From: Halichondria panicea
Taxonomy: Eukaryota; Porifera; Demospongiae; Suberitida; Halichondriidae
Assembly: GCF_963675165.1 (NCBI RefSeq)
Contig: NC_087377.1
Span: forward strand, 13,202,198-13,266,197
Length of the DNA: 64,000 bases
Direction of reading: 5' to 3'
Numbering within the stretch: position 1 is the stretch's first letter; each line of letters opens with the position of its first letter. The translations under genes and the position numbers were made by a program. Shown in pieces: positions 1 to 64,000 of the stretch. The notes below the pieces were generated by a model that saw nothing but the letters and a program-made list of their open reading frames with translations, was not told the DNA's origin and did not search any database.

Positions 1-225
1 ATGTTCAATTAACACCAGCAGACACTATCTGTTCCTTGGATAAGCATGCAGTGATCAAGTAAAAGTGATTTAAGACGTCGATCGATGTAATGTTAATGGA
101 CAAGCCCTAACTAATAAACTTTCTTGATGTGTTCAACATGTAAGCTGAGTGATCGTGACTGAACTCCAGGGATAAACTAATACCATGCAAATACAGGTTA
201 AAGTAATTTCATGTACAACAGTGCA

Positions 226-892
226 GCTTGCAGCCTAGAGAGTAAAAAAACGCAAATTTGCTGGTATTGGTACATAAATGTAAATATCTCAAGAAATTTT
301 GCTGAGATAAGGGAATACTCTAAAATATACTCAAAATTGTTTCCATGGAAACCAAAGGTGGTGTGTATGTGGTGGTTTATATAAGAGCTAAATGATCTAT
401 AGTGGACAATCGCTTAGCGATGGAAAAGACCAACCGTTGTCGGCTAAGGTAAGGGAACTCTGGTACAACATTCCTGAATAGTTTATCTAACATATGCATG
501 GTTTCGTAAAGTTTACATATGTACACAAACTGATTACTACTCAATTATCGAGTTTTTTGGGTGCCTTTTCGCTTAGCGATGGAAGTCAAGTAAATTTGTC
601 GGCTAAGGTCTAATTGTTTTTGCACATTAATTTTTAATAAATTTTCTATCTTTTGATACAATAATTTGTCCAGAAATACTTTAGTTCCAGAGATATTTGA
701 TTTTACACACATCTCTTTACGATCACCCTCATTTTCACCTAAAATGATTTTCCACTACAACAACTTTTGGGGAAATATTTTAGAATAATGTTGTAGCTTA
801 TTCATTCACCTATAAAATGGTATCAGCACAATTTCTTAGAAATATTACAACTATTCACCCTATCGTGGTATTTTACTCTCTAGGCTGCAAGC
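226..892. mobile_element. Nonautonomous DNA transposon with 22-bp terminal inverted repeats
   Basis: A perfect 22-bp inverted repeat starts GCTTGCAGCC at 226-247 and ends GGCTGCAAGC at 871-892. The 667-bp interior has no meaningful ORF. It holds two copies of a motif beginning CGCTTAGCGATGGAA and ending TTGTCGGCTAAGGT (about 411-450 and 570-608). I see no clear target-site duplication, so the superfamily is undecided. Confidence 0.7.
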
Positions 893-1438
893 ACTGTATT
901 AACTACTAAAAACCCTACCACACACCTAGTGCTTGTTGTATTGATTAAAAGGGCGTGGAGGTGCCAGGGGTTTTCAAGTAGCTTACTAAAGCCCCGGTTA
1001 CACCACACCTAATCTGGATTGAATCCAATCTTCTAATTGCCTATTTTGCTACGAAAGAGAACTAGTCTATAGATCTAAGCCAGAATAGCTCACAGTTGAA
1101 AGACCAATTTGTTTTGCCCGGCTTGCCTACTAGCTAGCTAACTGCAGCAAGATCTGGAAGAGAAGGGGGTGCTCAGCTAGACAATCAGGTACACTTTGTG
1201 TACAATCTCAGATAGAAAAAGGGGGTGCTTGAGCACCATGAGCCCCCCCTGGCTACGCCCCTGGGTCAATGTCCAGGAGCTTGAACACCGTGTTTGTAAA
1301 AGCCTATAAGTTGAACCAAAAAACTGCCGCATTAATTATCTGCCTCAACTAAACAGCACACATTCAATTCAGTAACACTGTAGAGGAAGCAATTAATGCT
1401 ATATACACTTTTAGTTTAAAACACTCAAGCCATAAATT
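893..1438. other. Non-coding stretch
   Basis: No supportable gene. It is AT-rich sequence with GC-richer repeat-like patches near 955-1020 and 1240-1270 that look like eroded transposon pieces. Confidence 0.4.
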
Positions 1439-1500
1439 AGCCTCGATCCCAGGCCGCACTTCATCAGGGAAGTGGGCCTGGTATCGACTGCTTGTACGTG
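1439..1500. mobile_element. Solo terminus of the AGCCTCGA element family
   Basis: It starts AGCCTCGATCCCAGGCCG and continues into GGGCCTGGTATCGACTG. That matches the roughly 60-bp termini of the larger element at 9103-10212. I could not locate a matching second end, so it looks like a truncated or solo end. Confidence 0.5.
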
Positions 1501-2076
1501 CGCTAATCTCACCCTGGTATCTGCATTGCCATGGGGGCTTTGGATAACATCGTATATGCTCAGTAAAACAATGACGTCACAACGAACGGAAGTGGATTGA
1601 AGTAAGTAGATAGAAAGTTCCATTGAAGGTTTCTAGCCCCTCTGACAGTATTGTGATAGCTACCCTTAGCCTGCTATGTTAACAAAAGACTCACAGCCTG
1701 CAACACGCCCATTTAACAACTAATGGTGAAAGTCTACTATACTACTGCTACTGACTCTGATCAGAAAGAAAATAGCTGTACAACAAACCTACAGCTCTGT
1801 CTCTAGCTAGCTAGCTAGCTATAGCTCTGTGTATGACTTTTAATATTTTGTCAGGATTATTTTCTCTGATAAATTGGAAATTTTACGGGACCAATAATTG
1901 TGCGCATGCGCAAGCAGTCAGTAGCAAGCCTTCTCTTCTCTTCAGGGGAGGCCAGTGAAGGAGTCTAGCTATAGCTCTGGGGTATATATATGGAGCAAAT
2001 TTTTTTAAGGAAATATATAGTCCACAGAAGGCCATTTACTAAAGATTAATTACTAAAACATCAGTGATTAGTCACT

Positions 2077-2562
2077 AGGCCTTGCCCAATTATGCTGGCA
2101 TAATTTTGAGACTAATAGGTGGGTGGAGCATTAAGCATATGCCAGCCTAATAGGTAAAAAAATATTAGCCTATAGGCAATTTTACCAAATTTTGTATTTA
2201 TAGAAGCACTAAGCCTCAATAGCATGAGTAATGCTAATAGTTGATCTTTAACTTCTGAGCACATGGTCCACATGGTGGCTAGATTGGCTAGTAGTAGTGG
2301 CTACAAGTATATACTATGGAAGGTGCTAGTAGTACTACATCATGTACTAGATCATGCAGTTGACTATTTTCTATCATCAATATAGTTCCTTAGAAGATTT
2401 TATAGAAGCGTGGAATGTTGCAGTATAATTCTTGTTAATTATTTTTTATTGAGACTAATAGGTAATAATTAAGTACAATGCATGAGACTTGGAGACTAGA
2501 CTAATAGGCAACTGTGTGGCTTCTGCACATAACTAATTGACCATTAATTTTGGGCAAGGCCT
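2077..2562. mobile_element. Nonautonomous TIR element (AGGCCTTGCCCAA ends)
   Basis: AGGCCTTGCCCAA at 2077-2089 is repeated in inverted orientation, TTGGGCAAGGCCT, at 2550-2562. Interior phrases such as 'attatgctggcataattt' and 'actaatagg' recur in the 6901-7259 element, so the two are related. No coding capacity. Confidence 0.65.
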
Positions 2563-2594
2563 AATTATGAATCCTACAGAGTGTGGTGGCTTCA

Positions 2595-2742
2595 CAGAGG
2601 AGGTATGACATGCAGGAGTAATAGTCTAATTATAAGACTTGATTAGCTTACTCAGTATTAATAAACCTAGGCCCACTGAACGGAATGTAATTACAGCTCT
2701 CAATCAAGCCTAATTACTCCTGCCTGTTGTACCCCCTCTGGT
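2595..2742. mobile_element. MITE, AGAGGAGGTA family, with 8-9 bp target duplication
   Basis: The inverted termini run CAGAGGAGGTATGACATG... and, on the other strand, CAGAGGGGGTACAACAGG.... The insertion is flanked by TGGCTTCA at 2587-2594 and 2743-2750. The terminus recurs at 10672, 13530 and 49631. The 8-10 bp target duplications in the family fit Mutator-like transposition. Confidence 0.7.
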
Positions 2743-3379
2743 TGGCTTCACCTATTTAACTTGTGCACTCCTGATACAACTAAGAGACCTAGCTACTATA
2801 CACCTACTCTAAAGACAAGATACAAGCTTCCTACTTTAGCCTGACACTTTTTCTTAATCAGAGGAATGGGAAAACTTACGACTCGATTGCTATGTAGATA
2901 GGAACGGGTGCGCTATTTATAGATTATCTCTTTGTACAACTATATCATGAAGCATCGTGGGTGCTGATGTCTGTGCTAAAGCTTTATGGCATGAAGCTAC
3001 TAGTTATTACATATCCCTTTACCGTTCAATCGCAACCGTGGGGAAAAGGGTTATCACTTTAGTTTGAATTTGAATTTGTGGTCAGCCCAACCCACCAACT
3101 TAGCTTGATTTGATCGCCGCTCCCCCCCCCAATGAAGACTTGGCTTAGAAGTAGTCTCGAATTCCAGCCTCTTTGTAAGACGAATTTGGGGAGGGCGTGG
3201 CCAGACTAGCTTAGAAGATGGGCTCCGTTGTTGTTGTAATATTTACAACAATTTGACCTGCACATAATTATTACATTTAATGCAGTAGGAATTGATGTCT
3301 GACCATGATTGTTGCTAAGTGGGATTCCTCAAAGTTTAAATTAATGTTAAAGTCCATAATTAATGGCTGCTGCTCTCGT

Positions 3380-3705
3380 GAAACAGTGCAGCTTTTTGCA
3401 GCTCTTTTCTCACTCTTGCAGCTACCAATAGCTATATATTATTATGTAGCGTTCTAGTGCAAAACTAACTATATAGTAAGTAGAGTAGCAGCACTTGATC
3501 TATGGAGAAGTTTTGCTATGCAGTATTCTGAAAAGGCTGCAATGGCATTATACTCAAGAACAAAGCAAATCTACGTACAAATTGAAATCCAAGAAAACTT
3601 GAGGAAGGCGCTTACTTAGGTGTAGTTTAGCTATTCATTCTTTAGAATGATAATTATCATAATTAATTTTCACTGCACTTGATTGATTATTGAGCAGCAT
3701 GGCGG
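3380..3705 (+). repeat. Dispersed repeat R, diverged copy
   Basis: It contains the recurring phrases 'cactcttgcagctaccaa', 'aaaaggctgcaatggcat' and 'ctcaagaacaaagca', which also occur near 11.5, 14.9, 33.0, 39.7, 47.6 and 63.6 kb. The repeat appears non-coding. Confidence 0.6.
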
Positions 3706-3711
3706 TCTATA

Positions 3712-3850
3712 TAATAGTTAGACAGGTGAGTCTGTTTAGCCCTCAGCCACTTTAGTACCCTCGCTACGCTCGGGATACTAAATCAGTGCCTTCGGGCTTC
3801 TAAATCCCACAGACACCTCCAAAACAGTGTCTAACTCATTTAGATACTAG
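3712..3850. mobile_element. Palindromic repeat P2 (TTAGACACTGTTT family)
   Basis: An imperfect palindrome running from 'agttagacaggtgagtctg' to 'aacagtgtctaactcattta', with 'ctcgctacgctcgggatact' in the middle. Related palindromes are at 19155, 28716, 39425 and 43588. Confidence 0.5.
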
Positions 3851-4207
3851 TGCGCATGCGCAAACCGCTTGACTACAGTACAATTACTTGACAACGGAAT
3901 ACTAGGTATACTAAGTAAGTTGTAGGTATACTAAGTCCCATAGTGTACCTGCTCTGAGGCACTTTTCCCATGTACTTCCCATGCATGTATTTCCCGTGTA
4001 GATCTTATCAACTATAGTGTCTAAACACAGACATGCAGACACACAAACACAGTACAGATAACAAAATTATATACGTATGTTGTTGTGCGCATACGCACTG
4101 ACGCATAATTATATTGAACAATGAATCCAAGCATTAATCCAATCAACTAAACAGAATCAACTAAACAGACTCACCTGTTGAGCTGGAAGAGTGGCTGCTT
4201 TGGCTGC

Positions 4208-5735
4208 TTATTTCCTGGCGGTATCAATATCCACAGTAGCGTAGGTGACCTGATGTTGGTCTACTGTGGCAGTTGTGTTGCCTTTTGTGTGGGACTGGCT
4301 GGAGGTAAGGGAAACATAGATTACCGGCACCACTGTAATAGCCTGGGGTGTCAGGAAACAACAGATTAGCCCTTACAGAGTGTATATACCTATACAGGTT
4401 TCAAGCTAACTGATCTGTACAATGTGAAGCAGGAAAAATATATTGGGTAAACAATGTACACTAATTCACCATACATGACACATCCAATAACACCAACCCA
4501 AACATGATTAACTTGTAATTATAGTAGTTCAGTATAGAATGCCAACCAAAACAGACACCTATATTAGTCGCAATACTTTCACGACTGCGCACAAACACAC
4601 TCACCACATTCCCAAGCTGGCCATAGCTGCAGGCAGCCTCTGAGCACCCTGTACGAAGAGTGGAGCTTCAGTAATGATTGAGTATAAAGACGAGTTTCAC
4701 ATATATACCTGTCCATGCAGTGTTCATTACACTGTATTCCTCTTCGTTGACCACTATTTTCTGTGTTGTACAAAAATAGTCGTCATTGCAGCATAAGAAT
4801 ATGTGTATGTTGATGACTATATACCACATTATCACCGTTGATGATAACCTCATCATAGGTTAGTGAACTGGAGAAGGGTTCTGTGAAGCAGGATTCTGTG
4901 AGGTGTGGCAATAAACTGATGCTAACAATACACCAATACTCACCACATCCCACATTATAGGTGATTCTGTTGTAGCCTTCTTTGTTCACTGCTGGAGGCT
5001 GCATGGTACTGTGTTAAAAGAGGTAGTGAGTGAAAAACAAGTCAACCTTTTTTAGGGTCATTGTGTCTTAGTTAATAAAAGGTATATGGATCATAACACA
5101 AAACCAAGACAATACAATCGAAGCTTAAATCTTCACTAGTATTTGATTTGAGCCACACACTCTATATGACAATTAAAAACATTAATTTCAGATCCTTTGA
5201 ATGTCAATCACCTTTTCTCTTTCACCTCCAGCAAGAGTAGCACCAGTATAGCAGATGCCCCATCTATAGGTAATTCTGCAGCATACATGCATGCAGGCAT
5301 GACACTGAGACACATACACTCCAACAGAGCCGGGTCAGGATCACAGAGAGCAGAGTTGTTATAAGTGACAGTCACTGCACCCACCAGTGAGAACTCAGGA
5401 TCAAATTGGAGGATAATGACTGAGCGCTCAGTTAGGTTAGAGTTATTGAGTAGCACTCCATTGAGTGGAGAGGCAGGTAGCACACAGGAAACTGGGTACA
5501 AGAAATGGTGTATAGACATTTTTTATAAAAGTCACTTAATTACTATAGGTTCATTTGTGCAGAAAATCTCCCCCAGTTTGGTGTCCCACTCTCCTGTAGC
5601 TAGATAGGTGGCAGTCATCCCTCTGGGAACAGTCAATCGTCACACTGCATGGAAGGTCACTTATGGACCGTGATGGTGTCGTTTTGTGGTGGGGATAATG
5701 GATCCGAGCAGTTCATTAATTGGAGCTGTGAGGTG
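4208..5735 (-). pseudogene. Receptor 3' region: decayed CCP exons followed by a tyrosine-motif cytoplasmic tail
   Basis: Read on the minus strand. A CCP exon about 5560-5725 has internal stops. A second CCP about 5290-5490 matches the third CCP of the 29.8-kb gene but has two of four cysteines changed (QCD to QFD, TCN to TYN). A short hydrophobic exon near 5235-5270 (AILVLLLLEVKEK) follows. Five small downstream exons then join in compatible phases: 4944-5008 (ITYNV), 4825-4880 (LTYDEV), 4709-4760 (EEYSVM), 4605-4648 (SYGQL) and 4208-4249 (VTYATVDI then stop). LTYDEV and VTYATV fit the ITIM pattern and YSVM fits the YxxM p85-binding pattern; these are known SH2-docking classes. The tail exons look intact while the ectodomain looks broken, so this is a relic or a gene whose 5' part is missing. 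It runs opposite to the rest of the cluster. Confidence 0.6.
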
Positions 5736-6326
5736 AAAAAATAATATTAAGTGTTTGTCCAACCAAGAACTGAACTCACGAGTTGTGGGAGGGAGTGTGG
5801 GTATAAATCAGCTTAGCTTACCTTGTTAGTCAAAAATAAGCCTTCTTTGCCACTTGCACTCTCTTGTCATAAAACACGGAATCCTCAATGGTACATGGTG
5901 CGACTGGGGCTTACTACGTATATGATTGATTGATAGCGCATGTGATCTTGTTTCCACTCCATGCTGCCTGCCATGCTGCTCTTGTATATCTATGAAACCA
6001 TACCTAGCCGTAAGGTTGATATAGAACTTGAGAGACCGTAGAGTCATTCCCGCTGTCTATCTAGGACAATGTATGTCATCGATGCAGAAAACTACTGCTG
6101 CATAGATCAATCTCCAGTGCACTGGATCCAGACACTAGACACAAGACGAACTTTCTCTCTCTCTAATTATTGGCATCCGGTCCTTCTTCTTCTTTGTAGC
6201 CTCCAAATAATGAAGAGTCCGCGTGCGCAGAGACTAAGCTGGACTGATAATTATGTCAAAGTTCATCTATGAAGAGTTAGAAACTAAGCTGACAGTTCAT
6301 CTATAAAGAGCATAGCTCTAATTCCA

Positions 6327-8164
6327 ATGGTAAGTAGTTCCTATAGATCTAGTATAATTAAATAAGTTATAATTTTGTTTGGTTTAGGGATCAGTGATTT
6401 GGTTAGTTTTACTTTTAGGAGGATGTCTGATTGAAGATGTATCTGTTCAGACGACCATTATATCTTCTCTGCAATCAACAAACAGAATGTATGTTTGTCC
6501 AGGAGAGATTGTTACCTATGTCTGCAGTGGAGCTGGAGATCAAATTAGGCTATCAGCACCACCACATATTCCTTTGGGCGTTCCTTTGTTGTATGTGCGT
6601 GGAGACCCTCCAGGATTAGGACGTCTAGAAGATGGCCCCATTGTATCGAATCTTATTTCGACTATTTCACCTTCGATGGTAGCAGATTTAATAGTGCAAA
6701 ATTCTTCATTGCCGGAGTTCTCTGTTCGTTGCACTGTTCTTTCACCTTCTGATGAAGCTGTAGTCCAGCACAAACCTTCAGGTATATACTATAGGTATAT
6801 GATACACTCAGTCAATAAACAAAGCAGTTGAAGTGTATAAGTATTCTGTGATGTGCTTGTGGTAATTACTCACCATCCTCTCGTCACCTCACTTGGGAGT
6901 AGGCCCTGGCAAATTATGCCGGCATAATTTGGGACATAATAGGTTAGGTCATTATGCTGGCATAATAGGGTTAAAATTTTGAATTTGGTTAGTTTGGTGT
7001 AAATGCAACGGTCCTTTGCTGCTGCTGAATGTGTTTTTTCTCTTTAAATGCCTTTTTATATTCTAGTGTTGAATTTCAGTTATGTTCCAATGTACAATAC
7101 AGGAGATAATTGTTACTATACTACTACTGAAAAATATTTATATTATTTATGACGTCAATTTGGGACATAATGGGTTCTTTCGACAAGCATAATAGGCTGA
7201 ATTTGGGGCAGTGTTCAAAAGCATAATAGGCAAAAAAAGAGCATAATTTGCCAGGGCCTACCTGGGAGTATAGGCCTATACATTGATAAGTGTGGTGTAT
7301 AATTATAATTATATATCTAGCCTCGAGACCAGGCCGATTTTAATCGACCTGGAATCGAGGTTAATATATATACCAAGCTATATTAAATGATCCTTGATTT
7401 TGTTTACCATAATTATAGGTCCTCCTTTAGATGTGATTTCTCCTGTGATCGGATTTTTTTTCCCACCAAACAAAGTTAACATGGCTGGTGTGCAAATTAA
7501 CTGGATGCATAATAATGGAAGCTATGATCTTAGTCACTTCACGATCCAGGTGTTTGAGAGTGACACTAACACTGCAATTAAATCCATCGCTATTTCTGCA
7601 GAAAGCACTAGTTACGAAGCAATACTTGCTGTACCCGTTAGTACGACCATGAATGTCTATGCACGTATAACAGTGACGTCCAAGTGTAACCAGACAACCA
7701 ATGGAGTTATGACGGACACTATTCAGATAAATAAGAGTTAGTGGCTAAAGTAGATGAAAACCATTCACACTATTTCCTAGTAAGTATTTAGTTGTTTCTC
7801 AAGTAGACCCTCACAACAATTAACTCTAAAGCCCAATAATTTTTTTTCATTTAGGTGTATGTATAAATTTCCCCAGCAATCAACAGATAACTTGTACAAT
7901 TGCAGTCACATGCATGGCATTACATGGAGCGTTATATATAATTATAGCAAACAATATTCACTCTTCCTATTCAATTGCTATAATTTATAGTCAAGCTAAT
8001 TTGTTTATCAAAATAATAATCTTCTAAATTTTCCGGGGTGCAATCTATGTTGAACCATCTGTCTATAAATTCATGCCATCAATTCTATTCATGCAGGTAT
8101 AAAAACAGCATACGTGTTCTGGGTACTCCTTCTAGCTGCAACAATTGTCCTAACAATAATCTAG
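6327..8164 (+). CDS. Ig-like/FN3 surface protein with tail-less C-terminal hydrophobic segment (GPI-like)
   Basis: A four-exon model. Exon 1 supplies only ATG at 6327-6329, followed by a strong gtaagtag donor. Exon 2 (6388-6781) begins GSVIWLVLLLGGCLIEDV, a signal peptide, then an Ig-like domain with Cys pairs in VCPGEIVTYVCSG and FSVRCTV. Exon 3 (7419-7736) is FN3-like (PPLDVISPV... INWMHNN ... ARITVTSKC). Exon 4 (8097-8164) is SIKTAYVFWVLLLAATIVLT followed by two Ile and a stop. Introns are phase 1 after the start exon, as in the receptor cluster. There are no residues after the hydrophobic stretch and no basic stop-transfer, which fits a GPI-anchor signal better than a signalling receptor; a tail-less membrane protein is the alternative. 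A stand-alone exon holding just the start codon is unusual and is the weakest part of the model. Intron 2 carries two MITEs. Confidence 0.7.
6901..7259. mobile_element. hAT-like MITE in intron 2, with near-exact target duplication
   Basis: Inverted ends AGGCCCTGGCAAATTATGC (6901) and GCATAATTTGCCAGGGCCT (to 7259). Flanks are acttgggagt at 6891-6900 and acctgggagt at 7260-7269, 9 of 10 identical, giving a target duplication of about 8-10 bp. The size and TSD suggest hAT; this is not certain. Confidence 0.75.
7319..7362. mobile_element. Short palindromic AGCCTCGA MITE
   Basis: A near-perfect palindrome AGCCTCGAGACCAGGCCGAT / TCGACCTGGAATCGAGGTT, the minimal form of the AGCCTCGA family. It lies in intron 2 of the Ig/FN3 gene. 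Confidence 0.7.
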
Positions 8165-8560
8165 GTATATATGTCTGTGTGTCAAAACTTGTATATAGGT
8201 GTTGATGTGTACAAGCTAGGTGTTTAATTACTTAATGTTATGCAATATTTACTAGGTTCATAGTTTAATGAGTTTGTGGTAAATGTGTTGTTTTGTTCAA
8301 TTTTCTTTGTTGTGCGCAGGGCCCCTTGCTCTGGCCCTGCCCCCCTTTGTTTTTGTATTTGCCATCACCCACTATCTTCCTCAGTTGTTGTTGTTATTTG
8401 TCTAAACTCACTAAGAATTGTTGCAAAGGGTCAAGTCAACTTGTACTCTAGGATAGGTAGGAGCCTGTCTCCCAACAATAGCTAACTCTCAAACTAAACT
8501 AGCCTGTCTAGTTCTTAGTCTAGATACAAGAAAGAGCTCAACAATAGGTATATACTATCT
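8165..8560. other. 3' flank, no gene seen
   Basis: Non-coding. A short patch near 8318-8350 is GC-rich (gggccccttgctctggccct) but has no partner. No credible ORF on either strand. Confidence 0.4.
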
Positions 8561-8657
8561 AGCCTCAATCCCAGGCCGAGTTTTCGCTTTTATAACGGAT
8601 AGGTGTGATGTTCGCCTATCCGTTATAAAAGCGAAAACTCGACCTGGGATCGAAGCT
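8561..8657. mobile_element. Long-stem palindromic AGCCTCGA MITE
   Basis: A 97-bp foldback: AGCCTCAATCCCAGGCCGAG then TTTTCGCTTTTATAACGG, a short loop, and the inverted copy. The same stem occurs at 26185-26273. RNA or single-stranded DNA of this region would form one long hairpin. Confidence 0.8.
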
Positions 8658-8827
8658 TATAATTATGCTATCAAGACTTATAGTGTATATCTATTCCAGT
8701 ATTGTACTGTTACGTTCAAATTAATCGTGAATTAATTGAGTTGCTGATGTTTTATTTTCTGCAATGTCCAAGATTCTATAATGAGCGTAGGACTGACTAG
8801 AAGCAATAAAAATTTAACTACATAATA

Positions 8828-8892
8828 CGATTATCCGGACGCCTTGGTTCCAGAGGCAGGCTGGATAACTGAATAATTATGCCGGATAATCG
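8828..8892. mobile_element. pogo/Tc1-like terminal fragment
   Basis: Inverted repeats CGATTATCCGG and CCGGATAATCG bracket 'cgccttggttccagaggcag'. 'Unpaired' wording of this kind (TTATCCGG...GGTTC) resembles ends of Tigger/pogo-type elements from memory; no transposase is present. Confidence 0.45.
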
Positions 8893-9102
8893 AGGTTCTA
8901 TATACTGTACTGTTGTAAACACACTAGCCTCTCTAGCCTGTTAGTGAGGGAACTACGCTAAGTACCCCTGGATCTATGTAGACTTTAAACAGCGTTTCAA
9001 TTGATATGACTTTTCAAGCAACAACAACACAAATAATTCTAGTCCTACTTTTATACACAAAAATGAAAGAAACTTCTGGAATTGTCTTTCTAAGTCCTTA
9101 CT

Positions 9103-10212
9103 AGCCTCGATTCCAAGCCGCTGAGAAAGACGGCCTGGTATACACTGTTTACGCATGCGCCAGAATTACCAAGAATCTGGGTAATCGTAAATTGCAGTAT
9201 ATTTATCAGTATTCTTATTCCGCATTAGTTTGTAAAACATTGATATCCGTTTCATTTATAATGATGTCATTGAAAAAAGAAATCTAGTCCAAGTTGTGTA
9301 ATGGCTGCTACCTTCTCTTCTGCTCTCGCGTACGCGTTATCCTGTGTTGGAAAACCAGGTCTAGTCTTGAAAGACAAGCAGCTGGAGGCGTTGAAGTGTC
9401 TGTACGCTGGTGTTTATGTGGGTACCGTACCGACCGGCTATGGCAAGTCCCAGAGCAAGTCCATCTGCTTTCCAGACACTCCCTTTCTTGATTGATGTGA
9501 AGCTTGACAGGACCAGTGCACCTCTCTCTGAAAGAAGTGTTGTGATGGTGATTTCTCCTCTTGTTTCTCTGAGTGAAGCCATCTTCAAAGTGTTGGTGTG
9601 TCTGTTCGACGTTCAGTGCCATTCTCTCTGGAAGGAAGTATTGTTGTGACATTTGCCGAAAATTGGTCACAGAGTAAGTACGTGGTATCTGATCCGAGAA
9701 CTGTGTGGCCTGAATGTGTTTACAATCCGAGGGACTTGTGTGTATCCGATCCGAGGGACTTGTTGCTTGAGTGTGTATCCGGACTTGTTGCTTGAGTGTG
9801 TATTAATGGATAGTGCTTTCAATGGTAAATCTATTGTGTAAGTCAATAAGTAGTCCTCACATTATGTTACGTCACAGCCACTGTACTTATCCACATTCAT
9901 TTATTTTTTACCCACAGGTTTAACTAATTTCTTATGAGATTAACTGTCGCCTGAGTGTGTATCCGATCCGAGCCTCAAGTTAATGAATAAATCTACAGAG
10001 CTGATGTTTTACTTAGCTGTCTCTGTCTACAGTATATACAGAGAGAGGTAGCCTCTTCTTTTTCTTTTTTCTGTTCTTTATCACAATAAGATAAAAATTA
10101 ATACTGTTTTAACGTTCAATGAGATAAAATACGGTAAATAATAAATTAATTGTCCACCCACGCGCCAACAGTAAATACCAGGCCCACTATTCAAGGGGCT
10201 GGAGTCGAGGCT
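9103..10212. mobile_element. 1.1-kb AGCCTCGA-family element carrying a RecQ-like gene fragment (Pack-MULE-like)
   Basis: Roughly 60-bp inverted termini: the left starts AGCCTCGATTCCAAGCCG and reaches GGCCTGGTATACACTGTT; the right, inverted, starts AGCCTCGACTCCAGCCCC and reaches GGCCTGGTATTTACTGTT. An exact duplication AAGTCCTTACT flanks it at 9092-9102 and 10213-10223. A 10-11 bp target duplication and long termini fit Mutator-like elements. The interior encodes no transposase but contains the start of a RecQ-type helicase, so it looks like host-gene capture by a nonautonomous element. Confidence 0.75.
9301..9649 (+). pseudogene. RecQ-like DNA helicase 5' fragment, frameshifted
   Basis: The first frame gives MAATFSSALAYALSCVGKPG, then LKDKQLEALKCLYAG and VPTGYGKS, the RecQ motif 0/I region (PTGYGKS is the Walker A of RecQ helicases). 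The frame then breaks. The neighbouring frame continues with FQTLPFLIDVKLDRTSAPLS and VVMVISPLVSL, which matches helicase motif Ia. No DEAH box or later motifs follow, so only the N-terminal third of the ATPase lobe is present. Downstream (9700-9800) are short tandem copies of 'ccgagggacttg'. It lies wholly inside the 9103-10212 mobile element, so I interpret it as a captured, dead gene piece. Confidence 0.7.
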
Positions 10213-10379
10213 AAGTCCTTACTAGATCTAGAAGCATTCTGCACAATCTTACTACAATAACAATACATGTAATTAACAAACCACTAAATTACTGAACTTT
10301 AACACTTAATAAGCCACAGGTCATGTAGTGTAGTCTAGAAGTATCCAACTATAGCTTACCAAATTAATAAGTCCGTTAC

Positions 10380-10560
10380 AACTGTATAATAATTAGCGGG
10401 TTATTTTCGAGGCACTAAATTTTCACGGATTGCTCAAACTAAACATTTCGCAGATTTTATTTTTGAGGATAGAGGTTCAAATGACCACACCCCTACAGTA
10501 GAGAGGTTTTAATATCGGAAAAGTATTTTCGAGGCACTAAATTTTCAAGGTAAATAACCA
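10380..10560. repeat. P3-type repeat fragment (gcgggt..ttcgaggca)
   Basis: It holds 'tagcgggttattttcgaggc' and 'actaaattttcacgg', diverged versions of the CCGTATAGCGGGTATATTTC family seen at 11816, 14333, 35072 and 37190. Non-coding. Confidence 0.45.
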
Positions 10561-10671
10561 GCTATACTATTAATAGACCAAGAGCTAAAGAATTTAATCA
10601 GCTTTTAATTGCTCTGACGTTACAGCTGGATGCTCGCGTGGGCGTTATACATCTATGCACAGGTCAACATT

Positions 10672-10841
10672 AGAGGAGGTACGACAACATCACGTGCATG
10701 GACAATGGAATGTCAATTAACATGCAGCAAAATGCTAATGATGGGAGGGGCAATTATCCTGCAGATCACACCTATCTACTTTTTGCTGCTGTTGATTGAA
10801 ATTCCATTGTCCACGCACGTGATGTTGTCGTACCTTCTCTG
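10672..10841. mobile_element. MITE, AGAGGAGGTA family, with 10-bp target duplication
   Basis: About 40-bp inverted termini: AGAGGAGGTACGACAACATC and, inverted, AGAGAAGGTACGACAACATC. The flanking duplication GGTCAACATT is at 10662-10671 and 10842-10851. The TSD supports a Mutator-like origin. Confidence 0.8.
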
Positions 10842-10859
10842 GGTCAACATTAGAGGATG

Positions 10860-11477
10860 TACGTAATGACATACAGGAGCAATAGTCTAATTATAAGCTT
10901 GATTCTGTTACTTTATATAGAGTACAGGGGGGGTATTATGAGACCTCTAAATGTTTCTGACCCCCTTGTCTTGCAGTAATCTTGAGGGAGCTAAATAGCC
11001 TGTTCACTAACTACTATAATTATGGTCAATAGGCTTTGCATGTAAGCAAAAAAATTAGTGACAGTGCTTTTTTTGCAGCTAATACTAGCATTTAGCGTTC
11101 AAAGTGGTTCGGGTATTATGAGACAGGGGGGAGTATTACGTGACACCATTGCAATTAATTAATTTTAACGCTAATTGGCTGCTCTAACATATCTGGAACT
11201 TTCTGATATTAAAATATAGTGATTATTCTGCCTATAAAAACAGTTACTCCTGTTTTAATAGATGAATTTTACTATGACTCTCCTTTTGCTTTGCATCCAT
11301 TACTATACTAATGAAAGCACCGCAGGTGCTGATGCCTCGGTGAAGATGCCAAAGCTACATAACATAAAGCTACTAATAGCTTTGATAATTTTGCTGCATG
11401 CAAAAACTCACCGAGTGGGTAATGATCGACCATTATTATTGTTAAACGATCGATGCCAAAAGTTCAAGTCTAAAATT
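10860..11477. other. Non-coding stretch
   Basis: The sequence after 10860 (acataCAGGAGcaatagtctaattataag) resembles the interior of the 2595-2742 MITE. Two 'gggtattatgagac' phrases lie near 10930 and 11112. No credible gene. Confidence 0.4.
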
Positions 11478-11815
11478 AATGGCTGTATTAGCAGAGCCTT
11501 GCAGCTCTCTTCTCACTCTTGCAGCTACCAATAGCTAGCGTTTTAGTGCAGAGCTAACTACTAAGTAGAGTAGCAACACTCGGTAAACAAGTTTGGCTAC
11601 GTGCTCTTCTGAAAAGGCTGCAATGGCATTCCAAGTAAGCAAAACTAGGTATAACTCGAGAACAAAGCATTATTTTGCAAATCCACGAATTAAAATCCAA
11701 GTAAACATGACTAGAAGCCTATAGAAACTCTTATTTGCACTTGATTCATCCTTGAGCAGCTGTAGCAGTCTACACAGACAGACAGACACACAGACACACA
11801 AACACACTACCGTAT
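11478..11815 (+). repeat. Dispersed repeat R
   Basis: A well-preserved copy: 'gcagctctcttctcactctt', 'ggctgcaatggcattccaag', 'ataactcgagaacaaagca' and ending in 'gcagtctacacagacagaca'. It appears inverted at 47488-47840. No ORF or transposase domain; origin unknown. Confidence 0.65.
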
Positions 11816-12148
11816 ACCGTATAGCGGGTATATTTCGAGGGTATAAATTTTTGCGGATGGACCATTACAAAGGATTTTGCGGATTTTATTTTCGTGGTCT
11901 GAGTTCCAGCCTTTTGGCGCATGCGCACATCAACATGCAGCTGTTACCACCACACCGTTAGCCTCGAATCCAGGCCTAGCCTATAACGGTGAGGCACCTC
12001 TTATTGTCGATAGGTGTGGTCAATAATACTGAACACGCCTACTATTCAATAAAGATATAAATTTTCGTGGGTATAAATTTTCGCGGTAGAGGCTCAATCC
12101 GCGAAAACCGCGAACATTTATACCCTCGAAATATACCCGCTATACGGT
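11816..12148. mobile_element. P3 element with inverted ends (ACCGTATAGCGGGTATATTT)
   Basis: The left end ACCGTATAGCGGGTATATTT followed by CGAGGGTATAAATTT is repeated inverted near 12107-12148. Inside are 'tttcgtgg' and 'ttttcgcgg' phrases and a nested AGCCTCGA terminus at 11960. Non-coding. Confidence 0.65.
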
Positions 12149-12295
12149 ACCTCGCTTGTGCATGCGCACCGAGGCATAAACACACAAACACACTACCGTA
12201 TACCTCGCTTGCACATGCGCACCGAGGCATAACTAGTAGTGTGTGGATCACCCCAAACTGGAGAAACGATTCTCACAGGTGAGTATTTCATGGGT

Positions 12296-13129
12296 AGCAG
12301 TATATAGTAGGTCAACGATTTACTGGTAATGTCGTTGAAATTGCTAGTTCCTCATGTGGTTCGCAGAAAGTACTAAGCCTAAGTAGTCCATGTATCAATA
12401 ATTATTAACAGACAAAATGCTCATTGCTTGTCGCTTGCCGGTAGAATAATCACAAGTGTTAATGAAGAAATGCAATGACCATATACCACTATCTACATTC
12501 AGGTGCGAAACAGAAGGTCTCGAGGCATCATTAAGATCTAATACAGCGTAAAAGTGGAGTCTGTTCTTCAAGAAACAAAGTCAGAACTGGATCACCTAGC
12601 TATTAAAATACTGTTGGAGCAGGAATTTAGGATTAAATTACCCTAATTATTTCACATTTGTGTGCCAATTTCATATTAAAAATAATACAAGAATGAATAC
12701 TGGTACTAACTATACTTTACATACAGAAAGAAAAAAATCTTATTTTGATATTGTTCTTGAAGAGTGTTGTATCATTGAGCAGGTAGATTGATCTTTACAC
12801 TGTATGATGATACCTCGAGACCTTCTGCTTCGCACCTGAAGATAGTGGTATATGGTAATTGCATTTCTTCATTAACACTTGTGATTATTCTACCACAATG
12901 TGGCATCTATATGAAGCGGCTACCATGCTCAATGAGACAATGGGGTACATTTATGGGATGCAAACATAAAAAGCACTCTCGGCAAACGATAAGCAATGAA
13001 AATTTTGTCTGTTAATTGCTACATGGACTATACTTAGGCTTAGTACTTTCTGCAAACCACATGGGGAACTAGCAATTTCAACGGCATTATCAGTAAATCG
13101 TCACAATGCTTGACCTACTATATACTGCT
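12296..13129. mobile_element. Foldback element with 250-350 bp inverted arms
   Basis: The left arm starts AGCAGTATATAGTAGGTCAA and runs to about 12545. The right arm is its inverted, longer version from about 12788 to TTGACCTACTATATACTGCT. Shared blocks include 'gttgaaattgctagttcc', 'aataatcacaagtgttaatg' and 'gaaggtctcgagg'. The right arm has about 90 bp absent from the left. No gene seen inside. Confidence 0.75.
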
Positions 13130-14332
13130 AGAGTAAGGCATCTAAATTCAGACACGATGTATGTTCAGACACTCATTCTAAGGAGACAAGCAGTGATAAA
13201 AAATGTTCTTGTGTACCATCTGATCAAGCATGTGTTACTATGAATGTATGCAAAAAAGAATTGATAAATATCAACTACCTAGTCTTCAAGAGCTGAAAAT
13301 GTGCTAGTGTCTGATAAACGGTAAGAACAGACAAAAAAATCAATCACCAGACACAACCTACCGTTTCTTCTGTAGGGGCATATGCTGAGAGTCGCATAGT
13401 AATTATGTAAGGACAATAACTAAAGAATAAAACTCCCAAAGTTGGAGTTGCAAAACGCTTGTATGTCCATGCAGCAATCATTTTTCTGCTGAGTCACTCG
13501 CGTATATAGCGCGTATCAATGATCAGACAGCAGAGGAGGTACGACATGCGTGCACGAATCACTACAAGTTCAGGGCTTGCGGTCACGTGATGATGCCTGG
13601 CCGCACTGAACTTGTAGCAGGGATACAAAAGAAAGGGGATTGGAAACGACCGCCCACGTCCTATGTAAAAGGACTGACATCCGGTGAAGCACTCCGTGTA
13701 ATTAATTGCGCTCGCAAATAATTACATGGAGGACTGCGCTACGGTTTTGTATCCCTGGTTTCTAGCTCTCCTATCCACTAGAGATCACTCAGGGCCTGGG
13801 AGATACTCGAGAGAAGTAAGCTTATACCACTGACAAGCTCTAAGTCCGTTGTCTTTACTCTGTTTCCAATTTTTTTTTTAGTTTAGCTTGAATTACTCTA
13901 TGTCAACTTTTCTCTGTCCCTTCTGTGAAGTCAAAACAGCAAAGGACATTGCTTGACTTGGTTATTATGTATCTAAGTGCTACATTTATTTCACTAGAGT
14001 GGTAGTACTATTACTATAATTAAATCCAGACAGAATATATAGCTGAAGCACTCCCATGTTTTAATCAGCTGTCTCATTGTCTCATAATACCTTCTTCTAC
14101 CCTAAATCATCGATCGTTTTTAACAAAAATCATGGTCAAATCAGAATCTCCATTGACTTCATTCGAATTTCCATCACTTCCAGGTGGCTTTACTTCTGAG
14201 TTAGTGATGACCTCTGACCTCCTGTAAAGCCAATTGGAAGTTTTGCTTCTAAAGATACCTTAGATAGTAAAATTACAGCAACGAAGTATAAATCACAGCT
14301 CTATAGCAACTGCTAGCAACTGCTAGCAACTA
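13130..14332. other. Non-coding with nested inverted repeats
   Basis: CTACAAGTTCAG near 13562 is inverted as CTGAACTTGTAG near 13605. CAGGGATACAAAA near 13618 is inverted as TTTTGTATCCCTG near 13755. An AGAGGAGGTACGACATG terminus lies at about 13530. These are pieces of at least two nonautonomous elements; no gene seen. Confidence 0.5.
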
Positions 14333-14530
14333 CCGTATAGCGGGTATATTTCGAGGGTATAAATGTTCTTGGTTTTCGCGGATTAAGCATGAACCGTGAA
14401 CATTTATATAACCGCGAATTTAATATTGCATGCATGCATGTAGGCTGCAAAAAGGCGATATTCCCACGAAAATTAAATCCGTGAAAACCTGCATTTCTGC
14501 GAAAATGTTGTGGATGGGTAAATACCACTC
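14333..14530. mobile_element. P3 element copy
   Basis: It starts ACCGTATAGCGGGTATATTT, followed by 'cgagggtataaatg' and multiple 'gcggatt'/'aatccg' palindromic words. No coding potential. Confidence 0.55.
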
Positions 14531-14762
14531 TCCAGAATTTTTACTGAGCATTTGCCGCAGCAAAAATATTTACCGGGCCAGTTGCCGCGGCAAAAACTTA
14601 CGTTTACGACATGCCTCGATTTGGAAACTTTGTGTGCTCCCTGTGATATTTCTGATAGAGCAAGCCTGAGGGCACCCATGCATTTATGACGCCTTGAAGC
14701 GTCAATGGCAGGCAAAGAGTAATCATGAACTAGCTATACTGCACTCACAACTTTAGTTTTAT

Positions 14763-15105
14763 GATTATGCCTCGAGGCGTAGCCGCACGAGGGATACGGT
14801 AAAGCTGACTGTGTGTGTGTCTGTCTGTGTGTGTGTGTGTGTATTCCAGCTATAACTGCTCAACGGTTACAATGCGACGAAAACTAACAGCTTCTATAGG
14901 CTTCTAGCCACGTTCTCTTGGATTTTGATTCGTGGATTAGCAAACTAAAGCTTCTTTCTCGAGTTATGGCTAGTTTGACTCACATTGAAGGCTGTTGCAG
15001 TCTCTTCAGAATCTTTCATAGCATCATCTGTCCTCACAAACTTTCTATTCAACATATGAGTTAGCCTTGCACTAAAGCGCTAGCTTTTTGTTAGCTACAA
15101 TACTC
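14763..15105 (-). repeat. Dispersed repeat R, inverted, with GT tract
   Basis: It begins 'tgcctcgaggcgtagccgca', includes a (GT)n tract, then 'ttctcgagttatggctagtt' and 'ggctgttgcagtctcttcag'. The same sequence lies in opposite orientation at 63475-63862. Confidence 0.7.
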
Positions 15106-16141
15106 AGAAAATATCTGTTAAAACAGCTAGCTAGCAGTAGCCATTTGTGAAATTGATCTCTTTGGACACACCCTTTAATTATTCCTGTGGATGTAATGCG
15201 CATGCGCGCTCATTCCCCATGTGTGAGAAAATAATATCCAAGATCCAGATCCAGATCCTCCTGGCAGAATCATCTTTGTCTTGAGGGCCTGGTAAGCCAC
15301 AAAACACTACCATATAACAATATAGATAACAATATGCATGTACACAGGTCTTTTCTTCTTAGATATTATATACACTGAACTACAGATCCTGGAAGAATCA
15401 ATTTTCTTCTTTCTTGATGTCCTGGTAAGCCACATAATACAATAAATAACAACTTACAATAGATGCATGTAAATAAGTCTTTTCTTCTCAGTGACTTTAT
15501 ATAGATAAGCTAACTTTAATATAAAATTCATTATAGATAACACTCTAATACTTTTGAGCGAAAGCAAAAACATGGCGAGAGGCATTAGCACAGCGCCAGC
15601 TTGAACACTAGTTATTGAAGCATAATTATACATGTATAATCATTATTATGTTAGAACTTTTACTTAACAGTGATTTGTGCTGAGACGCTACGACACAGAT
15701 ACAGTTATTATATAGAACTATATGATTTTATAAGTGAGATGAGTTTGTAAGGGCATGAGGTTTGAGTGTTGGTAAAGGTCTTCAGTTGGTGAGAGGTTGT
15801 TTGAGATAAACTTAATGGCCTCAAAACCATGACACTGTAACTTACAGTGTAAGACATTTTTCAATATCTATAAGCATGCTCTAAATACTTTCTCTCTGTT
15901 CAAGAGACACCTCGAGCTGTTCCTGGACTCCATCTTATGTATAATTATTATGGACTGTAGAGTCAATCAGACTGGATGGAAGCAATAAAAATATAATTGC
16001 TTAAAAACATTTGTCTTTTGCCACGGTTATATATAATATGATGATACGATACAATTGACCACTCAATTAACATTATATAGTTTTATGGTCACATGTACAT
16101 GCAGTGAGTTGTCTAGTCAGCAACCTTAATATTAACTGTCA
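15106..16141. other. 5' flank of first receptor copy; repeats only
   Basis: No gene. At 15550-15612 lies 'gcgagaggcattagcacagc', repeated near 47310 and 50065. Near 15903 'agacacctcgagctgttcct' resembles, in opposite orientation, an exon fragment at about 37755 of the degenerate helical-repeat gene. A pair of 'ttttcttct...gataa' direct repeats is at 15350 and 15480. Confidence 0.45.
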
Positions 16142-17746
16142 ATGAAGCTCTTTAAAGTTATCCTGACTTGCTTTCTGGCTGGCTTCAGCACTGGTAAGAA
16201 AAATGTTATTATAGGTTTCCATACATTAACACTTTTCATAAAGCCCAATATTTAGTGAGTGTTGAGAGACCATGTCCAATAGAAACAGTCACTTTTACCT
16301 GCACTGCTGTTGGAGATTCTTTGAGATGGGTACTGTCAGATGTTACTGACATCGATATCCTCTCCACCTTGGATCTCAATGTACCACAAATGCGATCAGG
16401 TTACACTGTGACACTGATTGCAGCCAATGACACCACATTAACATCTACTCTGTCAAGAACAGCAGAGAATGGGATCACTGTGTCCTGTGTGGACCCGCCT
16501 ACAACAACTATAGGATCTTCAATGATCCAATTGGTTGGTGAGTTGCAATAAGTGCCTCGTCCGTTATCTCGCAATAAGTTACATAGATATGCCAGGATCA
16601 CCTTCCACCATAAGACACTCCACTCTGAGCAGCTCAGCCAATAAAGTCAATGTATCTGTACAGTGGGACCCACCTACTGAAACTGGTGGTAGAGATGACC
16701 TCACCTACACAGTGACCGTCTCACCTCCGATCCAGCTCTCTGCTACCATCCTCACATCCACCTCTGTCACTGTGACTGCTCAATACAATGTAGACTCCAC
16801 TGTCAGTGTTGTGGCTACCAACTGTGCTGGGAACAGTACGACTGCTGAGTACAGTTTTAGGATTGGTGAGTTTTGACAGCATCATAATTATTGAGAATCA
16901 ACACACATGCACTCACAGTCATATTTCCAATTCTCTCTCAGGTGGCTGTCCTGTGTTGACAAACCCCACAAATGGAACATTTGGACCAGTTTCCAGCAGA
17001 TTGCCAGGATCTATAGTAACCATCCAGTGTGATGCTGGGTATGTAACGATGGTGACATGTGACGGTACACTATTGTGGAGTCCGAACTCTGAAACTATTC
17101 TGTGTGGTCAACTAACCCAACATATTCCAACAACTTGTGAGTTTAAGAATCTGCTAGTATAATTATGTATACACATGCTTTTTTCACGGAATATGTAACT
17201 AATACGTACAGCTCTTCTAATGCCGAGATGCACAGCACAACTGTACCCACCACAGAACGGTACCATCATCAGTAATCATTCAGTACCAGCTATTCCCGGT
17301 ACACAAGTCACCTTTCAGTGTGATAATGGACTGTTCCCTGAGAGGATAATGACTGCCACCTGTCTGGCTACAGGAGAGTGGGATAAAAACCCGGGAGAGA
17401 TCGTCTGTACAGGCAAGTGTATTCATATTTATACCTGTACTGTAATTATACTTGGAACCACCTATATACAGCTCAATCCCCAACTCTATTCACTGGTGCT
17501 GATATTGGTATTGCTGTTTCCGTTAGCGTGATTGTCACAGCAGCTCTGTTCACGATCATTGGATTCCTCATTGGACTCCTAGTGATGTACCTTCGCTGTC
17601 GTAAGAAGACAGTGTTCTCCCCGGTAGCAGAAGGAAAAACTAACGTAAGACCCACTACACCAGTTGGTCCTGTTTATGAAGAGGTGTCACCCAAAGAGGA
17701 GATTGAACTAAACATTAACCAGGCGTATGGACCAGTAGGACTGTAA
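16142..17746 (+). CDS. Receptor copy 1: signal peptide, Ig-like, FN3, CCP, CCP, TM, YEEV tail
   Basis: Exons 16142-16193, 16256-16537, 16587-16865, 16942-17136, 17212-17412 and 17472-17746; every junction is phase 1 and the frame is open throughout. The signal peptide is MKLFKVILTCFLAGFSTG. The Ig-like exon has the Cys-Trp-Cys layout (FTCTAVGDSLRW ... ITVSCVD). The FN3 exon has VQWDPPTETGG and ends NCAGNSTTAEYSFRIG. Each of the two CCPs has the CCP cysteine/tryptophan signature, although the first lacks some motif spacing (TMVTCDGTLLW). The TM helix is followed by CRKK. The tail has VFSP, VYEEV and AYGPV. Extracellular domains are typical of adhesion or recognition proteins; YEEV resembles a Src-family SH2 site. 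The donor of intron 5 is GC (cag|gcaagt), not GT. Ligand unknown. Confidence 0.85.
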
Positions 17747-18611
17747 AACTTATTTACTCTTTTGGTATCCAGCATCCCACAAGTGAAATCATTACATTAT
17801 CAGGCCTTTCCTTTTTCTTTTTGACCTATAGCTAGACTTTGCGTGCATATAATTATAACCTCTACTTGTTTTGGTTGACTTCAACACTCTATATGCTCAG
17901 TCTGGCGGTGTGCCTGTCAGCTAGCTATGTCTTTAGTTACTATCCGTCCCCAACACCTCTCTCCAAGTCACCATGCAGTCCCTGTGGAGACTATACCTCG
18001 GCAGTCGGCACAGATAACCATCTCCTAGTTACAACACTCTCTAGAGTATGACTATATATCAGAGCTTACAACGGTGTTGGAATGATGAAGCAATTTTGGA
18101 TATGAGTAAGCTAGCCATTAATTGCATGGTCTCCACTAAATATTTTAATGTCAATAATTTATATGCCAAGTATGTGATGGACCCCACCCAAGTTGCTACA
18201 CACACCACTCTTGAGTTGTCTATTTTTACAACATACAGTCGTGCATTGCACTCCTCTTCTTTATAATGCTGTTGTGTGCCTCACACCATCTACTGCCGAT
18301 GTTACCATCTCCATACATTACTCCTGTACGATGCTATATCTACTAATGGATCCAAGGTCACTTTCACTTGCAGTGGAGACATGAATTAAGTAGTAGTAGT
18401 GAGTACTCCCCCCTCTGACCTTATTCACTTTATCTATTGTATAGTGTATAGGTGGCAGGTGCTGCTACTTTTGGACCTATAGCTGGAACTTTTGTTGGCA
18501 GCCTGTTTGTGGTGACACTGATGTCATAGAGTTCATAGTTTTTGCTAGTAGCTATTTATCACACACACAAAAAAGTGAGCGACTGTACAATATAATTGGC
18601 CATGGATAACC

Positions 18612-18656
18612 TAGCCTCGAATCCAGGCCGATTATAATCGGCCTGGTCTCGAGGCT
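18612..18656. mobile_element. 45-bp AGCCTCGA MITE with exact 10-bp target duplication
   Basis: A palindrome AGCCTCGAATCCAGGCCGAT / ATCGGCCTGGTCTCGAGGCT. ATGGATAACC flanks it at 18602-18611 and 18657-18666. This is the cleanest evidence for 10-bp target duplications in the family. Confidence 0.85.
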
Positions 18657-19154
18657 ATGGATAACCGTGAAAATGAAGGTGATTGATTGAGATTGTGTCA
18701 TGACTATCATACCCTAGAGACCAAAACAAACATTGAGTTGCAGTCGAAACTGGCTTTTGAGAATCAAATACATCAGCAGCTATAAATTATACTCGCTTAC
18801 ACTGAAGTGTTTATTTTCTCTTCATAATGGTTATAGGATTGTATTCATCGCTTTCAATTTCTTATGATCACAGCAGCTGGCTAAACAAACACCAACACTC
18901 ATTAAAAGACAAGACAATGATCAAGTGTGTGTTTCCAAGCACATTTCATTTCCAGGCATGCTTCCACTTCCATTAGTGTTCTCCTTGCCACATGCACTCA
19001 ATGTAGCAATTTAGCAACTGTTTCATTAATGATATTTACATGCACTAGCTTCCTACCGCGCTACTAATGCGAACCGGCTGGTATCACGAGACTATATAAG
19101 GCAATAATAAACCCACTGTCCTAATTGGTATGCTAGTCCATTAGCTCATGATTA

Positions 19155-19305
19155 GCTCTATATAATAGTTAGACACTGTTTAGGAAATTTCTACATGATT
19201 TAGAAGCCCAAAGGGCTGGTTGTAGTATCCCAAACGTAGTGAGGGTTCTACTAGCCCTGAGGGTTTCTAAATCATGTGAAACTTTCTAAACAGTGTCTAA
19301 GCATT
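19155..19305. mobile_element. P2 palindromic element
   Basis: 'Agttagacactgtttagga' at the left and 'ctaaacagtgtctaagcatt' at the right, with 'atgatttagaagccc' inverted as 'agggtttctaaatcat'. Non-coding foldback repeat. Confidence 0.65.
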
Positions 19306-20305
19306 ATAGATCATAGCAACCGTAAGTATCTAGCCAATCAGTTTGAATGTTCTTATCTAATCTTTGCTACATGATTTTCTAAGTGAAGTACATGATTTTC
19401 TAAGTAAGTACATGATTTTCTAAATTGGATAGAACACTTCCTTTAGCCAATCAGATTGCAGTATTTATGGCAAACATGATCTAACTGCTGCTAGATTTAC
19501 ACAAGACATCACATTTTGCTTTTGCGCTTTATAAAAAAAATGGTGAACTTCTTGGTGACAAAGGAGAAAGCAATGCTGAGAGACACTGATGTCCATTTTC
19601 TTTTTACACAATTCAATTCTACACAATTCAATTCAGATCAAGTATCTTCTGTTAATAGCATTTATGATTAACTCTCAGACAACGATGGTCACATGACCCC
19701 ACCACATATGACTGTCCCTCAGGTAATGTGCATGTAATATCACTATATCACAACATCACTAGTCCTCCCCTTCCATGATTCCTAAGTATTCAGTAGCCGA
19801 TTAGTAAATGCTCGTGCATGTGCAGCTGATTGATATGGTACTTCCTGCATGGCCTTCCATATATTATAGTGCACTGCTCTCTTCCTCCTGAGCTGTGCAA
19901 TGGTGCTATAGTGGACTATGATAGGTTGAACGAGACAGTGGTGGAGGGAACATTGCTGACTTACCAGTGTGACAATGGACTCTCACTGACTGGACCCAAC
20001 ACCATTACTTGCACTAATGCTGGAGTCTGGAGCACTGAGCCTGAGGCAATCAAGTGTGTACTTAGGATTGAAGGTACAAGGAGTTATTTATTCCATAATG
20101 CATAATTATACTATCTATTTCACAGGTTCTACAGTCGCTATATCCTATCTACTGATGAAGCTATCGCTATAAGTGTTGTCATAACTTTCATTGTTGCTGC
20201 CATTCTTGGATTCCTCACTGGACTCCTAGTGATGCACTTGTGCTCTCGTAAGAAGGCAGTATACTCTCCAGCAACTGAAGGACAAGCTAACGTAGGACTC
20301 AACAA

Positions 20306-21303
20306 TACAAGCACATGCAGGACCTGCCATACACTTTATTAATAGCTTTATCTCTCATAATCCAAAAATTAAATCACCCACCAACTCACCACTTTGTTGG
20401 CTTACTGCTCGACCAGCTGCACTCCTCTGGTCTGTGTGACCATGCATCCTTCAGGTCTCCTGAGAGTAGAGCCTCACACTCTCAGCCACATAGAACCTGA
20501 GGGAGGAGGAGAAATAGTGCATGGGACTTTTGTGAATATAGAGTACTATAGATAAAGGACAGTGCATGAGCACTGTACAACTCCTGGACCACTATAATTA
20601 TTATATCCCCACCGCAGAATGGCACTATCAGTGATTTTACTTGTACAATCTCATTCACCACATGGAATTCCTCGTATATTCAAGTGGAGTCTAATGAAGC
20701 GTATGGACAAGTGATCGAGAGATCTGTATAACAATTTATCCTATACACAGCAAAGCAAAACAATGAACCAGCTAGGCTTATAGAGAAATACACATGCATG
20801 TTGATAGCAGCTTGATTGAACTGAACTTCTTGTTTATTCAAGTATTCATCTCTATGTTGTAACGCCTTGCTTTCACCATTGAGTATGTATTATTATAGCA
20901 GCTGCTAAAAACACATTACAAATTGTTATTTCTTAGCCATAGTCAATAGGCCTTTTTCTGCCGCATATTATTATTATAGCAAATCATTATCATATTTACC
21001 CTAATAGACTTATGTGAAAAATCAATCACATTATGCGCATGCAGAGTGATATAGCATTTTGTATATAGATAATACATGAACTGGTATTGCTTGCAGGGAA
21101 CTCTAATTACTTGTAGATAGATCTAATAAGATCACTTACAATTCAAAATTCAAAATCAACAACATGAAGTGCAAAAGCACTTACATGCATGATAATTATA
21201 GCTGAGTGTCTATCTATACTACACCAGTGACATACATGCATGCATGTGGTTTTTTCTGACTTCCTGTATGGAATGACCTTTGTTTGAGAAAAATCCTCCA
21301 GCA
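20306..21303. other. Intergenic; one degenerate minus-strand exon
   Basis: About 20430-20500 on the minus strand reads AESVRLYSQET then a stop, a broken version of the exon near 44890-44985. The rest is AT-rich sequence with no gene signal. Confidence 0.4.
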
Positions 21304-23885
21304 ATGAAAATACAAGCAGTTATTATCATCATTCAGTTGTTTACTCTTGCTGCAGGTAAGTAAGGTGTTCACTGGAACCTTCACTAGAAATATTTATAGC
21401 CTAAAAGATAGATCAATCATTATTATTTGTTCAGCCACTTTGACATCCACCCCCACTGTGGCCTGTCCTGATGACACTGTTGCCTTCACCTGTACTCTGC
21501 CTGGTACTATGGGTGTAACCATTGGCTGGACAGTAACTCCACCAACAGGACTAAATGTGGCCAGTGCATCTGGAGCAGTTAGTAACAGTTTGGTAATGAA
21601 TATCATTGGCTCTGATGGGTTCCTGTTCCGGGCTGATTACTCTGGATATTCAATGGAGGCATGGTAACATCTACCCTTACCACTCTCACCATGGTGACAG
21701 CGCTGGCTGGAGCTATGGTAGACTGTAGAGTAATAGGAGGAGTAGGGGAAGATCAAATACCCATCAGCGTGGCTGGTGAGTAAATAATCTTGATTAAGGC
21801 CTGTGTTAGTTGTAAAAACGTGTTTCTGGTCAAAAACTTATCAATAGTATGAGGGAGGGAGGTTCTCATTTCCATTATATTCCATTATTGATGATGTCAT
21901 AAAATACAAATTCCTGTTGCTAAAAATCAAATGTTAGAGACTGTGGATGGACACTAGTTATCTTTCAAGGAAGAAGACTTTGCTTTATAGTGTTGCAGAA
22001 CACTGTAAAGTTGATGACGGATACTCATACTAGCTAGCCATGAACTGAGATCCAAAATCAGTAGATTGCTAATTGCTTCCTTTTTGGGTGGAGTTTTTTG
22101 ATGACGTCATTAAATAATGGCTGACATCAGCAATAATGGTCATTTTAAGCGGGCACTAAATGAGTATGCGGGAGGCTGACCAGAAACACATTTGTAACTA
22201 ACACAGGCTGAATACAAAATTGTCAGAACAAAACTAATGCTAACGGGGGGGGGGGGTATTTCTCAAAAACAGATCCATCTTCACTTCTACTGAACCCAAG
22301 TGTGACCTCCACTCAAAGCCAACCCAGTTCTTCTAATATCACTTTGGAGTGGGACTCCCCTTCATCTACTGGTGGTGTGTCTGTCAGCTATGTCGTCACT
22401 ATCTCCCCAATACCTCTCTCCGGGTTACCAGTCACCATGGAAACCACCTCTGCACATATCATTGTCTCCTACAACACTCTCTACAATGTGACAATCAGAG
22501 CTGTCAACTGTGCTGGAATGAGTCAAGAAGCTTCAATTGAGGATCTGAGTAAGCTATTTCGTGGTTGTACATAGAGCACACAGAACTCCTTCTCGCACAG
22601 TGGTGTGTCCCACACCGTCTACTGCTGCTATGGTGACCATCACCAACACACCTCCTGTCACTATTGGTGGATCCATGCTCACCTTCACATGTAGTGGAGA
22701 CAATGAAGTGAGAACCTCAACCTGTGGCAGTAGTGGGTGGTCTCCTGACCCTGAGACCTTTGACTGCAGCAGTCTGATTACAAGTGTGTTAATTGTATTA
22801 TCTATAATATTATTATGGCTGACCTCATTAGATCCCCAAGTCGCTTGTGGTTCTCCTGCCGCACCGTCCAGAGGTAGTGTGGACATCATTAGTGGGACAC
22901 CACCCTTCTCACTGGGTTTACAGGTCATCTATCGCTGTGACGAGGGACTGTTCCCCCCTGATGTGAGGACCAGCACATGCACTGATGTGGAGGGTAGGGG
23001 AGAGTGGGTGAAGAATCCTGGGAGCTTGGTGTGCAGGGAGAGGCCAGGTGAAATGTTAGTTGGGAAAATGTTTAGGCTTCCCAAACCACACTGGTAAGTG
23101 TGATAACAAATAAGCCTCTAGAGTGGGTGGTTGTGGTTTTTTTAGAGTTTCACAAAAGACCCGCTTGCATCCGTGAAGCATGTAATTAAGTTGGCTTGGC
23201 CTTGCAATATTTTCTTTAAAAAGGTCATTCTATAATTTCTGCGATGTACAATATATTGTATTAGCTTAATACGGACACCAGTAGGTTATTGGATGCTCGT
23301 GTTGAGCTGATTGAGATACAAACATGTACTCATAGTCATTTTCTGACCGTCCATATAGTCAACTGCACCGTACCTGCTGAGCCGTGCAATGGTGCTATAG
23401 TGGACTATGAGAGGTTGAATGAGACAGTGTTGGAGGAAACACTGCTGACTTACCAGTGTGACAATGGACTCTCACTGACTGGACCCAACACCATCACTTG
23501 CACTAATACTGGAGTCTGGAGCACTGAGCCAGAGGAAATCAAGTGTGTACTTATGACTGAAGGTGATGAGCTTTGTAATTGTTTGCTATCTATATATATA
23601 CTATCCCATCTCACAGTTTCTACTGCCGCTCCTTTGTTCTCCACTTCTGCAACAGTCGCTATCAGTGTGGTTATCACTTTCATTGTGACTCTAGTCATTG
23701 GATTCCTCACTGGACTCCTAGTGATGCACCTTTGCTCTCGTAAGAAGGCAGTGTACTCCCCATCAGCTGAAGAGCAAGCTAACGTAAGACCCACTGTACC
23801 AGTTGGTCCTGTTTATGAGGAGGTGTCACCCAAAGAGGAGATTGAACTCAACACTAACCAGGCGTATGGACCATTAGGACTGTGA
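21304..23885 (+). CDS. Receptor copy 2 (divergent): signal peptide, Ig-like, FN3, three CCPs, TM, YEEV tail; one apparent frameshift
   Basis: Exons 21304-21355 (MKIQAVIIIIQLFTLAAG), about 21434-21775 (Ig-like), 22273-22548 (FN3), 22601-22783, 22832-23047 and 23359-23562 (three CCPs), and 23617-23885 (TM and tail). All junctions are phase 1. The Ig exon has VACPDDTVAFTCTLPG and a later VDCRVIGG, but the reading frame breaks near 21645, where one missing base would account for the stop after SGYSMEAW. This may be a sequencing error, a null allele or a pseudogene; all six other exons are open. The tail has KKAVYSPSAEEQ, VYEEV and AYGPL, nearly identical to the other copies, while the ectodomain is much more divergent. 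Exon 4 has three candidate AG acceptors within 30 bp; only the last keeps the CCP in frame. Confidence 0.75.
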
Positions 23886-24714
23886 AACTCGTTCACTCTT
23901 TATTTTAATGTTTATTAGCATTCAACAAGTTAATTGCAATAATTTTATCATTCTGGTATTTTGTTTGTTTATATAGACTCAGTGTTTTTTATTTTATAGA
24001 TATAATTTATAGGTTATATAATAATTATAGACAATTATGTATCCCTATGATTAATTGTTTGCTGTAAAACCTAAATAATTATTAGTTATGTGGTTTTTCG
24101 TCTCAATCAGAAAATTGAGTACACGTGTTTTCTTCTTCATGAACAAAGTGATCGATCAAGCTCTGCAGTTATTAATTATGCCACGGTGTGCGGTATTAAA
24201 TAATAATTATTTATGTGCATTCTACCCTATAGCTTTCAGTATAATTATAAATTTATTCTTTGCAACTTTCATAAATTAATGATGGCATTGTTTATATTCA
24301 GCATCGGATATGTATAATTGAGAACAATGCAAACAATATAGCTGCATCTGTTCATAATTATATTTAAACTGATGAACTGGCAAAGAGTAAACGTACACAT
24401 AATTATATTGCAGGAAAAAAACAAGTTACATAATTATTGTATACTGTTCTGTCAGACTTTTCCAGATTCCTGCAGCAAATACGGAAATACATCAGTACAT
24501 AACTTGAAGTATCTGGCATAAAGTTAGGATATTAATTAAGCAATAATAATGCCATTATGGGGTGGGATTGTGGGGTAGAAAGGAGGAGAGAGTGGCTGAA
24601 GGGATCGAATGTACGTACATAGGTAAAGTCGTCCTAAGCCTAATTAAGCTTAATGAGCAGGGCTTTAAGTTAATGTTAATATATAGTAAACCATAGACAT
24701 TACGCAAAGACTCA
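23886..24714. other. Intergenic, no gene seen
   Basis: Very AT-rich 3' flank of receptor copy 2. No ORF with domain-like content. Confidence 0.4.
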
Positions 24715-25560
24715 CATTGATTGTGTTGTTCTATTTTCTGAGGATCATTCTCCCCAGCAGCTGACAGAGTGAGGTGAGACAGTCCACTCCAGCAGACTGC
24801 ACCAGGCATTGTCACTGCTCTGGGGGGAGAGGAGGGAGGGGGGGGGGGTACATGTGGAGTATGTAGATCTACAATAGGAAACAAGGACACAAAGTGTTTC
24901 TATGCTATATATTGAGTCCATAGAAGATGCAGCTCGAGCTAGGTGTCTCTTGTGAACACTCTCTCACCCAGTAACTTGGCAACTATGGACAGAGAAAGGG
25001 AGAGAAAATATTAGAGCAAACATTGAACATACTCAAAAAGAAGTGAGAGAGAGAATTTCAAGCTGGAGAAGGGAACTGAAAGGGGAGGGGAGGGGGGAGG
25101 GGGGGGGAGGGGTACAACACTTATAATTATTTATACTCTGGCCTCAATTTACATCACACAACACATTCACAAGCTGTACTGAACACTTGGATCCTTGTGT
25201 ATCACTATAGTGACCACCGGGTACCACATGCACATAAAAGTGCCCTTATCACACACATCACTGTACATGATCAGTACACCTAATCTACATAACATCAACA
25301 TACCTTTATCCCATACCCCACTACACCCTCAATCACATAGCATATCCACACACATCACACACCCTCACTCTTCTCCATGGCTCTCCTGGCTTGTGATAGT
25401 GTGAGCTAGTCCATACATCATCCTCTCCTCATGCTGGGGACCAGTGAACCACAAGAGTACATCTGCTAGTCTATGTGGGCTGGATCATAATGGATATGAT
25501 GAATCTCCACAAATACAGCCGTTCCAGGATTAATATCAGAGGAGCTGAGGAAATGGGGGA
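24715..25560 (-). pseudogene. Degenerate exons of a helical (HEAT/ARM-like) repeat gene
   Basis: On the minus strand, about 24718-24825 carries VQSAGVDCLTSLCQLLGRMI but with in-frame stops on both sides. About 24905-24985 and 25370-25560 are diverged versions of segments better kept at 37735-37830 and 38390-38570 (for example 'cagatgtactcttgtggttc'). Together with copies at 33.7, 37.5, 44.9 and 49.2 kb this marks an unidentified neighbour gene that was duplicated along with the receptors and then decayed. HEAT/ARM-like is a guess from leucine spacing. Confidence 0.5.
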
Positions 25561-25615
25561 GGATGAACAGTAGTAAAATAATTGCTTCTTAAAACACAAT
25601 CATCTATACTATTAA

Positions 25616-25880
25616 GTTACCTTAAGATGACATATTTTCGCAAGTATTAATTTCTGCTATTTCTGCGAATGAGAGTTAAAATCGCAAAAATGTTTACTCA
25701 CAGATAATTGGAAAATGCAATGAACTCATTAAAAAACTACTTGCGAGTACATATAAACGCTATGAATAACATTAATTTCACAACTTGAGCAGGAATTAGC
25801 AGAATTTAAACCAGCAAATGAGCTAAACAGTGAAAACGCAAACAAATCTACATGTGAAAATATGTCACCTTAAGGTAAAC
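25616..25880. mobile_element. MITE with ~24-bp TIR (GTTACCTTAAGATGACATAT)
   Basis: The left end GTTACCTTAAGATGACATAT plus TTTC. The right end, inverted, is GTTTACCTTAAGGTGACATA plus TTTTC. The interior has 'ttctgcgaatg' and similar words. No ORF. Confidence 0.7.
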
Positions 25881-26184
25881 ACAATCTTTCAGACAGATGT
25901 TCAGGAAGCTTCAAGCACTCAATGTGCAATATATTGATTGCCTAGCAGCAGCTTACAATCACCTCCCAAACATCAGTTGCATCAGACTGAAGAGTTTTTC
26001 CCTTTTTAGCCAATTCTCTTTCTGATAGACAAGAATGTTGTTTGAAAGAAAATTCCAATAATTATATGATTCAATGCTTATACTGATATTTCTGGGCACA
26101 GCATAATGATCAGAAGTGCATGGGCGGATCTGCATAATAATCTCGCAACACCCTCTGGGCAAAACCATGAGCATGCATGCATAT

Positions 26185-26273
26185 AGCCTCGATTCCAGGC
26201 CGAGTTTTCGCTTTTATAACGGTTAGGCGAACAAACCGTTATAAAAGCGAAAACTCGGCCTGGGATCGAGGCT
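26185..26273. mobile_element. Long-stem palindromic AGCCTCGA MITE
   Basis: Same 90-bp foldback as 8561-8657, with an almost perfect stem. The likely target duplication is tgcatgcata / agcatgcata (9 of 10). Confidence 0.8.
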
Positions 26274-26337
26274 AGCATGCATACAATCTTTTAGCAAAGC
26301 CTAAAGAAGGCAAACCACCACGCAGATGTGTTGTATT

Positions 26338-26381
26338 AGCCTCGAATCCAGGCGTATTTTAATCCGCCTGGATTCGAGGCT
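26338..26381. mobile_element. Short palindromic AGCCTCGA MITE
   Basis: AGCCTCGAATCCAGGCGTAT / AATCCGCCTGGATTCGAGGCT. GTGTTGTAT occurs on both sides with a 3-bp offset on the right. Confidence 0.75.
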
Positions 26382-26475
26382 ATAGTGTTGTATCAACAAA
26401 AATCAATCATCATAATTACATGCATATAGAGCGCAGTAGGGTAGAGTGATTGGTGTGTGTGTGTGTGTGTGTGGA

Positions 26476-26880
26476 CACAAAAATGAGCTGTTTAAGCAAA
26501 CTAAACACTTTCATGGACTGCTTTAACCGCTAATAGGACAGTGGTTGAAAAATAAACTTGTAGGCGATCTTCGAAGGCGACAAAAACAACTGTTTTCTAA
26601 TCGATATAATCGGTGCTTTATAGATTCACGATCATTCCCCATAACGATGTTAAAAGTCATTACGGTAAAAAGTTATTGTATCCGTTTTGCCGCTGCATGT
26701 GCGCGTGCAATGAAGCTCAACGCACTGGGTGAATGCTCTATGAGCATCTTGTTATGATTATATTGTCTACGAAAACTGGAAGTGTAATTAAAAGAAGCTA
26801 TGAATAAATTATCATAAAGGAAGTAAACAAGGCGGTTGTGTAAATCAGCAATCACATTGAAGCCTTCTCACTGTCAAGAA
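26476..26880 (+). promoter_or_regulatory. Conserved upstream block of the receptor family
   Basis: The block starts 'cacaaaaatgagctgtttaa' and includes 'ggcgatcttcgaaggcgaca', 'gattcacgatcattcccc', 'ttattgtatccgttttgccg' and 'ggaagtaaacaagg', ending about 10 bp before the start codon. It recurs before the copies at 29.8 and 45.6 kb, partly before 35.4, 40.2 and 63.9 kb, and without its gene at 42.6, 48.2 and 49.9 kb. Position and conservation suggest promoter and 5' UTR; co-duplication alone could also explain it. Confidence 0.5.
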
Positions 26881-26891
26881 AATAATTCAAG

Positions 26892-28502
26892 ATGACAATA
26901 ATAGAAATAATAAAGCTCATTAGAGTTCTCCTGATTTGCTTTCTGGCTCGCTTCAGCACTGGTGAGACTGACAATTCAATTATAGATTTCCTTACATTTA
27001 ACACTGCATGTTTCATAAAGCCCAATATTCAGTGAGTGTGGAGAGACCATGTCCAATGGAAACAGTCACTTTCATCTGCACTGCTCCTGGAGATTCCTTG
27101 AGATGGGTACTATCAGATGCAACTCCCATCACTATCCTCTCTTCTCCCTCTGGTCTCAATGTACCCCATGCTGTGTCAGGTTACACTGTGACACTGATTG
27201 CATTCAATGACACTACTTTAACGTCTACTCTGTCAAGAGCAGCAGATAATGGGATCACTGTGCCCTGTTTAGCTACTGTGCCTACTCTGACCACTCACTA
27301 TAGGATCTTCAATGATTCGACTGGTTAGTGAGTTGCAGTTAGTGTCTCGTCTATTGTGTGTATACACTAGTTACATAGATCTATCAGGACCACCGTCCAC
27401 CATCAGATACTTCATTCTGAGCAATTCAGCCAATGAAGTTAGTGTATCTGTACAGTGGGACTCTCCTACTGAGACTGGTGGTAGAAATGACCTCACCTAC
27501 ACAGTAACCGTCTCACCTCCGGCCCAGCTCTCTGTACTGTCCTCACATCTACCTCTGTTACTGTGACTGCTCAATACTATATGTAGACTATAATGTCAGT
27601 GTTATGGCTACCAACTGTGCTGGGAACAGTACGACTGCTGAGTACAACTTTAGGATCGGTGAGTTTTATTTTTGACACACAGTGTCAACTCCTCCTCAGG
27701 CAACTGTCCTATGTTGACCAACCCCATGAATAGAGCATTTGGACCAACCACCAGCAGTTTGCCAGGATCCACAGTAACCATCCAGTGTGATGCTGGATAT
27801 GTGTCTGCTGTTACAATGGTGACATGTGAGGGTACACTGATGTGGAGTCCAGACCCTGAGGCTATTGAGTGCACATCACTAACTACACCTACTCCTACAA
27901 CTCGTGAGTTAAGCTCTTGCTGTATGCAATATTTATTCTGTGATAACACAGTCCCCCCTCAAATGAGGTGCACAGCTTCACTACCCCCACCACGGAATGG
28001 CACCATCAGTGATCATTCAGTACCAGCTATTCCCGGTACACAAGTGACCTTCCAGTGTGACGATGCACTGCTCCCTGAGGGCATAATGACTGTCACCTGT
28101 CTAGCTACAGGAGAGTGGGACAGGAACACGGGGGAGATTGTCTGCAGAGGCAAGTGTATTCGAATACACTTGTAATCATACTTCTCTCCTGAACCACCTA
28201 CAGCTGTTCTTTGTAATTACGCCAGCCTATCTGATGGGAGTCGATTTGATGCAGCTGTCTCCATCAGCGTGGTTGTCACGGCAGTTGTGTTCACCATCAT
28301 TGGATTATTGATGGGACTCTTGATCATGTATTTGCTCATGCGTAAGAAGGCAGTGTACTCCCCGTCAGCTGAAGGTCAAGCTAATGTAGGACCCACTGTA
28401 CCAGCTGGTCCTGTTTATGAAGAGGTGTTACCCAAAGAGGAGATTGAACTGAACACTAACCAGGCTTATGGACCATTAGCAATTTCATCAACAGTTAATT
28501 AA
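26892..28502 (+). pseudogene. Receptor copy 3: all six exons present, Ig and FN3 frameshifted
   Basis: Exon 1 26892-26961 (MTIIEIIKLIRVLLICFLAR). The Ig exon 27033-27327 is 295 nt, which breaks phase; an extra CACT near 27291 shifts the end. The FN3 exon from about 27381 loses one base where others read CTCTCTGCTACTGTC, giving a stop after LSSHLPLLL. CCP1 27700-27903, CCP2 27952-28149 and TM/tail 28204-28502 remain open. The tail has VYEEV and AYGPL but ends AISSTVN instead of GL. The CCP2 donor is GC. A transcript using only the downstream exons is conceivable; otherwise this is a recent pseudogene. Confidence 0.8.
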
Positions 28503-28715
28503 TGTAGATGTACATAGCACTATATACATACGTTCATTATCAACAACCTAGCTAAGAACATTGTAAACAATAACATTGTTCATTAAAAAGCCATGCCACT
28601 ATACATGTATTGTATCAAAATAAGTAATTCAAAGAAGCTATAATAATAATAATATGCAGTTCAATATAATGAAAATGATAATAGCATGTGGCATAAAGTT
28701 AAAACAATTAGGCAG

Positions 28716-28880
28716 CTGTATATAATAGTATCTACGCGTACGATGGGGTTTTAGAAGCCTTAGAATCGTAAAGGCACTGCTGTATATAGTATCCTTAGTG
28801 CAGTAAGGGTGGCACAACAAGTGCCTGGGGTGTTTTAAATCCCATAGACACCCAAAAAAGTGTGTCTAACTCATTTAGAT
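28716..28880. mobile_element. P2 palindromic element
   Basis: It contains 'gatggggttttagaagcctt', 'gcctggggtgttttaaatcc' and 'gtgtctaactcatttagata'. Nearly the same sequence is at 43588-43745, also downstream of a receptor tail, so it was part of the duplicated unit. Confidence 0.6.
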
Positions 28881-29084
28881 ACTAGTATATATGCATGCGC
28901 AATCTCTCTACATGGCTTCTATAGAAACCGTGATAAAAGCAAGCATAAGTAAAAGCTGTAAACGCTATGTCAAACCTTCAAAGAAACTCCCCACACAATC
29001 TTAACATGCACAATGAACCAGCCCCTCCCACTCTCTTCATATGTAGTACACGATTACCACCTAATAATATAGTAGTATGGTGAT

Positions 29085-29380
29085 GTCGGTGTGTACACTG
29101 TAGTGATGTTGGTGTGTGTACACTGTATGGTGATGTTGGTGTGTGTACATTGTATGGTGATGTTGGTGTATATACTCTGTATGGTGATGTTGGTGTGTGT
29201 ACACTGTATGGTGATGTTGGTGTGTGTACACTGTATATGGTGATGTTGGTGTGTGTACACTGTATGTGGTGATGTTGGTGTGTGTACACAGTATGGTGGG
29301 TGATGTTGGTGTGTGTACACTGTATGGTGATATTGGTGTGTGTACACTGCGGTACAGTGATGTTGGTGTGTGTACACAAA
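29085..29380. repeat. 27-bp minisatellite, about 11 units
   Basis: The unit is TGATGTTGGTGTGTGTACAC plus TGTATGG with small length changes. The array ends at the conserved receptor upstream block. The 45.6-kb copy has a single unit at the same place (about 45198), so the array expanded at this locus. Confidence 0.85.
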
Positions 29381-29785
29381 AATGAGCTGTTTAAGCAAAC
29401 TAGACACTTTCATGGATTGCTTTAACTGCTAATGAGACGATGGTTGAAAAATAACAGGTTAAAACTTGTAGGCGATCTTCGAAGGCGACAAAAAACACTA
29501 TTTTCTAATCGATATTATTGTTGCTTTATAGATTCACAATCATTCCTTACAATGATGTTATAATGAAGTCATTACGGTAAAAAGTTATTGTATCCATTTT
29601 GCCGCTATGCGCGTACGCGTCCAATGAAGCTCAATGCACGGGGTGAATGCTCTATCAGAATCTTGCATTTTCTACGAAAACTGGGAGTGTAATTAAAAGA
29701 AGCTATGAATAAAGGAAGTAAACAAAGAGGTTGTGTAATCAGCAGTCACATTGAAACCTTCTCACTGCATGTCAAGAAATAATTT
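29381..29785 (+). promoter_or_regulatory. Conserved upstream block, receptor copy 4
   Basis: Same block as 26476-26880, with 'cgatcttcgaaggcgacaaa' and 'aaaaagttattgtatccatt'. It lies directly between the minisatellite and the start codon. Confidence 0.5.
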
Positions 29786-29788
29786 GAG

Positions 29789-32593
29789 ATGACACTAATA
29801 GAGATAATAAAGCTCATTAGAGTTCTTCTGATTTGCTTTCTGGCTGGCTTCAGCACTGGTAAGACTGACTATTCAATTATAGATTTCCTTACATTGCTGT
29901 ATGTTTTATAAAGCTCAATATTCAGTGAGTGTGGAGAGACCATGTCCAATGGAAACAGTCATTTTCACCTGCACTGCTCCTGGAGATTTCTTGAGATGGG
30001 TACCATCAGATGTTTCTGCTCCAATCACTATCCTCTCTACTGCTGATCTCAATGTACCACAAGAAACGCAGCCAGGTTACACTTTGACACTGATTGCATC
30101 CAGTAGCACTACATTAACATCTACTCTGTCAAGAATAGCAGAGAATGGGATCACAGTGTCCTGTGTGGGGTTTGATCCTACTTTAAATACTATAGGATCT
30201 GCAACAATCCAATTAGTTGGTGAGTTGCAGTTAGTGTCTCGGCCATAATTGTAAATGTTACGTAATTATAGATCCACCAGGACCACCTTCCAGCAAAAGA
30301 CACTCGATTCTGAGGATCTCAGCCAATGCAGTCAGTGTATCTGTACAGTGGAACCCTCCTACTGAGACTGGTGGTAGAGATGACCTCACCTACACAGTGA
30401 CCATCTCACCTCCGGCCCAGCTCTCCGCTATTGTCCTCACATCCACCTCTGTCACTGTGACTGCTCAATACAATGTGGACTACACTGTCAGTGTTGTGGC
30501 TACCAACTGTGCTGGGAACAGTACAGCAGCTGCCTACAATTTTAGAATCGGTTAGTCGAGTCGGATGTATATATAGTCTTTAAACAGCATACTATTAAAA
30601 AACACTGACTCCCTCTTGTGCAGGTGGCTGTCCTGTGTTGAATGGAGCGTTTGGACCAACCACCAGCAGATTGCCAGGATCTACAGTAACCATCCAGTGT
30701 GACGCTGGGTATGTATCTGCTGTTACAATGGTGACATGTGAGGATACACTGATGTGGAGTCCAGACCCCGATATTGAGTGTACATTGCAAACCACACCTT
30801 CTCCTATACCGTGTAAGTTTTGTTTGCATGTACATGTAGATGAAATTTAATTTTTGATCTTCTATAGTCCCTCCGATGAACTGCACAGCTCCACTATCCC
30901 TACCAAGGAATGGCACCATCAGTGATCATTCCATACCAGCTATTCCCGGTACACAAGTGACCTTCCAGTGTGACAATGGACTATTCCCTGAGGCCATAAT
31001 GAATGTCACTTGTCTAGCTACAGGAGAGTGGGACAAGATCCCAGGGGAGATCGTCTGCAGAAATGAGTCTAGTAAGTTTCCTGATTTATGGTTTAGTGTA
31101 CTCAATTTATTGAGCTCAAAGTCGAATTACTAAAAATTCAAATGAGCGTATAAATATTTCATTTTTACATCAATCATATTCCTTGTACTCAGTTTCATGT
31201 GTCCTGCCTGCCCCTCCACTCAATGGAGCTTTACTCAACACCACGTCTCAGAATACTAACCTAATGGAGGGCTCAGTTATTACCTTCCAATGTGATCCTG
31301 GGTTCTCACTGGTGGGTGCAACGACTGCCACTTGTAACAACTCTGGTCTCTGGGATCCTGACCTGGCTCTGTTGGAGTGTTGTACGTACGCATATGAGTA
31401 GTCATAAACTAGCTGGTACAACGATATACCGTAAATGCGCGAAAATTTCAAGGCATGCACTTACAAATATACCAGAAACACTCCCAGGCCAGGCCTTCAA
31501 TCTTTGCACGTTATAGCAAATAAATTAGCAAAAATTAAGCCCCTTGAAATTTGGCACTGTACTGTATAGCTCAAAGTACATTTATATACAGTATAGACTC
31601 TCGCTATTCTGGCTCTCTGAAGTACGGTCACCTCGATATACCGGCCATTTAGTTTGGCACAGATTGCACAAAACTCACCCTGAAACGCGGCCACTCGCTA
31701 TATTCCGTATACTGGCTGCCCCTCACTAGGTTTTAATGTACGTTTATTACGGCCGGATATGATGTTTTGGGTGTGGTTTGGCAGATAAAATTGGATTACA
31801 CTTAAATATAAGAGCAGAATGATTCACTATCTTCATTATCCTCGAGACAGACCCGCAAAATTAGTCATTAGATTCGAGGTAAGGTTGTTTTTAAGCCGCA
31901 GCTATTTTCTGAAATACAGCCACCTCGCTATTCCGGCCAATCTGCACTGTCCCAAGGGTGACCGGATTAACGAGAGTCTACTGCATAGCATTTACGATTT
32001 TTGATATTTACGGCACTTAATATTAAATTGATATGATAGAGAGGTTAATCTTTTGTTCGGAGGTTATATTAGTGAGTAGTAAACTTCAGAGTCGGAAAAA
32101 AAACACTGACTTCTCAGAAAAATTGACGAAAATTAAATTTGACTCTTGAAAATTAACATGTTCATACAAAACTGACATAAATACCTCATACAACACAGTA
32201 CTCTGATTGTGATAATTGCCTATAATTATCAATTAGTGCTCTATTTGTTGTCCTAAGAATTATTGCCAATCCTTCACAGCTCTGACTGCTACCACCCTAT
32301 CAACTGTTGTAACTGTTGCCATCGGTGTTACTACTACTTTCATTGTGTCTACTCTATTTCTCGCTGGACTCCTAGTGATGTACTTGTTTATGCGTAAGAA
32401 GGCAGTGTACTTCACAAGAAAAATAGCATTATCTGTTGTAGAACCCACTAAACCAGTTGGTCCTGTTTATGAGGAGGTGTTACCCAAAAAGGATATTGAA
32501 CTGAACACTAACCAGGCGTATGGACCAGTAGGACCACCCAAAGAGGATATTGAACTACATACTAACCAGGCGTATGGACCATTAGGACTGTGA
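29789..32593 (+). CDS. Receptor copy 4: signal peptide, Ig-like, FN3, three CCPs, TM, tail with duplicated motif
   Basis: Exons 29789-29858, 29926-30219, 30272-30550, 30624-30812, 30868-31071, 31193-31381 and 32280-32593; all lengths keep phase 1 and no internal stop is seen. The third CCP (SCVLPAPPLNGALL ... FQCDPGFSLVGATTATCNNS) is absent from most paralogues but is the type found, decayed, on the minus strand at 5.3 kb. The TM exon differs from the group (TTLSTVVTVAIGVTTTFIVS-like region), and the tail has a tandem copy of the last module, giving VYEEV, AYGPV and AYGPL. The CCP2 donor is a normal GT here. Intron 6 is about 900 bp because of transposon insertion. Confidence 0.8.
31585..31985. 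mobile_element. pogo/Tigger-like nonautonomous element in intron 6
   Basis: The left end is CAGTATAGACTCTCGCTATTC; the right end, inverted, is CAGTAGACTCTCGTTAATCC. Interior phrases 'tattccggcc' and 'cacctcgctattccgg' are typical of pogo-like element termini. A further end fragment is at about 37060-37100. Confidence 0.55.
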
Positions 32594-32924
32594 AACTTTG
32601 TGCTACTAACATTTATATCTAGCCAGTAAGTATTACAATGTACCATATCATTATCAGGGTTTCATACAAAAGGCCGCGGGGGGGGGGGGCGCCCTGGGAT
32701 TTCCCACCCCCATGCAGCCAACCCCCCCCCCCGAAAATTAATGATGTCATAAATAAAATTCTCAAAAATCCGGAGAAAATGATAGACTGAAAAAGACCTG
32801 TCAGTAGAATAGACTACTGCGCATATACGCGCTCTATTGCTGAATGAGCAAACTATAGGCCGTCGTGTTCTCGAGGCCAATAATATATCCATAGAGCACG
32901 AGCGTAAAAACGGTGCATTAACTG

Positions 32925-33345
32925 GTTTGTAGTTTGCAGCTTCTTGCAGCTACTAATACATGCAGCTATCGCTCTAGTATACAGAGGTAACTACAGTGGC
33001 ACCCCTCTATAACGGACACCTTTGGGGAACAATATTTGGGCCTTTATACAGAGGTGGCCTTTGTTGAGAGGTTATTTTGTACACAAACTGTTCATTTAGG
33101 ACCTGGAGCAACTGGCCTTTATTCGGAGGTGGTTGTTAACAGAGGTTCCACCGTACTAAGTAGAATAGCAGCCTTCTAAGAACAGATTTTACTATTCCTG
33201 ATTCTGGAGAGACTGCAATGGCCTTCAATGTAGTAGCTGGTAAGCAAAACTAGCCTTTACTCGAGAACAAAAACCTTTGTTTGCAAGATAGCATTGCTAG
33301 AAGCTTATATAGAATCACTTAGCTGTACTTGCATGAGCATTGCAA
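32925..33345 (+). repeat. Dispersed repeat R with a nested pogo-like MITE
   Basis: R-family phrases ('ttgcagctactaata', 'actgcaatggccttcaat', 'ctcgagaacaaaa') surround an inserted element about 32993-33158. Its ends are TACAGTGGCACCCCTCTATA and, inverted, TACGGTGGAACCTCTGTTAA, which fits a TA-targeting pogo-like MITE. Confidence 0.6.
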
Positions 33346-33721
33346 CAGTTGTATCTATTATAAAACTCTATGGCTTAAATGAATTATTTTGACCACCAAC
33401 CGTGCTCTAACCCAGCCTACCCCAGCCGTGCTCTAACTACCAAACCGTTCCAAAAATGCCAACCACAGAATAATAGAGCACGGTCTTGGTTACTACAGTT
33501 GTAGATCCTAGCATACTTTTTCGTTTGATCTATGTGCAAAACTACAATGGTGCAGCAGTTTTATAATTTTGTGACTTCTGTCTGCCCTCGAAAAAGTGAA
33601 ATTTTGCACCTCATGAAAATTTCCCACTGTACGGTATTGAGCTGAGCCAAAAAATTTACAATCTTGACAGCACACCTCAAAATAATTATCAGCACAGTCT
33701 ATAGTCTGTACAGTGTCTCAC

Positions 33722-34825
33722 CATATAAGCCTTGGTGACGCTGGTGAGAGCAGCAGCTGCCCCTTGTCTAACTGAGGGTATGCTGTCCTCAAGGTTAGCA
33801 AAATGAGAACAGTTCATCCATGCCATGCAGCCACAATCTGAGGAGAGTGGGGGAACACCAACAGCCAGTCAGTCAGTACTAGCTCTATAATGAAGTACAG
33901 TACAATTGATCGGAGCACAAAATTAAACAATTTTATGCCCTCAACTAAAAGTTCCTGTTACGTTTGCGCTGCACGTTTTTATGGAGCCAGAAAAACGCAA
34001 ACTGAACGGTAGCGTATTATTCATAAATGCAGCGTAATTACGTATAATTATTGTTCTATGGAGAAATCGCTGAGGTAGCAATATTATTCTGTATGTAGCT
34101 AGCTAGTAACTTTACTAGTGTGTGTCCAGGGGCACATGGGTACATAAAAAGCAACGGGGAGACTGCAGAATTAACTCAATATATGCAAGGCTGGAAGAAG
34201 ATGAGAAAGTTGGCAGTAACGAATCTGCTCAATGTCCTACTCAAACTATAATTATAACCTCCGAACAAAAGGAAAATCTCTCTATCATATCCGTAAATAT
34301 CAATAAACATAATGGTAGTACAAAGGGTTTGAAAATGGTAAGCATCAGTCAACCAATAAACATAATCTGTACTAGGGTGGGTAGATTTGGTAAAGACTTC
34401 AGAATGGATAAGCAACTATCACTCTGATCCAAAACAAACGATAAAGACCCACTACACTAAAAACATTAAGTGAGTTAACATTAATTTTAGTGAGACAAAA
34501 ATTAGCGACCACGTATAATCGATCACTGCTACCAGCGTTGTTAAGGACAACTACACACTCTTTTGCCTATCAAAATGTAGCTCTTTCTTAGCTCTATTTA
34601 TGCTGGGAGTTTGATCAGCTGACTAACTGTCGTCATGTTATAAGCGATAGTAGAGTGACTACCGAATTTCATTGAAGTCACTCAGTCACTACTCTATAAT
34701 GAAATACCAGAGCTCAATGAAATACAATACATACAAACAAAGGGAATGAGTGTCGTAGTGTTTCTTATCGGGAATTAGAAGTTACTCTCACCGTTCGTCC
34801 CATGTATACAGTCTCTGACAATCCT
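33722..34825 (-). pseudogene. Helical-repeat gene fragments (minus strand)
   Basis: An open exon at 33722-33837 with ag/gt borders encodes FANLEDSIPSVRQGAAAALT plus SVTKAYM, which has the A/L spacing of a HEAT-type helix pair. A second piece about 34783-34822 reads VNKDCQRLYTWDER. No complete gene can be built here. 34122-34427 on the plus strand is open but has no recognisable features. Confidence 0.5.
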
Positions 34826-35071
34826 TGTTCACCTTATATATGTGTGTCATGTTGTGTGTGCATGTGTGTGGGGGGGGGGGGAGGGGGGTTGCTGAGCTGT
34901 AATGTGTAGACATGCATGCATGCATGAGCACTACTAAAAAAACAAACACGACATGAGACCTAAAAAAAGAGGGTTTAGAGAATGTGCAAGCCACTTGATC
35001 TAGAGCATTGCATGCATGGCTCTGGGAGAGTCGATACACGTATTACGTAATTATTGTGAAGATTGTGAGCA

Positions 35072-35240
35072 AGTATATTTCGAGGGTATAAGCTTTTGCG
35101 GAATGACCGGTTTTCGCGGATTTAATGTCCGTGGAATAGCAGCCTTTTACAGCATGCATGCATGCGATATTAAATTTGTGGGCATATATAAATGTTTGCT
35201 TAATCAGCGAGAGAACAATTATACCCTTGATTAGTCTTAT
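35072..35240. mobile_element. P3 element copy
   Basis: 'Tatatttcgagggtataag', 'ttttcgcggatttaatgtcc' and later inverted words. It sits about 110 bp upstream of receptor copy 5 and has replaced most of the usual upstream block. Confidence 0.5.
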
Positions 35241-35352
35241 GTTCTATAATCTGTCTATATGCGAAAACAGGAAGTGTATTAATATGAATATAAAAGAAGT
35301 AAACAATTGCAAAGGAGGTTGTCTAGTCAGCATCTTCTAACTGTCAATAGAG

Positions 35353-36749
35353 ATGACACTAATAGAGATAATAAAGCTCATTAGAGTTCTTCTGATTTGC
35401 TTTCTGGCTGGCTTCAGCATTGGTAAGACTGACTATTCAATTATTGATTTCCTTACATTGACACTGCATGTTTCATAAAGCCCAATATTCAGTGAGTGTG
35501 GATAGACCATGTCCAATGGAAACAGTCACTTTTACCTGCACTGCTAATGGAGATATCTTGATATGGGACCTGCCTGGAAATCGTATCACTGTCCTCACCA
35601 CCTCTGATCCACTAGTAATGCAGTCAGGCTACACTGTGACACTGATTGCACTTGATAACGATACATTAACTTCTACTCTATCAAGAACAGCAGAGAATGG
35701 GATCACTGTGTCCTGTTTGGAGATTGTGTCTACTCTAACCACTATAGGATCTTCAACAATCCGTTTGGCTGGTGAGGTCTTGTCCATTGTCCATTGTCTG
35801 TATGTGTAAAAAATGTATATATAGATCCACCAGGACCACCTTCCGCTGTAAGACATTTTATTTTGAGCAGCTCAGCCAATGAAGTCAGTGTATCTGTACA
35901 GTGGAACCCTCCTACTGAGACTGGTGGTAGAGATGACCCCACTTACACGGTGACCATCTCACCTCCGGCCCAGCTCTTTGCAACTGTCCTCACATCCACC
36001 TCTGTCACTGTGACTGCTCCATACAATGTGGACTACACTGTCAGTGTTGTGGCTACCAACTGTGCTGGGAACAGTACAACTGCTGACTACAACTTTAGGA
36101 TCGGTGAGTCGACATCGTTAAAACAGCAACTATATATATATACTGACTCCCTCTTGTGCAGGTGGCTGTTCTGCGTTGACCAACCTCACGAATGGAGCAT
36201 TTGGACCAGTCTTCAGCAGATTGCCTGGATCAACAGTAACCATCCAGTGTGATGCTGGGTATGTGCCTACTGTTACAATGGTGACATGTGAGGGTACACT
36301 GATGTGGAGTCCAGACCCTGAGGCTATTGAGTGTACATCACTAACCACACCTACTCTCACAACTCGTGAGTTAAGCTCTTGGCTGTATAGTTATGGATAC
36401 ATGAATTGTATTACACAGCCCCTCCAATAAACCACTATCCCCACCACTTGAACCACCTACAGCTGCTCCTTGTAGTAATTGTGCCAGCCTATCTGATGGG
36501 AGTCGATTTGATGCAGCTGTCTCCATCAGCGTGGTTGTCACAGCAATTCTATTCACGATAATAGGATTATTTGTGGGACTCTTGATAATGTATTTGTTCA
36601 TGCATAAGAAGAATGTGTACTCCCCGTCAGCTAAAGAGCGAGCTAACGTAGGACCCACTGTATCAGCTGGTCCTGTTTATGAGGAGGTGTCACCCAAGGA
36701 GGAGATTGAACTAAATACTAACCAGGCGTATGGACCAGTAGGACTGTGA
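35353..36749 (+). CDS. Receptor copy 5: signal peptide, Ig-like, FN3, single CCP, TM, YEEV tail
   Basis: Exons 35353-35422, 35493-35771, 35825-36103, 36162-36365 and 36463-36749, all phase 1 and open. The Ig exon differs from the others around the centre (LIWDLPGNRITVLTTSD). The second CCP exon is deleted: 36418-36462 is a fusion of the first bases of CCP2 (cctccaataaac) with the end of the following intron, leaving a working acceptor for the TM exon. The product therefore has one CCP. The tail has NVYSPSAKER, VYEEV and AYGPVGL. Confidence 0.8.
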
Positions 36750-37059
36750 AACTTTTGGTAATTTTCATCAACAGTTAATGTACATGTAAACAATTAACAC
36801 AATTAATGTAGCACGTACTGCAACTGTTCATTATCAACAACTTAAGAACAATGTAAACAGAGTTGTTGGCATAAGTCATGTAGCTACGTAGCTGTTTCAT
36901 TTTTCCTGGTCTGAAAGGATTGCTTCAGCTGAAAATACGCACCTCGATTAAAGGCCACGTGTATATTCATAATACATGTACATGTAAAAGTGTCTTTGTA
37001 TTCATGATCGATTAATGACATCTGTTAATCCGGAAATTTCATACATTTGGATATAGAGT

Positions 37060-37375
37060 CTGGTCCCGCTCAATTCCGATTAGCGAGGGTCTACTGTATT
37101 AATTTAAAAACAGCTTGTGCGCCTCCCCATGCACTCTCTATAATTATGCAGTAAACGATATTATATTGCCACCTCTAAAGCACTTCTCACGTTCGCAGTT
37201 TTCGCTGATCAAGCATGTACCGCAAACATTTTATACCCACAAAGTTAATGTTGCATGCATGCATGCTGCAGAATAGTTGCTATTCTGCGAAAATTAAATC
37301 CACCAAAACCTTTCTAACGGTCATTCCGCGAAAGTTTATAACCTTAAAATAATACCCACTATATATATACAGTAA
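37060..37375. repeat. pogo-like end plus P3 element fragments
   Basis: 'Cgattagcgagggtctactg' at 37077 is a pogo-like end. From 37190, 'cgcaaacattttataccc', 'gaaaattaaatcc' and 'gcgaaagtttataac' are P3-type words. Non-coding. Confidence 0.45.
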
Positions 37376-37489
37376 ACTAATGTCTAACATGTAACGACAC
37401 AATATATGATTTGACACAGGTACATGCAGTCGTCCTAGGCTTTAAATTGTTGGCCTAAGTCATGTAGATATTATTCAAAGACTCACATT

Positions 37490-38570
37490 GGATTGTGTTG
37501 TTCTGTTCTCCATCTGAAGATCATTCTTCCCAGCAGCTGACAGAGTGAGGTGAGACAGTCCACACCAGCAGACTGCATCAAGGACTGCTCTGTGGGTGTG
37601 TGTGCATGTGTGTGTGTGGGGGGGAGATACATTTAAATGGAGTACATTATTGAAATTGCAACAAATTACACAAACAGAAAGAGTAAACTTGTATGATATT
37701 GTGGCTTCTACAGTCATAATAACTCACCATGCAGTCCATATATAGGAGTCCAGGAACAGCTCTAGGTATCTCTGAACACTCTCACACCCAGCAACTTGGC
37801 AAACACTGGAAACTGTGGACACAGAGGGGGAAAGAGAGAGCAACATTGAACACATGCATTCAAGATAGTGCAGTCATAGCAAATACAAGAAATTAAATGT
37901 TGCGTGGAATCCATTTTGAAAGTTTCTTTACAGTGTCAGCTTTTAAGTACCCTGCTTCAGCGAAGCACTACTGTCTAAGAAATATCAACCCAACACTATC
38001 ACTAAGATATGAAAGCTACTGGAGAGTTACTTTCATATCTTACTGTACTCCGCATCTCACCAGTTAATTTGAGCAGTGTCTCCAAGAGGAGGATGTGCAG
38101 GTCTCCAAGCAGGAGAAGGGAACTGGACAGGAGGGGGAAGGTACAATATAATATACTCTGCCTCAATTTATACACAACGCAACACATTCACAAGCTGTAC
38201 TCAAGTATATCACTATAGTGACCACCACCATGCACATCTATAAAAAGTACTCTTAATTATCACACACATAAAGGTACATGATCAGTACACCTATAATCTA
38301 CACAACTTTACCATAACTTTATCCTATACACCACTACACCCTCAATCACATAGCATATCCACACACATCACACACCCTCACTCTTCTCCTGCGGCTGTCC
38401 CGGCTTGTGATAGTATGGTCCATACATCCTCCTCTCCTCATTTTGGGGGCCAAGGAACCACACGAGTACATCTGCCGATCTGTGTGGGCTGAGTCATCAT
38501 AGATATGATGCACCACCCTAATACAGCCGCTCCATCATTGTCGGACTAGAAGCTGAGGAAGGGGGAGCAG
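37490..38570 (-). pseudogene. Helical-repeat gene, best preserved fragment (four exon-like blocks)
   Basis: On the minus strand, in order: about 38570-38390 (QMYSCGSLAPKMRRGG, with stops upstream); about 38125-38055 (GDLHILLLETLLKLTG followed by a gt donor); about 37830-37737 (QRYLELFLDSYIWTAW); and about 37600-37495 (SLMQSAGVDCLTSLCQLLGR, open, with ag and gt borders). The leucine-rich helical pattern suggests a HEAT/ARM-like protein. I do not recognise the family. Related blocks recur beside several receptor copies. Confidence 0.5.
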
Positions 38571-39424
38571 TTGTTTTAGTTATAGAAGTGCACTAAAAGA
38601 GCAGGTAGAGATTAGAAGACACAAAGAGTGAACACATTCCGGATTAAACCTAACCGGTTCGTGTAAACCGGCCTAATCCGGATTAGCCATGCAACCCACC
38701 TCTGGAGGTGGTTCATATTGTGTCAGAAGCGGATTAGTTGTGAGTAAACACAAAAGGCTAATTCTGAAGGTGTTGTACACGTCTGTGGGTGTTCCTAGAG
38801 TAGCTTCCTATATTAGCCAATGTTTGCGCTAGTGCAATTACATGTATAGTGGTCATTTTTATACCCACTACTCAGAAAAATCTGACCCAGATTCAATTCA
38901 GATTAGACCCAGAGGCGTCGTGTAACGGGGCCGGGGTACAGGAACAGAATTGGATGCTAGAATAACAGGCCTAAGGTGCATTTTAGTTAGAACTGTGGTC
39001 TTTATCTATAAAATTACTTTATGAAAAACACCCTAATTAGGCCAATGTATTTAAGATCTCCTATATCACCGTCAGCTGCATCAGAAAGAGTTTTTTAACC
39101 GATCATTATATAATTTTTTTATAATTCAAGGTTGAGTATTTCATGAACACATTTACACAGCATAATTAGCAGGCATGCTGAAAGAATAGGCAAAACCATG
39201 AGGACGCATAAAAAGAATAGAAAAGGCAACATTTTTAGCAAAGCCTATAAAGAAGGCGGGCCACCAGATGTGGTGTCAGGGTTGGTTCTATCCAGTGGGG
39301 GAGGGGGAGCTTTCCCTCAAATAATTATTCCTAGATAAAACTCTGGCTGTATCAATAAAAATAATTATACGAAAACAGAAAGTGTAATTAAAAGAACCTA
39401 TATGCCACAGGGAATATAAATAAT
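38571..39424. other. Intergenic repeats, no gene seen
   Basis: Around 38640-38960 are inverted words such as 'taatccggattag' and 'ccggattaaac', suggesting an eroded TIR element. The remainder is AT-rich and featureless. Confidence 0.4.
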
Positions 39425-39835
39425 AGTTATAGACTGAGTCCAAGGTCTCTATGGGGTTTTGAGACCTGAAGGCCCGGGGCTGTAGCATCTCGAGCGTAGC
39501 GAGGGTGCTACTAAGGGCCTGAGGGTCTCAAAACTCCATAGTGACCATTGACGAGGCCTATAACTGGTTTAGAATAGTGCTAAGCAAGCTAGGCTATATT
39601 AACACAAAGAAGACTCTGAAACCAAGAGTTTCTACAAGCCTCAAGCAACGTTAAAGCTTTGCTCTGGCTAGTCTACATAAAAAAACTCACGATGAAGGCA
39701 GTTTCTGTTTCTTGAGAATCACGCATTGCAAATAAAAAGTTGCTATTGTCATAGTAGTTAGCTCTGCACTAGAGCACTAGCTATTGTAGCTGCAAGAGAG
39801 AGATAAAAGCTGCAAAGCGGCACTGCAGAACGCAA
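39425..39835. repeat. P2-like palindrome followed by dispersed repeat R
   Basis: 39425-39555 is an imperfect palindrome ('tatggggttttgagacct' / 'tctcaaaactccatag') around 'ctcgagcgtagcgagg'. From 39590 follows an inverted R copy ('ttagctctgcactagagc', 'ttgtagctgcaagagag'). Confidence 0.55.
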
Positions 39836-40154
39836 AACTTTAAAAAAAATTAATTTTTAATGATGCACTGTATCATCGTTACTATGACTTCAACATAAAC
39901 TGTGTGATGTTGCCATGTTCCATACAAGTTAATCTTGACATCATCTTGCCTGTAGGCATAATCAGTATAATAGACCTACTTAGAAGACCTCAGGTCCATA
40001 AGTGAAATAATGGACCTCTCAGTGACCTATCAGATTGCAGTATTACTACAAGCATTTTCTAAAGGAAGTAAACAGACTAAACAAGGAGGTTGTCTAGTCA
40101 GCAATAACATTGAAATGCAACCTTCTATTAAACTGTCAAGAAATAATTCAGATT

Positions 40155-43100
40155 ATGTTAGAAATATTAAAACTCATTAGAGTTCTTCTAATTTGCTTTC
40201 TGCCTGGCTTCAGCACTGGTAAGACTGACTATTCAATTATAGCTGGATTTGCTTACATTGAACACTGCGTTTTGTAAAGCACAATATTCAGTGAGTGTGG
40301 AGAGACCATGTCCAATGGAAACAGTCACTTTCACTTGCACTGCTGCTGGAGATTCCTTGAGATGGATACCATCAGATACCTCAGCTCCCATCACCGTTCG
40401 CAACACCATTGATCTCAATGTACCGCTAATGCAATCAGGTTACACTGTGAAACTAACTGCATTCAATGACACTAGTTTAACCTCTACTCTATCAAGAACA
40501 GCAGAGAATGGGATCACTGTGTCCTGTGTGGAGTTTGTGCCTGTAAGTACTATAAGGTCTTCAACAGTGCAATTGGTTGGTGAGTTGCAGTGAATTAGTG
40601 TTTCGTCCATAATTGTCAAAATTTAATGGTTACAAAATTATAGAACCACCAGGACCACCTTCCACCATCAGACACTTCACTTCGAGTATCTTAGCCAATG
40701 AAGTCAGTGTGACTATTGGTTGGGACCCTCCTACTGAAACTGGTGGTAGAGATGACCTCACCTACACAGTATCCATCTCACCTCCGGCCCACCTATCTGC
40801 TACTGTCCTCACATCCACCTCTGTCACTGTAACTGCGCAATATAATGTGGACTACACTATCAGTGTTGTGGCTACCAACTGTGCTGGGAACAGTACGACC
40901 GCTGAGTACAGTTTTAGGATTGGTAAGTATATTTTTTTACACAAAGTGTCAAATCCTTCTCAGGCAACTGTCCTGTGTTGACCAACCCCATGAATGGAGC
41001 CTTCGGACCTGTCTCAGGCAGATTGCCAGGATCCACAGCAACCATCCAGTGTGACGCTGGATATGTGTCTGCTGTTACGATGGTGACATGTGAGGGTACA
41101 CTGATGTGGAGTCCAGACCCTGAGGCTATTGAGTGTACATCACTAATTATAACCACACCTACTCCCACAACTCGTGAGTTTAAGCTCTTGGCTATATATT
41201 AGTAAAACCAGTAGGTTTTACATAGGATTGGCAGTGGGTTTGCCTGTGTTTAGCAATATTTCAATTATTTTGACTCATGTTCAAACTGTTCTATCTCTGC
41301 AGGGAAAGGCCACATCAAGAAACTGGCTGAACAGATAGTTTATTTAGCCTTTTCTCTCTTTGTATCTCTCATTTCATAATCCATAAACATTTTAATGAAT
41401 GAATATTTTCATTTTAAAAATTGCACTATTTCGACGTTTCACCGCTCTTTGTCTGACTGACTAAGTAAGTAAGTAAGTAAGTAAGTGAGTAAGTAAGTAA
41501 GTAAGTTTCTTGCCCAGCATTTACTCCAAGTACAGCCATCTCCAGGACATTCTGCACAGGGTTTCCAAACGACTACAACCTGGATTACAAAGCGCTTCTT
41601 CAGATTTGCGATTGCTTCCACAAGGCAGATGACCTCTCAGTCTCTATTTCTCTTACCTAGACAATTCCGCCATCTTTAATGACTCAGCAATTACGTTGTG
41701 GCCAATAATAATAGATAGGCGTGGCTAAAAAACCGTGTGCCTAAAATCAGTGCAGCAGTGCTTTTCCAGAGCCTGAGGTGTTCCTTTTCTTCACACTGTT
41801 CAGCTCTAGCTCCCTTTCTCTGACAGGCATGCTATATGCACTGGCTAGATATCATGCTCTTAAAATGGCTGTCATTTAATACTGATTCGCAAATTCAACA
41901 TAATTATCAAGCAATAAATTATTACTCATTATACTATAATTATTAGTCCAGAGATATTCGAGAAGATATCTGATTAGTCCTGTCTTCTCTTCTTGTACTG
42001 CCTCTTGACGTTCCACTTATGCATGTCATGATACGTAAACTGTACTGAAAAAGAAAGGGAATCCGACTAGAAAAACATTTGCAATGTGAAAAATTGCTAG
42101 GATTGGCCAGGGGAACCACAAAAAAGCGTGGGAACAAGAAATCAGACGAGAGCATAACTCCAATCCGTTACAACGTCATGAACATGTACAATACATAGTA
42201 TATTAAATAATAGACTGTGTTCCAGATCCACCTATCAGCTTCCATCCACCACATCATTCCATGCAGTCACCAGTACGGTCCGTGCATGTTACTACGCATG
42301 GATGGACTGTGTGTACCTGTGCTCAACACTGCATGTATTAGGAACATCAATTCATCACAAATCATCATGATAATGTGCCCCACATTCTTATAATAAATAT
42401 ATATAGGGATTGGTCATCACTCCACCAGTAAAAATTGCGTGGCATATTGGCTGGGAAAACATGGGAAAACTACCAGTATACATGTGATTGACGTTGTAAC
42501 GGATTGGAGTTATGCTCTCGTCTGATTTCTTGTTCCCACGCTTTTTTGTGGTTCCCCTGGCCAATCCTAGCAATTTTTCACATTGCAAATGTTTTTCTAG
42601 TCGGATTTACCTTGTGTGTGCATGCGCAGCAAGCAGCATGCAGGGTAGAGTGATTGGTGTATGTCGGTTTGTGAAAAATAAGCTGTTTGAGCGAACTAGA
42701 CACTTTCATAGACTGCTTTATGCTAATGAGACAGTGGTTGAAAAATAATAGGCTAATTAATTTTAGGCGATCTTCGAAGATGAGAAAAAAACACTGTTTT
42801 CTAATCGATGCTTTATAGATTCACGATCATTCCTGATTCACGATCATTCCCCATAATGTTAAGGTGGTTATGGTAAAAGTTATTGTATCTGTTTTGCTGC
42901 TGTGCGATGAAGCTCATTGCATAGGGTGAATGCTCTACAGAGCATCTTGTTATGGAAATTAATACTTTAACAGTATGTTATTTACACAGCTCCAATGAAC
43001 TGCACGGCTCCACAAGTGTATTCATTATTTGAAGTAATCATGCTTCTATATACACACCTTGAACCACTTATACAGCTGTTCTGCACAATTGCGCCAGCCT

Positions 43101-43359
43101 ATCTGATGGGAGTCGATTTGATGCAGCTGTCTCCATCAGTGTGGTTGTCACGGCAGTTCTATTCACAATTATTGGATTGTTGATGGGACTCTTGATAATG
43201 TATTTGTTCATGCGTAAGAAGAATGTGTACTCCCCGTCAGCTAAAGAGCAAGCTAACGTAGGACCCACTGTACCAGCTGGTCCCGTTTATGAGGAGGTGT
43301 CACCCAAAGAGAAGATTGAACTGAACACTAACCAGGCGTATGGACCAGTAGGACTGTGA
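40155..43359 (+). CDS. Receptor copy 6: signal peptide, Ig-like, FN3, CCP, then TM exon 1.9 kb away; CCP2 lost
   Basis: Exons 40155-40218 (MLEILKLIRVLLICFLPG), 40292-40579, 40644-40922 and 40964-41173 are open and in phase 1. The next usable exon is the TM/tail exon 43076-43359, complete with NVYSPSAKEQ, VYEEV and AYGPVGL. Between them, 41200-42600 is inserted sequence, and 42640-42985 is a second copy of the family's upstream block followed by only the first ~30 bp of a CCP2 exon. So 42640-43359 is probably the end of a separate truncated copy like that at 48.2 kb, fused here by deletion. If the long intron is spliced, a one-CCP receptor results; otherwise both halves are partial. Confidence 0.6.
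41460..41506. repeat. TAAG tetranucleotide tract
   Basis: About ten AAGT units with one interruption. The adjoining 41510-41640 has no recognised identity. Confidence 0.8.
42060..42607. mobile_element. Foldback element with essentially identical 119-bp inverted arms
   Basis: The arm 42060-42178 starts AATCCGACTAGAAAAACATT and is repeated inverted at 42489-42607. I see no mismatch between the arms, so insertion or arm homogenisation is recent. The 310-bp loop has no gene, and no clear target duplication is visible. Confidence 0.85.
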
Positions 43360-43587
43360 AACTTCTGGTAATTTTCATCAACAGTTAATATCAACAACTT
43401 AAGAACAATGTAAACAATAACATCTGTTCATTAAAAAGCCACTACATGTTTTATATCAAAGAAATAAATTCAAAGAAACTATAATAATTATGAAACTATG
43501 CAGTTTAATATAATTTATATACCTGCAGCCAATAATTATGTAAATGATAAAAGCATGTGGCATAAAGTTAAAACAATTAGGCAGCTG

Positions 43588-43745
43588 TTATAACAGACAC
43601 TGTTTAGTGTCTACGATGGGGTTTTAGAAGCCTCAGAATCCTAAAGGCACTGCCTGAGTGCAGTAAGGGTGGTACAATTACAAGTGCCTGGGGTGTTTCC
43701 TATGGACACCAACAAAAGTGTGTCAAACTCATTTAGATACTAGTA
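43588..43745. mobile_element. P2 palindromic element
   Basis: 'Cagacactgtttagtgtcta' to 'gtgtcaaactcatttagata'. It is orthologous in position to 28716-28880 relative to the receptor tail. Confidence 0.6.
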
Positions 43746-44429
43746 TGCGTGCGCAATCTCTCTACATGGCTTCTATAGAAACTGTGATAAAAGCAAGCAT
43801 AAAGTAAAAGCTGTGAACGGTATGTCAAACCTTCAAAGAAACTCCACACAATCTCAACATGCAACTTTTAAAACTGCCACTCCCACTCTCTATATGTAGT
43901 ACACGGTTACCACCTCTGAAGTACTTCACACATATAAAAGTTAGACACTGTTTTGGAGGTGTCTATGTATACTTAAGAACAATGTAAACAATAACGTTAT
44001 TCATTAAAAAGCCACTACACATGTTTTGTATGAAGTTATATAACTGGTTAAACCCTCGGCTGGTGACATGATTATAAAGAAACCAAATAAAAATTATGCA
44101 GTGCATGTACATGTAGTGATGTATGACTGGGCTATCTAGCACAGCAACTCAGGAGACTGGAGGCTTTTATATAAACCATGATAAAAGCAAGCATAAAGTA
44201 AAAGCTGTGAATGCTATGTCAAACTAAAGACACTCCACACAATCTCAACATGCAACATTAAAACAGCATTTATCTACCACAACGTCTATAAAAACACGCA
44301 CCCTTATCACGAACACCTTGTACATGTACATAATTATAAGCTAGCATACCTTTATCCCATACCCCACTACACCATAAAGCTCCACACATCGTCATGGAAA
44401 CACTACAACAGTACACTCACCAGTCGTCC

Positions 44430-45000
44430 TACGTGCGGTCTCAGACAATCCTTCACCTGTGTGTGTGTGTGGGTGGATGTGGGGGTGGGTTGAATTGTTG
44501 AGCTGTAATGTGTAAACATAATTATGTGTGCTACTGAACACATGATATCGAACTTTAGAGGATATAGATTACACAGGCACCATTATCACATGACCACCCA
44601 CTCACCTTAGTGCCTAGCTCTGCAGTACAGATGCAGGCTGCCTGGCTATGGGATATGTAGAAGTCCAACCGCACACATCACATGAACATCACAATAAGAT
44701 TGAGCTGCTTCGGATAACAACACGCCCGATATGTGAATGCATCTTGAGGTAGTTCATTCCGGATTCTAACCACACGATCCATGAGGCACTCAAAGTAATG
44801 ATAGCACATTCAGTCAAAATCTACACTTTAATGGCCAAAGATTTCACTGCATGCAAAAATCCCATCACCCCACTCACTACTTTGTGGATATGCTGCTCTA
44901 GTACCAGCTGCAGTCCCCTGGTCTGTGTGACCACCCTCCAGGTCTTCTGAGAGTATAGCCTCACACTCTCAGTACCTGAGGGGGAGGGAGAGATAGTGAA
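44430..45000 (-). pseudogene. Helical-repeat gene fragments (minus strand)
   Basis: About 44984-44886 is open with ag/gt borders and encodes TESVRLYSQKTWRVVTQTRG plus LQLVLEQHIHK. About 44455-44425 reads VKDCLRPHVGR, matching VNKDCQRLYTWDER at 34.8 kb. This is part of the same unidentified duplicated gene. Confidence 0.45.
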
Positions 45001-45197
45001 ATACAGTGGAACAATGAACAAAGAACCTTTAGAGAAAAGGGACACACTGTAATATGCTTCCGTGTCGTAAATATCAATAAACAATAGACAGTACAAAATC
45101 ATTCAACCAATAATTATACGTTTTGTACTAATATATAGGGTGGGTAGATTTGGTTATATATTTATTACACAAAAGTCATGTAAGACACCTATATAGT

Positions 45198-45600
45198 GAT
45201 GTTGGTGTGTACACAACAATGAGCTGTTTAGACACTTTCATGGACTGCTTTAACAGCTAATGAGACGGAGGTTGAAAAATAATAGGTTGAAACTTGTAGG
45301 CGATTTTCGAAGGCAACAAAAACTACTGTTTCTAATGATTCACGATCATTCCCCATATTGATGTTATAATAATTAAGTCATTACAGTAAAAAATTATTGT
45401 CTCCGTTTTGCCGCTGTGTGTGCAACGAAGCTCAACGCACTAGGTGAATGCTCTATCATATTGTTATAATTATATTGTCTACGAAAACTGGAAGTGTAAT
45501 TAAAAAAGCTATGAATAAATTACCATAAAGGAAGTAAACAAGGTGGTTGTGTAGTCAGCAATCACATTGAAACCTTCTCACTGTCAAGAAATAATTAGAG
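45198..45600 (+). promoter_or_regulatory. Conserved upstream block, receptor copy 7
   Basis: It begins with a single minisatellite unit ('tgatgttggtgtgtacac') then 'atgagctgtttagacacttt' and 'ggcgattttcgaaggcaaca', ending at the start codon. It keeps most of the 26.5-kb block. Confidence 0.5.
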
Positions 45601-47193
45601 ATGACACTAATAGAGATAATAAAGCTCATTAGAGTTCTCCTGATTTGCTTTCTGGCTGGCTTCAGCACTGGTAAGACTGACCATTCAATTATAGATTTCC
45701 TTACATTGCTGCATGTTTCGTAAAGCCCAATATTCAGTGAGTGTTGAGAGACCATGTCCAATGGAAACAGTCACTTTCACCTGCACTGCTCCTGGAGATT
45801 CTTTGAGATGGGTACTGTCAGATGTTACTCCCATCGATATCCTCTCCACCTTGGGCCTCAATGTTCCAGTAATGCAATCAGGTTACACCGTGACACTAAT
45901 TGCATTCAACGACACTACATTAACATCTACTCTGTCAAGAACAGCAGAGAATGGGATCACTGTGTCCTGTGTGGACCTGCCTACAACAACTATAGGATCT
46001 TCAATGATCCAATTGGTTGGTGAGTTGCAATAAGTGCCTCGTCCGTTATCTCACAATAAGTTACATATAGATCTACCAGGATCACCTTCCACCATAAAAC
46101 ACTCCACTCAGAGCAGCTCAGCCAATGAATTCAGTGTATCTGTACAGTGGGACCCACCTACTGAGACTGGTGGTAGAGATGACCTCACCTACACAGTGAC
46201 CGTATCACCTCCGGCCCAGCTCTCTGCTACTGTCCTCACATCTACCTCTGTCACCGTGACTGCTCAATACAATGTGAACTACACTGTCGGTGTTGTGGCT
46301 ACCAATTGTGCTGGGAACAGTACGACAGCTGACTACAACTTTAGGATTGGTGAGTATTATTAATTTGACACAAATTGTCAACTCCTTCTCAGGTAACTGT
46401 CCTGTGTTGACCAACCCCATGAATGGAGCCTTCGGACCAGTCTTTAGCAGATTATCAGGATCCACAGTAACCATCCAGTGTGACGCTGGGTATGTATCTG
46501 CTGTTACAATGGTGACATGTGAGAGTACACTGATGTGGAGTCCAGACCCGGAGGCTATTGAGTGTACATTACTAACCACACCTACTCCCACAACTCGTGA
46601 GTTAAGCTTTTGGTTGTAGGAAATTAATACAAAATATCTATGTTAATCATTACACAGCTCCTCCAATAAACTGCACAGCTTCACTACCCTCACCAAGGAA
46701 TGGCATTATCAGTGATCATTCAGTACCAGCTATTCCCGGTACACAAGTTACCCTCCAGTGTGACGATGAACTGTTCCCTGAGGGAATAATGGCTGCTACC
46801 TGTCTAGCTACAGGAAAGTGGGACGAGGAGATCATCTGCAGAGGCAAGTGTATTCATTACAATGAATACACTTGCTTGTAATAATACTTATCTCTTGAAC
46901 AACCTACAGCTGCTCCTTTTAGTTGTGCCAGCCTATCTGATGGGAGTCGATTTGATGCAGCTGTCTCCATCGGCGTTGTTGTCACAGCAGTTGCGTTCAC
47001 AATCATTGGATTGTTGATAGGACTCTTGATTATGTATTTGCTCATGCGTAAGAAGGCAGTGTACTCCCCAGCAGCTAAAGGACAAGCTAATGTAGGACCC
47101 ACTGCATCAGCTGGTCCTGTTTATGAGGAGGTGTCACTCAAAGAAGAGATTGAACTGAATACTAACCAGGCGTATGGACCAGTAGGACAGTGA
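45601..47193 (+). CDS. Receptor copy 7, reference copy: signal peptide, Ig-like, FN3, two CCPs, TM, YEEV tail
   Basis: Exons 45601-45670, 45738-46019, 46071-46349, 46393-46596, 46658-46843 and 46910-47193. All junctions are phase 1 with no stop. The signal peptide is MTLIEIIKLIRVLLICFLAG. The Ig-like exon has FTCTAPGDSLRW and ITVSCVD. FN3 has VQWDPPTETGGRDD and NCAGNSTTADYNFRIG. CCP1 has NCPVLTNPMNGAFG and TIQCDAGYVSAVTMVTC. CCP2 has NCTASLPSPRNG and LQCDDELF. An ectodomain stalk (CASLSDGSRFDAAVS) precedes the TM helix and MRKK. The tail has VYSPAAKGQ, VYEEV and AYGPVGQ. Intron 5 has a GC donor (agag|gcaagt); reading through it stops after GKCIHYNEYTCL. Symmetric phase-1 exons would allow domain skipping without frame loss. 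Confidence 0.88.
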
Positions 47194-47304
47194 AACTTCT
47201 GTTAATGTGCATGCTCGTGAACGATTTTAACAACTGTAAACAGCAACATCTGTTCATTAAAAGCCACTACATCTTTTGTATTAAAAAAGAAGCTATATTA
47301 AACG

Positions 47305-47840
47305 AATGGTGCGCTGTGCTAATGCCTCTCGCCATGTTTAGCTTCGCTCAATTAAGGTATTAGAGTGTTATAATTATGTCATATAACACTCAAATACAAA
47401 GTATACTAATACCTCTTCTATGATCATAATTATAATACGATTATATAGAAGAGGTATTTGTATGCTTTGGATACTGTTAAGTTATTATTATGCCTCGGTG
47501 TGTATGTGCAAGCAAGGTATACGGCAGTGTGTGTTTGTATGTGTGCATGTGTGTATGTAGACTGCTACAGCTGCTCAAAGATCAATAAGCTGCAAGTAAG
47601 AGTTTCTATAGGGTTCTAGTAATGTTTTCATGGATTCTGATTCGTGGATTTCCAAAATAATGCTTCGTTCTCGAATTATGCCTAATTTTGGAATGCCATT
47701 GCAGCCTTTCAGAAGAGTGCATATGTAGCAAAAGTTGTCCATGGAGTGTTGCTACTCAGTAGTTAGCTCTGTACTAGAACGCTAGCTATTGGTAGCTGCA
47801 AGAGTGAGAAGAGAGCTGCAAGGCTCTATACACTGATGCA
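47305..47840 (-). repeat. Dispersed repeat R, inverted, plus shared 3' repeat
   Basis: 47305-47370 has 'gctaatgcctctcgccatgt', shared with 15555 (inverted) and 50065. 47488-47840 is an R copy starting 'ttatgcctcggtgtgtatgt' and ending 'gagaagagagctgcaagg', the inverse of 11478-11815. Confidence 0.65.
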
Positions 47841-48234
47841 GCAGCCATAAACTTTGTCCTTTTAGCATCCTCTTTAGCAACAATCATGATCGATCATTTC
47901 GATCCCACTCTAGATGCAAAAATATTCATCATGATAATCATATCATGTGTGTATTAGCAATATCAGCTAGTAGCTTTATGTTGGCACATCCACCGAGGCA
48001 TCAGCACCCGCGGTGTTTTCATTATTGTTTGCAATTGTTGACAATGAATCCACACACAGTCAATAGAAGAGGAGCTTAATGGCAACAGAAATCTATTATC
48101 TGATGGCTTGGTAAACTAGAGCACTAATTTAAAAGTGCTAACCCTCAGCTGTCGACATGAATCTATACAAACTTGAAGCGTGTTACACAATAAATGCAGA
48201 TGTATAATGTGTATATGTGTGTACATGCATGGAC

Positions 48235-49072
48235 ACAAAATGAGCTGTTTGAACGAACTAGACACTTTCATAGGCTGCTTTAACTGCTGTACTTGAAACT
48301 TTTAGGCGATCTTCGAAGGCGACAAACCAATTGATTTAATCGTTGCTTTATAAATTCACGATCATAATTATATTCCCCATAATGATAAACTCGTTACGGT
48401 AAAAAGTTATTGTATCCGTTTTGCTGCTGTGCGATGAAGCTCAACGCACAGTGTGAATGCTCTACTGAGCATTGTTATGAAAATTAATACTTCCCAACAG
48501 TATGTTATTTACACAGCTCCTCCAATGAACTGCACGGCTCCACTATCCTCACCACAGAGTGGCACCATCAGTGATCATTCAGTACCTGCTCTTTCCGGTA
48601 AACATGCAAGTGACATTCCAGTGTGATGATGGACTCTTCCCTGAGGCTGAGGGCATAATGACTGCCACCTGTCCAGCTACAGGAGAGTGGGACCAAAACC
48701 CAGTAGAGATCCTCTGCAGTGGCAAGTGTAGTCATTACTTAAAGTAATTATGCTTCTATATACCTTGAACCACTTATACAGCTGTTTCTTACAATTGCGC
48801 CAGCCTATCTGATGGGAGTCGATTTGATGGAGCTGTCTCCATCAGCGTGGTTGTCATGGCATTCTATTCACCGTCATTGAATTGTTGATGGGACTCTTGA
48901 TAATGTATTTGTTCATGCATAAGAAGAATGTGTACTCCCCGTCAGCTAAAGAGCAAGATAATGTATAGGACCCACTGCACCAACTGGTCCTGTTTATGAG
49001 GAGGTGTCACCCATGCAGAGAGGAGATTGAACTGAATACCATAACCAGGCGTATGGACCTGTAGGACTGTGA
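48235..49072 (+). pseudogene. Receptor copy 8: upstream block joined directly to CCP2 and TM, frameshifted
   Basis: The upstream block (48235-48500) runs straight into a CCP2 exon (about 48516-48720), so signal peptide, Ig, FN3 and CCP1 are absent. CCP2 shows small indels (ccggtaaacatgcaagtg). The TM exon from 48782 has a deletion at 'gtcatggcattctatt', a stop at 'aatgtatagg' and an insertion 'catgcagag' before the KEE-equivalent. The YEEV and YGPV coding triplets are still visible. The GC donor is retained. Dead copy. Confidence 0.8.
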
Positions 49073-49194
49073 AACTTCTGGTACTTTGCTAATGTGCATG
49101 TAACATAATTTATAGAGCATGCATGTACTGCATCTGTTCATTATCAACAACTTAGAACAATGGCGTAAGTCATGTAGCTACGTAATATAGTCAA

Positions 49195-49330
49195 AGACTC
49201 ACATTGGATCGTGTTGTTCTATTCTCCCTCTGAGGATCATTATCCCCAGCAGCTGACAGAGTGAAGTGAGACAGTCCACTCCAGCAGACTGCACCAGGGC
49301 ATTGTCATATTGCTCTGGGGGTGGGTGAGG
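49195..49330 (-). pseudogene. Helical-repeat gene exon, open copy
   Basis: The minus strand reads NALVQSAGVDCLTSLCQLLG plus IMILRGRIEQHDP with flanking ag and gt, without stops. It is closely related to 37495-37600 and 24718-24825. A small piece near 49790-49825 (NLMETLLKL then gt) matches 38055-38125. Confidence 0.5.
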
Positions 49331-49630
49331 GGGATACATGTAATTAAGTGGAGTATATACAGATCTCGTTATTTATTGAAATAGCTTAAATGTAGGAAAC
49401 AAGGACAGAGCAACATTGAACACTCAAAGTAGTTGGATGCATGTAGTCACAGTACAATTACACAAATACAAGAAAATGTTATGTGGAATCTACTTAGAAA
49501 ATTTCTTGCAGTGTCAGCTTTTGAGGAAATTTAGGTGATCTAGCTGGCTAAGAAATATCAACCCACGCTATCGATAGTATACAACAAACATCACTAAAGT
49601 AACTTTATAGACTTAGAGAGTATAGGGTCA

Positions 49631-49752
49631 CCAGAGGACGTCCGACATGCGTGCATGAATAATTACAAGTGCTAATGTATTTTTTGGATCACACAATGAC
49701 ATCAATGCACTGAACTTATAGTGATTCGTGCACGCATGTCAGACCTTCTCTG
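49631..49752. mobile_element. MITE, AGAGGAGGTA family
   Basis: Inverted ends CCAGAGGACGTCCGACATGC and, inverted, CCAGAGAAGGTCTGACATGC. GGGTCA occurs on both sides (49625-49630, 49753-49758). Confidence 0.75.
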
Positions 49753-49904
49753 GGGTCATACTGTAAGTATCCTTTATTCACCCATCTCACCAGTTTGAGC
49801 AGTGTCTCCATGAGGTTGTACAAGGTCTTCGCACACGCACGCACACGCATACGCACACGCACACACACACACACATTCTGAACTATATATATTATATTAT
49901 AGAT

Positions 49905-50050
49905 TAGTCATTACAGTAAAAAGTTATTGTATCTGTTTTGCCTCTGTGTGCGTGCAATGAAGTTCAACGCACGGGGTGAATGCTCTATGAGCATCTTGTT
50001 AATTATTTGTCTACAAAAACTGGAAGTGTAATTAAAAGAAGCTATGAATA
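49905..50050 (+). repeat. Orphan piece of the receptor upstream block
   Basis: 'Cagtaaaaagttattgtatc' to 'aagaagctatgaataaac' matches the 3' half of the conserved block, but no receptor exon follows. The Helitron-rich region starts soon after, so a receptor copy may have been lost or displaced here. Confidence 0.6.
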
Positions 50051-50239
50051 AACTAGTGTTCAAGCTGGCGCTGTGCTAATGCCTCTCGCCATGTTTTTGC
50101 TTTCGCTCAAAAGTATTAGAAAGGTTAATAATTATGATTTCAAATTGAAAAAATAAGTGTTAGCAAATTGAATGAACATTAAACACAGTAATAAAATGAA
50201 AATAATGTGATAATAGAGCACATTGCTCGCATGTTTAGG

Positions 50240-50512
50240 TATGTGTGTGTGTGTATGTGCGTGTGTGTATATGTGGTATAATTACATGCATGTGTTCATG
50301 GTAAGTAAATGTGTGTACGTGCGTGTGTGTATATGTGGTATAATTACATGCATGTGTGCATGGTAAGTAAATGTGTGTACGTGTGTGTGTGTATATGTGG
50401 TATAATTACATGCATGTGTGCATGGTAAGTAAATGTTGTGTGTGTGCGTGTGTGTATATGTGGTATAATTACATACATGTGTGCATGGTAAGTAAATGTG
50501 TGTATGTGTGTG
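50240..50512. repeat. ~62-bp minisatellite, four units
   Basis: The unit contains 'gtatatgtggtataattaca', 'tgcatgtgtgcatggtaagt' and a GT-rich spacer. Units differ by small indels. Apparent ORFs across it are artefacts. Confidence 0.85.
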
Positions 50513-50550
50513 TGGACTATGACCAGAGAGAAACACTGTGTGTGAAAAAG

Positions 50551-51306
50551 CTACTGTTCATTGTCGGGATCAATGCTAAGATCAAGCCTTAATCTCTTTG
50601 GTGCAGAGTAAGGGCAAGTATGAAAGTTATCTCCGTCTTGGCAATTTTCACAGAGGTAAAATCCAATGATGCCTTCATCAAATTCGAAATCAGGAATATC
50701 TGGGGCGTACACATACCAGGGCTTGATACGTGATTCCTTTGGTGTCTTGATATCAACTGTTGACCATCCGGGCACTTTGTTGAAGTCGTCAGCTGATGGA
50801 TTGTAGTCACATGCGTACGTTCCGTCGGGTGTTTCGTACAGGTAGGATTGTAACAGTTCTCTAAGCCATAATGACTCCAATTTATCAGATGTTCCGCAAT
50901 ATGAGGAGTGGGCAAAAAAGATATTTTCCAATTGACCATTGGGATGTCCTACTCCATGCTTGACATTTTCCTTCCACATGCGTGCCAGAAGATTGATCAC
51001 TTTAGTATCATTATATGGAAATTCCAGTGGAAGTTGGAAGCTGACGATCGTCTTGGCACGAACATGCTTCGCCATAATGTCTAGGAACATCGAACAATCG
51101 AGGGGCATTATTCTTGGTCGTTCAGGGTTCATTGGTAGTGGTCCTAGAATAGAGGTAAAATCAAGTGTATTCACATGCGAGAAAACGTACTCCACAGCAT
51201 CATGCATTACCTGTGAAAGTTTTGCGTATATTATTTGGTGTTTTAGAGGTAGATAGCGTGCGATAATGATGTGTATGAGTAGAGGTAGATTGGACAGTGT
51301 AGCCAT
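50551..51306 (-). CDS. F-box-like protein, 251 aa
   Basis: A single uninterrupted exon. Residues about 4-45 (LSNLPLLIHIIIARYLPLKH, then QIIYAKLSQVMHDAVEYVFS) have the spacing of an F-box, the SKP1-binding motif of SCF ubiquitin ligases. The remainder shows no repeat domain I can name; near residue 218 CENCQDGDNFHTC could bind zinc. The C terminus is basic then acidic (PKRLRLDLSIDPDNEQ). Start: the first ATG in frame, with MATLSN context. It lies 685 bp downstream of the proline-rich ORF on the same strand and in the same orientation as the Helitron, so it could be mobile-element cargo or an intronless host gene. The F-box assignment is by eye. Confidence 0.6.
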   Translation of the reverse strand: MATLSNLPLLIHIIIARYLPLKHQIIYAKLSQVMHDAVEYVFSHVNTLDFTSILGPLPMNPERPRIMPLDCSMFLDIMAKHVRAKTIVSFQLPLEFPYNDTKVINLLARMWKENVKHGVGHPNGQLENIFFAHSSYCGTSDKLESLWLRELLQSYLYETPDGTYACDYNPSADDFNKVPGWSTVDIKTPKESRIKPWYVYAPDIPDFEFDEGIIGFYLCENCQDGDNFHTCPYSAPKRLRLDLSIDPDNEQ

Positions 51307-51842
51307 TGTAAAGGTATGAATGGGGACTATACTGTTGTAATAATAATGATAGATGTAGGGAATCGGAGAGTAGCTAGATACACAAGGTATACTATGTGGT
51401 GAGTGGGCACTTATCTCCTTTCCGAGCGAGGTTGCTGTCAGGAACTAGCTGGAAGGCTGGCAGGAACTAGGTATGTTCAGGTTAGTAAAGTTGGAGCACA
51501 TGGTATCGATTTAGACTGTGCATGCGCACAAAACCAATTTAACTTTTCTACACTGAAAGCAGAGAGGGGAGGGGTGGGAAGCCAACAAAAATGCATTACG
51601 TAAGGGTTATAACAATCTGATTGGTGCATATGCATTCCTATGCAAACTGCTTAGTACGTAATGTAGGCAGTCTGCAATCTGATTGGTGTGCTGCATGTTT
51701 TTCTGCAGCAAGAACCAATGCTAGATAGGGCTGCAACCCGTTTCCCCTTTTGGAGGCGGGCCACGCCCATCTAGAACTCTGGCTGAGCGTCTGGGGTGGG
51801 GGGGCCACGCCCAACTACCTCTGAACATGTGTAAGGAGATAA

Positions 51843-51935
51843 ACAACACTTCAATAAGATCAACAACGTGAACAATAATTATAAAAAACAACACTTCAAT
51901 AAGATTAACAACGTGAACAATAATTATAAATAAAT
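51843..51935. repeat. Tandem duplication, ~48 bp x 2
   Basis: 'Acaacacttcaataagat' followed by 'aacaacgtgaacaataatta' occurs twice back to back, just beyond the 3' end of the proline-rich ORF. GC-rich 'ggccacgccca' words lie at 51765-51815. Confidence 0.75.
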
Positions 51936-51990
51936 ACGTGCACAAATCAGTTCAAGGTATAGGTCCGTGTTCAGTAGAGTTATAGCTGGT

Positions 51991-52614
51991 TCAGTCCTTC
52001 TTTTGAATTATTGTTAGTTGTTGAACGTGCCTTAAGTTGAGTACGAGGGTGGATTGAGATGGTGCGGGCGTACCCAGCAGAGGCCTTGTTCTATTGTAAG
52101 GGGTGTTTCTTCGGGATCTGGTCCTCTCTCTATGCCGTGGCATGTACTGTCGATCTTCATGTCCGTGGAAAGGTGGGGGCGGGGGTACGTAGGGGAGGTG
52201 AGGGAGAGTGCCGTGGTTAAATTGAGGAGGGTATGGATATGGAGGGAAGAATGGAGGATATGGAGGGAAGAATGGAGGTGGATGTTGTAGGAGTGGAAGG
52301 CCTCTGAAGGGTGCCCGTGGTGGAGAATAGCTGTTGCCAGTGCCAGTAATTGAATGTGGGCTTCTTGCTGTAGTTGTAGTTGTAGTTGTAGTTGTAGTAG
52401 AGCCAGTGCCAGTGAGATGTGGGCTGCTGTTTGTTGTAGTTGTAGTTGTAGTAGAGCCAGTGCCAGTGATTGTGGTGAGAGCTGTGGCTGGTGGGTTGGG
52501 AGCGGGTGAAATGTGTAGCAAAGCATTTTCTTCCTCCATACTGTCTTCATCAATTCGTTCTTCCTGGATGTTTAAGTCTCTAATTCCTAGAAGCTCATCC
52601 TCTGGATCAGACAT
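51991..52614 (-). CDS. Low-complexity Pro/Thr-rich protein, 207 aa
   Basis: Acidic N terminus (MSDPEDELLGIRDLNIQEER), two TGTGSTTTTTTT tracts around residues 50-85, a proline/aromatic segment (PPFFPPYPPFFPPYPYPP) about 112-130, and a basic stretch RHRERTRSRRNTP about 158-170. No catalytic domain. The composition suggests a disordered nuclear or RNA-associated protein, but function is unknown. The Thr tracts arise from (GTA/GTT)n-like DNA repeats and are likely length-polymorphic. A TATA box stands 47-56 bp upstream of the start. It may form a gene pair with the F-box-like ORF. Confidence 0.55.
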   Translation of the reverse strand: MSDPEDELLGIRDLNIQEERIDEDSMEEENALLHISPAPNPPATALTTITGTGSTTTTTTTNSSPHLTGTGSTTTTTTTTTTARSPHSITGTGNSYSPPRAPFRGLPLLQHPPPFFPPYPPFFPPYPYPPQFNHGTLPHLPYVPPPPPFHGHEDRQYMPRHRERTRSRRNTPYNRTRPLLGTPAPSQSTLVLNLRHVQQLTIIQKKD

Positions 52615-52660
52615 TCTGCATTTGCTTTTTCAGTGGACTGAAGCATTTATTCCAGTGGCC

Positions 52661-52670
52661 TTTTATATAG
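52661..52670 (-). promoter_or_regulatory. TATA box for the 207-aa gene
   Basis: The minus strand reads CGCCTATATAAAAGGCC, a strong TATA element 47 bp before the ATG, leaving a short 5' UTR. Confidence 0.6.
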
Positions 52671-53325
52671 GCGAGTGGAAGTCATGATGTAATGAGGTGC
52701 TACAACTGGAAAAATGATGTAAAGATGATGTATTGAGGTGCTCCAGATGGAAACGGGGATAGTTAGCAATAATGGGGTCAAATATTGCACTTAGATTGTT
52801 TTTGCGTGGAAAATCGCAGTTTTACTTATGGGCGATACGTGTTAATTTTGTGTTTGTGTCCATGTGACTGTGTGCATGTAGTTGTAGTGTTGTAGGTGTG
52901 AATCGTAGCTTGGGAAACAAGGATAGTGATAGAATAGTGGGAAGAATTCCAGCATAACGTTCGGATCAGACAATTCAAGTATATTAAGGTCAAGCATAAA
53001 TTATTATTGTAAAACACTTGTAACTAACAGATTGGGATGCTATAGTATAGCTCCAAACTCTATCTGCATATTCGAGAAAGACAACTATAATATTCTTGTA
53101 GTAATGGAGACTATACTGATGTGCTGACTTTTATTTCCAACATCCTGTACCCAAATAATGTACTTCTTCACACATGAATGTACCTCAGAAGTATGCATAT
53201 AATCTACCCATCTATACAGCCTTATATATTAGTGAGGACATTGTAGCTAAATAAATGTTATACAGTGCAGGACTGTGTGCTCACTATAATCATATAGGGT
53301 TTGTACATTATAATGTTCCCCTTCC
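52671..53325. other. Non-coding stretch
   Basis: AT-rich; 'gatgtaatgaggtgc' and 'gatgtattgaggtgc' form a short direct repeat near 52686 and 52727. No gene seen. Confidence 0.4.
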
Positions 53326-53329
53326 TATG

Positions 53330-53712
53330 CTAAAAGATAACCATAAGTGTATAAGCCATGCAGTAGCACATTACTGACATTGTTTGGGCACCAAAGTATG
53401 ACTCAATGCTATACCTATATACTATACAAATGGTGACCTATAGTTGACAATTACTTTCAAAAAACCAAACACCATCATAATGTCTGCATATAATTATATA
53501 GGAGAGGAAAGGGTATATGCTAAAAGATAGCCATAAGTGTATAAGCCATGCAGTATATATAGCACATTACTGACAGCACCAAAGTATGACTCAATGCTAT
53601 ACCTATATACTATACAAATTAATGGTGACATATAATAATTATAGTTGACAATTACTTTCAAAAAACCAAACACCATCATAATGTCTGCATATAGGAGAGG
53701 AAAGGGTATACT
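53330..53712. repeat. Direct tandem duplication, about 190 bp x 2
   Basis: The unit from 'tgctaaaagataaccataag' to 'gcatataggagaggaaaggg' is repeated with few differences ('aagatagccataagtgtata' to 'ggagaggaaagggtata'). No coding potential. Confidence 0.8.
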
Positions 53713-54002
53713 TATATAGCCTGGGTCAAGGTGAAAGCTGCATGAGGACATAATAAGCTGGAGGCCTAATAAAGTTTGTAAGCGTTAGACAAAGAGAACA
53801 CTACAACATTGATTACATTGTGAACCTGGCTGGCTAGTTATAAAGAGGAAAAGTGTGGCTAAAACAGATATGTAGTGGGTGGAGTAGGGGGGGGTGTTCA
53901 TGCCTTCTGACCAACAAACATGTGTGTGCAAGGTGTGAATTTTTGGGACATGTGCTCCATGTGCCTGTGCAAAAGTTGGTATCTAACAGGTGAAATCTGT
54001 GT

Positions 54003-54428
54003 ATGGCTGAGAAACAGAGTATTATAATGGCAGAGAAAGATCTAGACTGTTTCCAAGAGGATATAACACCTGAAATGGTTGAGGAACTGTTTAGTGGTAA
54101 GAGTGAAATGTGTGTTTAGTTATAGACCATGTGTGTGGTACTGTTGTGGTGAATAAGAAAACCACAGCATGCATGATGACATTATAAGATACCTAATATG
54201 CACACACATTTCAGGTAACCAGTATAGTCTGTTGTGGATAGCTTTAAAACATTCAGGAGTAATGACCTCTTCAAAGATTGACTTATAATGTTTTGTATTA
54301 TTATTACAGAATGGGGAGAAGAGACAGATGCTGGCAAACCGACACAATGCGATGCAGCGGAGGTTGCAATAAAAAAGCTGGAGGCCATAAAAAAGAGGTC
54401 GGCGAGTGATACAGCTAGCAAGAAATAA
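54003..54428 (+). CDS. Small two-exon gene, about 70 aa, unknown function
   Basis: Exon 1 54003-54096 (MAEKQSIIMAEKDLDCFQED, ITPEMVEELF), donor gtaaga; exon 2 54310-54428 after ttattacag (EWGEETDAGKPTQCDAAEVA, then a lysine-rich KKLEAIKKR...KK and stop). The junction is phase 1 and the frame is open across it. The product is acidic then basic and probably helical at its end. No family recognised. Consensus splice sites and two coding-like exons are the only support. Confidence 0.5.
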
Positions 54429-54570
54429 AGTGGACTATTGTTTCAAGCGGAACAATTATGTAGTGTGTTGAACAAAATTAATATTTAATCATTGATTACA
54501 ATTATTCCCACAATGGCAATAATATTTATTATGATTAGTGACAATAGGATGCCAATCATGTAACTAAACA

Positions 54571-54633
54571 ACTGTGGACCATCTGCCTTCATGGTCAGAT
54601 GGTTTCGGCCTGATTGGGCCTCGTCAGCACAGT
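54571..54633 (-). ncRNA. Type I hammerhead ribozyme
   Basis: Read on the minus strand, all invariant parts are present in order. Stem I 5' strand ACUGUG (54633-54628); core CUGACGA (54627-54621); stem II GGCC-CAAUCA-GGCC (54620-54607); core GAAA (54606-54603); stem III CCAUCUG (54602-54596), 10-nt loop, CAGAUGG (54585-54579); U54578 and C54577 (GUC cleavage triplet); then stem I 3' strand CACAGU (54576-54571), six base pairs. Predicted self-cleavage is between 54577 and 54576. The ends lie in stem I, so the topology is type I, the form reported from animal retroelements and satellite repeats. It lies about 700 nt beyond the Helitron ORF stop on the same strand. Confidence 0.85.
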
Positions 54634-54744
54634 GCAGTTGGTATAATAATTTTGTAATAAATACAATAATAACAAAGGATACTTGTGACTTGTTGAGCTC
54701 ATCTGAATGCTGAACTCAGAATAATTATGTGTGATAAAAGAATG

Positions 54745-54939
54745 TGCATGTGCGTGTGTGTGTGTGTGTATATAGTTGTATGTGCGTGTGTGTGTGTATA
54801 TAGTTGTATGTGCGTGTGTGTGTGTATATAGTTGTATGTGCGTGTGTGTGTGTATATAGTTGTAAGTATGTATGTGCGTGTGTGTGTGTATATAGTGTAT
54901 GTGCGTGTGTGTGTGTATAATTATAGTTGTAAGTATGTA

Positions 54940-54976
<37 letters not shown>
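54745..54976. repeat. GT-rich minisatellite, ~27-bp unit
   Basis: The unit TGTGCGTGTGTGTGTGTATA plus TAGTTG is repeated about six times, ending in a plain GT run. The palindromic MITE at 54977 is inserted in this tract. Confidence 0.85.
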
Positions 54977-54978
<2 letters not shown>

Positions 54979-55178
54979 GCAGAGGAGGATGGTAAATTTA
55001 AATGTGCCTCAGAGGACTTTAATTGCACTTTGAGTGTTTATACTCTTTTTTTGTTACCTCCAACTGCTTTAGCTAAAATTGGAGGTAACAAACAAAGAGC
55101 AGACGATTGTAATGCAAGTAAAGTTCTCCGGAATCATTTTAATAGAAAACGTTTGACCCTGACTATCCTCCTCTGCAC
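54977..55178. mobile_element. 202-bp palindromic MITE inserted in a GT tract
   Basis: Inverted ends GTGCAGAGGAGGAT (54977-54990) and ATCCTCCTCTGCAC (55165-55178). In the middle a second perfect hairpin has TTGTTACCTCCAA (55051-55063) paired with TTGGAGGTAACAA (55079-55091), extending to about 21 bp with one mismatch. The GT repeat resumes on the right side. Confidence 0.75.
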
Positions 55179-55337
55179 GGTGTGTGTGTGTGTGCGCATG
55201 AGTACAGTGTGTGTATAGACGTGTGTCTTCACATAAGTGGTGTGTGTGTGTGTGCATGTGTGGGGGTGGGTGATTTCTGCATGTATGAGGCATAGTTATG
55301 CATGAGGGAACAGAACAATACATAAACGGAATTGTGG

Positions 55338-58300
55338 TTACTGCAATAGGTACAAGGGAACAGAACAATACACAGCATCGTGGTCACTGTAGTAAACATC
55401 ACGTACATGCATGAAAACATCTGTACATTGTCTATTTAAGTACACATGATCAATTAAAGTTCCGTTATCTGTGGTGGCACTTTGGACGAGCTGATTGTAG
55501 CCTTGTGACAACATAAAATATTCTACTTGAGACCCAGTAGGACACAATATATTATCATTAAAATCACCTAGCACCAGAGTTGTAGTATCTGCTGCACTAA
55601 TATGATTAAATAGATCAGTCATAAAGTGAAGAAATAGTCTAATTGGTACAGTTGGGGACCTGTAAACTACTGCTACTTGTAATTTGTAATGATCATAAAG
55701 CAAAGTTGTTACTACACATTCAATACCATTGGACGTAAATGTGGACGTACTGCTTGCTTGCCACCTATCATTAAAACTAATCAAGGTTCCTCCCTTGTGG
55801 TCATTTGCGGGTCTATCACATCTTACTACTGTATGGTTACTGTGTATTGTGGGAGAAGACTGACTTCTTGACAACCAAGTTTCACAAAAACACAAAGCAC
55901 ATGCTTTCATGAGGTCAGAGTCTTCTTGTATGTCTGCTAGCTTAGCAACAAGTGACCTAACATTAAGCAGTGCTATTGTAATGTGGCTCGACCAGGGAAG
56001 CAATTGCAAGGGTGGTGTGCTATCCAATAGTTGTGCCCTTAATCTATCCATTTCTGCATCTACATGTGGGCTCTTGGTAATAGCTTTGGGATTGTAATTT
56101 ACAATGTGTAGGCCAGTCAACGATTTCACTCTACTTAAAGCAACATACATTTGGCCAGGATTAAATCGAGTGCCTTTCATATCCACAACAATAGCATCTA
56201 ATGTCAACCCCTGTACTTTGTGAATGGTAGTAGCCCATGCTAGCGTTAGTGGAAACTGTAAGCGTGTAATTTCAGCACCACGTTTGCCTTTAGCAAGAAA
56301 CACAACTTCAAGTTTGCTTAGTGGTACAGCATTAGGGTGGGTTACTCGATATTGACTAGACTGAGAGGCCCCTAAACCTACTTGTTCATTGTCAAACTTT
56401 ACCAGGACTGTACTCACTTCACCACTACTGTCGGTTACAATGTGCACAATTTGACCCCTGGCACCATTTACCAAGCCGTCTGACACGTCCACATTAGTGG
56501 TGAGCATAACTCTAGAACCAACAACAATCTCAAGTGCACTATGGAGACCGCCTGTATCTGTTCTCTTGCTAGACAAACTTCCTAAATCAATGTGCTTTGT
56601 TTGACCAGTTGCAGCATCTGTAGCTTTAATTTTATACCTTGGATCGCTAGCGGGTAAACAACTCAACATGTACTTGTTGCGAATGTCTACGTCTTCATTC
56701 AATCTGTACACATGTAAGGCCTGAGTAGGATAATCTACGGAATTTGAGTGTACTATCCGGGACTTTAGTACGCTAATGTCGACTGCAGTGCAACTAGCCG
56801 TTCTAGCTCTGCACAACAGTTTGGCAAAAGCGCTGTCGCCCTGCTGACGCATTATCTCATCGAGCTCGACCAATTTGAATTGATCTTGCCACACTGAACC
56901 AGATCCGTACAATTGTGCATAACAGTCTCTAACTCTACTAAACAGTGTGGGTTGACCTACAGGTGGCAATTGGTACAAGTCGCCAACAGCCAGTACACTT
57001 ACTCCACCAAACATTAAATCTGGGGCTACAGCTTTAATTTGTTGCAACCTTTTGTGTATCTCAAGCAACATATTTGCACCAACCATGCTCACTTCATCAA
57101 TGATTAGCAAAACTAGCTTAGAGAGTTTAGAACGCAGTGTATTCACTCTTTCATTACTGAGTGGCTGAAACCCACTGGATCTACTTCTGCCTAACAAAAA
57201 TGCTGAGTGTAGTGTCATGCCATGTATATTGAACGCTGCTACACCCGTAGGGGCTGTTAAAAGTACCAACACATCATCTGGTTCAGTTGTTCCTGAGAGT
57301 CTGATCAATTTCAAAGTGTCTGACTGAATTAACTTAATGACATGTGATTTACCGACACCGCCAGGACCGCTCAAGAAAATATAGTACGGTTCAATGCGCT
57401 TACCATCCTTTAAGTCTATCACCGCACGTTTACACCAATTACGATGGTACACAACAATTTGTTTTTGCTTAGTATTAAGGCTTCTCATCAACGTTCGATA
57501 CTCCGTTGGTGGAATAACCTTGTGATTAGCTGCACTTTCAAACCTAGCACTTAACGTAGGTGCGCTCCCACTAGTGGGATTGGATTGCAACAGCCTATCA
57601 TTGTCTACTAGATCGTCTGGTGAAATGTCTGTGATTGTTTCACTACCTTGCTGGGCTGCATTAGTGTTGCTATGCTCGGTTGATGGGGCTATCTGACACC
57701 ACGCATGCTCTGGTCTACTATTTTCATCAACATCAATATTGTCTATATTTTCAATTGTATACTTAGACTCATTTGAAGCAACAAATGTTCGGACAGCGTT
57801 GTAATGCTCAGCATAGGTGGAGTGTCCAGCAAGCAAGTCAACTTCTTCGTTGTACCACGGATAATACAACATGAGCTTTGCCCTATACCAATTGCTAGGA
57901 TCGGAATGTATGTTATACCGTCTGAATCTTATGGTAGCTGGTCTCCTCCGCTCACGCATGAACCCAAAACCACCCGTAAGACGTATTTTGTTGGTGTTTG
58001 TCTCACTTTCTACATCTAATGCATCATTGTTAACATCGTCAGCCTGAGGCCTATAGTCGGTAGAGTAGGTAGCAGCAAACTCAGCTAAACACATGTCACT
58101 CAACTGGGCAGGTCTATGCTCATATCTGTCAATCAGGCTCTTCTGAAACACATTAGTATCTTCTCCATGCAACTTACTAAGATCATCAGGGCCCTTAAGC
58201 ACAGCTATTCTGTCTTTTTTGATATTCGTGTCAACAAATATAACGGCCCTACTTAGCTGCTTCAATGGTATGGACAACAACCTGTACACTGTTTCCTGTG

Positions 58301-60455
58301 CACTGACTTCCCTATTGGTTAAAAAGGCAGACCCAATTTTACGCAATTGCAATTTAAGCTCATCTGTTCTAGCTTCAGCTGCAACTTGCTTAAGTAAGGC
58401 TCCCATAGATTTCTCTGTCTTCATAATGTATGATGCTACGTACATTACACAAGCATAGGCATTGAGCACATACTGAATGTCCATATTGGCTTGCCAAGCC
58501 AACATTACAGAGGGGTTGTAGTTGTTGACATTCTGCTCGCTGGGTGTACGCTTCAACAGCACAACTGTACCACTGTTTGTAACTTCCAACGCTTGTAAAT
58601 ACTCGTCTTTTACAACGTTAGCCTGACTAAGCACATCGTCAAGTGTTGCATTAGCAGCACAATTTGGTAACACTTTACGTACTTTAGTTAATACCGTTTG
58701 AGCTTGTTTAACGTGCTCTAGATCAGGGGAGCTCTCTGCAATAACTGTGTTAGCACTGGGAGGGTGTGGGAAGCGAAATCTACACGACTTGTGTCGCTTA
58801 CAGTAGCTAGAATGTCTGTGTTGCTGTACTGCCAGAACTTGTTGTTTCAGTTTACTACACTCGTCTCCTGGGATTGCACAAGTAACGTACTGATCAATAA
58901 ATGCACATATGTCAGTGTTACTGGCGACACCATACAGGGGAGCATCTTTAACCCAAAGCACACAATGAGCATGTGGTGAACCCCTAGATTGAAACTCAAT
59001 TCTAATAGCATGATCAACTATTTCACCGAGGGGCTTAGCTTTACTTTTAATAACATCTTGAAAGAATGTCGTCAATCTGTAATGGAAATGCCTAGCTGCT
59101 GTTACAGGATTGCACCTCAACCATTTGCTTTTGTCCTCGAATGACATTGCTTCAATTTGTGCATCTGTAAAGTGGTGACCATACTGCCTACCGATAATCT
59201 GAATAATGTCTGGCCATTTCATGTCTGCTGCCGACAATGTAAAGAACCACGTGGGAGTACCCAGCTGTCTTATCATTGCTAGCAAATCATAAAATGTCCG
59301 CTGGTAATACGGGGGCGAACCTCTAACATTTTTGAGAAATCTGTATGCTTTGTCGGTACGTACGTGTAGACTTAGGAATGCTGAGTCTCGCACCTGTGAG
59401 GCTGTAAACGATCTAGCTGGTTTCTGTCTCCATGCAAAATTGTTGCCATCATCCAGCACCTGTTTACACTCAACAATGTATTGGGCTACAAACAAGTAGT
59501 CTAAATCTCGAGAAAATCTCCCGTCAATGTCTAACAACCGTGCATTGAAATACTTTCTGTACGTTAGTTTTCTAGGCCTTTGCTTGCTAAAACCACCAGT
59601 ACCAAAGCAAAACTTGTCAGGGTTACACATTAACTCAAACTGTGGGTCAGACATAATAAACAGTGGTTTCTGGCCTTCAGCTGGTGCTACACTCACTATC
59701 TGTTCAGGGTTCTCAAGTGATAGAATGCTAGCATGTGTGCCACCGGTAATTTCTAATGTATGTTGATCGCCTTCTGCTATTGTTAAATCATCAATCTCTA
59801 TGTCTCCATTACAGTCGTTTGTACTGGAATCAGTGGCACAGGTACGACTAACAGTGGTTGGAAGTGTGGGAGTGCTAACAGATAGTGTAGGTACGGTTAG
59901 CTCGTCCAGGGCCACGAAAATGTTTTTCATAAGTAGACCAAGTTTAATTTCATGTTCACCAAATTCATGTAAAGTAGCGACACGTGTACCATCTGGATAT
60001 GAATGAAACACTGTAAGTTTAAGATTAAATAGCTGGCACACAGCTGCTAATGTAATGGGGTCACCCCAAGCACCTTCACTTAACCTTGTCAAATACTGTT
60101 GCCAACGTAAGTCGTGCTGTACTACAGGGTCTGCAACTGACTCAATGTATGCATCCTCCTGATCAAAAGGTTCATTCGACTGGGGTACAAACTGGCTGTG
60201 GCCATGGTCAGCACCATGTTCGTCCAAATAACGTACACACATTTTCCTTAGGGTACTGCCATTTAAATTCTGAACCAAAGATTTAAGCTGATATGCAAAA
60301 GAATTGAACATACAGTTACCATCCCTAGGAACATCATGCACTGTTAGACCATGTTGTTGCACCAATTCTTCTAACACTTCAGCACATACTGACACAGGAT
60401 CATTACTGTTAGTACCAAAATGGACGTTAGTACATTGATTGCCATCGACTACCAT
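55338..60455 (-). CDS. Helitron Rep-helicase with OTU-like and endonuclease-like domains (1705 aa)
   Basis: Domains in order: OTU-like, about 28-185, with DGNC at 45-48, but the expected catalytic His is Ile179 (KNIFVALD). Helitron N-terminal region, about 290-500, with TWFFTLSAADMKWPD (402-416) and the HUH pair His495/His497 in RGSPHAHCVLW. Putative metal motif C552/H555/C558. Catalytic tyrosine pair Tyr672/Tyr676 in YVASYIMK. Pif1-like helicase about 985-1460 with Walker A GPGGVGKS (1030-1037), IIDEVSMV (1118-1125), VGDLYQLPPV and the C-terminal WATTIHKVQG. Endonuclease/exonuclease/phosphatase-like domain about 1490-1700 with LNVRSL, CETW (Glu1525), GDFND (1630-1634) and SDHD (1690-1693). 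Rep nicks and joins single strands and the helicase unwinds during rolling-circle transposition. The frame is intact across 5.1 kb, so the copy is young. Its ATG overlaps the upstream ORF's stop. Confidence 0.9.
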   Translation of the reverse strand: MVVDGNQCTNVHFGTNSNDPVSVCAEVLEELVQQHGLTVHDVPRDGNCMFNSFAYQLKSLVQNLNGSTLRKMCVRYLDEHGADHGHSQFVPQSNEPFDQEDAYIESVADPVVQHDLRWQQYLTRLSEGAWGDPITLAAVCQLFNLKLTVFHSYPDGTRVATLHEFGEHEIKLGLLMKNIFVALDELTVPTLSVSTPTLPTTVSRTCATDSSTNDCNGDIEIDDLTIAEGDQHTLEITGGTHASILSLENPEQIVSVAPAEGQKPLFIMSDPQFELMCNPDKFCFGTGGFSKQRPRKLTYRKYFNARLLDIDGRFSRDLDYLFVAQYIVECKQVLDDGNNFAWRQKPARSFTASQVRDSAFLSLHVRTDKAYRFLKNVRGSPPYYQRTFYDLLAMIRQLGTPTWFFTLSAADMKWPDIIQIIGRQYGHHFTDAQIEAMSFEDKSKWLRCNPVTAARHFHYRLTTFFQDVIKSKAKPLGEIVDHAIRIEFQSRGSPHAHCVLWVKDAPLYGVASNTDICAFIDQYVTCAIPGDECSKLKQQVLAVQQHRHSSYCKRHKSCRFRFPHPPSANTVIAESSPDLEHVKQAQTVLTKVRKVLPNCAANATLDDVLSQANVVKDEYLQALEVTNSGTVVLLKRTPSEQNVNNYNPSVMLAWQANMDIQYVLNAYACVMYVASYIMKTEKSMGALLKQVAAEARTDELKLQLRKIGSAFLTNREVSAQETVYRLLSIPLKQLSRAVIFVDTNIKKDRIAVLKGPDDLSKLHGEDTNVFQKSLIDRYEHRPAQLSDMCLAEFAATYSTDYRPQADDVNNDALDVESETNTNKIRLTGGFGFMRERRRPATIRFRRYNIHSDPSNWYRAKLMLYYPWYNEEVDLLAGHSTYAEHYNAVRTFVASNESKYTIENIDNIDVDENSRPEHAWCQIAPSTEHSNTNAAQQGSETITDISPDDLVDNDRLLQSNPTSGSAPTLSARFESAANHKVIPPTEYRTLMRSLNTKQKQIVVYHRNWCKRAVIDLKDGKRIEPYYIFLSGPGGVGKSHVIKLIQSDTLKLIRLSGTTEPDDVLVLLTAPTGVAAFNIHGMTLHSAFLLGRSRSSGFQPLSNERVNTLRSKLSKLVLLIIDEVSMVGANMLLEIHKRLQQIKAVAPDLMFGGVSVLAVGDLYQLPPVGQPTLFSRVRDCYAQLYGSGSVWQDQFKLVELDEIMRQQGDSAFAKLLCRARTASCTAVDISVLKSRIVHSNSVDYPTQALHVYRLNEDVDIRNKYMLSCLPASDPRYKIKATDAATGQTKHIDLGSLSSKRTDTGGLHSALEIVVGSRVMLTTNVDVSDGLVNGARGQIVHIVTDSSGEVSTVLVKFDNEQVGLGASQSSQYRVTHPNAVPLSKLEVVFLAKGKRGAEITRLQFPLTLAWATTIHKVQGLTLDAIVVDMKGTRFNPGQMYVALSRVKSLTGLHIVNYNPKAITKSPHVDAEMDRLRAQLLDSTPPLQLLPWSSHITIALLNVRSLVAKLADIQEDSDLMKACALCFCETWLSRSQSSPTIHSNHTVVRCDRPANDHKGGTLISFNDRWQASSTSTFTSNGIECVVTTLLYDHYKLQVAVVYRSPTVPIRLFLHFMTDLFNHISAADTTTLVLGDFNDNILCPTGSQVEYFMLSQGYNQLVQSATTDNGTLIDHVYLNRQCTDVFMHVRDVYYSDHDAVYCSVPLYLLQ

Positions 60456-63052
60456 AGGGGGTCAGTCATGTGATCTACTTCACTGTCATGCCTAATACTT
60501 GCACAGGCAAGACTAGAGTTGGTCAATGTTGGGGTGGTAACAGGTGCATCTAAACCGACGAAATGATACTGCATGATAAGCCCTATGTTGACCTCATGTT
60601 CACCGCAAGGATTTACAGTGACAACATTTGTACCACTTCGATTGAGAGTGAACGTGTTAATTTTCAAACTAAATAGATTGGCAATTGCCGTCAAAGCAAT
60701 GTGATCACCCCAAGCACCGTCACTCAATCTGCGCAGATATTTACCCCAGCGCAAGAGTCGCTGCTCCTCTGGGTCTGCAAGTGAGGCAATGTGTGAGTCT
60801 TCCTCGTCTAAGGGTTCGTTGTCAGCATTGTAACCATCATTGCTGTCTACTGACTGATGTACAAAATGGCTATATCGGTCACCGTTGTCGGTCAAATAAT
60901 CTACAGACATTTCTCTAAGGGTACTGGCGTTGACGTCATGCCCGAGATGTTGAAGCTGATATGAAACTGAGCTGAACATGCAGTTGCCATCACCTGGCAC
61001 ATCGTGTATCACTAAGCCGTGTTCACCTACAAATTGACCTAATAGCTGAGAATGCACTGATATGGAATCCCCGCTGCTAGCCGTATGGGAAATGTCAGCG
61101 CTAGTGGTAGGAACGTCTAAAGCAATACTACTATTGGCATCAAGTTTGGTGGGCTCAGGCTCATTGGTGTGACTATCATGCATAGGCTCGTCTTGCTCTA
61201 GCATGCTCATTACCAGCTCCTGGTCATCTGCTATTGCATTTGTCACCCAATCATCACAAATGTTGATGTGTGCATACAATGAATTGTTAGCTTTCAGCCA
61301 TATCAGAGCATTACTTAATCTTTCTGGGGATACATAGTCGTACAGATAATGTCCTTTGTAGGACAATTTACGCTTTAGTTTTAGTGGAACTAGCTGACAC
61401 TCTGAAGGTAACCTTGGAAGGATATCGCACACAGTGTCTACTTTTGATGGTACATTTACAGCTGGGCCATGTATACACTTTTGCTTTCCAGTTGGGAGTG
61501 CTACCATCTTCATAAACGGTACACGCAATGCAATTAACCTACGCTCTAGTGCATTCAAACACTTCAACTCATGAGGCTCACTGTCTAGTTCCATACCATT
61601 GATTGTAGCTTGAGCAGGCATGACACCTCTGGTAATTGAACCATCACATGTTTTACACACCCACTGGTTCCCATCGATTTTACTGAAGTGTGCATGCTTA
61701 GAAAGCTTTTCGAGTAGGTCGGGGTCAGCTTTAGTGTACTTACAAGGCTTGAAACGCACTACAGTATGCCTATACAACATTCTGTGGCAGCTAGTACAGA
61801 CAAAATCAGGACCAGTTCTCACCTTTGTGAGAAACTTATCAATTACAACATCAATTGTTTTTGTACAATGTCTGATAGTAGACATTGTACGTCTATTTTT
61901 TGTTTTCCGCTCAACAATTTCTTGCTGAGTTTCGTTACTCCTCTTACGAGATGTAGATTGCTTATTAGCATTTTTACGTACAAGAGTCTGAGGCTCTGCC
62001 TCCATAGCTCTAGCTTGAGACGTGTGTGCAGTGTTCTTAGTTCTACGTACAAGAGTCTGAGGCTCTGTCTCCATAGCTCTAGCTTGAGACGTGTGTGCAG
62101 TGTTCTTAGTTCTACGTACAAGAGTCTGAGGCTCTGTCTCCATAGCTCTAGCTTGAGACGTGTGTGCAGTGTTCTTAGTTCTACGTACAAGAGTCTGAGG
62201 CTCTGTCTCCATAGCTCTAGCTTGAGACGTGTGTGCAGTGTTCTTAGTTCTACGTACAAGAGTCTGAGGCTCTGTCTCCATAGCTCTAGCTTGAGACGTG
62301 TGTGCAGCGTCCTTGGTTCTACGTACATCAGTCTGAGGCTCTGTCTCCATAGCTCTAGCTTGAGACGTGTGTGCAGTGTTCTTAGTTCTACGTACAAGAG
62401 TCTGAGGCTCTGTCTCCATAGCTCTAGCTTGAGACGTGTGTGCAGCGTCCTTGGTTCTACGTACATCAGTCTGAGGCTCTGTCTCCATAGCTCTAGCTTG
62501 AGACGTGTGTGCAGTGTTCTTAGTTCTACGTACAAGAGTCTGAGGCTTTGTCTCCATAGCTCTAGCTTGAGACGTGTGTGCAGCGTCCTTAGTTCTACGT
62601 ACATCAGTCTGAGGCTCTGTCTCCATAGCTCTAGCTTGAGACGTGTGTGCAGTGTTCTTAGTTCTACGTACAAGAGTATGAGGCTCTGTCTCCTTAGCTC
62701 TAGCTTGAGACGTGTGTGCAGCGTCCTTAGTTCTACGTACATCAGTCTGAGGCTCCGTCTCATTAGCCCTAACTCGAGACATGGATCGGGTATTGTAACA
62801 TTTACGCACAACAGCCTGACCCTTAGTTTCACTAGCTCTAGCTAGATATTTACGTTCCCTATCCTTAGCTTTACGCAATACGCTCTGCTCACAAGTCTCA
62901 GCTTCCCTCACAACCAATTTTTTACTCACCTTTGATCGCTTCACTAAGAATGGGTTTCCACAGTCAGTGCAAATGGACCGTCTTACATGACCTACAGCCA
63001 AACAGTGGGAGCAAACCTTCGTCAAAGGCATAGCCTGTAAGTAAAGTTGCAT
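60449..63052 (-). CDS. Helitron-associated ORF: zinc ribbon, 23-aa repeats, DUF6570-like region, OTU (867 aa)
   Basis: N terminus: C14-x2-C17 and C28-x2-C31 zinc ribbon. About 94-392: a dozen 23-residue repeats (ARAMETEPQTLVRRTKNTAH plus TSQ). About 395-610: a conserved Helitron segment with FVCTSCHRMLYRH, WVCKTCDG, LKCLNALERRLIALRVPFMK and YLYDYVSPERLSNALIWLK, like the region called DUF6570. About 673-835: an OTU domain with D688-G-N-C691 and His830 (QYHFVGLD), a complete Cys protease set. Start: Met1 is the longest choice, but ATG at Met8 sits 3 bp after a tttacttacag acceptor-like site, so a spliced start at MPLTKVCSHC is possible. The 3' end overlaps the Rep-helicase ORF by 7 nt in the -1 frame, next to a run of five Cs. 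Confidence 0.85.
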   Translation of the reverse strand: MQLYLQAMPLTKVCSHCLAVGHVRRSICTDCGNPFLVKRSKVSKKLVVREAETCEQSVLRKAKDRERKYLARASETKGQAVVRKCYNTRSMSRVRANETEPQTDVRRTKDAAHTSQARAKETEPHTLVRRTKNTAHTSQARAMETEPQTDVRRTKDAAHTSQARAMETKPQTLVRRTKNTAHTSQARAMETEPQTDVRRTKDAAHTSQARAMETEPQTLVRRTKNTAHTSQARAMETEPQTDVRRTKDAAHTSQARAMETEPQTLVRRTKNTAHTSQARAMETEPQTLVRRTKNTAHTSQARAMETEPQTLVRRTKNTAHTSQARAMETEPQTLVRRTKNTAHTSQARAMEAEPQTLVRKNANKQSTSRKRSNETQQEIVERKTKNRRTMSTIRHCTKTIDVVIDKFLTKVRTGPDFVCTSCHRMLYRHTVVRFKPCKYTKADPDLLEKLSKHAHFSKIDGNQWVCKTCDGSITRGVMPAQATINGMELDSEPHELKCLNALERRLIALRVPFMKMVALPTGKQKCIHGPAVNVPSKVDTVCDILPRLPSECQLVPLKLKRKLSYKGHYLYDYVSPERLSNALIWLKANNSLYAHINICDDWVTNAIADDQELVMSMLEQDEPMHDSHTNEPEPTKLDANSSIALDVPTTSADISHTASSGDSISVHSQLLGQFVGEHGLVIHDVPGDGNCMFSSVSYQLQHLGHDVNASTLREMSVDYLTDNGDRYSHFVHQSVDSNDGYNADNEPLDEEDSHIASLADPEEQRLLRWGKYLRRLSDGAWGDHIALTAIANLFSLKINTFTLNRSGTNVVTVNPCGEHEVNIGLIMQYHFVGLDAPVTTPTLTNSSLACASIRHDSEVDHMTDPLW
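61946..62773 (-). repeat. 69-bp coding minisatellite, about 12 units
   Basis: The unit encodes 23 residues. Two variants alternate (PQTD...KDAA and PQTL...KNTA) for about three and a half cycles, then four near-identical PQTL units follow. This implies early dimer amplification and later single-unit expansion. Long open frames on the opposite strand here are by-products. Confidence 0.9.
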
Positions 63053-63474
63053 GTAAAGACTGCTATATGATATTTGTTGTAAGTTAGTTGTAAGTTAGTA
63101 AAGTTTTGCATGTAAAGACTGTTATATGATATTTGTAAGTTAGTGCTTACCAGGATTTGAGAAATGAGAGTTGAGAAATGAGAGTTGAGGAAATCAGTAT
63201 TCTGCTGTCAGTGAAATAATCTAAATGTGGGAGAAACTTGATGCTGCTGTCAGAAGTGAACTTGGATCAGACAGTGAACTTGAATCAAGATTTAGAAATC
63301 AATATTCTGTTGTCAGGATCAGGATCTAGGAGTGAACTTGAGTCAGAAGTGACAATAATCCATGTGGAGTTTAGTACGCATGCGCAAATACAATGGCTGC
63401 AAATAAAACATAGAAGTGTTTTTGAGGGCGTGGCCAGATTACGAAGCAGTGCAGTGTAGCTAGATCTAGCTACC
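63053..63474. other. 5' flank of the Helitron ORFs
   Basis: A ~45-bp duplication 'catgtaaagactg(c/t)tatatgat' is at 63050-63140. At 63150-63200 'gagaaatgagagttgag' is repeated, and 63240-63350 has repeated 'gtgaacttg(g/a)atca' words. It probably includes the promoter and 5' end of the element; no gene seen. Confidence 0.4.
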
Positions 63475-63862
63475 GTAGCTAGCTAGCGTTGCAGCTCTTT
63501 TCTGACTTTTGTAGCTAACAAAAACCTAGCGCTTTAGTGCAAGGCTAACTTATAAGTTGCATAGAAACTTTGTGCGGACAGGTGATGCTACGAAAGATTC
63601 TGAAGAGACAGCAACAGCCTTCAATGTGAGTCAAACTAGCCATAACTAGAGAAAGAAGCTTTAGTTTGCTAATCTACGAATCAAAATCCAAGAGAAGGTG
63701 GCTAGAAGCCTATAGAAGCTGCTAGTTTTCGTCTTATTGCAACCGTTGAGCATTTACAGCTGGAACAGACACACAGACACACAGACACACAGACACACAC
63801 ACACACACACACACACACAGTCAGCTTTACCGTATCCCTCGTGCGGCTACGCCTCGAGGCAT
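63475..63862 (+). repeat. Dispersed repeat R with (AC)n and terminal GCCTCGAGGC
   Basis: The inverse of 14763-15105, ending 'tacgcctcgaggcataatta'. It directly abuts the remaining upstream block of the last receptor copy. Confidence 0.7.
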
Positions 63863-63928
63863 AATTATCATAAAGGAAGTAAACAAGGAGGTTGTGTAAA
63901 TATTCTCACTGTCAAGAAATAATTAGAG

Positions 63929-64000
63929 ATGACACTAATAGAGATAATAAAGCTCATTAGAGTTCTTCTGATTTGCTTTCTGGCTGGCTTCAGCACTGGT
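63929..64000 (+). CDS. Receptor copy 9, first exon only (cut by window end)
   Basis: Exon 1 63929-63998 encodes MTLIEIIKLIRVLLICFLAG, identical in protein to copies 4 and 7, and the next two bases are the gt of the donor. 63863-63925 upstream ('ataaaggaagtaaacaagga', 'tgtcaagaaataattagag') is the end of the conserved upstream block. The array therefore continues beyond the Helitron. Confidence 0.8.
   Translation, partial: MTLIEIIKLIRVLLICFLAGFSTG

Follow-up and report, generated by a model that had tools for sequence, protein, structure and literature searches.

Sponges distinguish self from non-self, and the receptors responsible have not been established; a 2025 review describes the proteins proposed for allorecognition in sponges, cnidarians and ascidians as not conserved and the mechanisms as unknown (PMC12065747). 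The same account describes the Botryllus FcoR proteins of the fuhc locus as type I transmembrane (TM) proteins with a V-type Ig domain, two further C2 Ig domains, a sushi domain and cytoplasmic YxxI/L/V motifs, encoded by a clustered multigene family of 53 reported loci. They are paired with the fester genes, whose products have extracellular Ig and sushi domains, three TM domains and, as described there, a short tail without a known signalling motif (PMC12065747). The Hydractinia Alr genes encode clustered single-pass membrane proteins of the Ig superfamily and include some pseudogenes; their domains were recognized only after structure prediction, and at least 41 loci with a known allorecognition role are described, with no CCPs reported in that account (PMC11067881). 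In sponges themselves, large lineage-specific families of surface receptors are defined by the SRCR domain and include combinations with FN3 and Ig domains (PMC4772301).

Here we describe a receptor family of the sponge Halichondria panicea, found in a 64 000 nt window and followed through the genome, for which no description of the same composition was found in the literature searched. Its likeness to FcoR and Alr is one of layout. The sponge genes carry FN3 in the place of the C2 Ig domains of FcoR, share one short common tail whereas FcoR tails are longer and in some members contain an ITIM or hemITAM (PMC12065747), and exist in hundreds of copies. Unlike the Alr genes as described, they encode CCPs, and their identified exons showed no SRCR domain.

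On the + strand, positions 16142-49072 of the window hold nine receptor copies or remnants, A to I. The signal peptide of a tenth copy is encoded at 63947-64000 (+), and the Ig exon of that copy starts about 50 bases past the window (C1:13266250). The first-pass annotation had proposed at least nine same-strand copies or remnants that vary in CCP number and intactness, and both points were confirmed. Six copies (A, D, E, F, G and H) have the main architecture of a signal peptide that looks cleavable, a divergent Ig-like domain, FN3, one to three CCPs, a TM helix and a short tail, in that order; C belongs to a divergent class, and B and I are remnants. Copy A (16142-17746) is open throughout, with introns all in phase 1, and consists of exons for the signal peptide (16142-16195), Ig-like domain (16243-16539), FN3 (16586-16867), CCP1 (16944-17135), CCP2 (17211-17414) and TM plus tail (17471-17746). 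Copy F (35353-36749) comprises a signal peptide, Ig (35480-35773), FN3 (35824-36105), CCP1 (36164-36364) and TM plus tail (36486-36749), and copy H (45601-47193) a signal peptide, Ig (45725-46021), FN3 (46070-46351), CCP1 (46395-46595), CCP2 (46666-46845) and TM plus tail (46930-47193). The same order is seen in copy G (40155-43359), with a signal peptide, Ig (40279-40581), FN3 (40640-40924), CCP1 (40966-41163), an inverted-repeat element (42060-42607) inside the last intron, and TM plus tail (43096-43359). Copy E (29789-32593) has a signal peptide, Ig (29913-30221), FN3 (30271-30552), three CCPs (30626-30800, 30876-31061 and 31192-31380) and TM plus tail (32267-32593), where a 54 bp tandem duplication (32482-32588) creates a third tyrosine motif.

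The remaining copies are damaged or incomplete. Copy D (26892-28502) retains a signal peptide, Ig (27020-27328), CCP1 (27702-27902), CCP2 (27966-28151) and TM plus tail (28224-28502), and its FN3 exon (27378-27660) is broken by a frame change and a stop. Copy C (21443-23885) has an Ig2 exon (21443-21664) after which the frame shifts, FN3b (22275-22565), three CCPs (22600-22770, 22840-23040 and 23358-23546) and TM plus tail (23628-23885). Remnant B (19869-20297) consists of a CCP of the b3 type (19869-20057) and a TM exon (20160-20297) without the tail motif, and remnant I (48531-49072) of CCP2 (48531-48723) and a frameshifted TM plus tail exon (48802-49072). The cluster had initially been drawn across 16142-64000; copies do run to 49072 and occur far past the window, but the stretch from 49.1 to 63.9 kb contains no receptor copy, and instead an F-box-like ORF (0.072, below the cut-off), simple repeats and a Helitron.

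The assignment to Ig, FN3 and CCP domains stood in part. Three CCPs matched Pfam Sushi at 39.3, 27.1 and 32.3 bits against a cut-off of 20.7, confirming that domain. The FN3 of copy C matched fn3 at 25.7 bits (cut-off 25, E 1.3e-5), whilst those of copy A (14.9 bits, E 0.031) and of the outlier locus L018 (22.7 bits) fell below the cut-off; the three are related at 33-41% identity. The label 'Ig' stands on weaker profile evidence, since none of 33 members of the A-type Ig exon matched a Pfam Ig family. A search of the PDB with the A-type exon gave no convincing match (best CbpA, 0.021; NCAM2, 0.36), and an AlphaFold model built from six window copies was too poor to interpret (pLDDT 42.9, pTM 0.35). 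Eight members of the B type gave Pfam matches to Ig_2 in one (E 0.14), Invasin_D3 in four (0.013) and Big_1 in one (0.3). The best 60 of 154 PDB matches to the B type were all antibody chains (E 0.0078-0.31), although these matches cover short stretches, the best is register-shifted, and antibodies are abundant in the PDB. Compared with each other, the profiles of the A type and the B type gave a match (97.1%, E 4.8e-11).

The near-invariant tail noted at first pass, VYEEV and then AYGPV/L about 17 residues on, was confirmed as a feature of the family. In copy A it lies at 17672-17743 (+), as VYEEV, 13 residues and AYGPV, and the motif recurs on the + strand at 23811, 28413, 32465, 36675, 43285 and 47119, and frameshifted at 48992. 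VYEEV followed by YG within 8-20 residues occurs seven times in the window and was absent from 100 dinucleotide shuffles. Among 60 TM/tail exon matches from the window and loci L001-L042, Y-[E/K]-E-V is present in 51 and a second site, AYxx[VLI], also in 48; in 45 of these 48 the sites are separated by 13 residues, placing the tyrosines 17 apart. Both sites in these 48 exons conform to the core tyrosine motif of FcoR, Y-x-x-I/L/V, as defined for that family (PMC12065747).

Other tyrosine signalling signatures did not describe the usual tail. The ITIM consensus is [S/I/V/L/T]xYxx[I/V/L]; here residue -2 is P in 51/51 cases at the first tyrosine and Q, E or H in 48/48 at the second, and an ITIM-like pattern was found in the tail of 2 of the 60 matches. 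The ITAM consensus, Yxx[L/I] x6-12 Yxx[L/I], is not fitted by a 13-residue gap (45/48) and a first site ending in V, and occurred in a single match of 60. A receptor tyrosine kinase was rejected as well, as the read-through gene models stop at the short tail; no PF07714 match was listed inside C1 11.25-14.93 Mb among the 129 of 1749 candidates scored.

The window belongs to a tandem array several megabases long, which contains some hundreds of copies of a gene for a type I membrane receptor. Exact DNA matches to PVYEEV number 266 genome-wide, against two for a reversed control. The best 150 of 293 candidate tail exons all lie on chromosome C1 at 11.25-14.93 Mb, 148 of them without an internal stop, and 118 of 120 Ig-exon matches fall inside the same interval. 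The cluster of Ig/FN3/CCP receptors with tyrosine tails first seen in the window was thus upheld and considerably enlarged. In a scripted reading, 28 of the 32 genes sampled stayed open as far as the tail stop with phase-1 splice sites, a count that includes copy D solely because its broken FN3 exon was omitted. Other ectodomain classes also carry the same tail. The tail exon gave 186 pattern matches, none confirmed, in a collection of genome contigs that holds no second sponge genome, and the Ig profile gave 51, likewise none confirmed, in viral contigs.

Tandem and block duplications generate new copies, and these swap exons, so that exons are mosaic between copies. Locus L009, for example, is 93.9% identical to copy D over 1188 columns and 99.8% identical to the tail region of copy G over 920 bases, and of 29 genes only 5 have Ig and TM exons with the same nearest neighbour. 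Identical twins exist for several of the tail and Ig exons, and one intergenic stretch of 2.8 kb recurs 1.43 Mb away at a reported 100% identity. Assembly duplication could explain part of the near-identical blocks at this distance, which lie at C1 11.80 and 13.23 Mb.

Constraint differs sharply along the protein. For pooled pN/pS we excluded loci L021-L040, because they had been chosen via the PVYEEV motif or tail similarity; L001-L020 were hand-picked from Ig matches and are non-random. From the dN/dS, codon and pN/pS analyses we dropped exons with an internal stop, Ig, FN3 or CCP matches covering <93% of the reference, Ig exons of <50% identity, and TM matches ending short of residue 85 of 87 or starting past residue 18. 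Constraint is strongest on the tail (pN/pS 0.18, bootstrap 0.10-0.27), a value that this dropping of rows biases toward intact tails. The TM reached 0.56 and the juxtamembrane stretch 1.19 (0.97-1.51). Within the Ig domain the N-terminal part gave 0.28, the E-F strands 0.43 and the loop regions 0.86 and 0.87; variation and length change are located after the first Cys, from W29 to G53 and after the second Cys, by inference the positions of antibody CDR1-3. Pairwise NG86 dN/dS was approximately 0.5 overall and in every exon type. Codon counts on trees, which are doubtful because the copies recombine, showed excess replacement at 1 of 101 Ig codons (codon 22, p 0.006) and at codons 20, 49 and 60 of the TM exon, all at p<0.05 uncorrected. 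Neither approach supports positive selection overall, and for the loops relaxed constraint is therefore as good an explanation as diversifying selection. The earlier description of the family as fast-evolving holds only insofar as the Ig loops and juxtamembrane stretch are near neutrality against a constrained tail.

These data bear on how many of the copies are real and how many matter. Unmerged haplotypes in the assembly could have inflated the copy number, as the distant intergenic copy and the exon twins might suggest; we consider this improbable as a general explanation, since most sampled copies differ by 10-20% and window-to-locus matches span 75% to nearly 100%, which argues that most copies are not duplicates of this kind. 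A largely neutral birth-and-death array, in which a duplication-prone locus generates single copies of little function, would account for the overall dN/dS, for remnants B and I and broken copies C and D, and for the block duplications, yet it is unlikely given the constraint on the tail, the open frames of nearly all of the best tail exons and the read-through of most sampled genes, one of them only with its broken exon left out. The sequence evidence favours germline-encoded recognition receptors that evolve by birth and death and probably share one phosphotyrosine output, and a recognition function of this kind is the most likely.

Such receptors may recognize either self and allogeneic cells or microbes, and the recognition or immune role suggested at first pass, allorecognition in particular, is plausible. 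We regard as tentative the stricter proposal that this cluster determines whether grafts fuse or are rejected, as a functional counterpart of the Hydractinia ARC or Botryllus fuhc. The single linked cluster, Ig-type heads, CCPs and YxxV/L tail sites resemble the FcoR layout, with its V-type Ig, sushi and TM domains and Y-x-x-I/L/V core motifs (PMC12065747), and sponge allograft specificity is repeatable and thought to be due to a polymorphic system (PMC5450542). However, hundreds of copies exceed the numbers given for Alr (PMC11067881) and FcoR (PMC12065747), and the words immunoglobulin, sushi and fibronectin are all absent from the main text of the Amphimedon graft paper (PMC5450542). It is also possible that the family is a diversified repertoire for bacterial surfaces in a filter-feeding host, serving innate immunity or symbiont recognition. 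Its large size and duplication rate are compatible with this, as are the lineage-specific sponge expansions of SRCR genes with Ig and FN3 combinations (PMC4772301) and of NLRs (PMC12909245), but no known pattern-recognition domain was present in the parts of the family scanned.

For a recognition family in either setting, we propose that the Ig head binds diverse ligands, either conspecific cell-surface molecules or microbial surfaces, and that FN3 and the CCPs form a spacer of variable length. Contact would prompt phosphorylation of the tail tyrosines by a Src-type kinase, creating docking sites for SH2 proteins, so that many inputs would converge on one output. The genome contains 71 SH2 exon matches, and three SH2-plus-kinase open frames lie on C2. 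A bolder proposal, which we put forward with considerable reserve, is that the locus holds a combinatorially renewed, germline-encoded repertoire, in which the Ig loops vary, the dual-tyrosine tail is fixed and heads, stalks and tails are reshuffled as copies swap exons. Such a locus may be the recognition complex long sought in sponges, and the Alr/FcoR design would then have been invented independently a third time. If true, this would represent another, seemingly convergent instance of Ig and CCP heads on YxxV/L tails, in an animal from the far end of the animal phylogeny, and a possible means for an animal without antibodies to tell apart self, strangers and microbes. With hundreds of receptor genes of variable head and constrained tail in one mapped interval, the question of sponge self/non-self recognition becomes directly testable.

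The sponge origin proposed from the window letters was also borne out. COX1 yielded a single short nuclear piece containing two internal TGA codons, and Bcl-2 yielded matches to animals that do not distinguish the phylum. Silicatein is a cathepsin-L-like protein with a Cys-to-Ser change in the active site. We found silicatein-type exons in the genome, with CGASYAF or CGSSYAF in six of nine short pieces; the Cys is retained in the other three pieces and in loci L049-L051.

We distinguished nine receptor copies or remnants in the window (A to I, 16142-49072) by exon-by-exon tblastn and splice-site inspection, and a tenth copy starts at 63947, its Ig exon lying just beyond the window edge. Six-frame translation revealed seven in-frame tails with VYEEV followed by AYGPV/L, all on the plus strand, as well as an eighth, frameshifted tail on the same strand; 100 dinucleotide-shuffled versions of the window contained no such motif pair, against 7 in the real sequence. 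In copy A, exons for a signal peptide, an Ig-like domain, FN3, two CCPs and a transmembrane (TM) segment with the tail follow one another, and all introns are phase 1. The main class (A-type) comprises copies A, D, E, F, G and H on the plus strand, with one CCP exon in F and G, two in A, D and H, and three in E. Copy C represents a second class (B-type), with Ig2, FN3b, three other CCPs and the same tail, and has a frameshifted Ig exon, while copies B and I are remnants. The CCPs pass Pfam (39.3 bits versus a cut-off of 20.7). For FN3, Pfam confirmed the domain in copy C, and that of copy A fell under the cut-off.

The receptors form a cluster occupying ~3.7 Mb of the 18.1 Mb contig C1, in an assembly of 131.5 Mb and 39 contigs; the window spans C1:13202198-13266197. 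The genome-wide match counts for the tail exon, PVYEEV and the Ig exon are lower bounds. The TM/tail exon query gave 293 candidates, 150 of which were scored; all 150 were on C1 at 11.249-14.928 Mb, and 148 had no internal stop. Exact DNA matches to PVYEEV numbered at least 266 (175 + 91), versus 1 + 1 for the reversed pattern. The first 100 of these all fell at C1 11.27-12.38 Mb, with a median spacing of 5,880 bases, 91 on the plus strand and 89 of 99 neighbouring pairs on the same strand. The Ig exon query (186 candidates, 150 scored) produced at least 120 matches, 118 of them in the same C1 interval and the others at C1 10.42 Mb (42% identity) and on a 5-kb contig. Contig C7 carries a single isolated copy with the same tail.

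Of forty excised loci, 20 were picked from the Ig-exon matches and 20 were spaced at rough intervals over those of the tail; they carry the A-type or B-type architecture, with both strands represented. CCP make-up was compared in 31 A-type genes possessing Ig, FN3 and TM exons: 11 have CCP1, 12 have CCP1+2, six have CCP1+2+3 and two have CCP2+3. Under a script that required phase-1 splice sites for every exon and termination at the tail, 28 of 32 gene models, all predicted from genomic DNA alone, could be read through; window copy D passes only with its broken FN3 exon omitted. A third class with the tail accounts for 24 matches at ≥70% identity, at C1 11.39-11.40 and 12.85-12.99 Mb. In the one copy read (L022), no CCP exon was seen with the reference exons used, and its Ig and FN3 are by-eye calls for which Pfam returned nothing and 0.12, respectively. 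Outside the cluster, the locus at C1 10.42 Mb (L018) is a divergent Ig and FN3 gene, and its opposite strand holds a tail-like ORF with NEAYNVV and DYEQVD.

The receptor head is likely to adopt an Ig-like fold, on indirect evidence. The invariant C20 and C82, the near-invariant W29 and the run TAENGITVSC agree with the Ig pattern, and the A-type and B-type profiles match one another (97.1%). The A-type head had no Pfam Ig match among 33 members, its profile had no convincing match in the PDB, and an AlphaFold model of its Ig exon gave no usable fold. The B-type profile had 154 matches in the PDB at E values up to 10, of which the best 60 (E 0.0078-0.31) were all antibody chains, which are over-represented in the PDB; the matches were short and the best was register-shifted. 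In Pfam, B-type members matched Ig_2 in one of eight cases (0.14) and Invasin_D3 in four of eight.

Constraint differed along the receptor when pN/pS was pooled without the tail-picked loci (25 rows for the TM exon, 24 for the Ig exon). The tail gave 0.18 (bootstrap 0.10-0.27), a value possibly lowered by row filters biased to intact tails, the TM part 0.56 and the juxtamembrane stretch 1.19 (0.97-1.51). Within the Ig exon, pN/pS was 0.28 before the first Cys, rose to 0.86 (0.77-0.94) between this residue and GYTV, fell to 0.43 between GYTV and the second Cys, and was 0.87 (0.77-1.06) beyond it, with 0.37 in the last strand. Pairwise dN/dS medians were 0.45-0.54 in the larger exon sets and few codons had excess replacement, neither of which supports positive selection on the receptor exons. 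The tail is thus kept by selection, and the Ig loops are free or mildly diversified.

Y-[E/K]-E-V was present in 51 of 60 TM/tail hits and both tyrosine sites in 48, separated by 13 residues in 45 of the 48. Src-family SH2 domains bind pYEEI ligands, which the first site, PVYEEV, resembles. An ITIM was rejected for this site, which has P at -2 in 51/51, and neither the spacing nor the residues of the tyrosine pair fit an ITAM. Elsewhere in the genome there are SH2 exons (71 matches) and genes that combine SH2 with a kinase; none of the 71 lies in the cluster, and no kinase does among the matches listed. Ligand contact by the head would lead to tail phosphorylation and, in turn, SH2 docking; the ligand may be a surface of another sponge, one of the sponge itself, or a microbe.

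The cluster contains nearly identical blocks. One intergenic stretch of 2.8 kb is repeated 1.43 Mb away at a reported 100% identity, and its 106 matches (40 of 2135 candidates scored) are all on C1; the tail-picked locus L027 is 97.9% identical to copies D-E over 5 kb. Some such blocks could be assembly duplications. The Ig-picked locus L009 is a chimera, its 5' part 93.9% identical to copy D and its 3' part 99.8% to copy G, distances agree weakly between exons (Ig versus TM, rho 0.25), and Ig and TM exons share a nearest neighbour in only 5/29 genes. The simplest explanation is duplication, in tandem and in blocks, together with exchange of exons.

By layout, the nearest known system is Botryllus FcoR, with a V-type Ig, sushi, two C2 Ig and TM, 53 loci, and ITIM, hemITAM or YxxI/L/V tails (PMC12065747), followed by Hydractinia Alr, with at least 41 loci (PMC11067881). 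Sponge receptor expansions are described for SRCR (PMC4772301) and NLR (PMC12909245), and the main text of an Amphimedon graft paper does not mention immunoglobulin, sushi or fibronectin (PMC5450542). No title or abstract describing this receptor family was found, in a search mostly outside subscription papers and preprints, and it may be in print.

Silicatein is a sponge enzyme, and its Ser-type active site (CGASYAF or CGSSYAF) was read in six of nine genomic pieces retrieved with a silicatein query fragment; these exons indicate a sponge host, bearing out the origin given in the first-pass annotation. Between the receptor copies lies a minus-strand Helitron (55338-63094) with OTU, PIF1 helicase, endonuclease and a DUF6570 ORF, whose coding part includes a 69-bp tandem repeat (61975-62780). 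A repeat element occurs shortly upstream of copy A (14810-15133) and, inverted at 90% identity, of the tenth copy (63476-63799), and a related stretch (92%) is found in the tail-picked locus L034. Two plus-strand ORFs at 6388-7741, one weakly Ig-like to the family and the other FN3-like in appearance, possibly represent another receptor; neither Ig nor FN3 was matched there in Pfam. The minus-strand ORF at 9308-9802 is a dispersed repeat, with a second occurrence (95.9%) on contig C32, which is 5 kb long (L042). A nuclear COX1 fragment with two internal TGA codons, at C1:5280527, is the sole COX1 match in the assembly. Elsewhere, 11/17 Bcl-2 family matches fall at 0.86-1.62 Mb of contig C3, a tandem Bcl-2-like expansion, and at least 26 PF07714 kinase matches at C1 15.5-17.4 Mb form a second large tandem expansion of the chromosome that bears the receptors.
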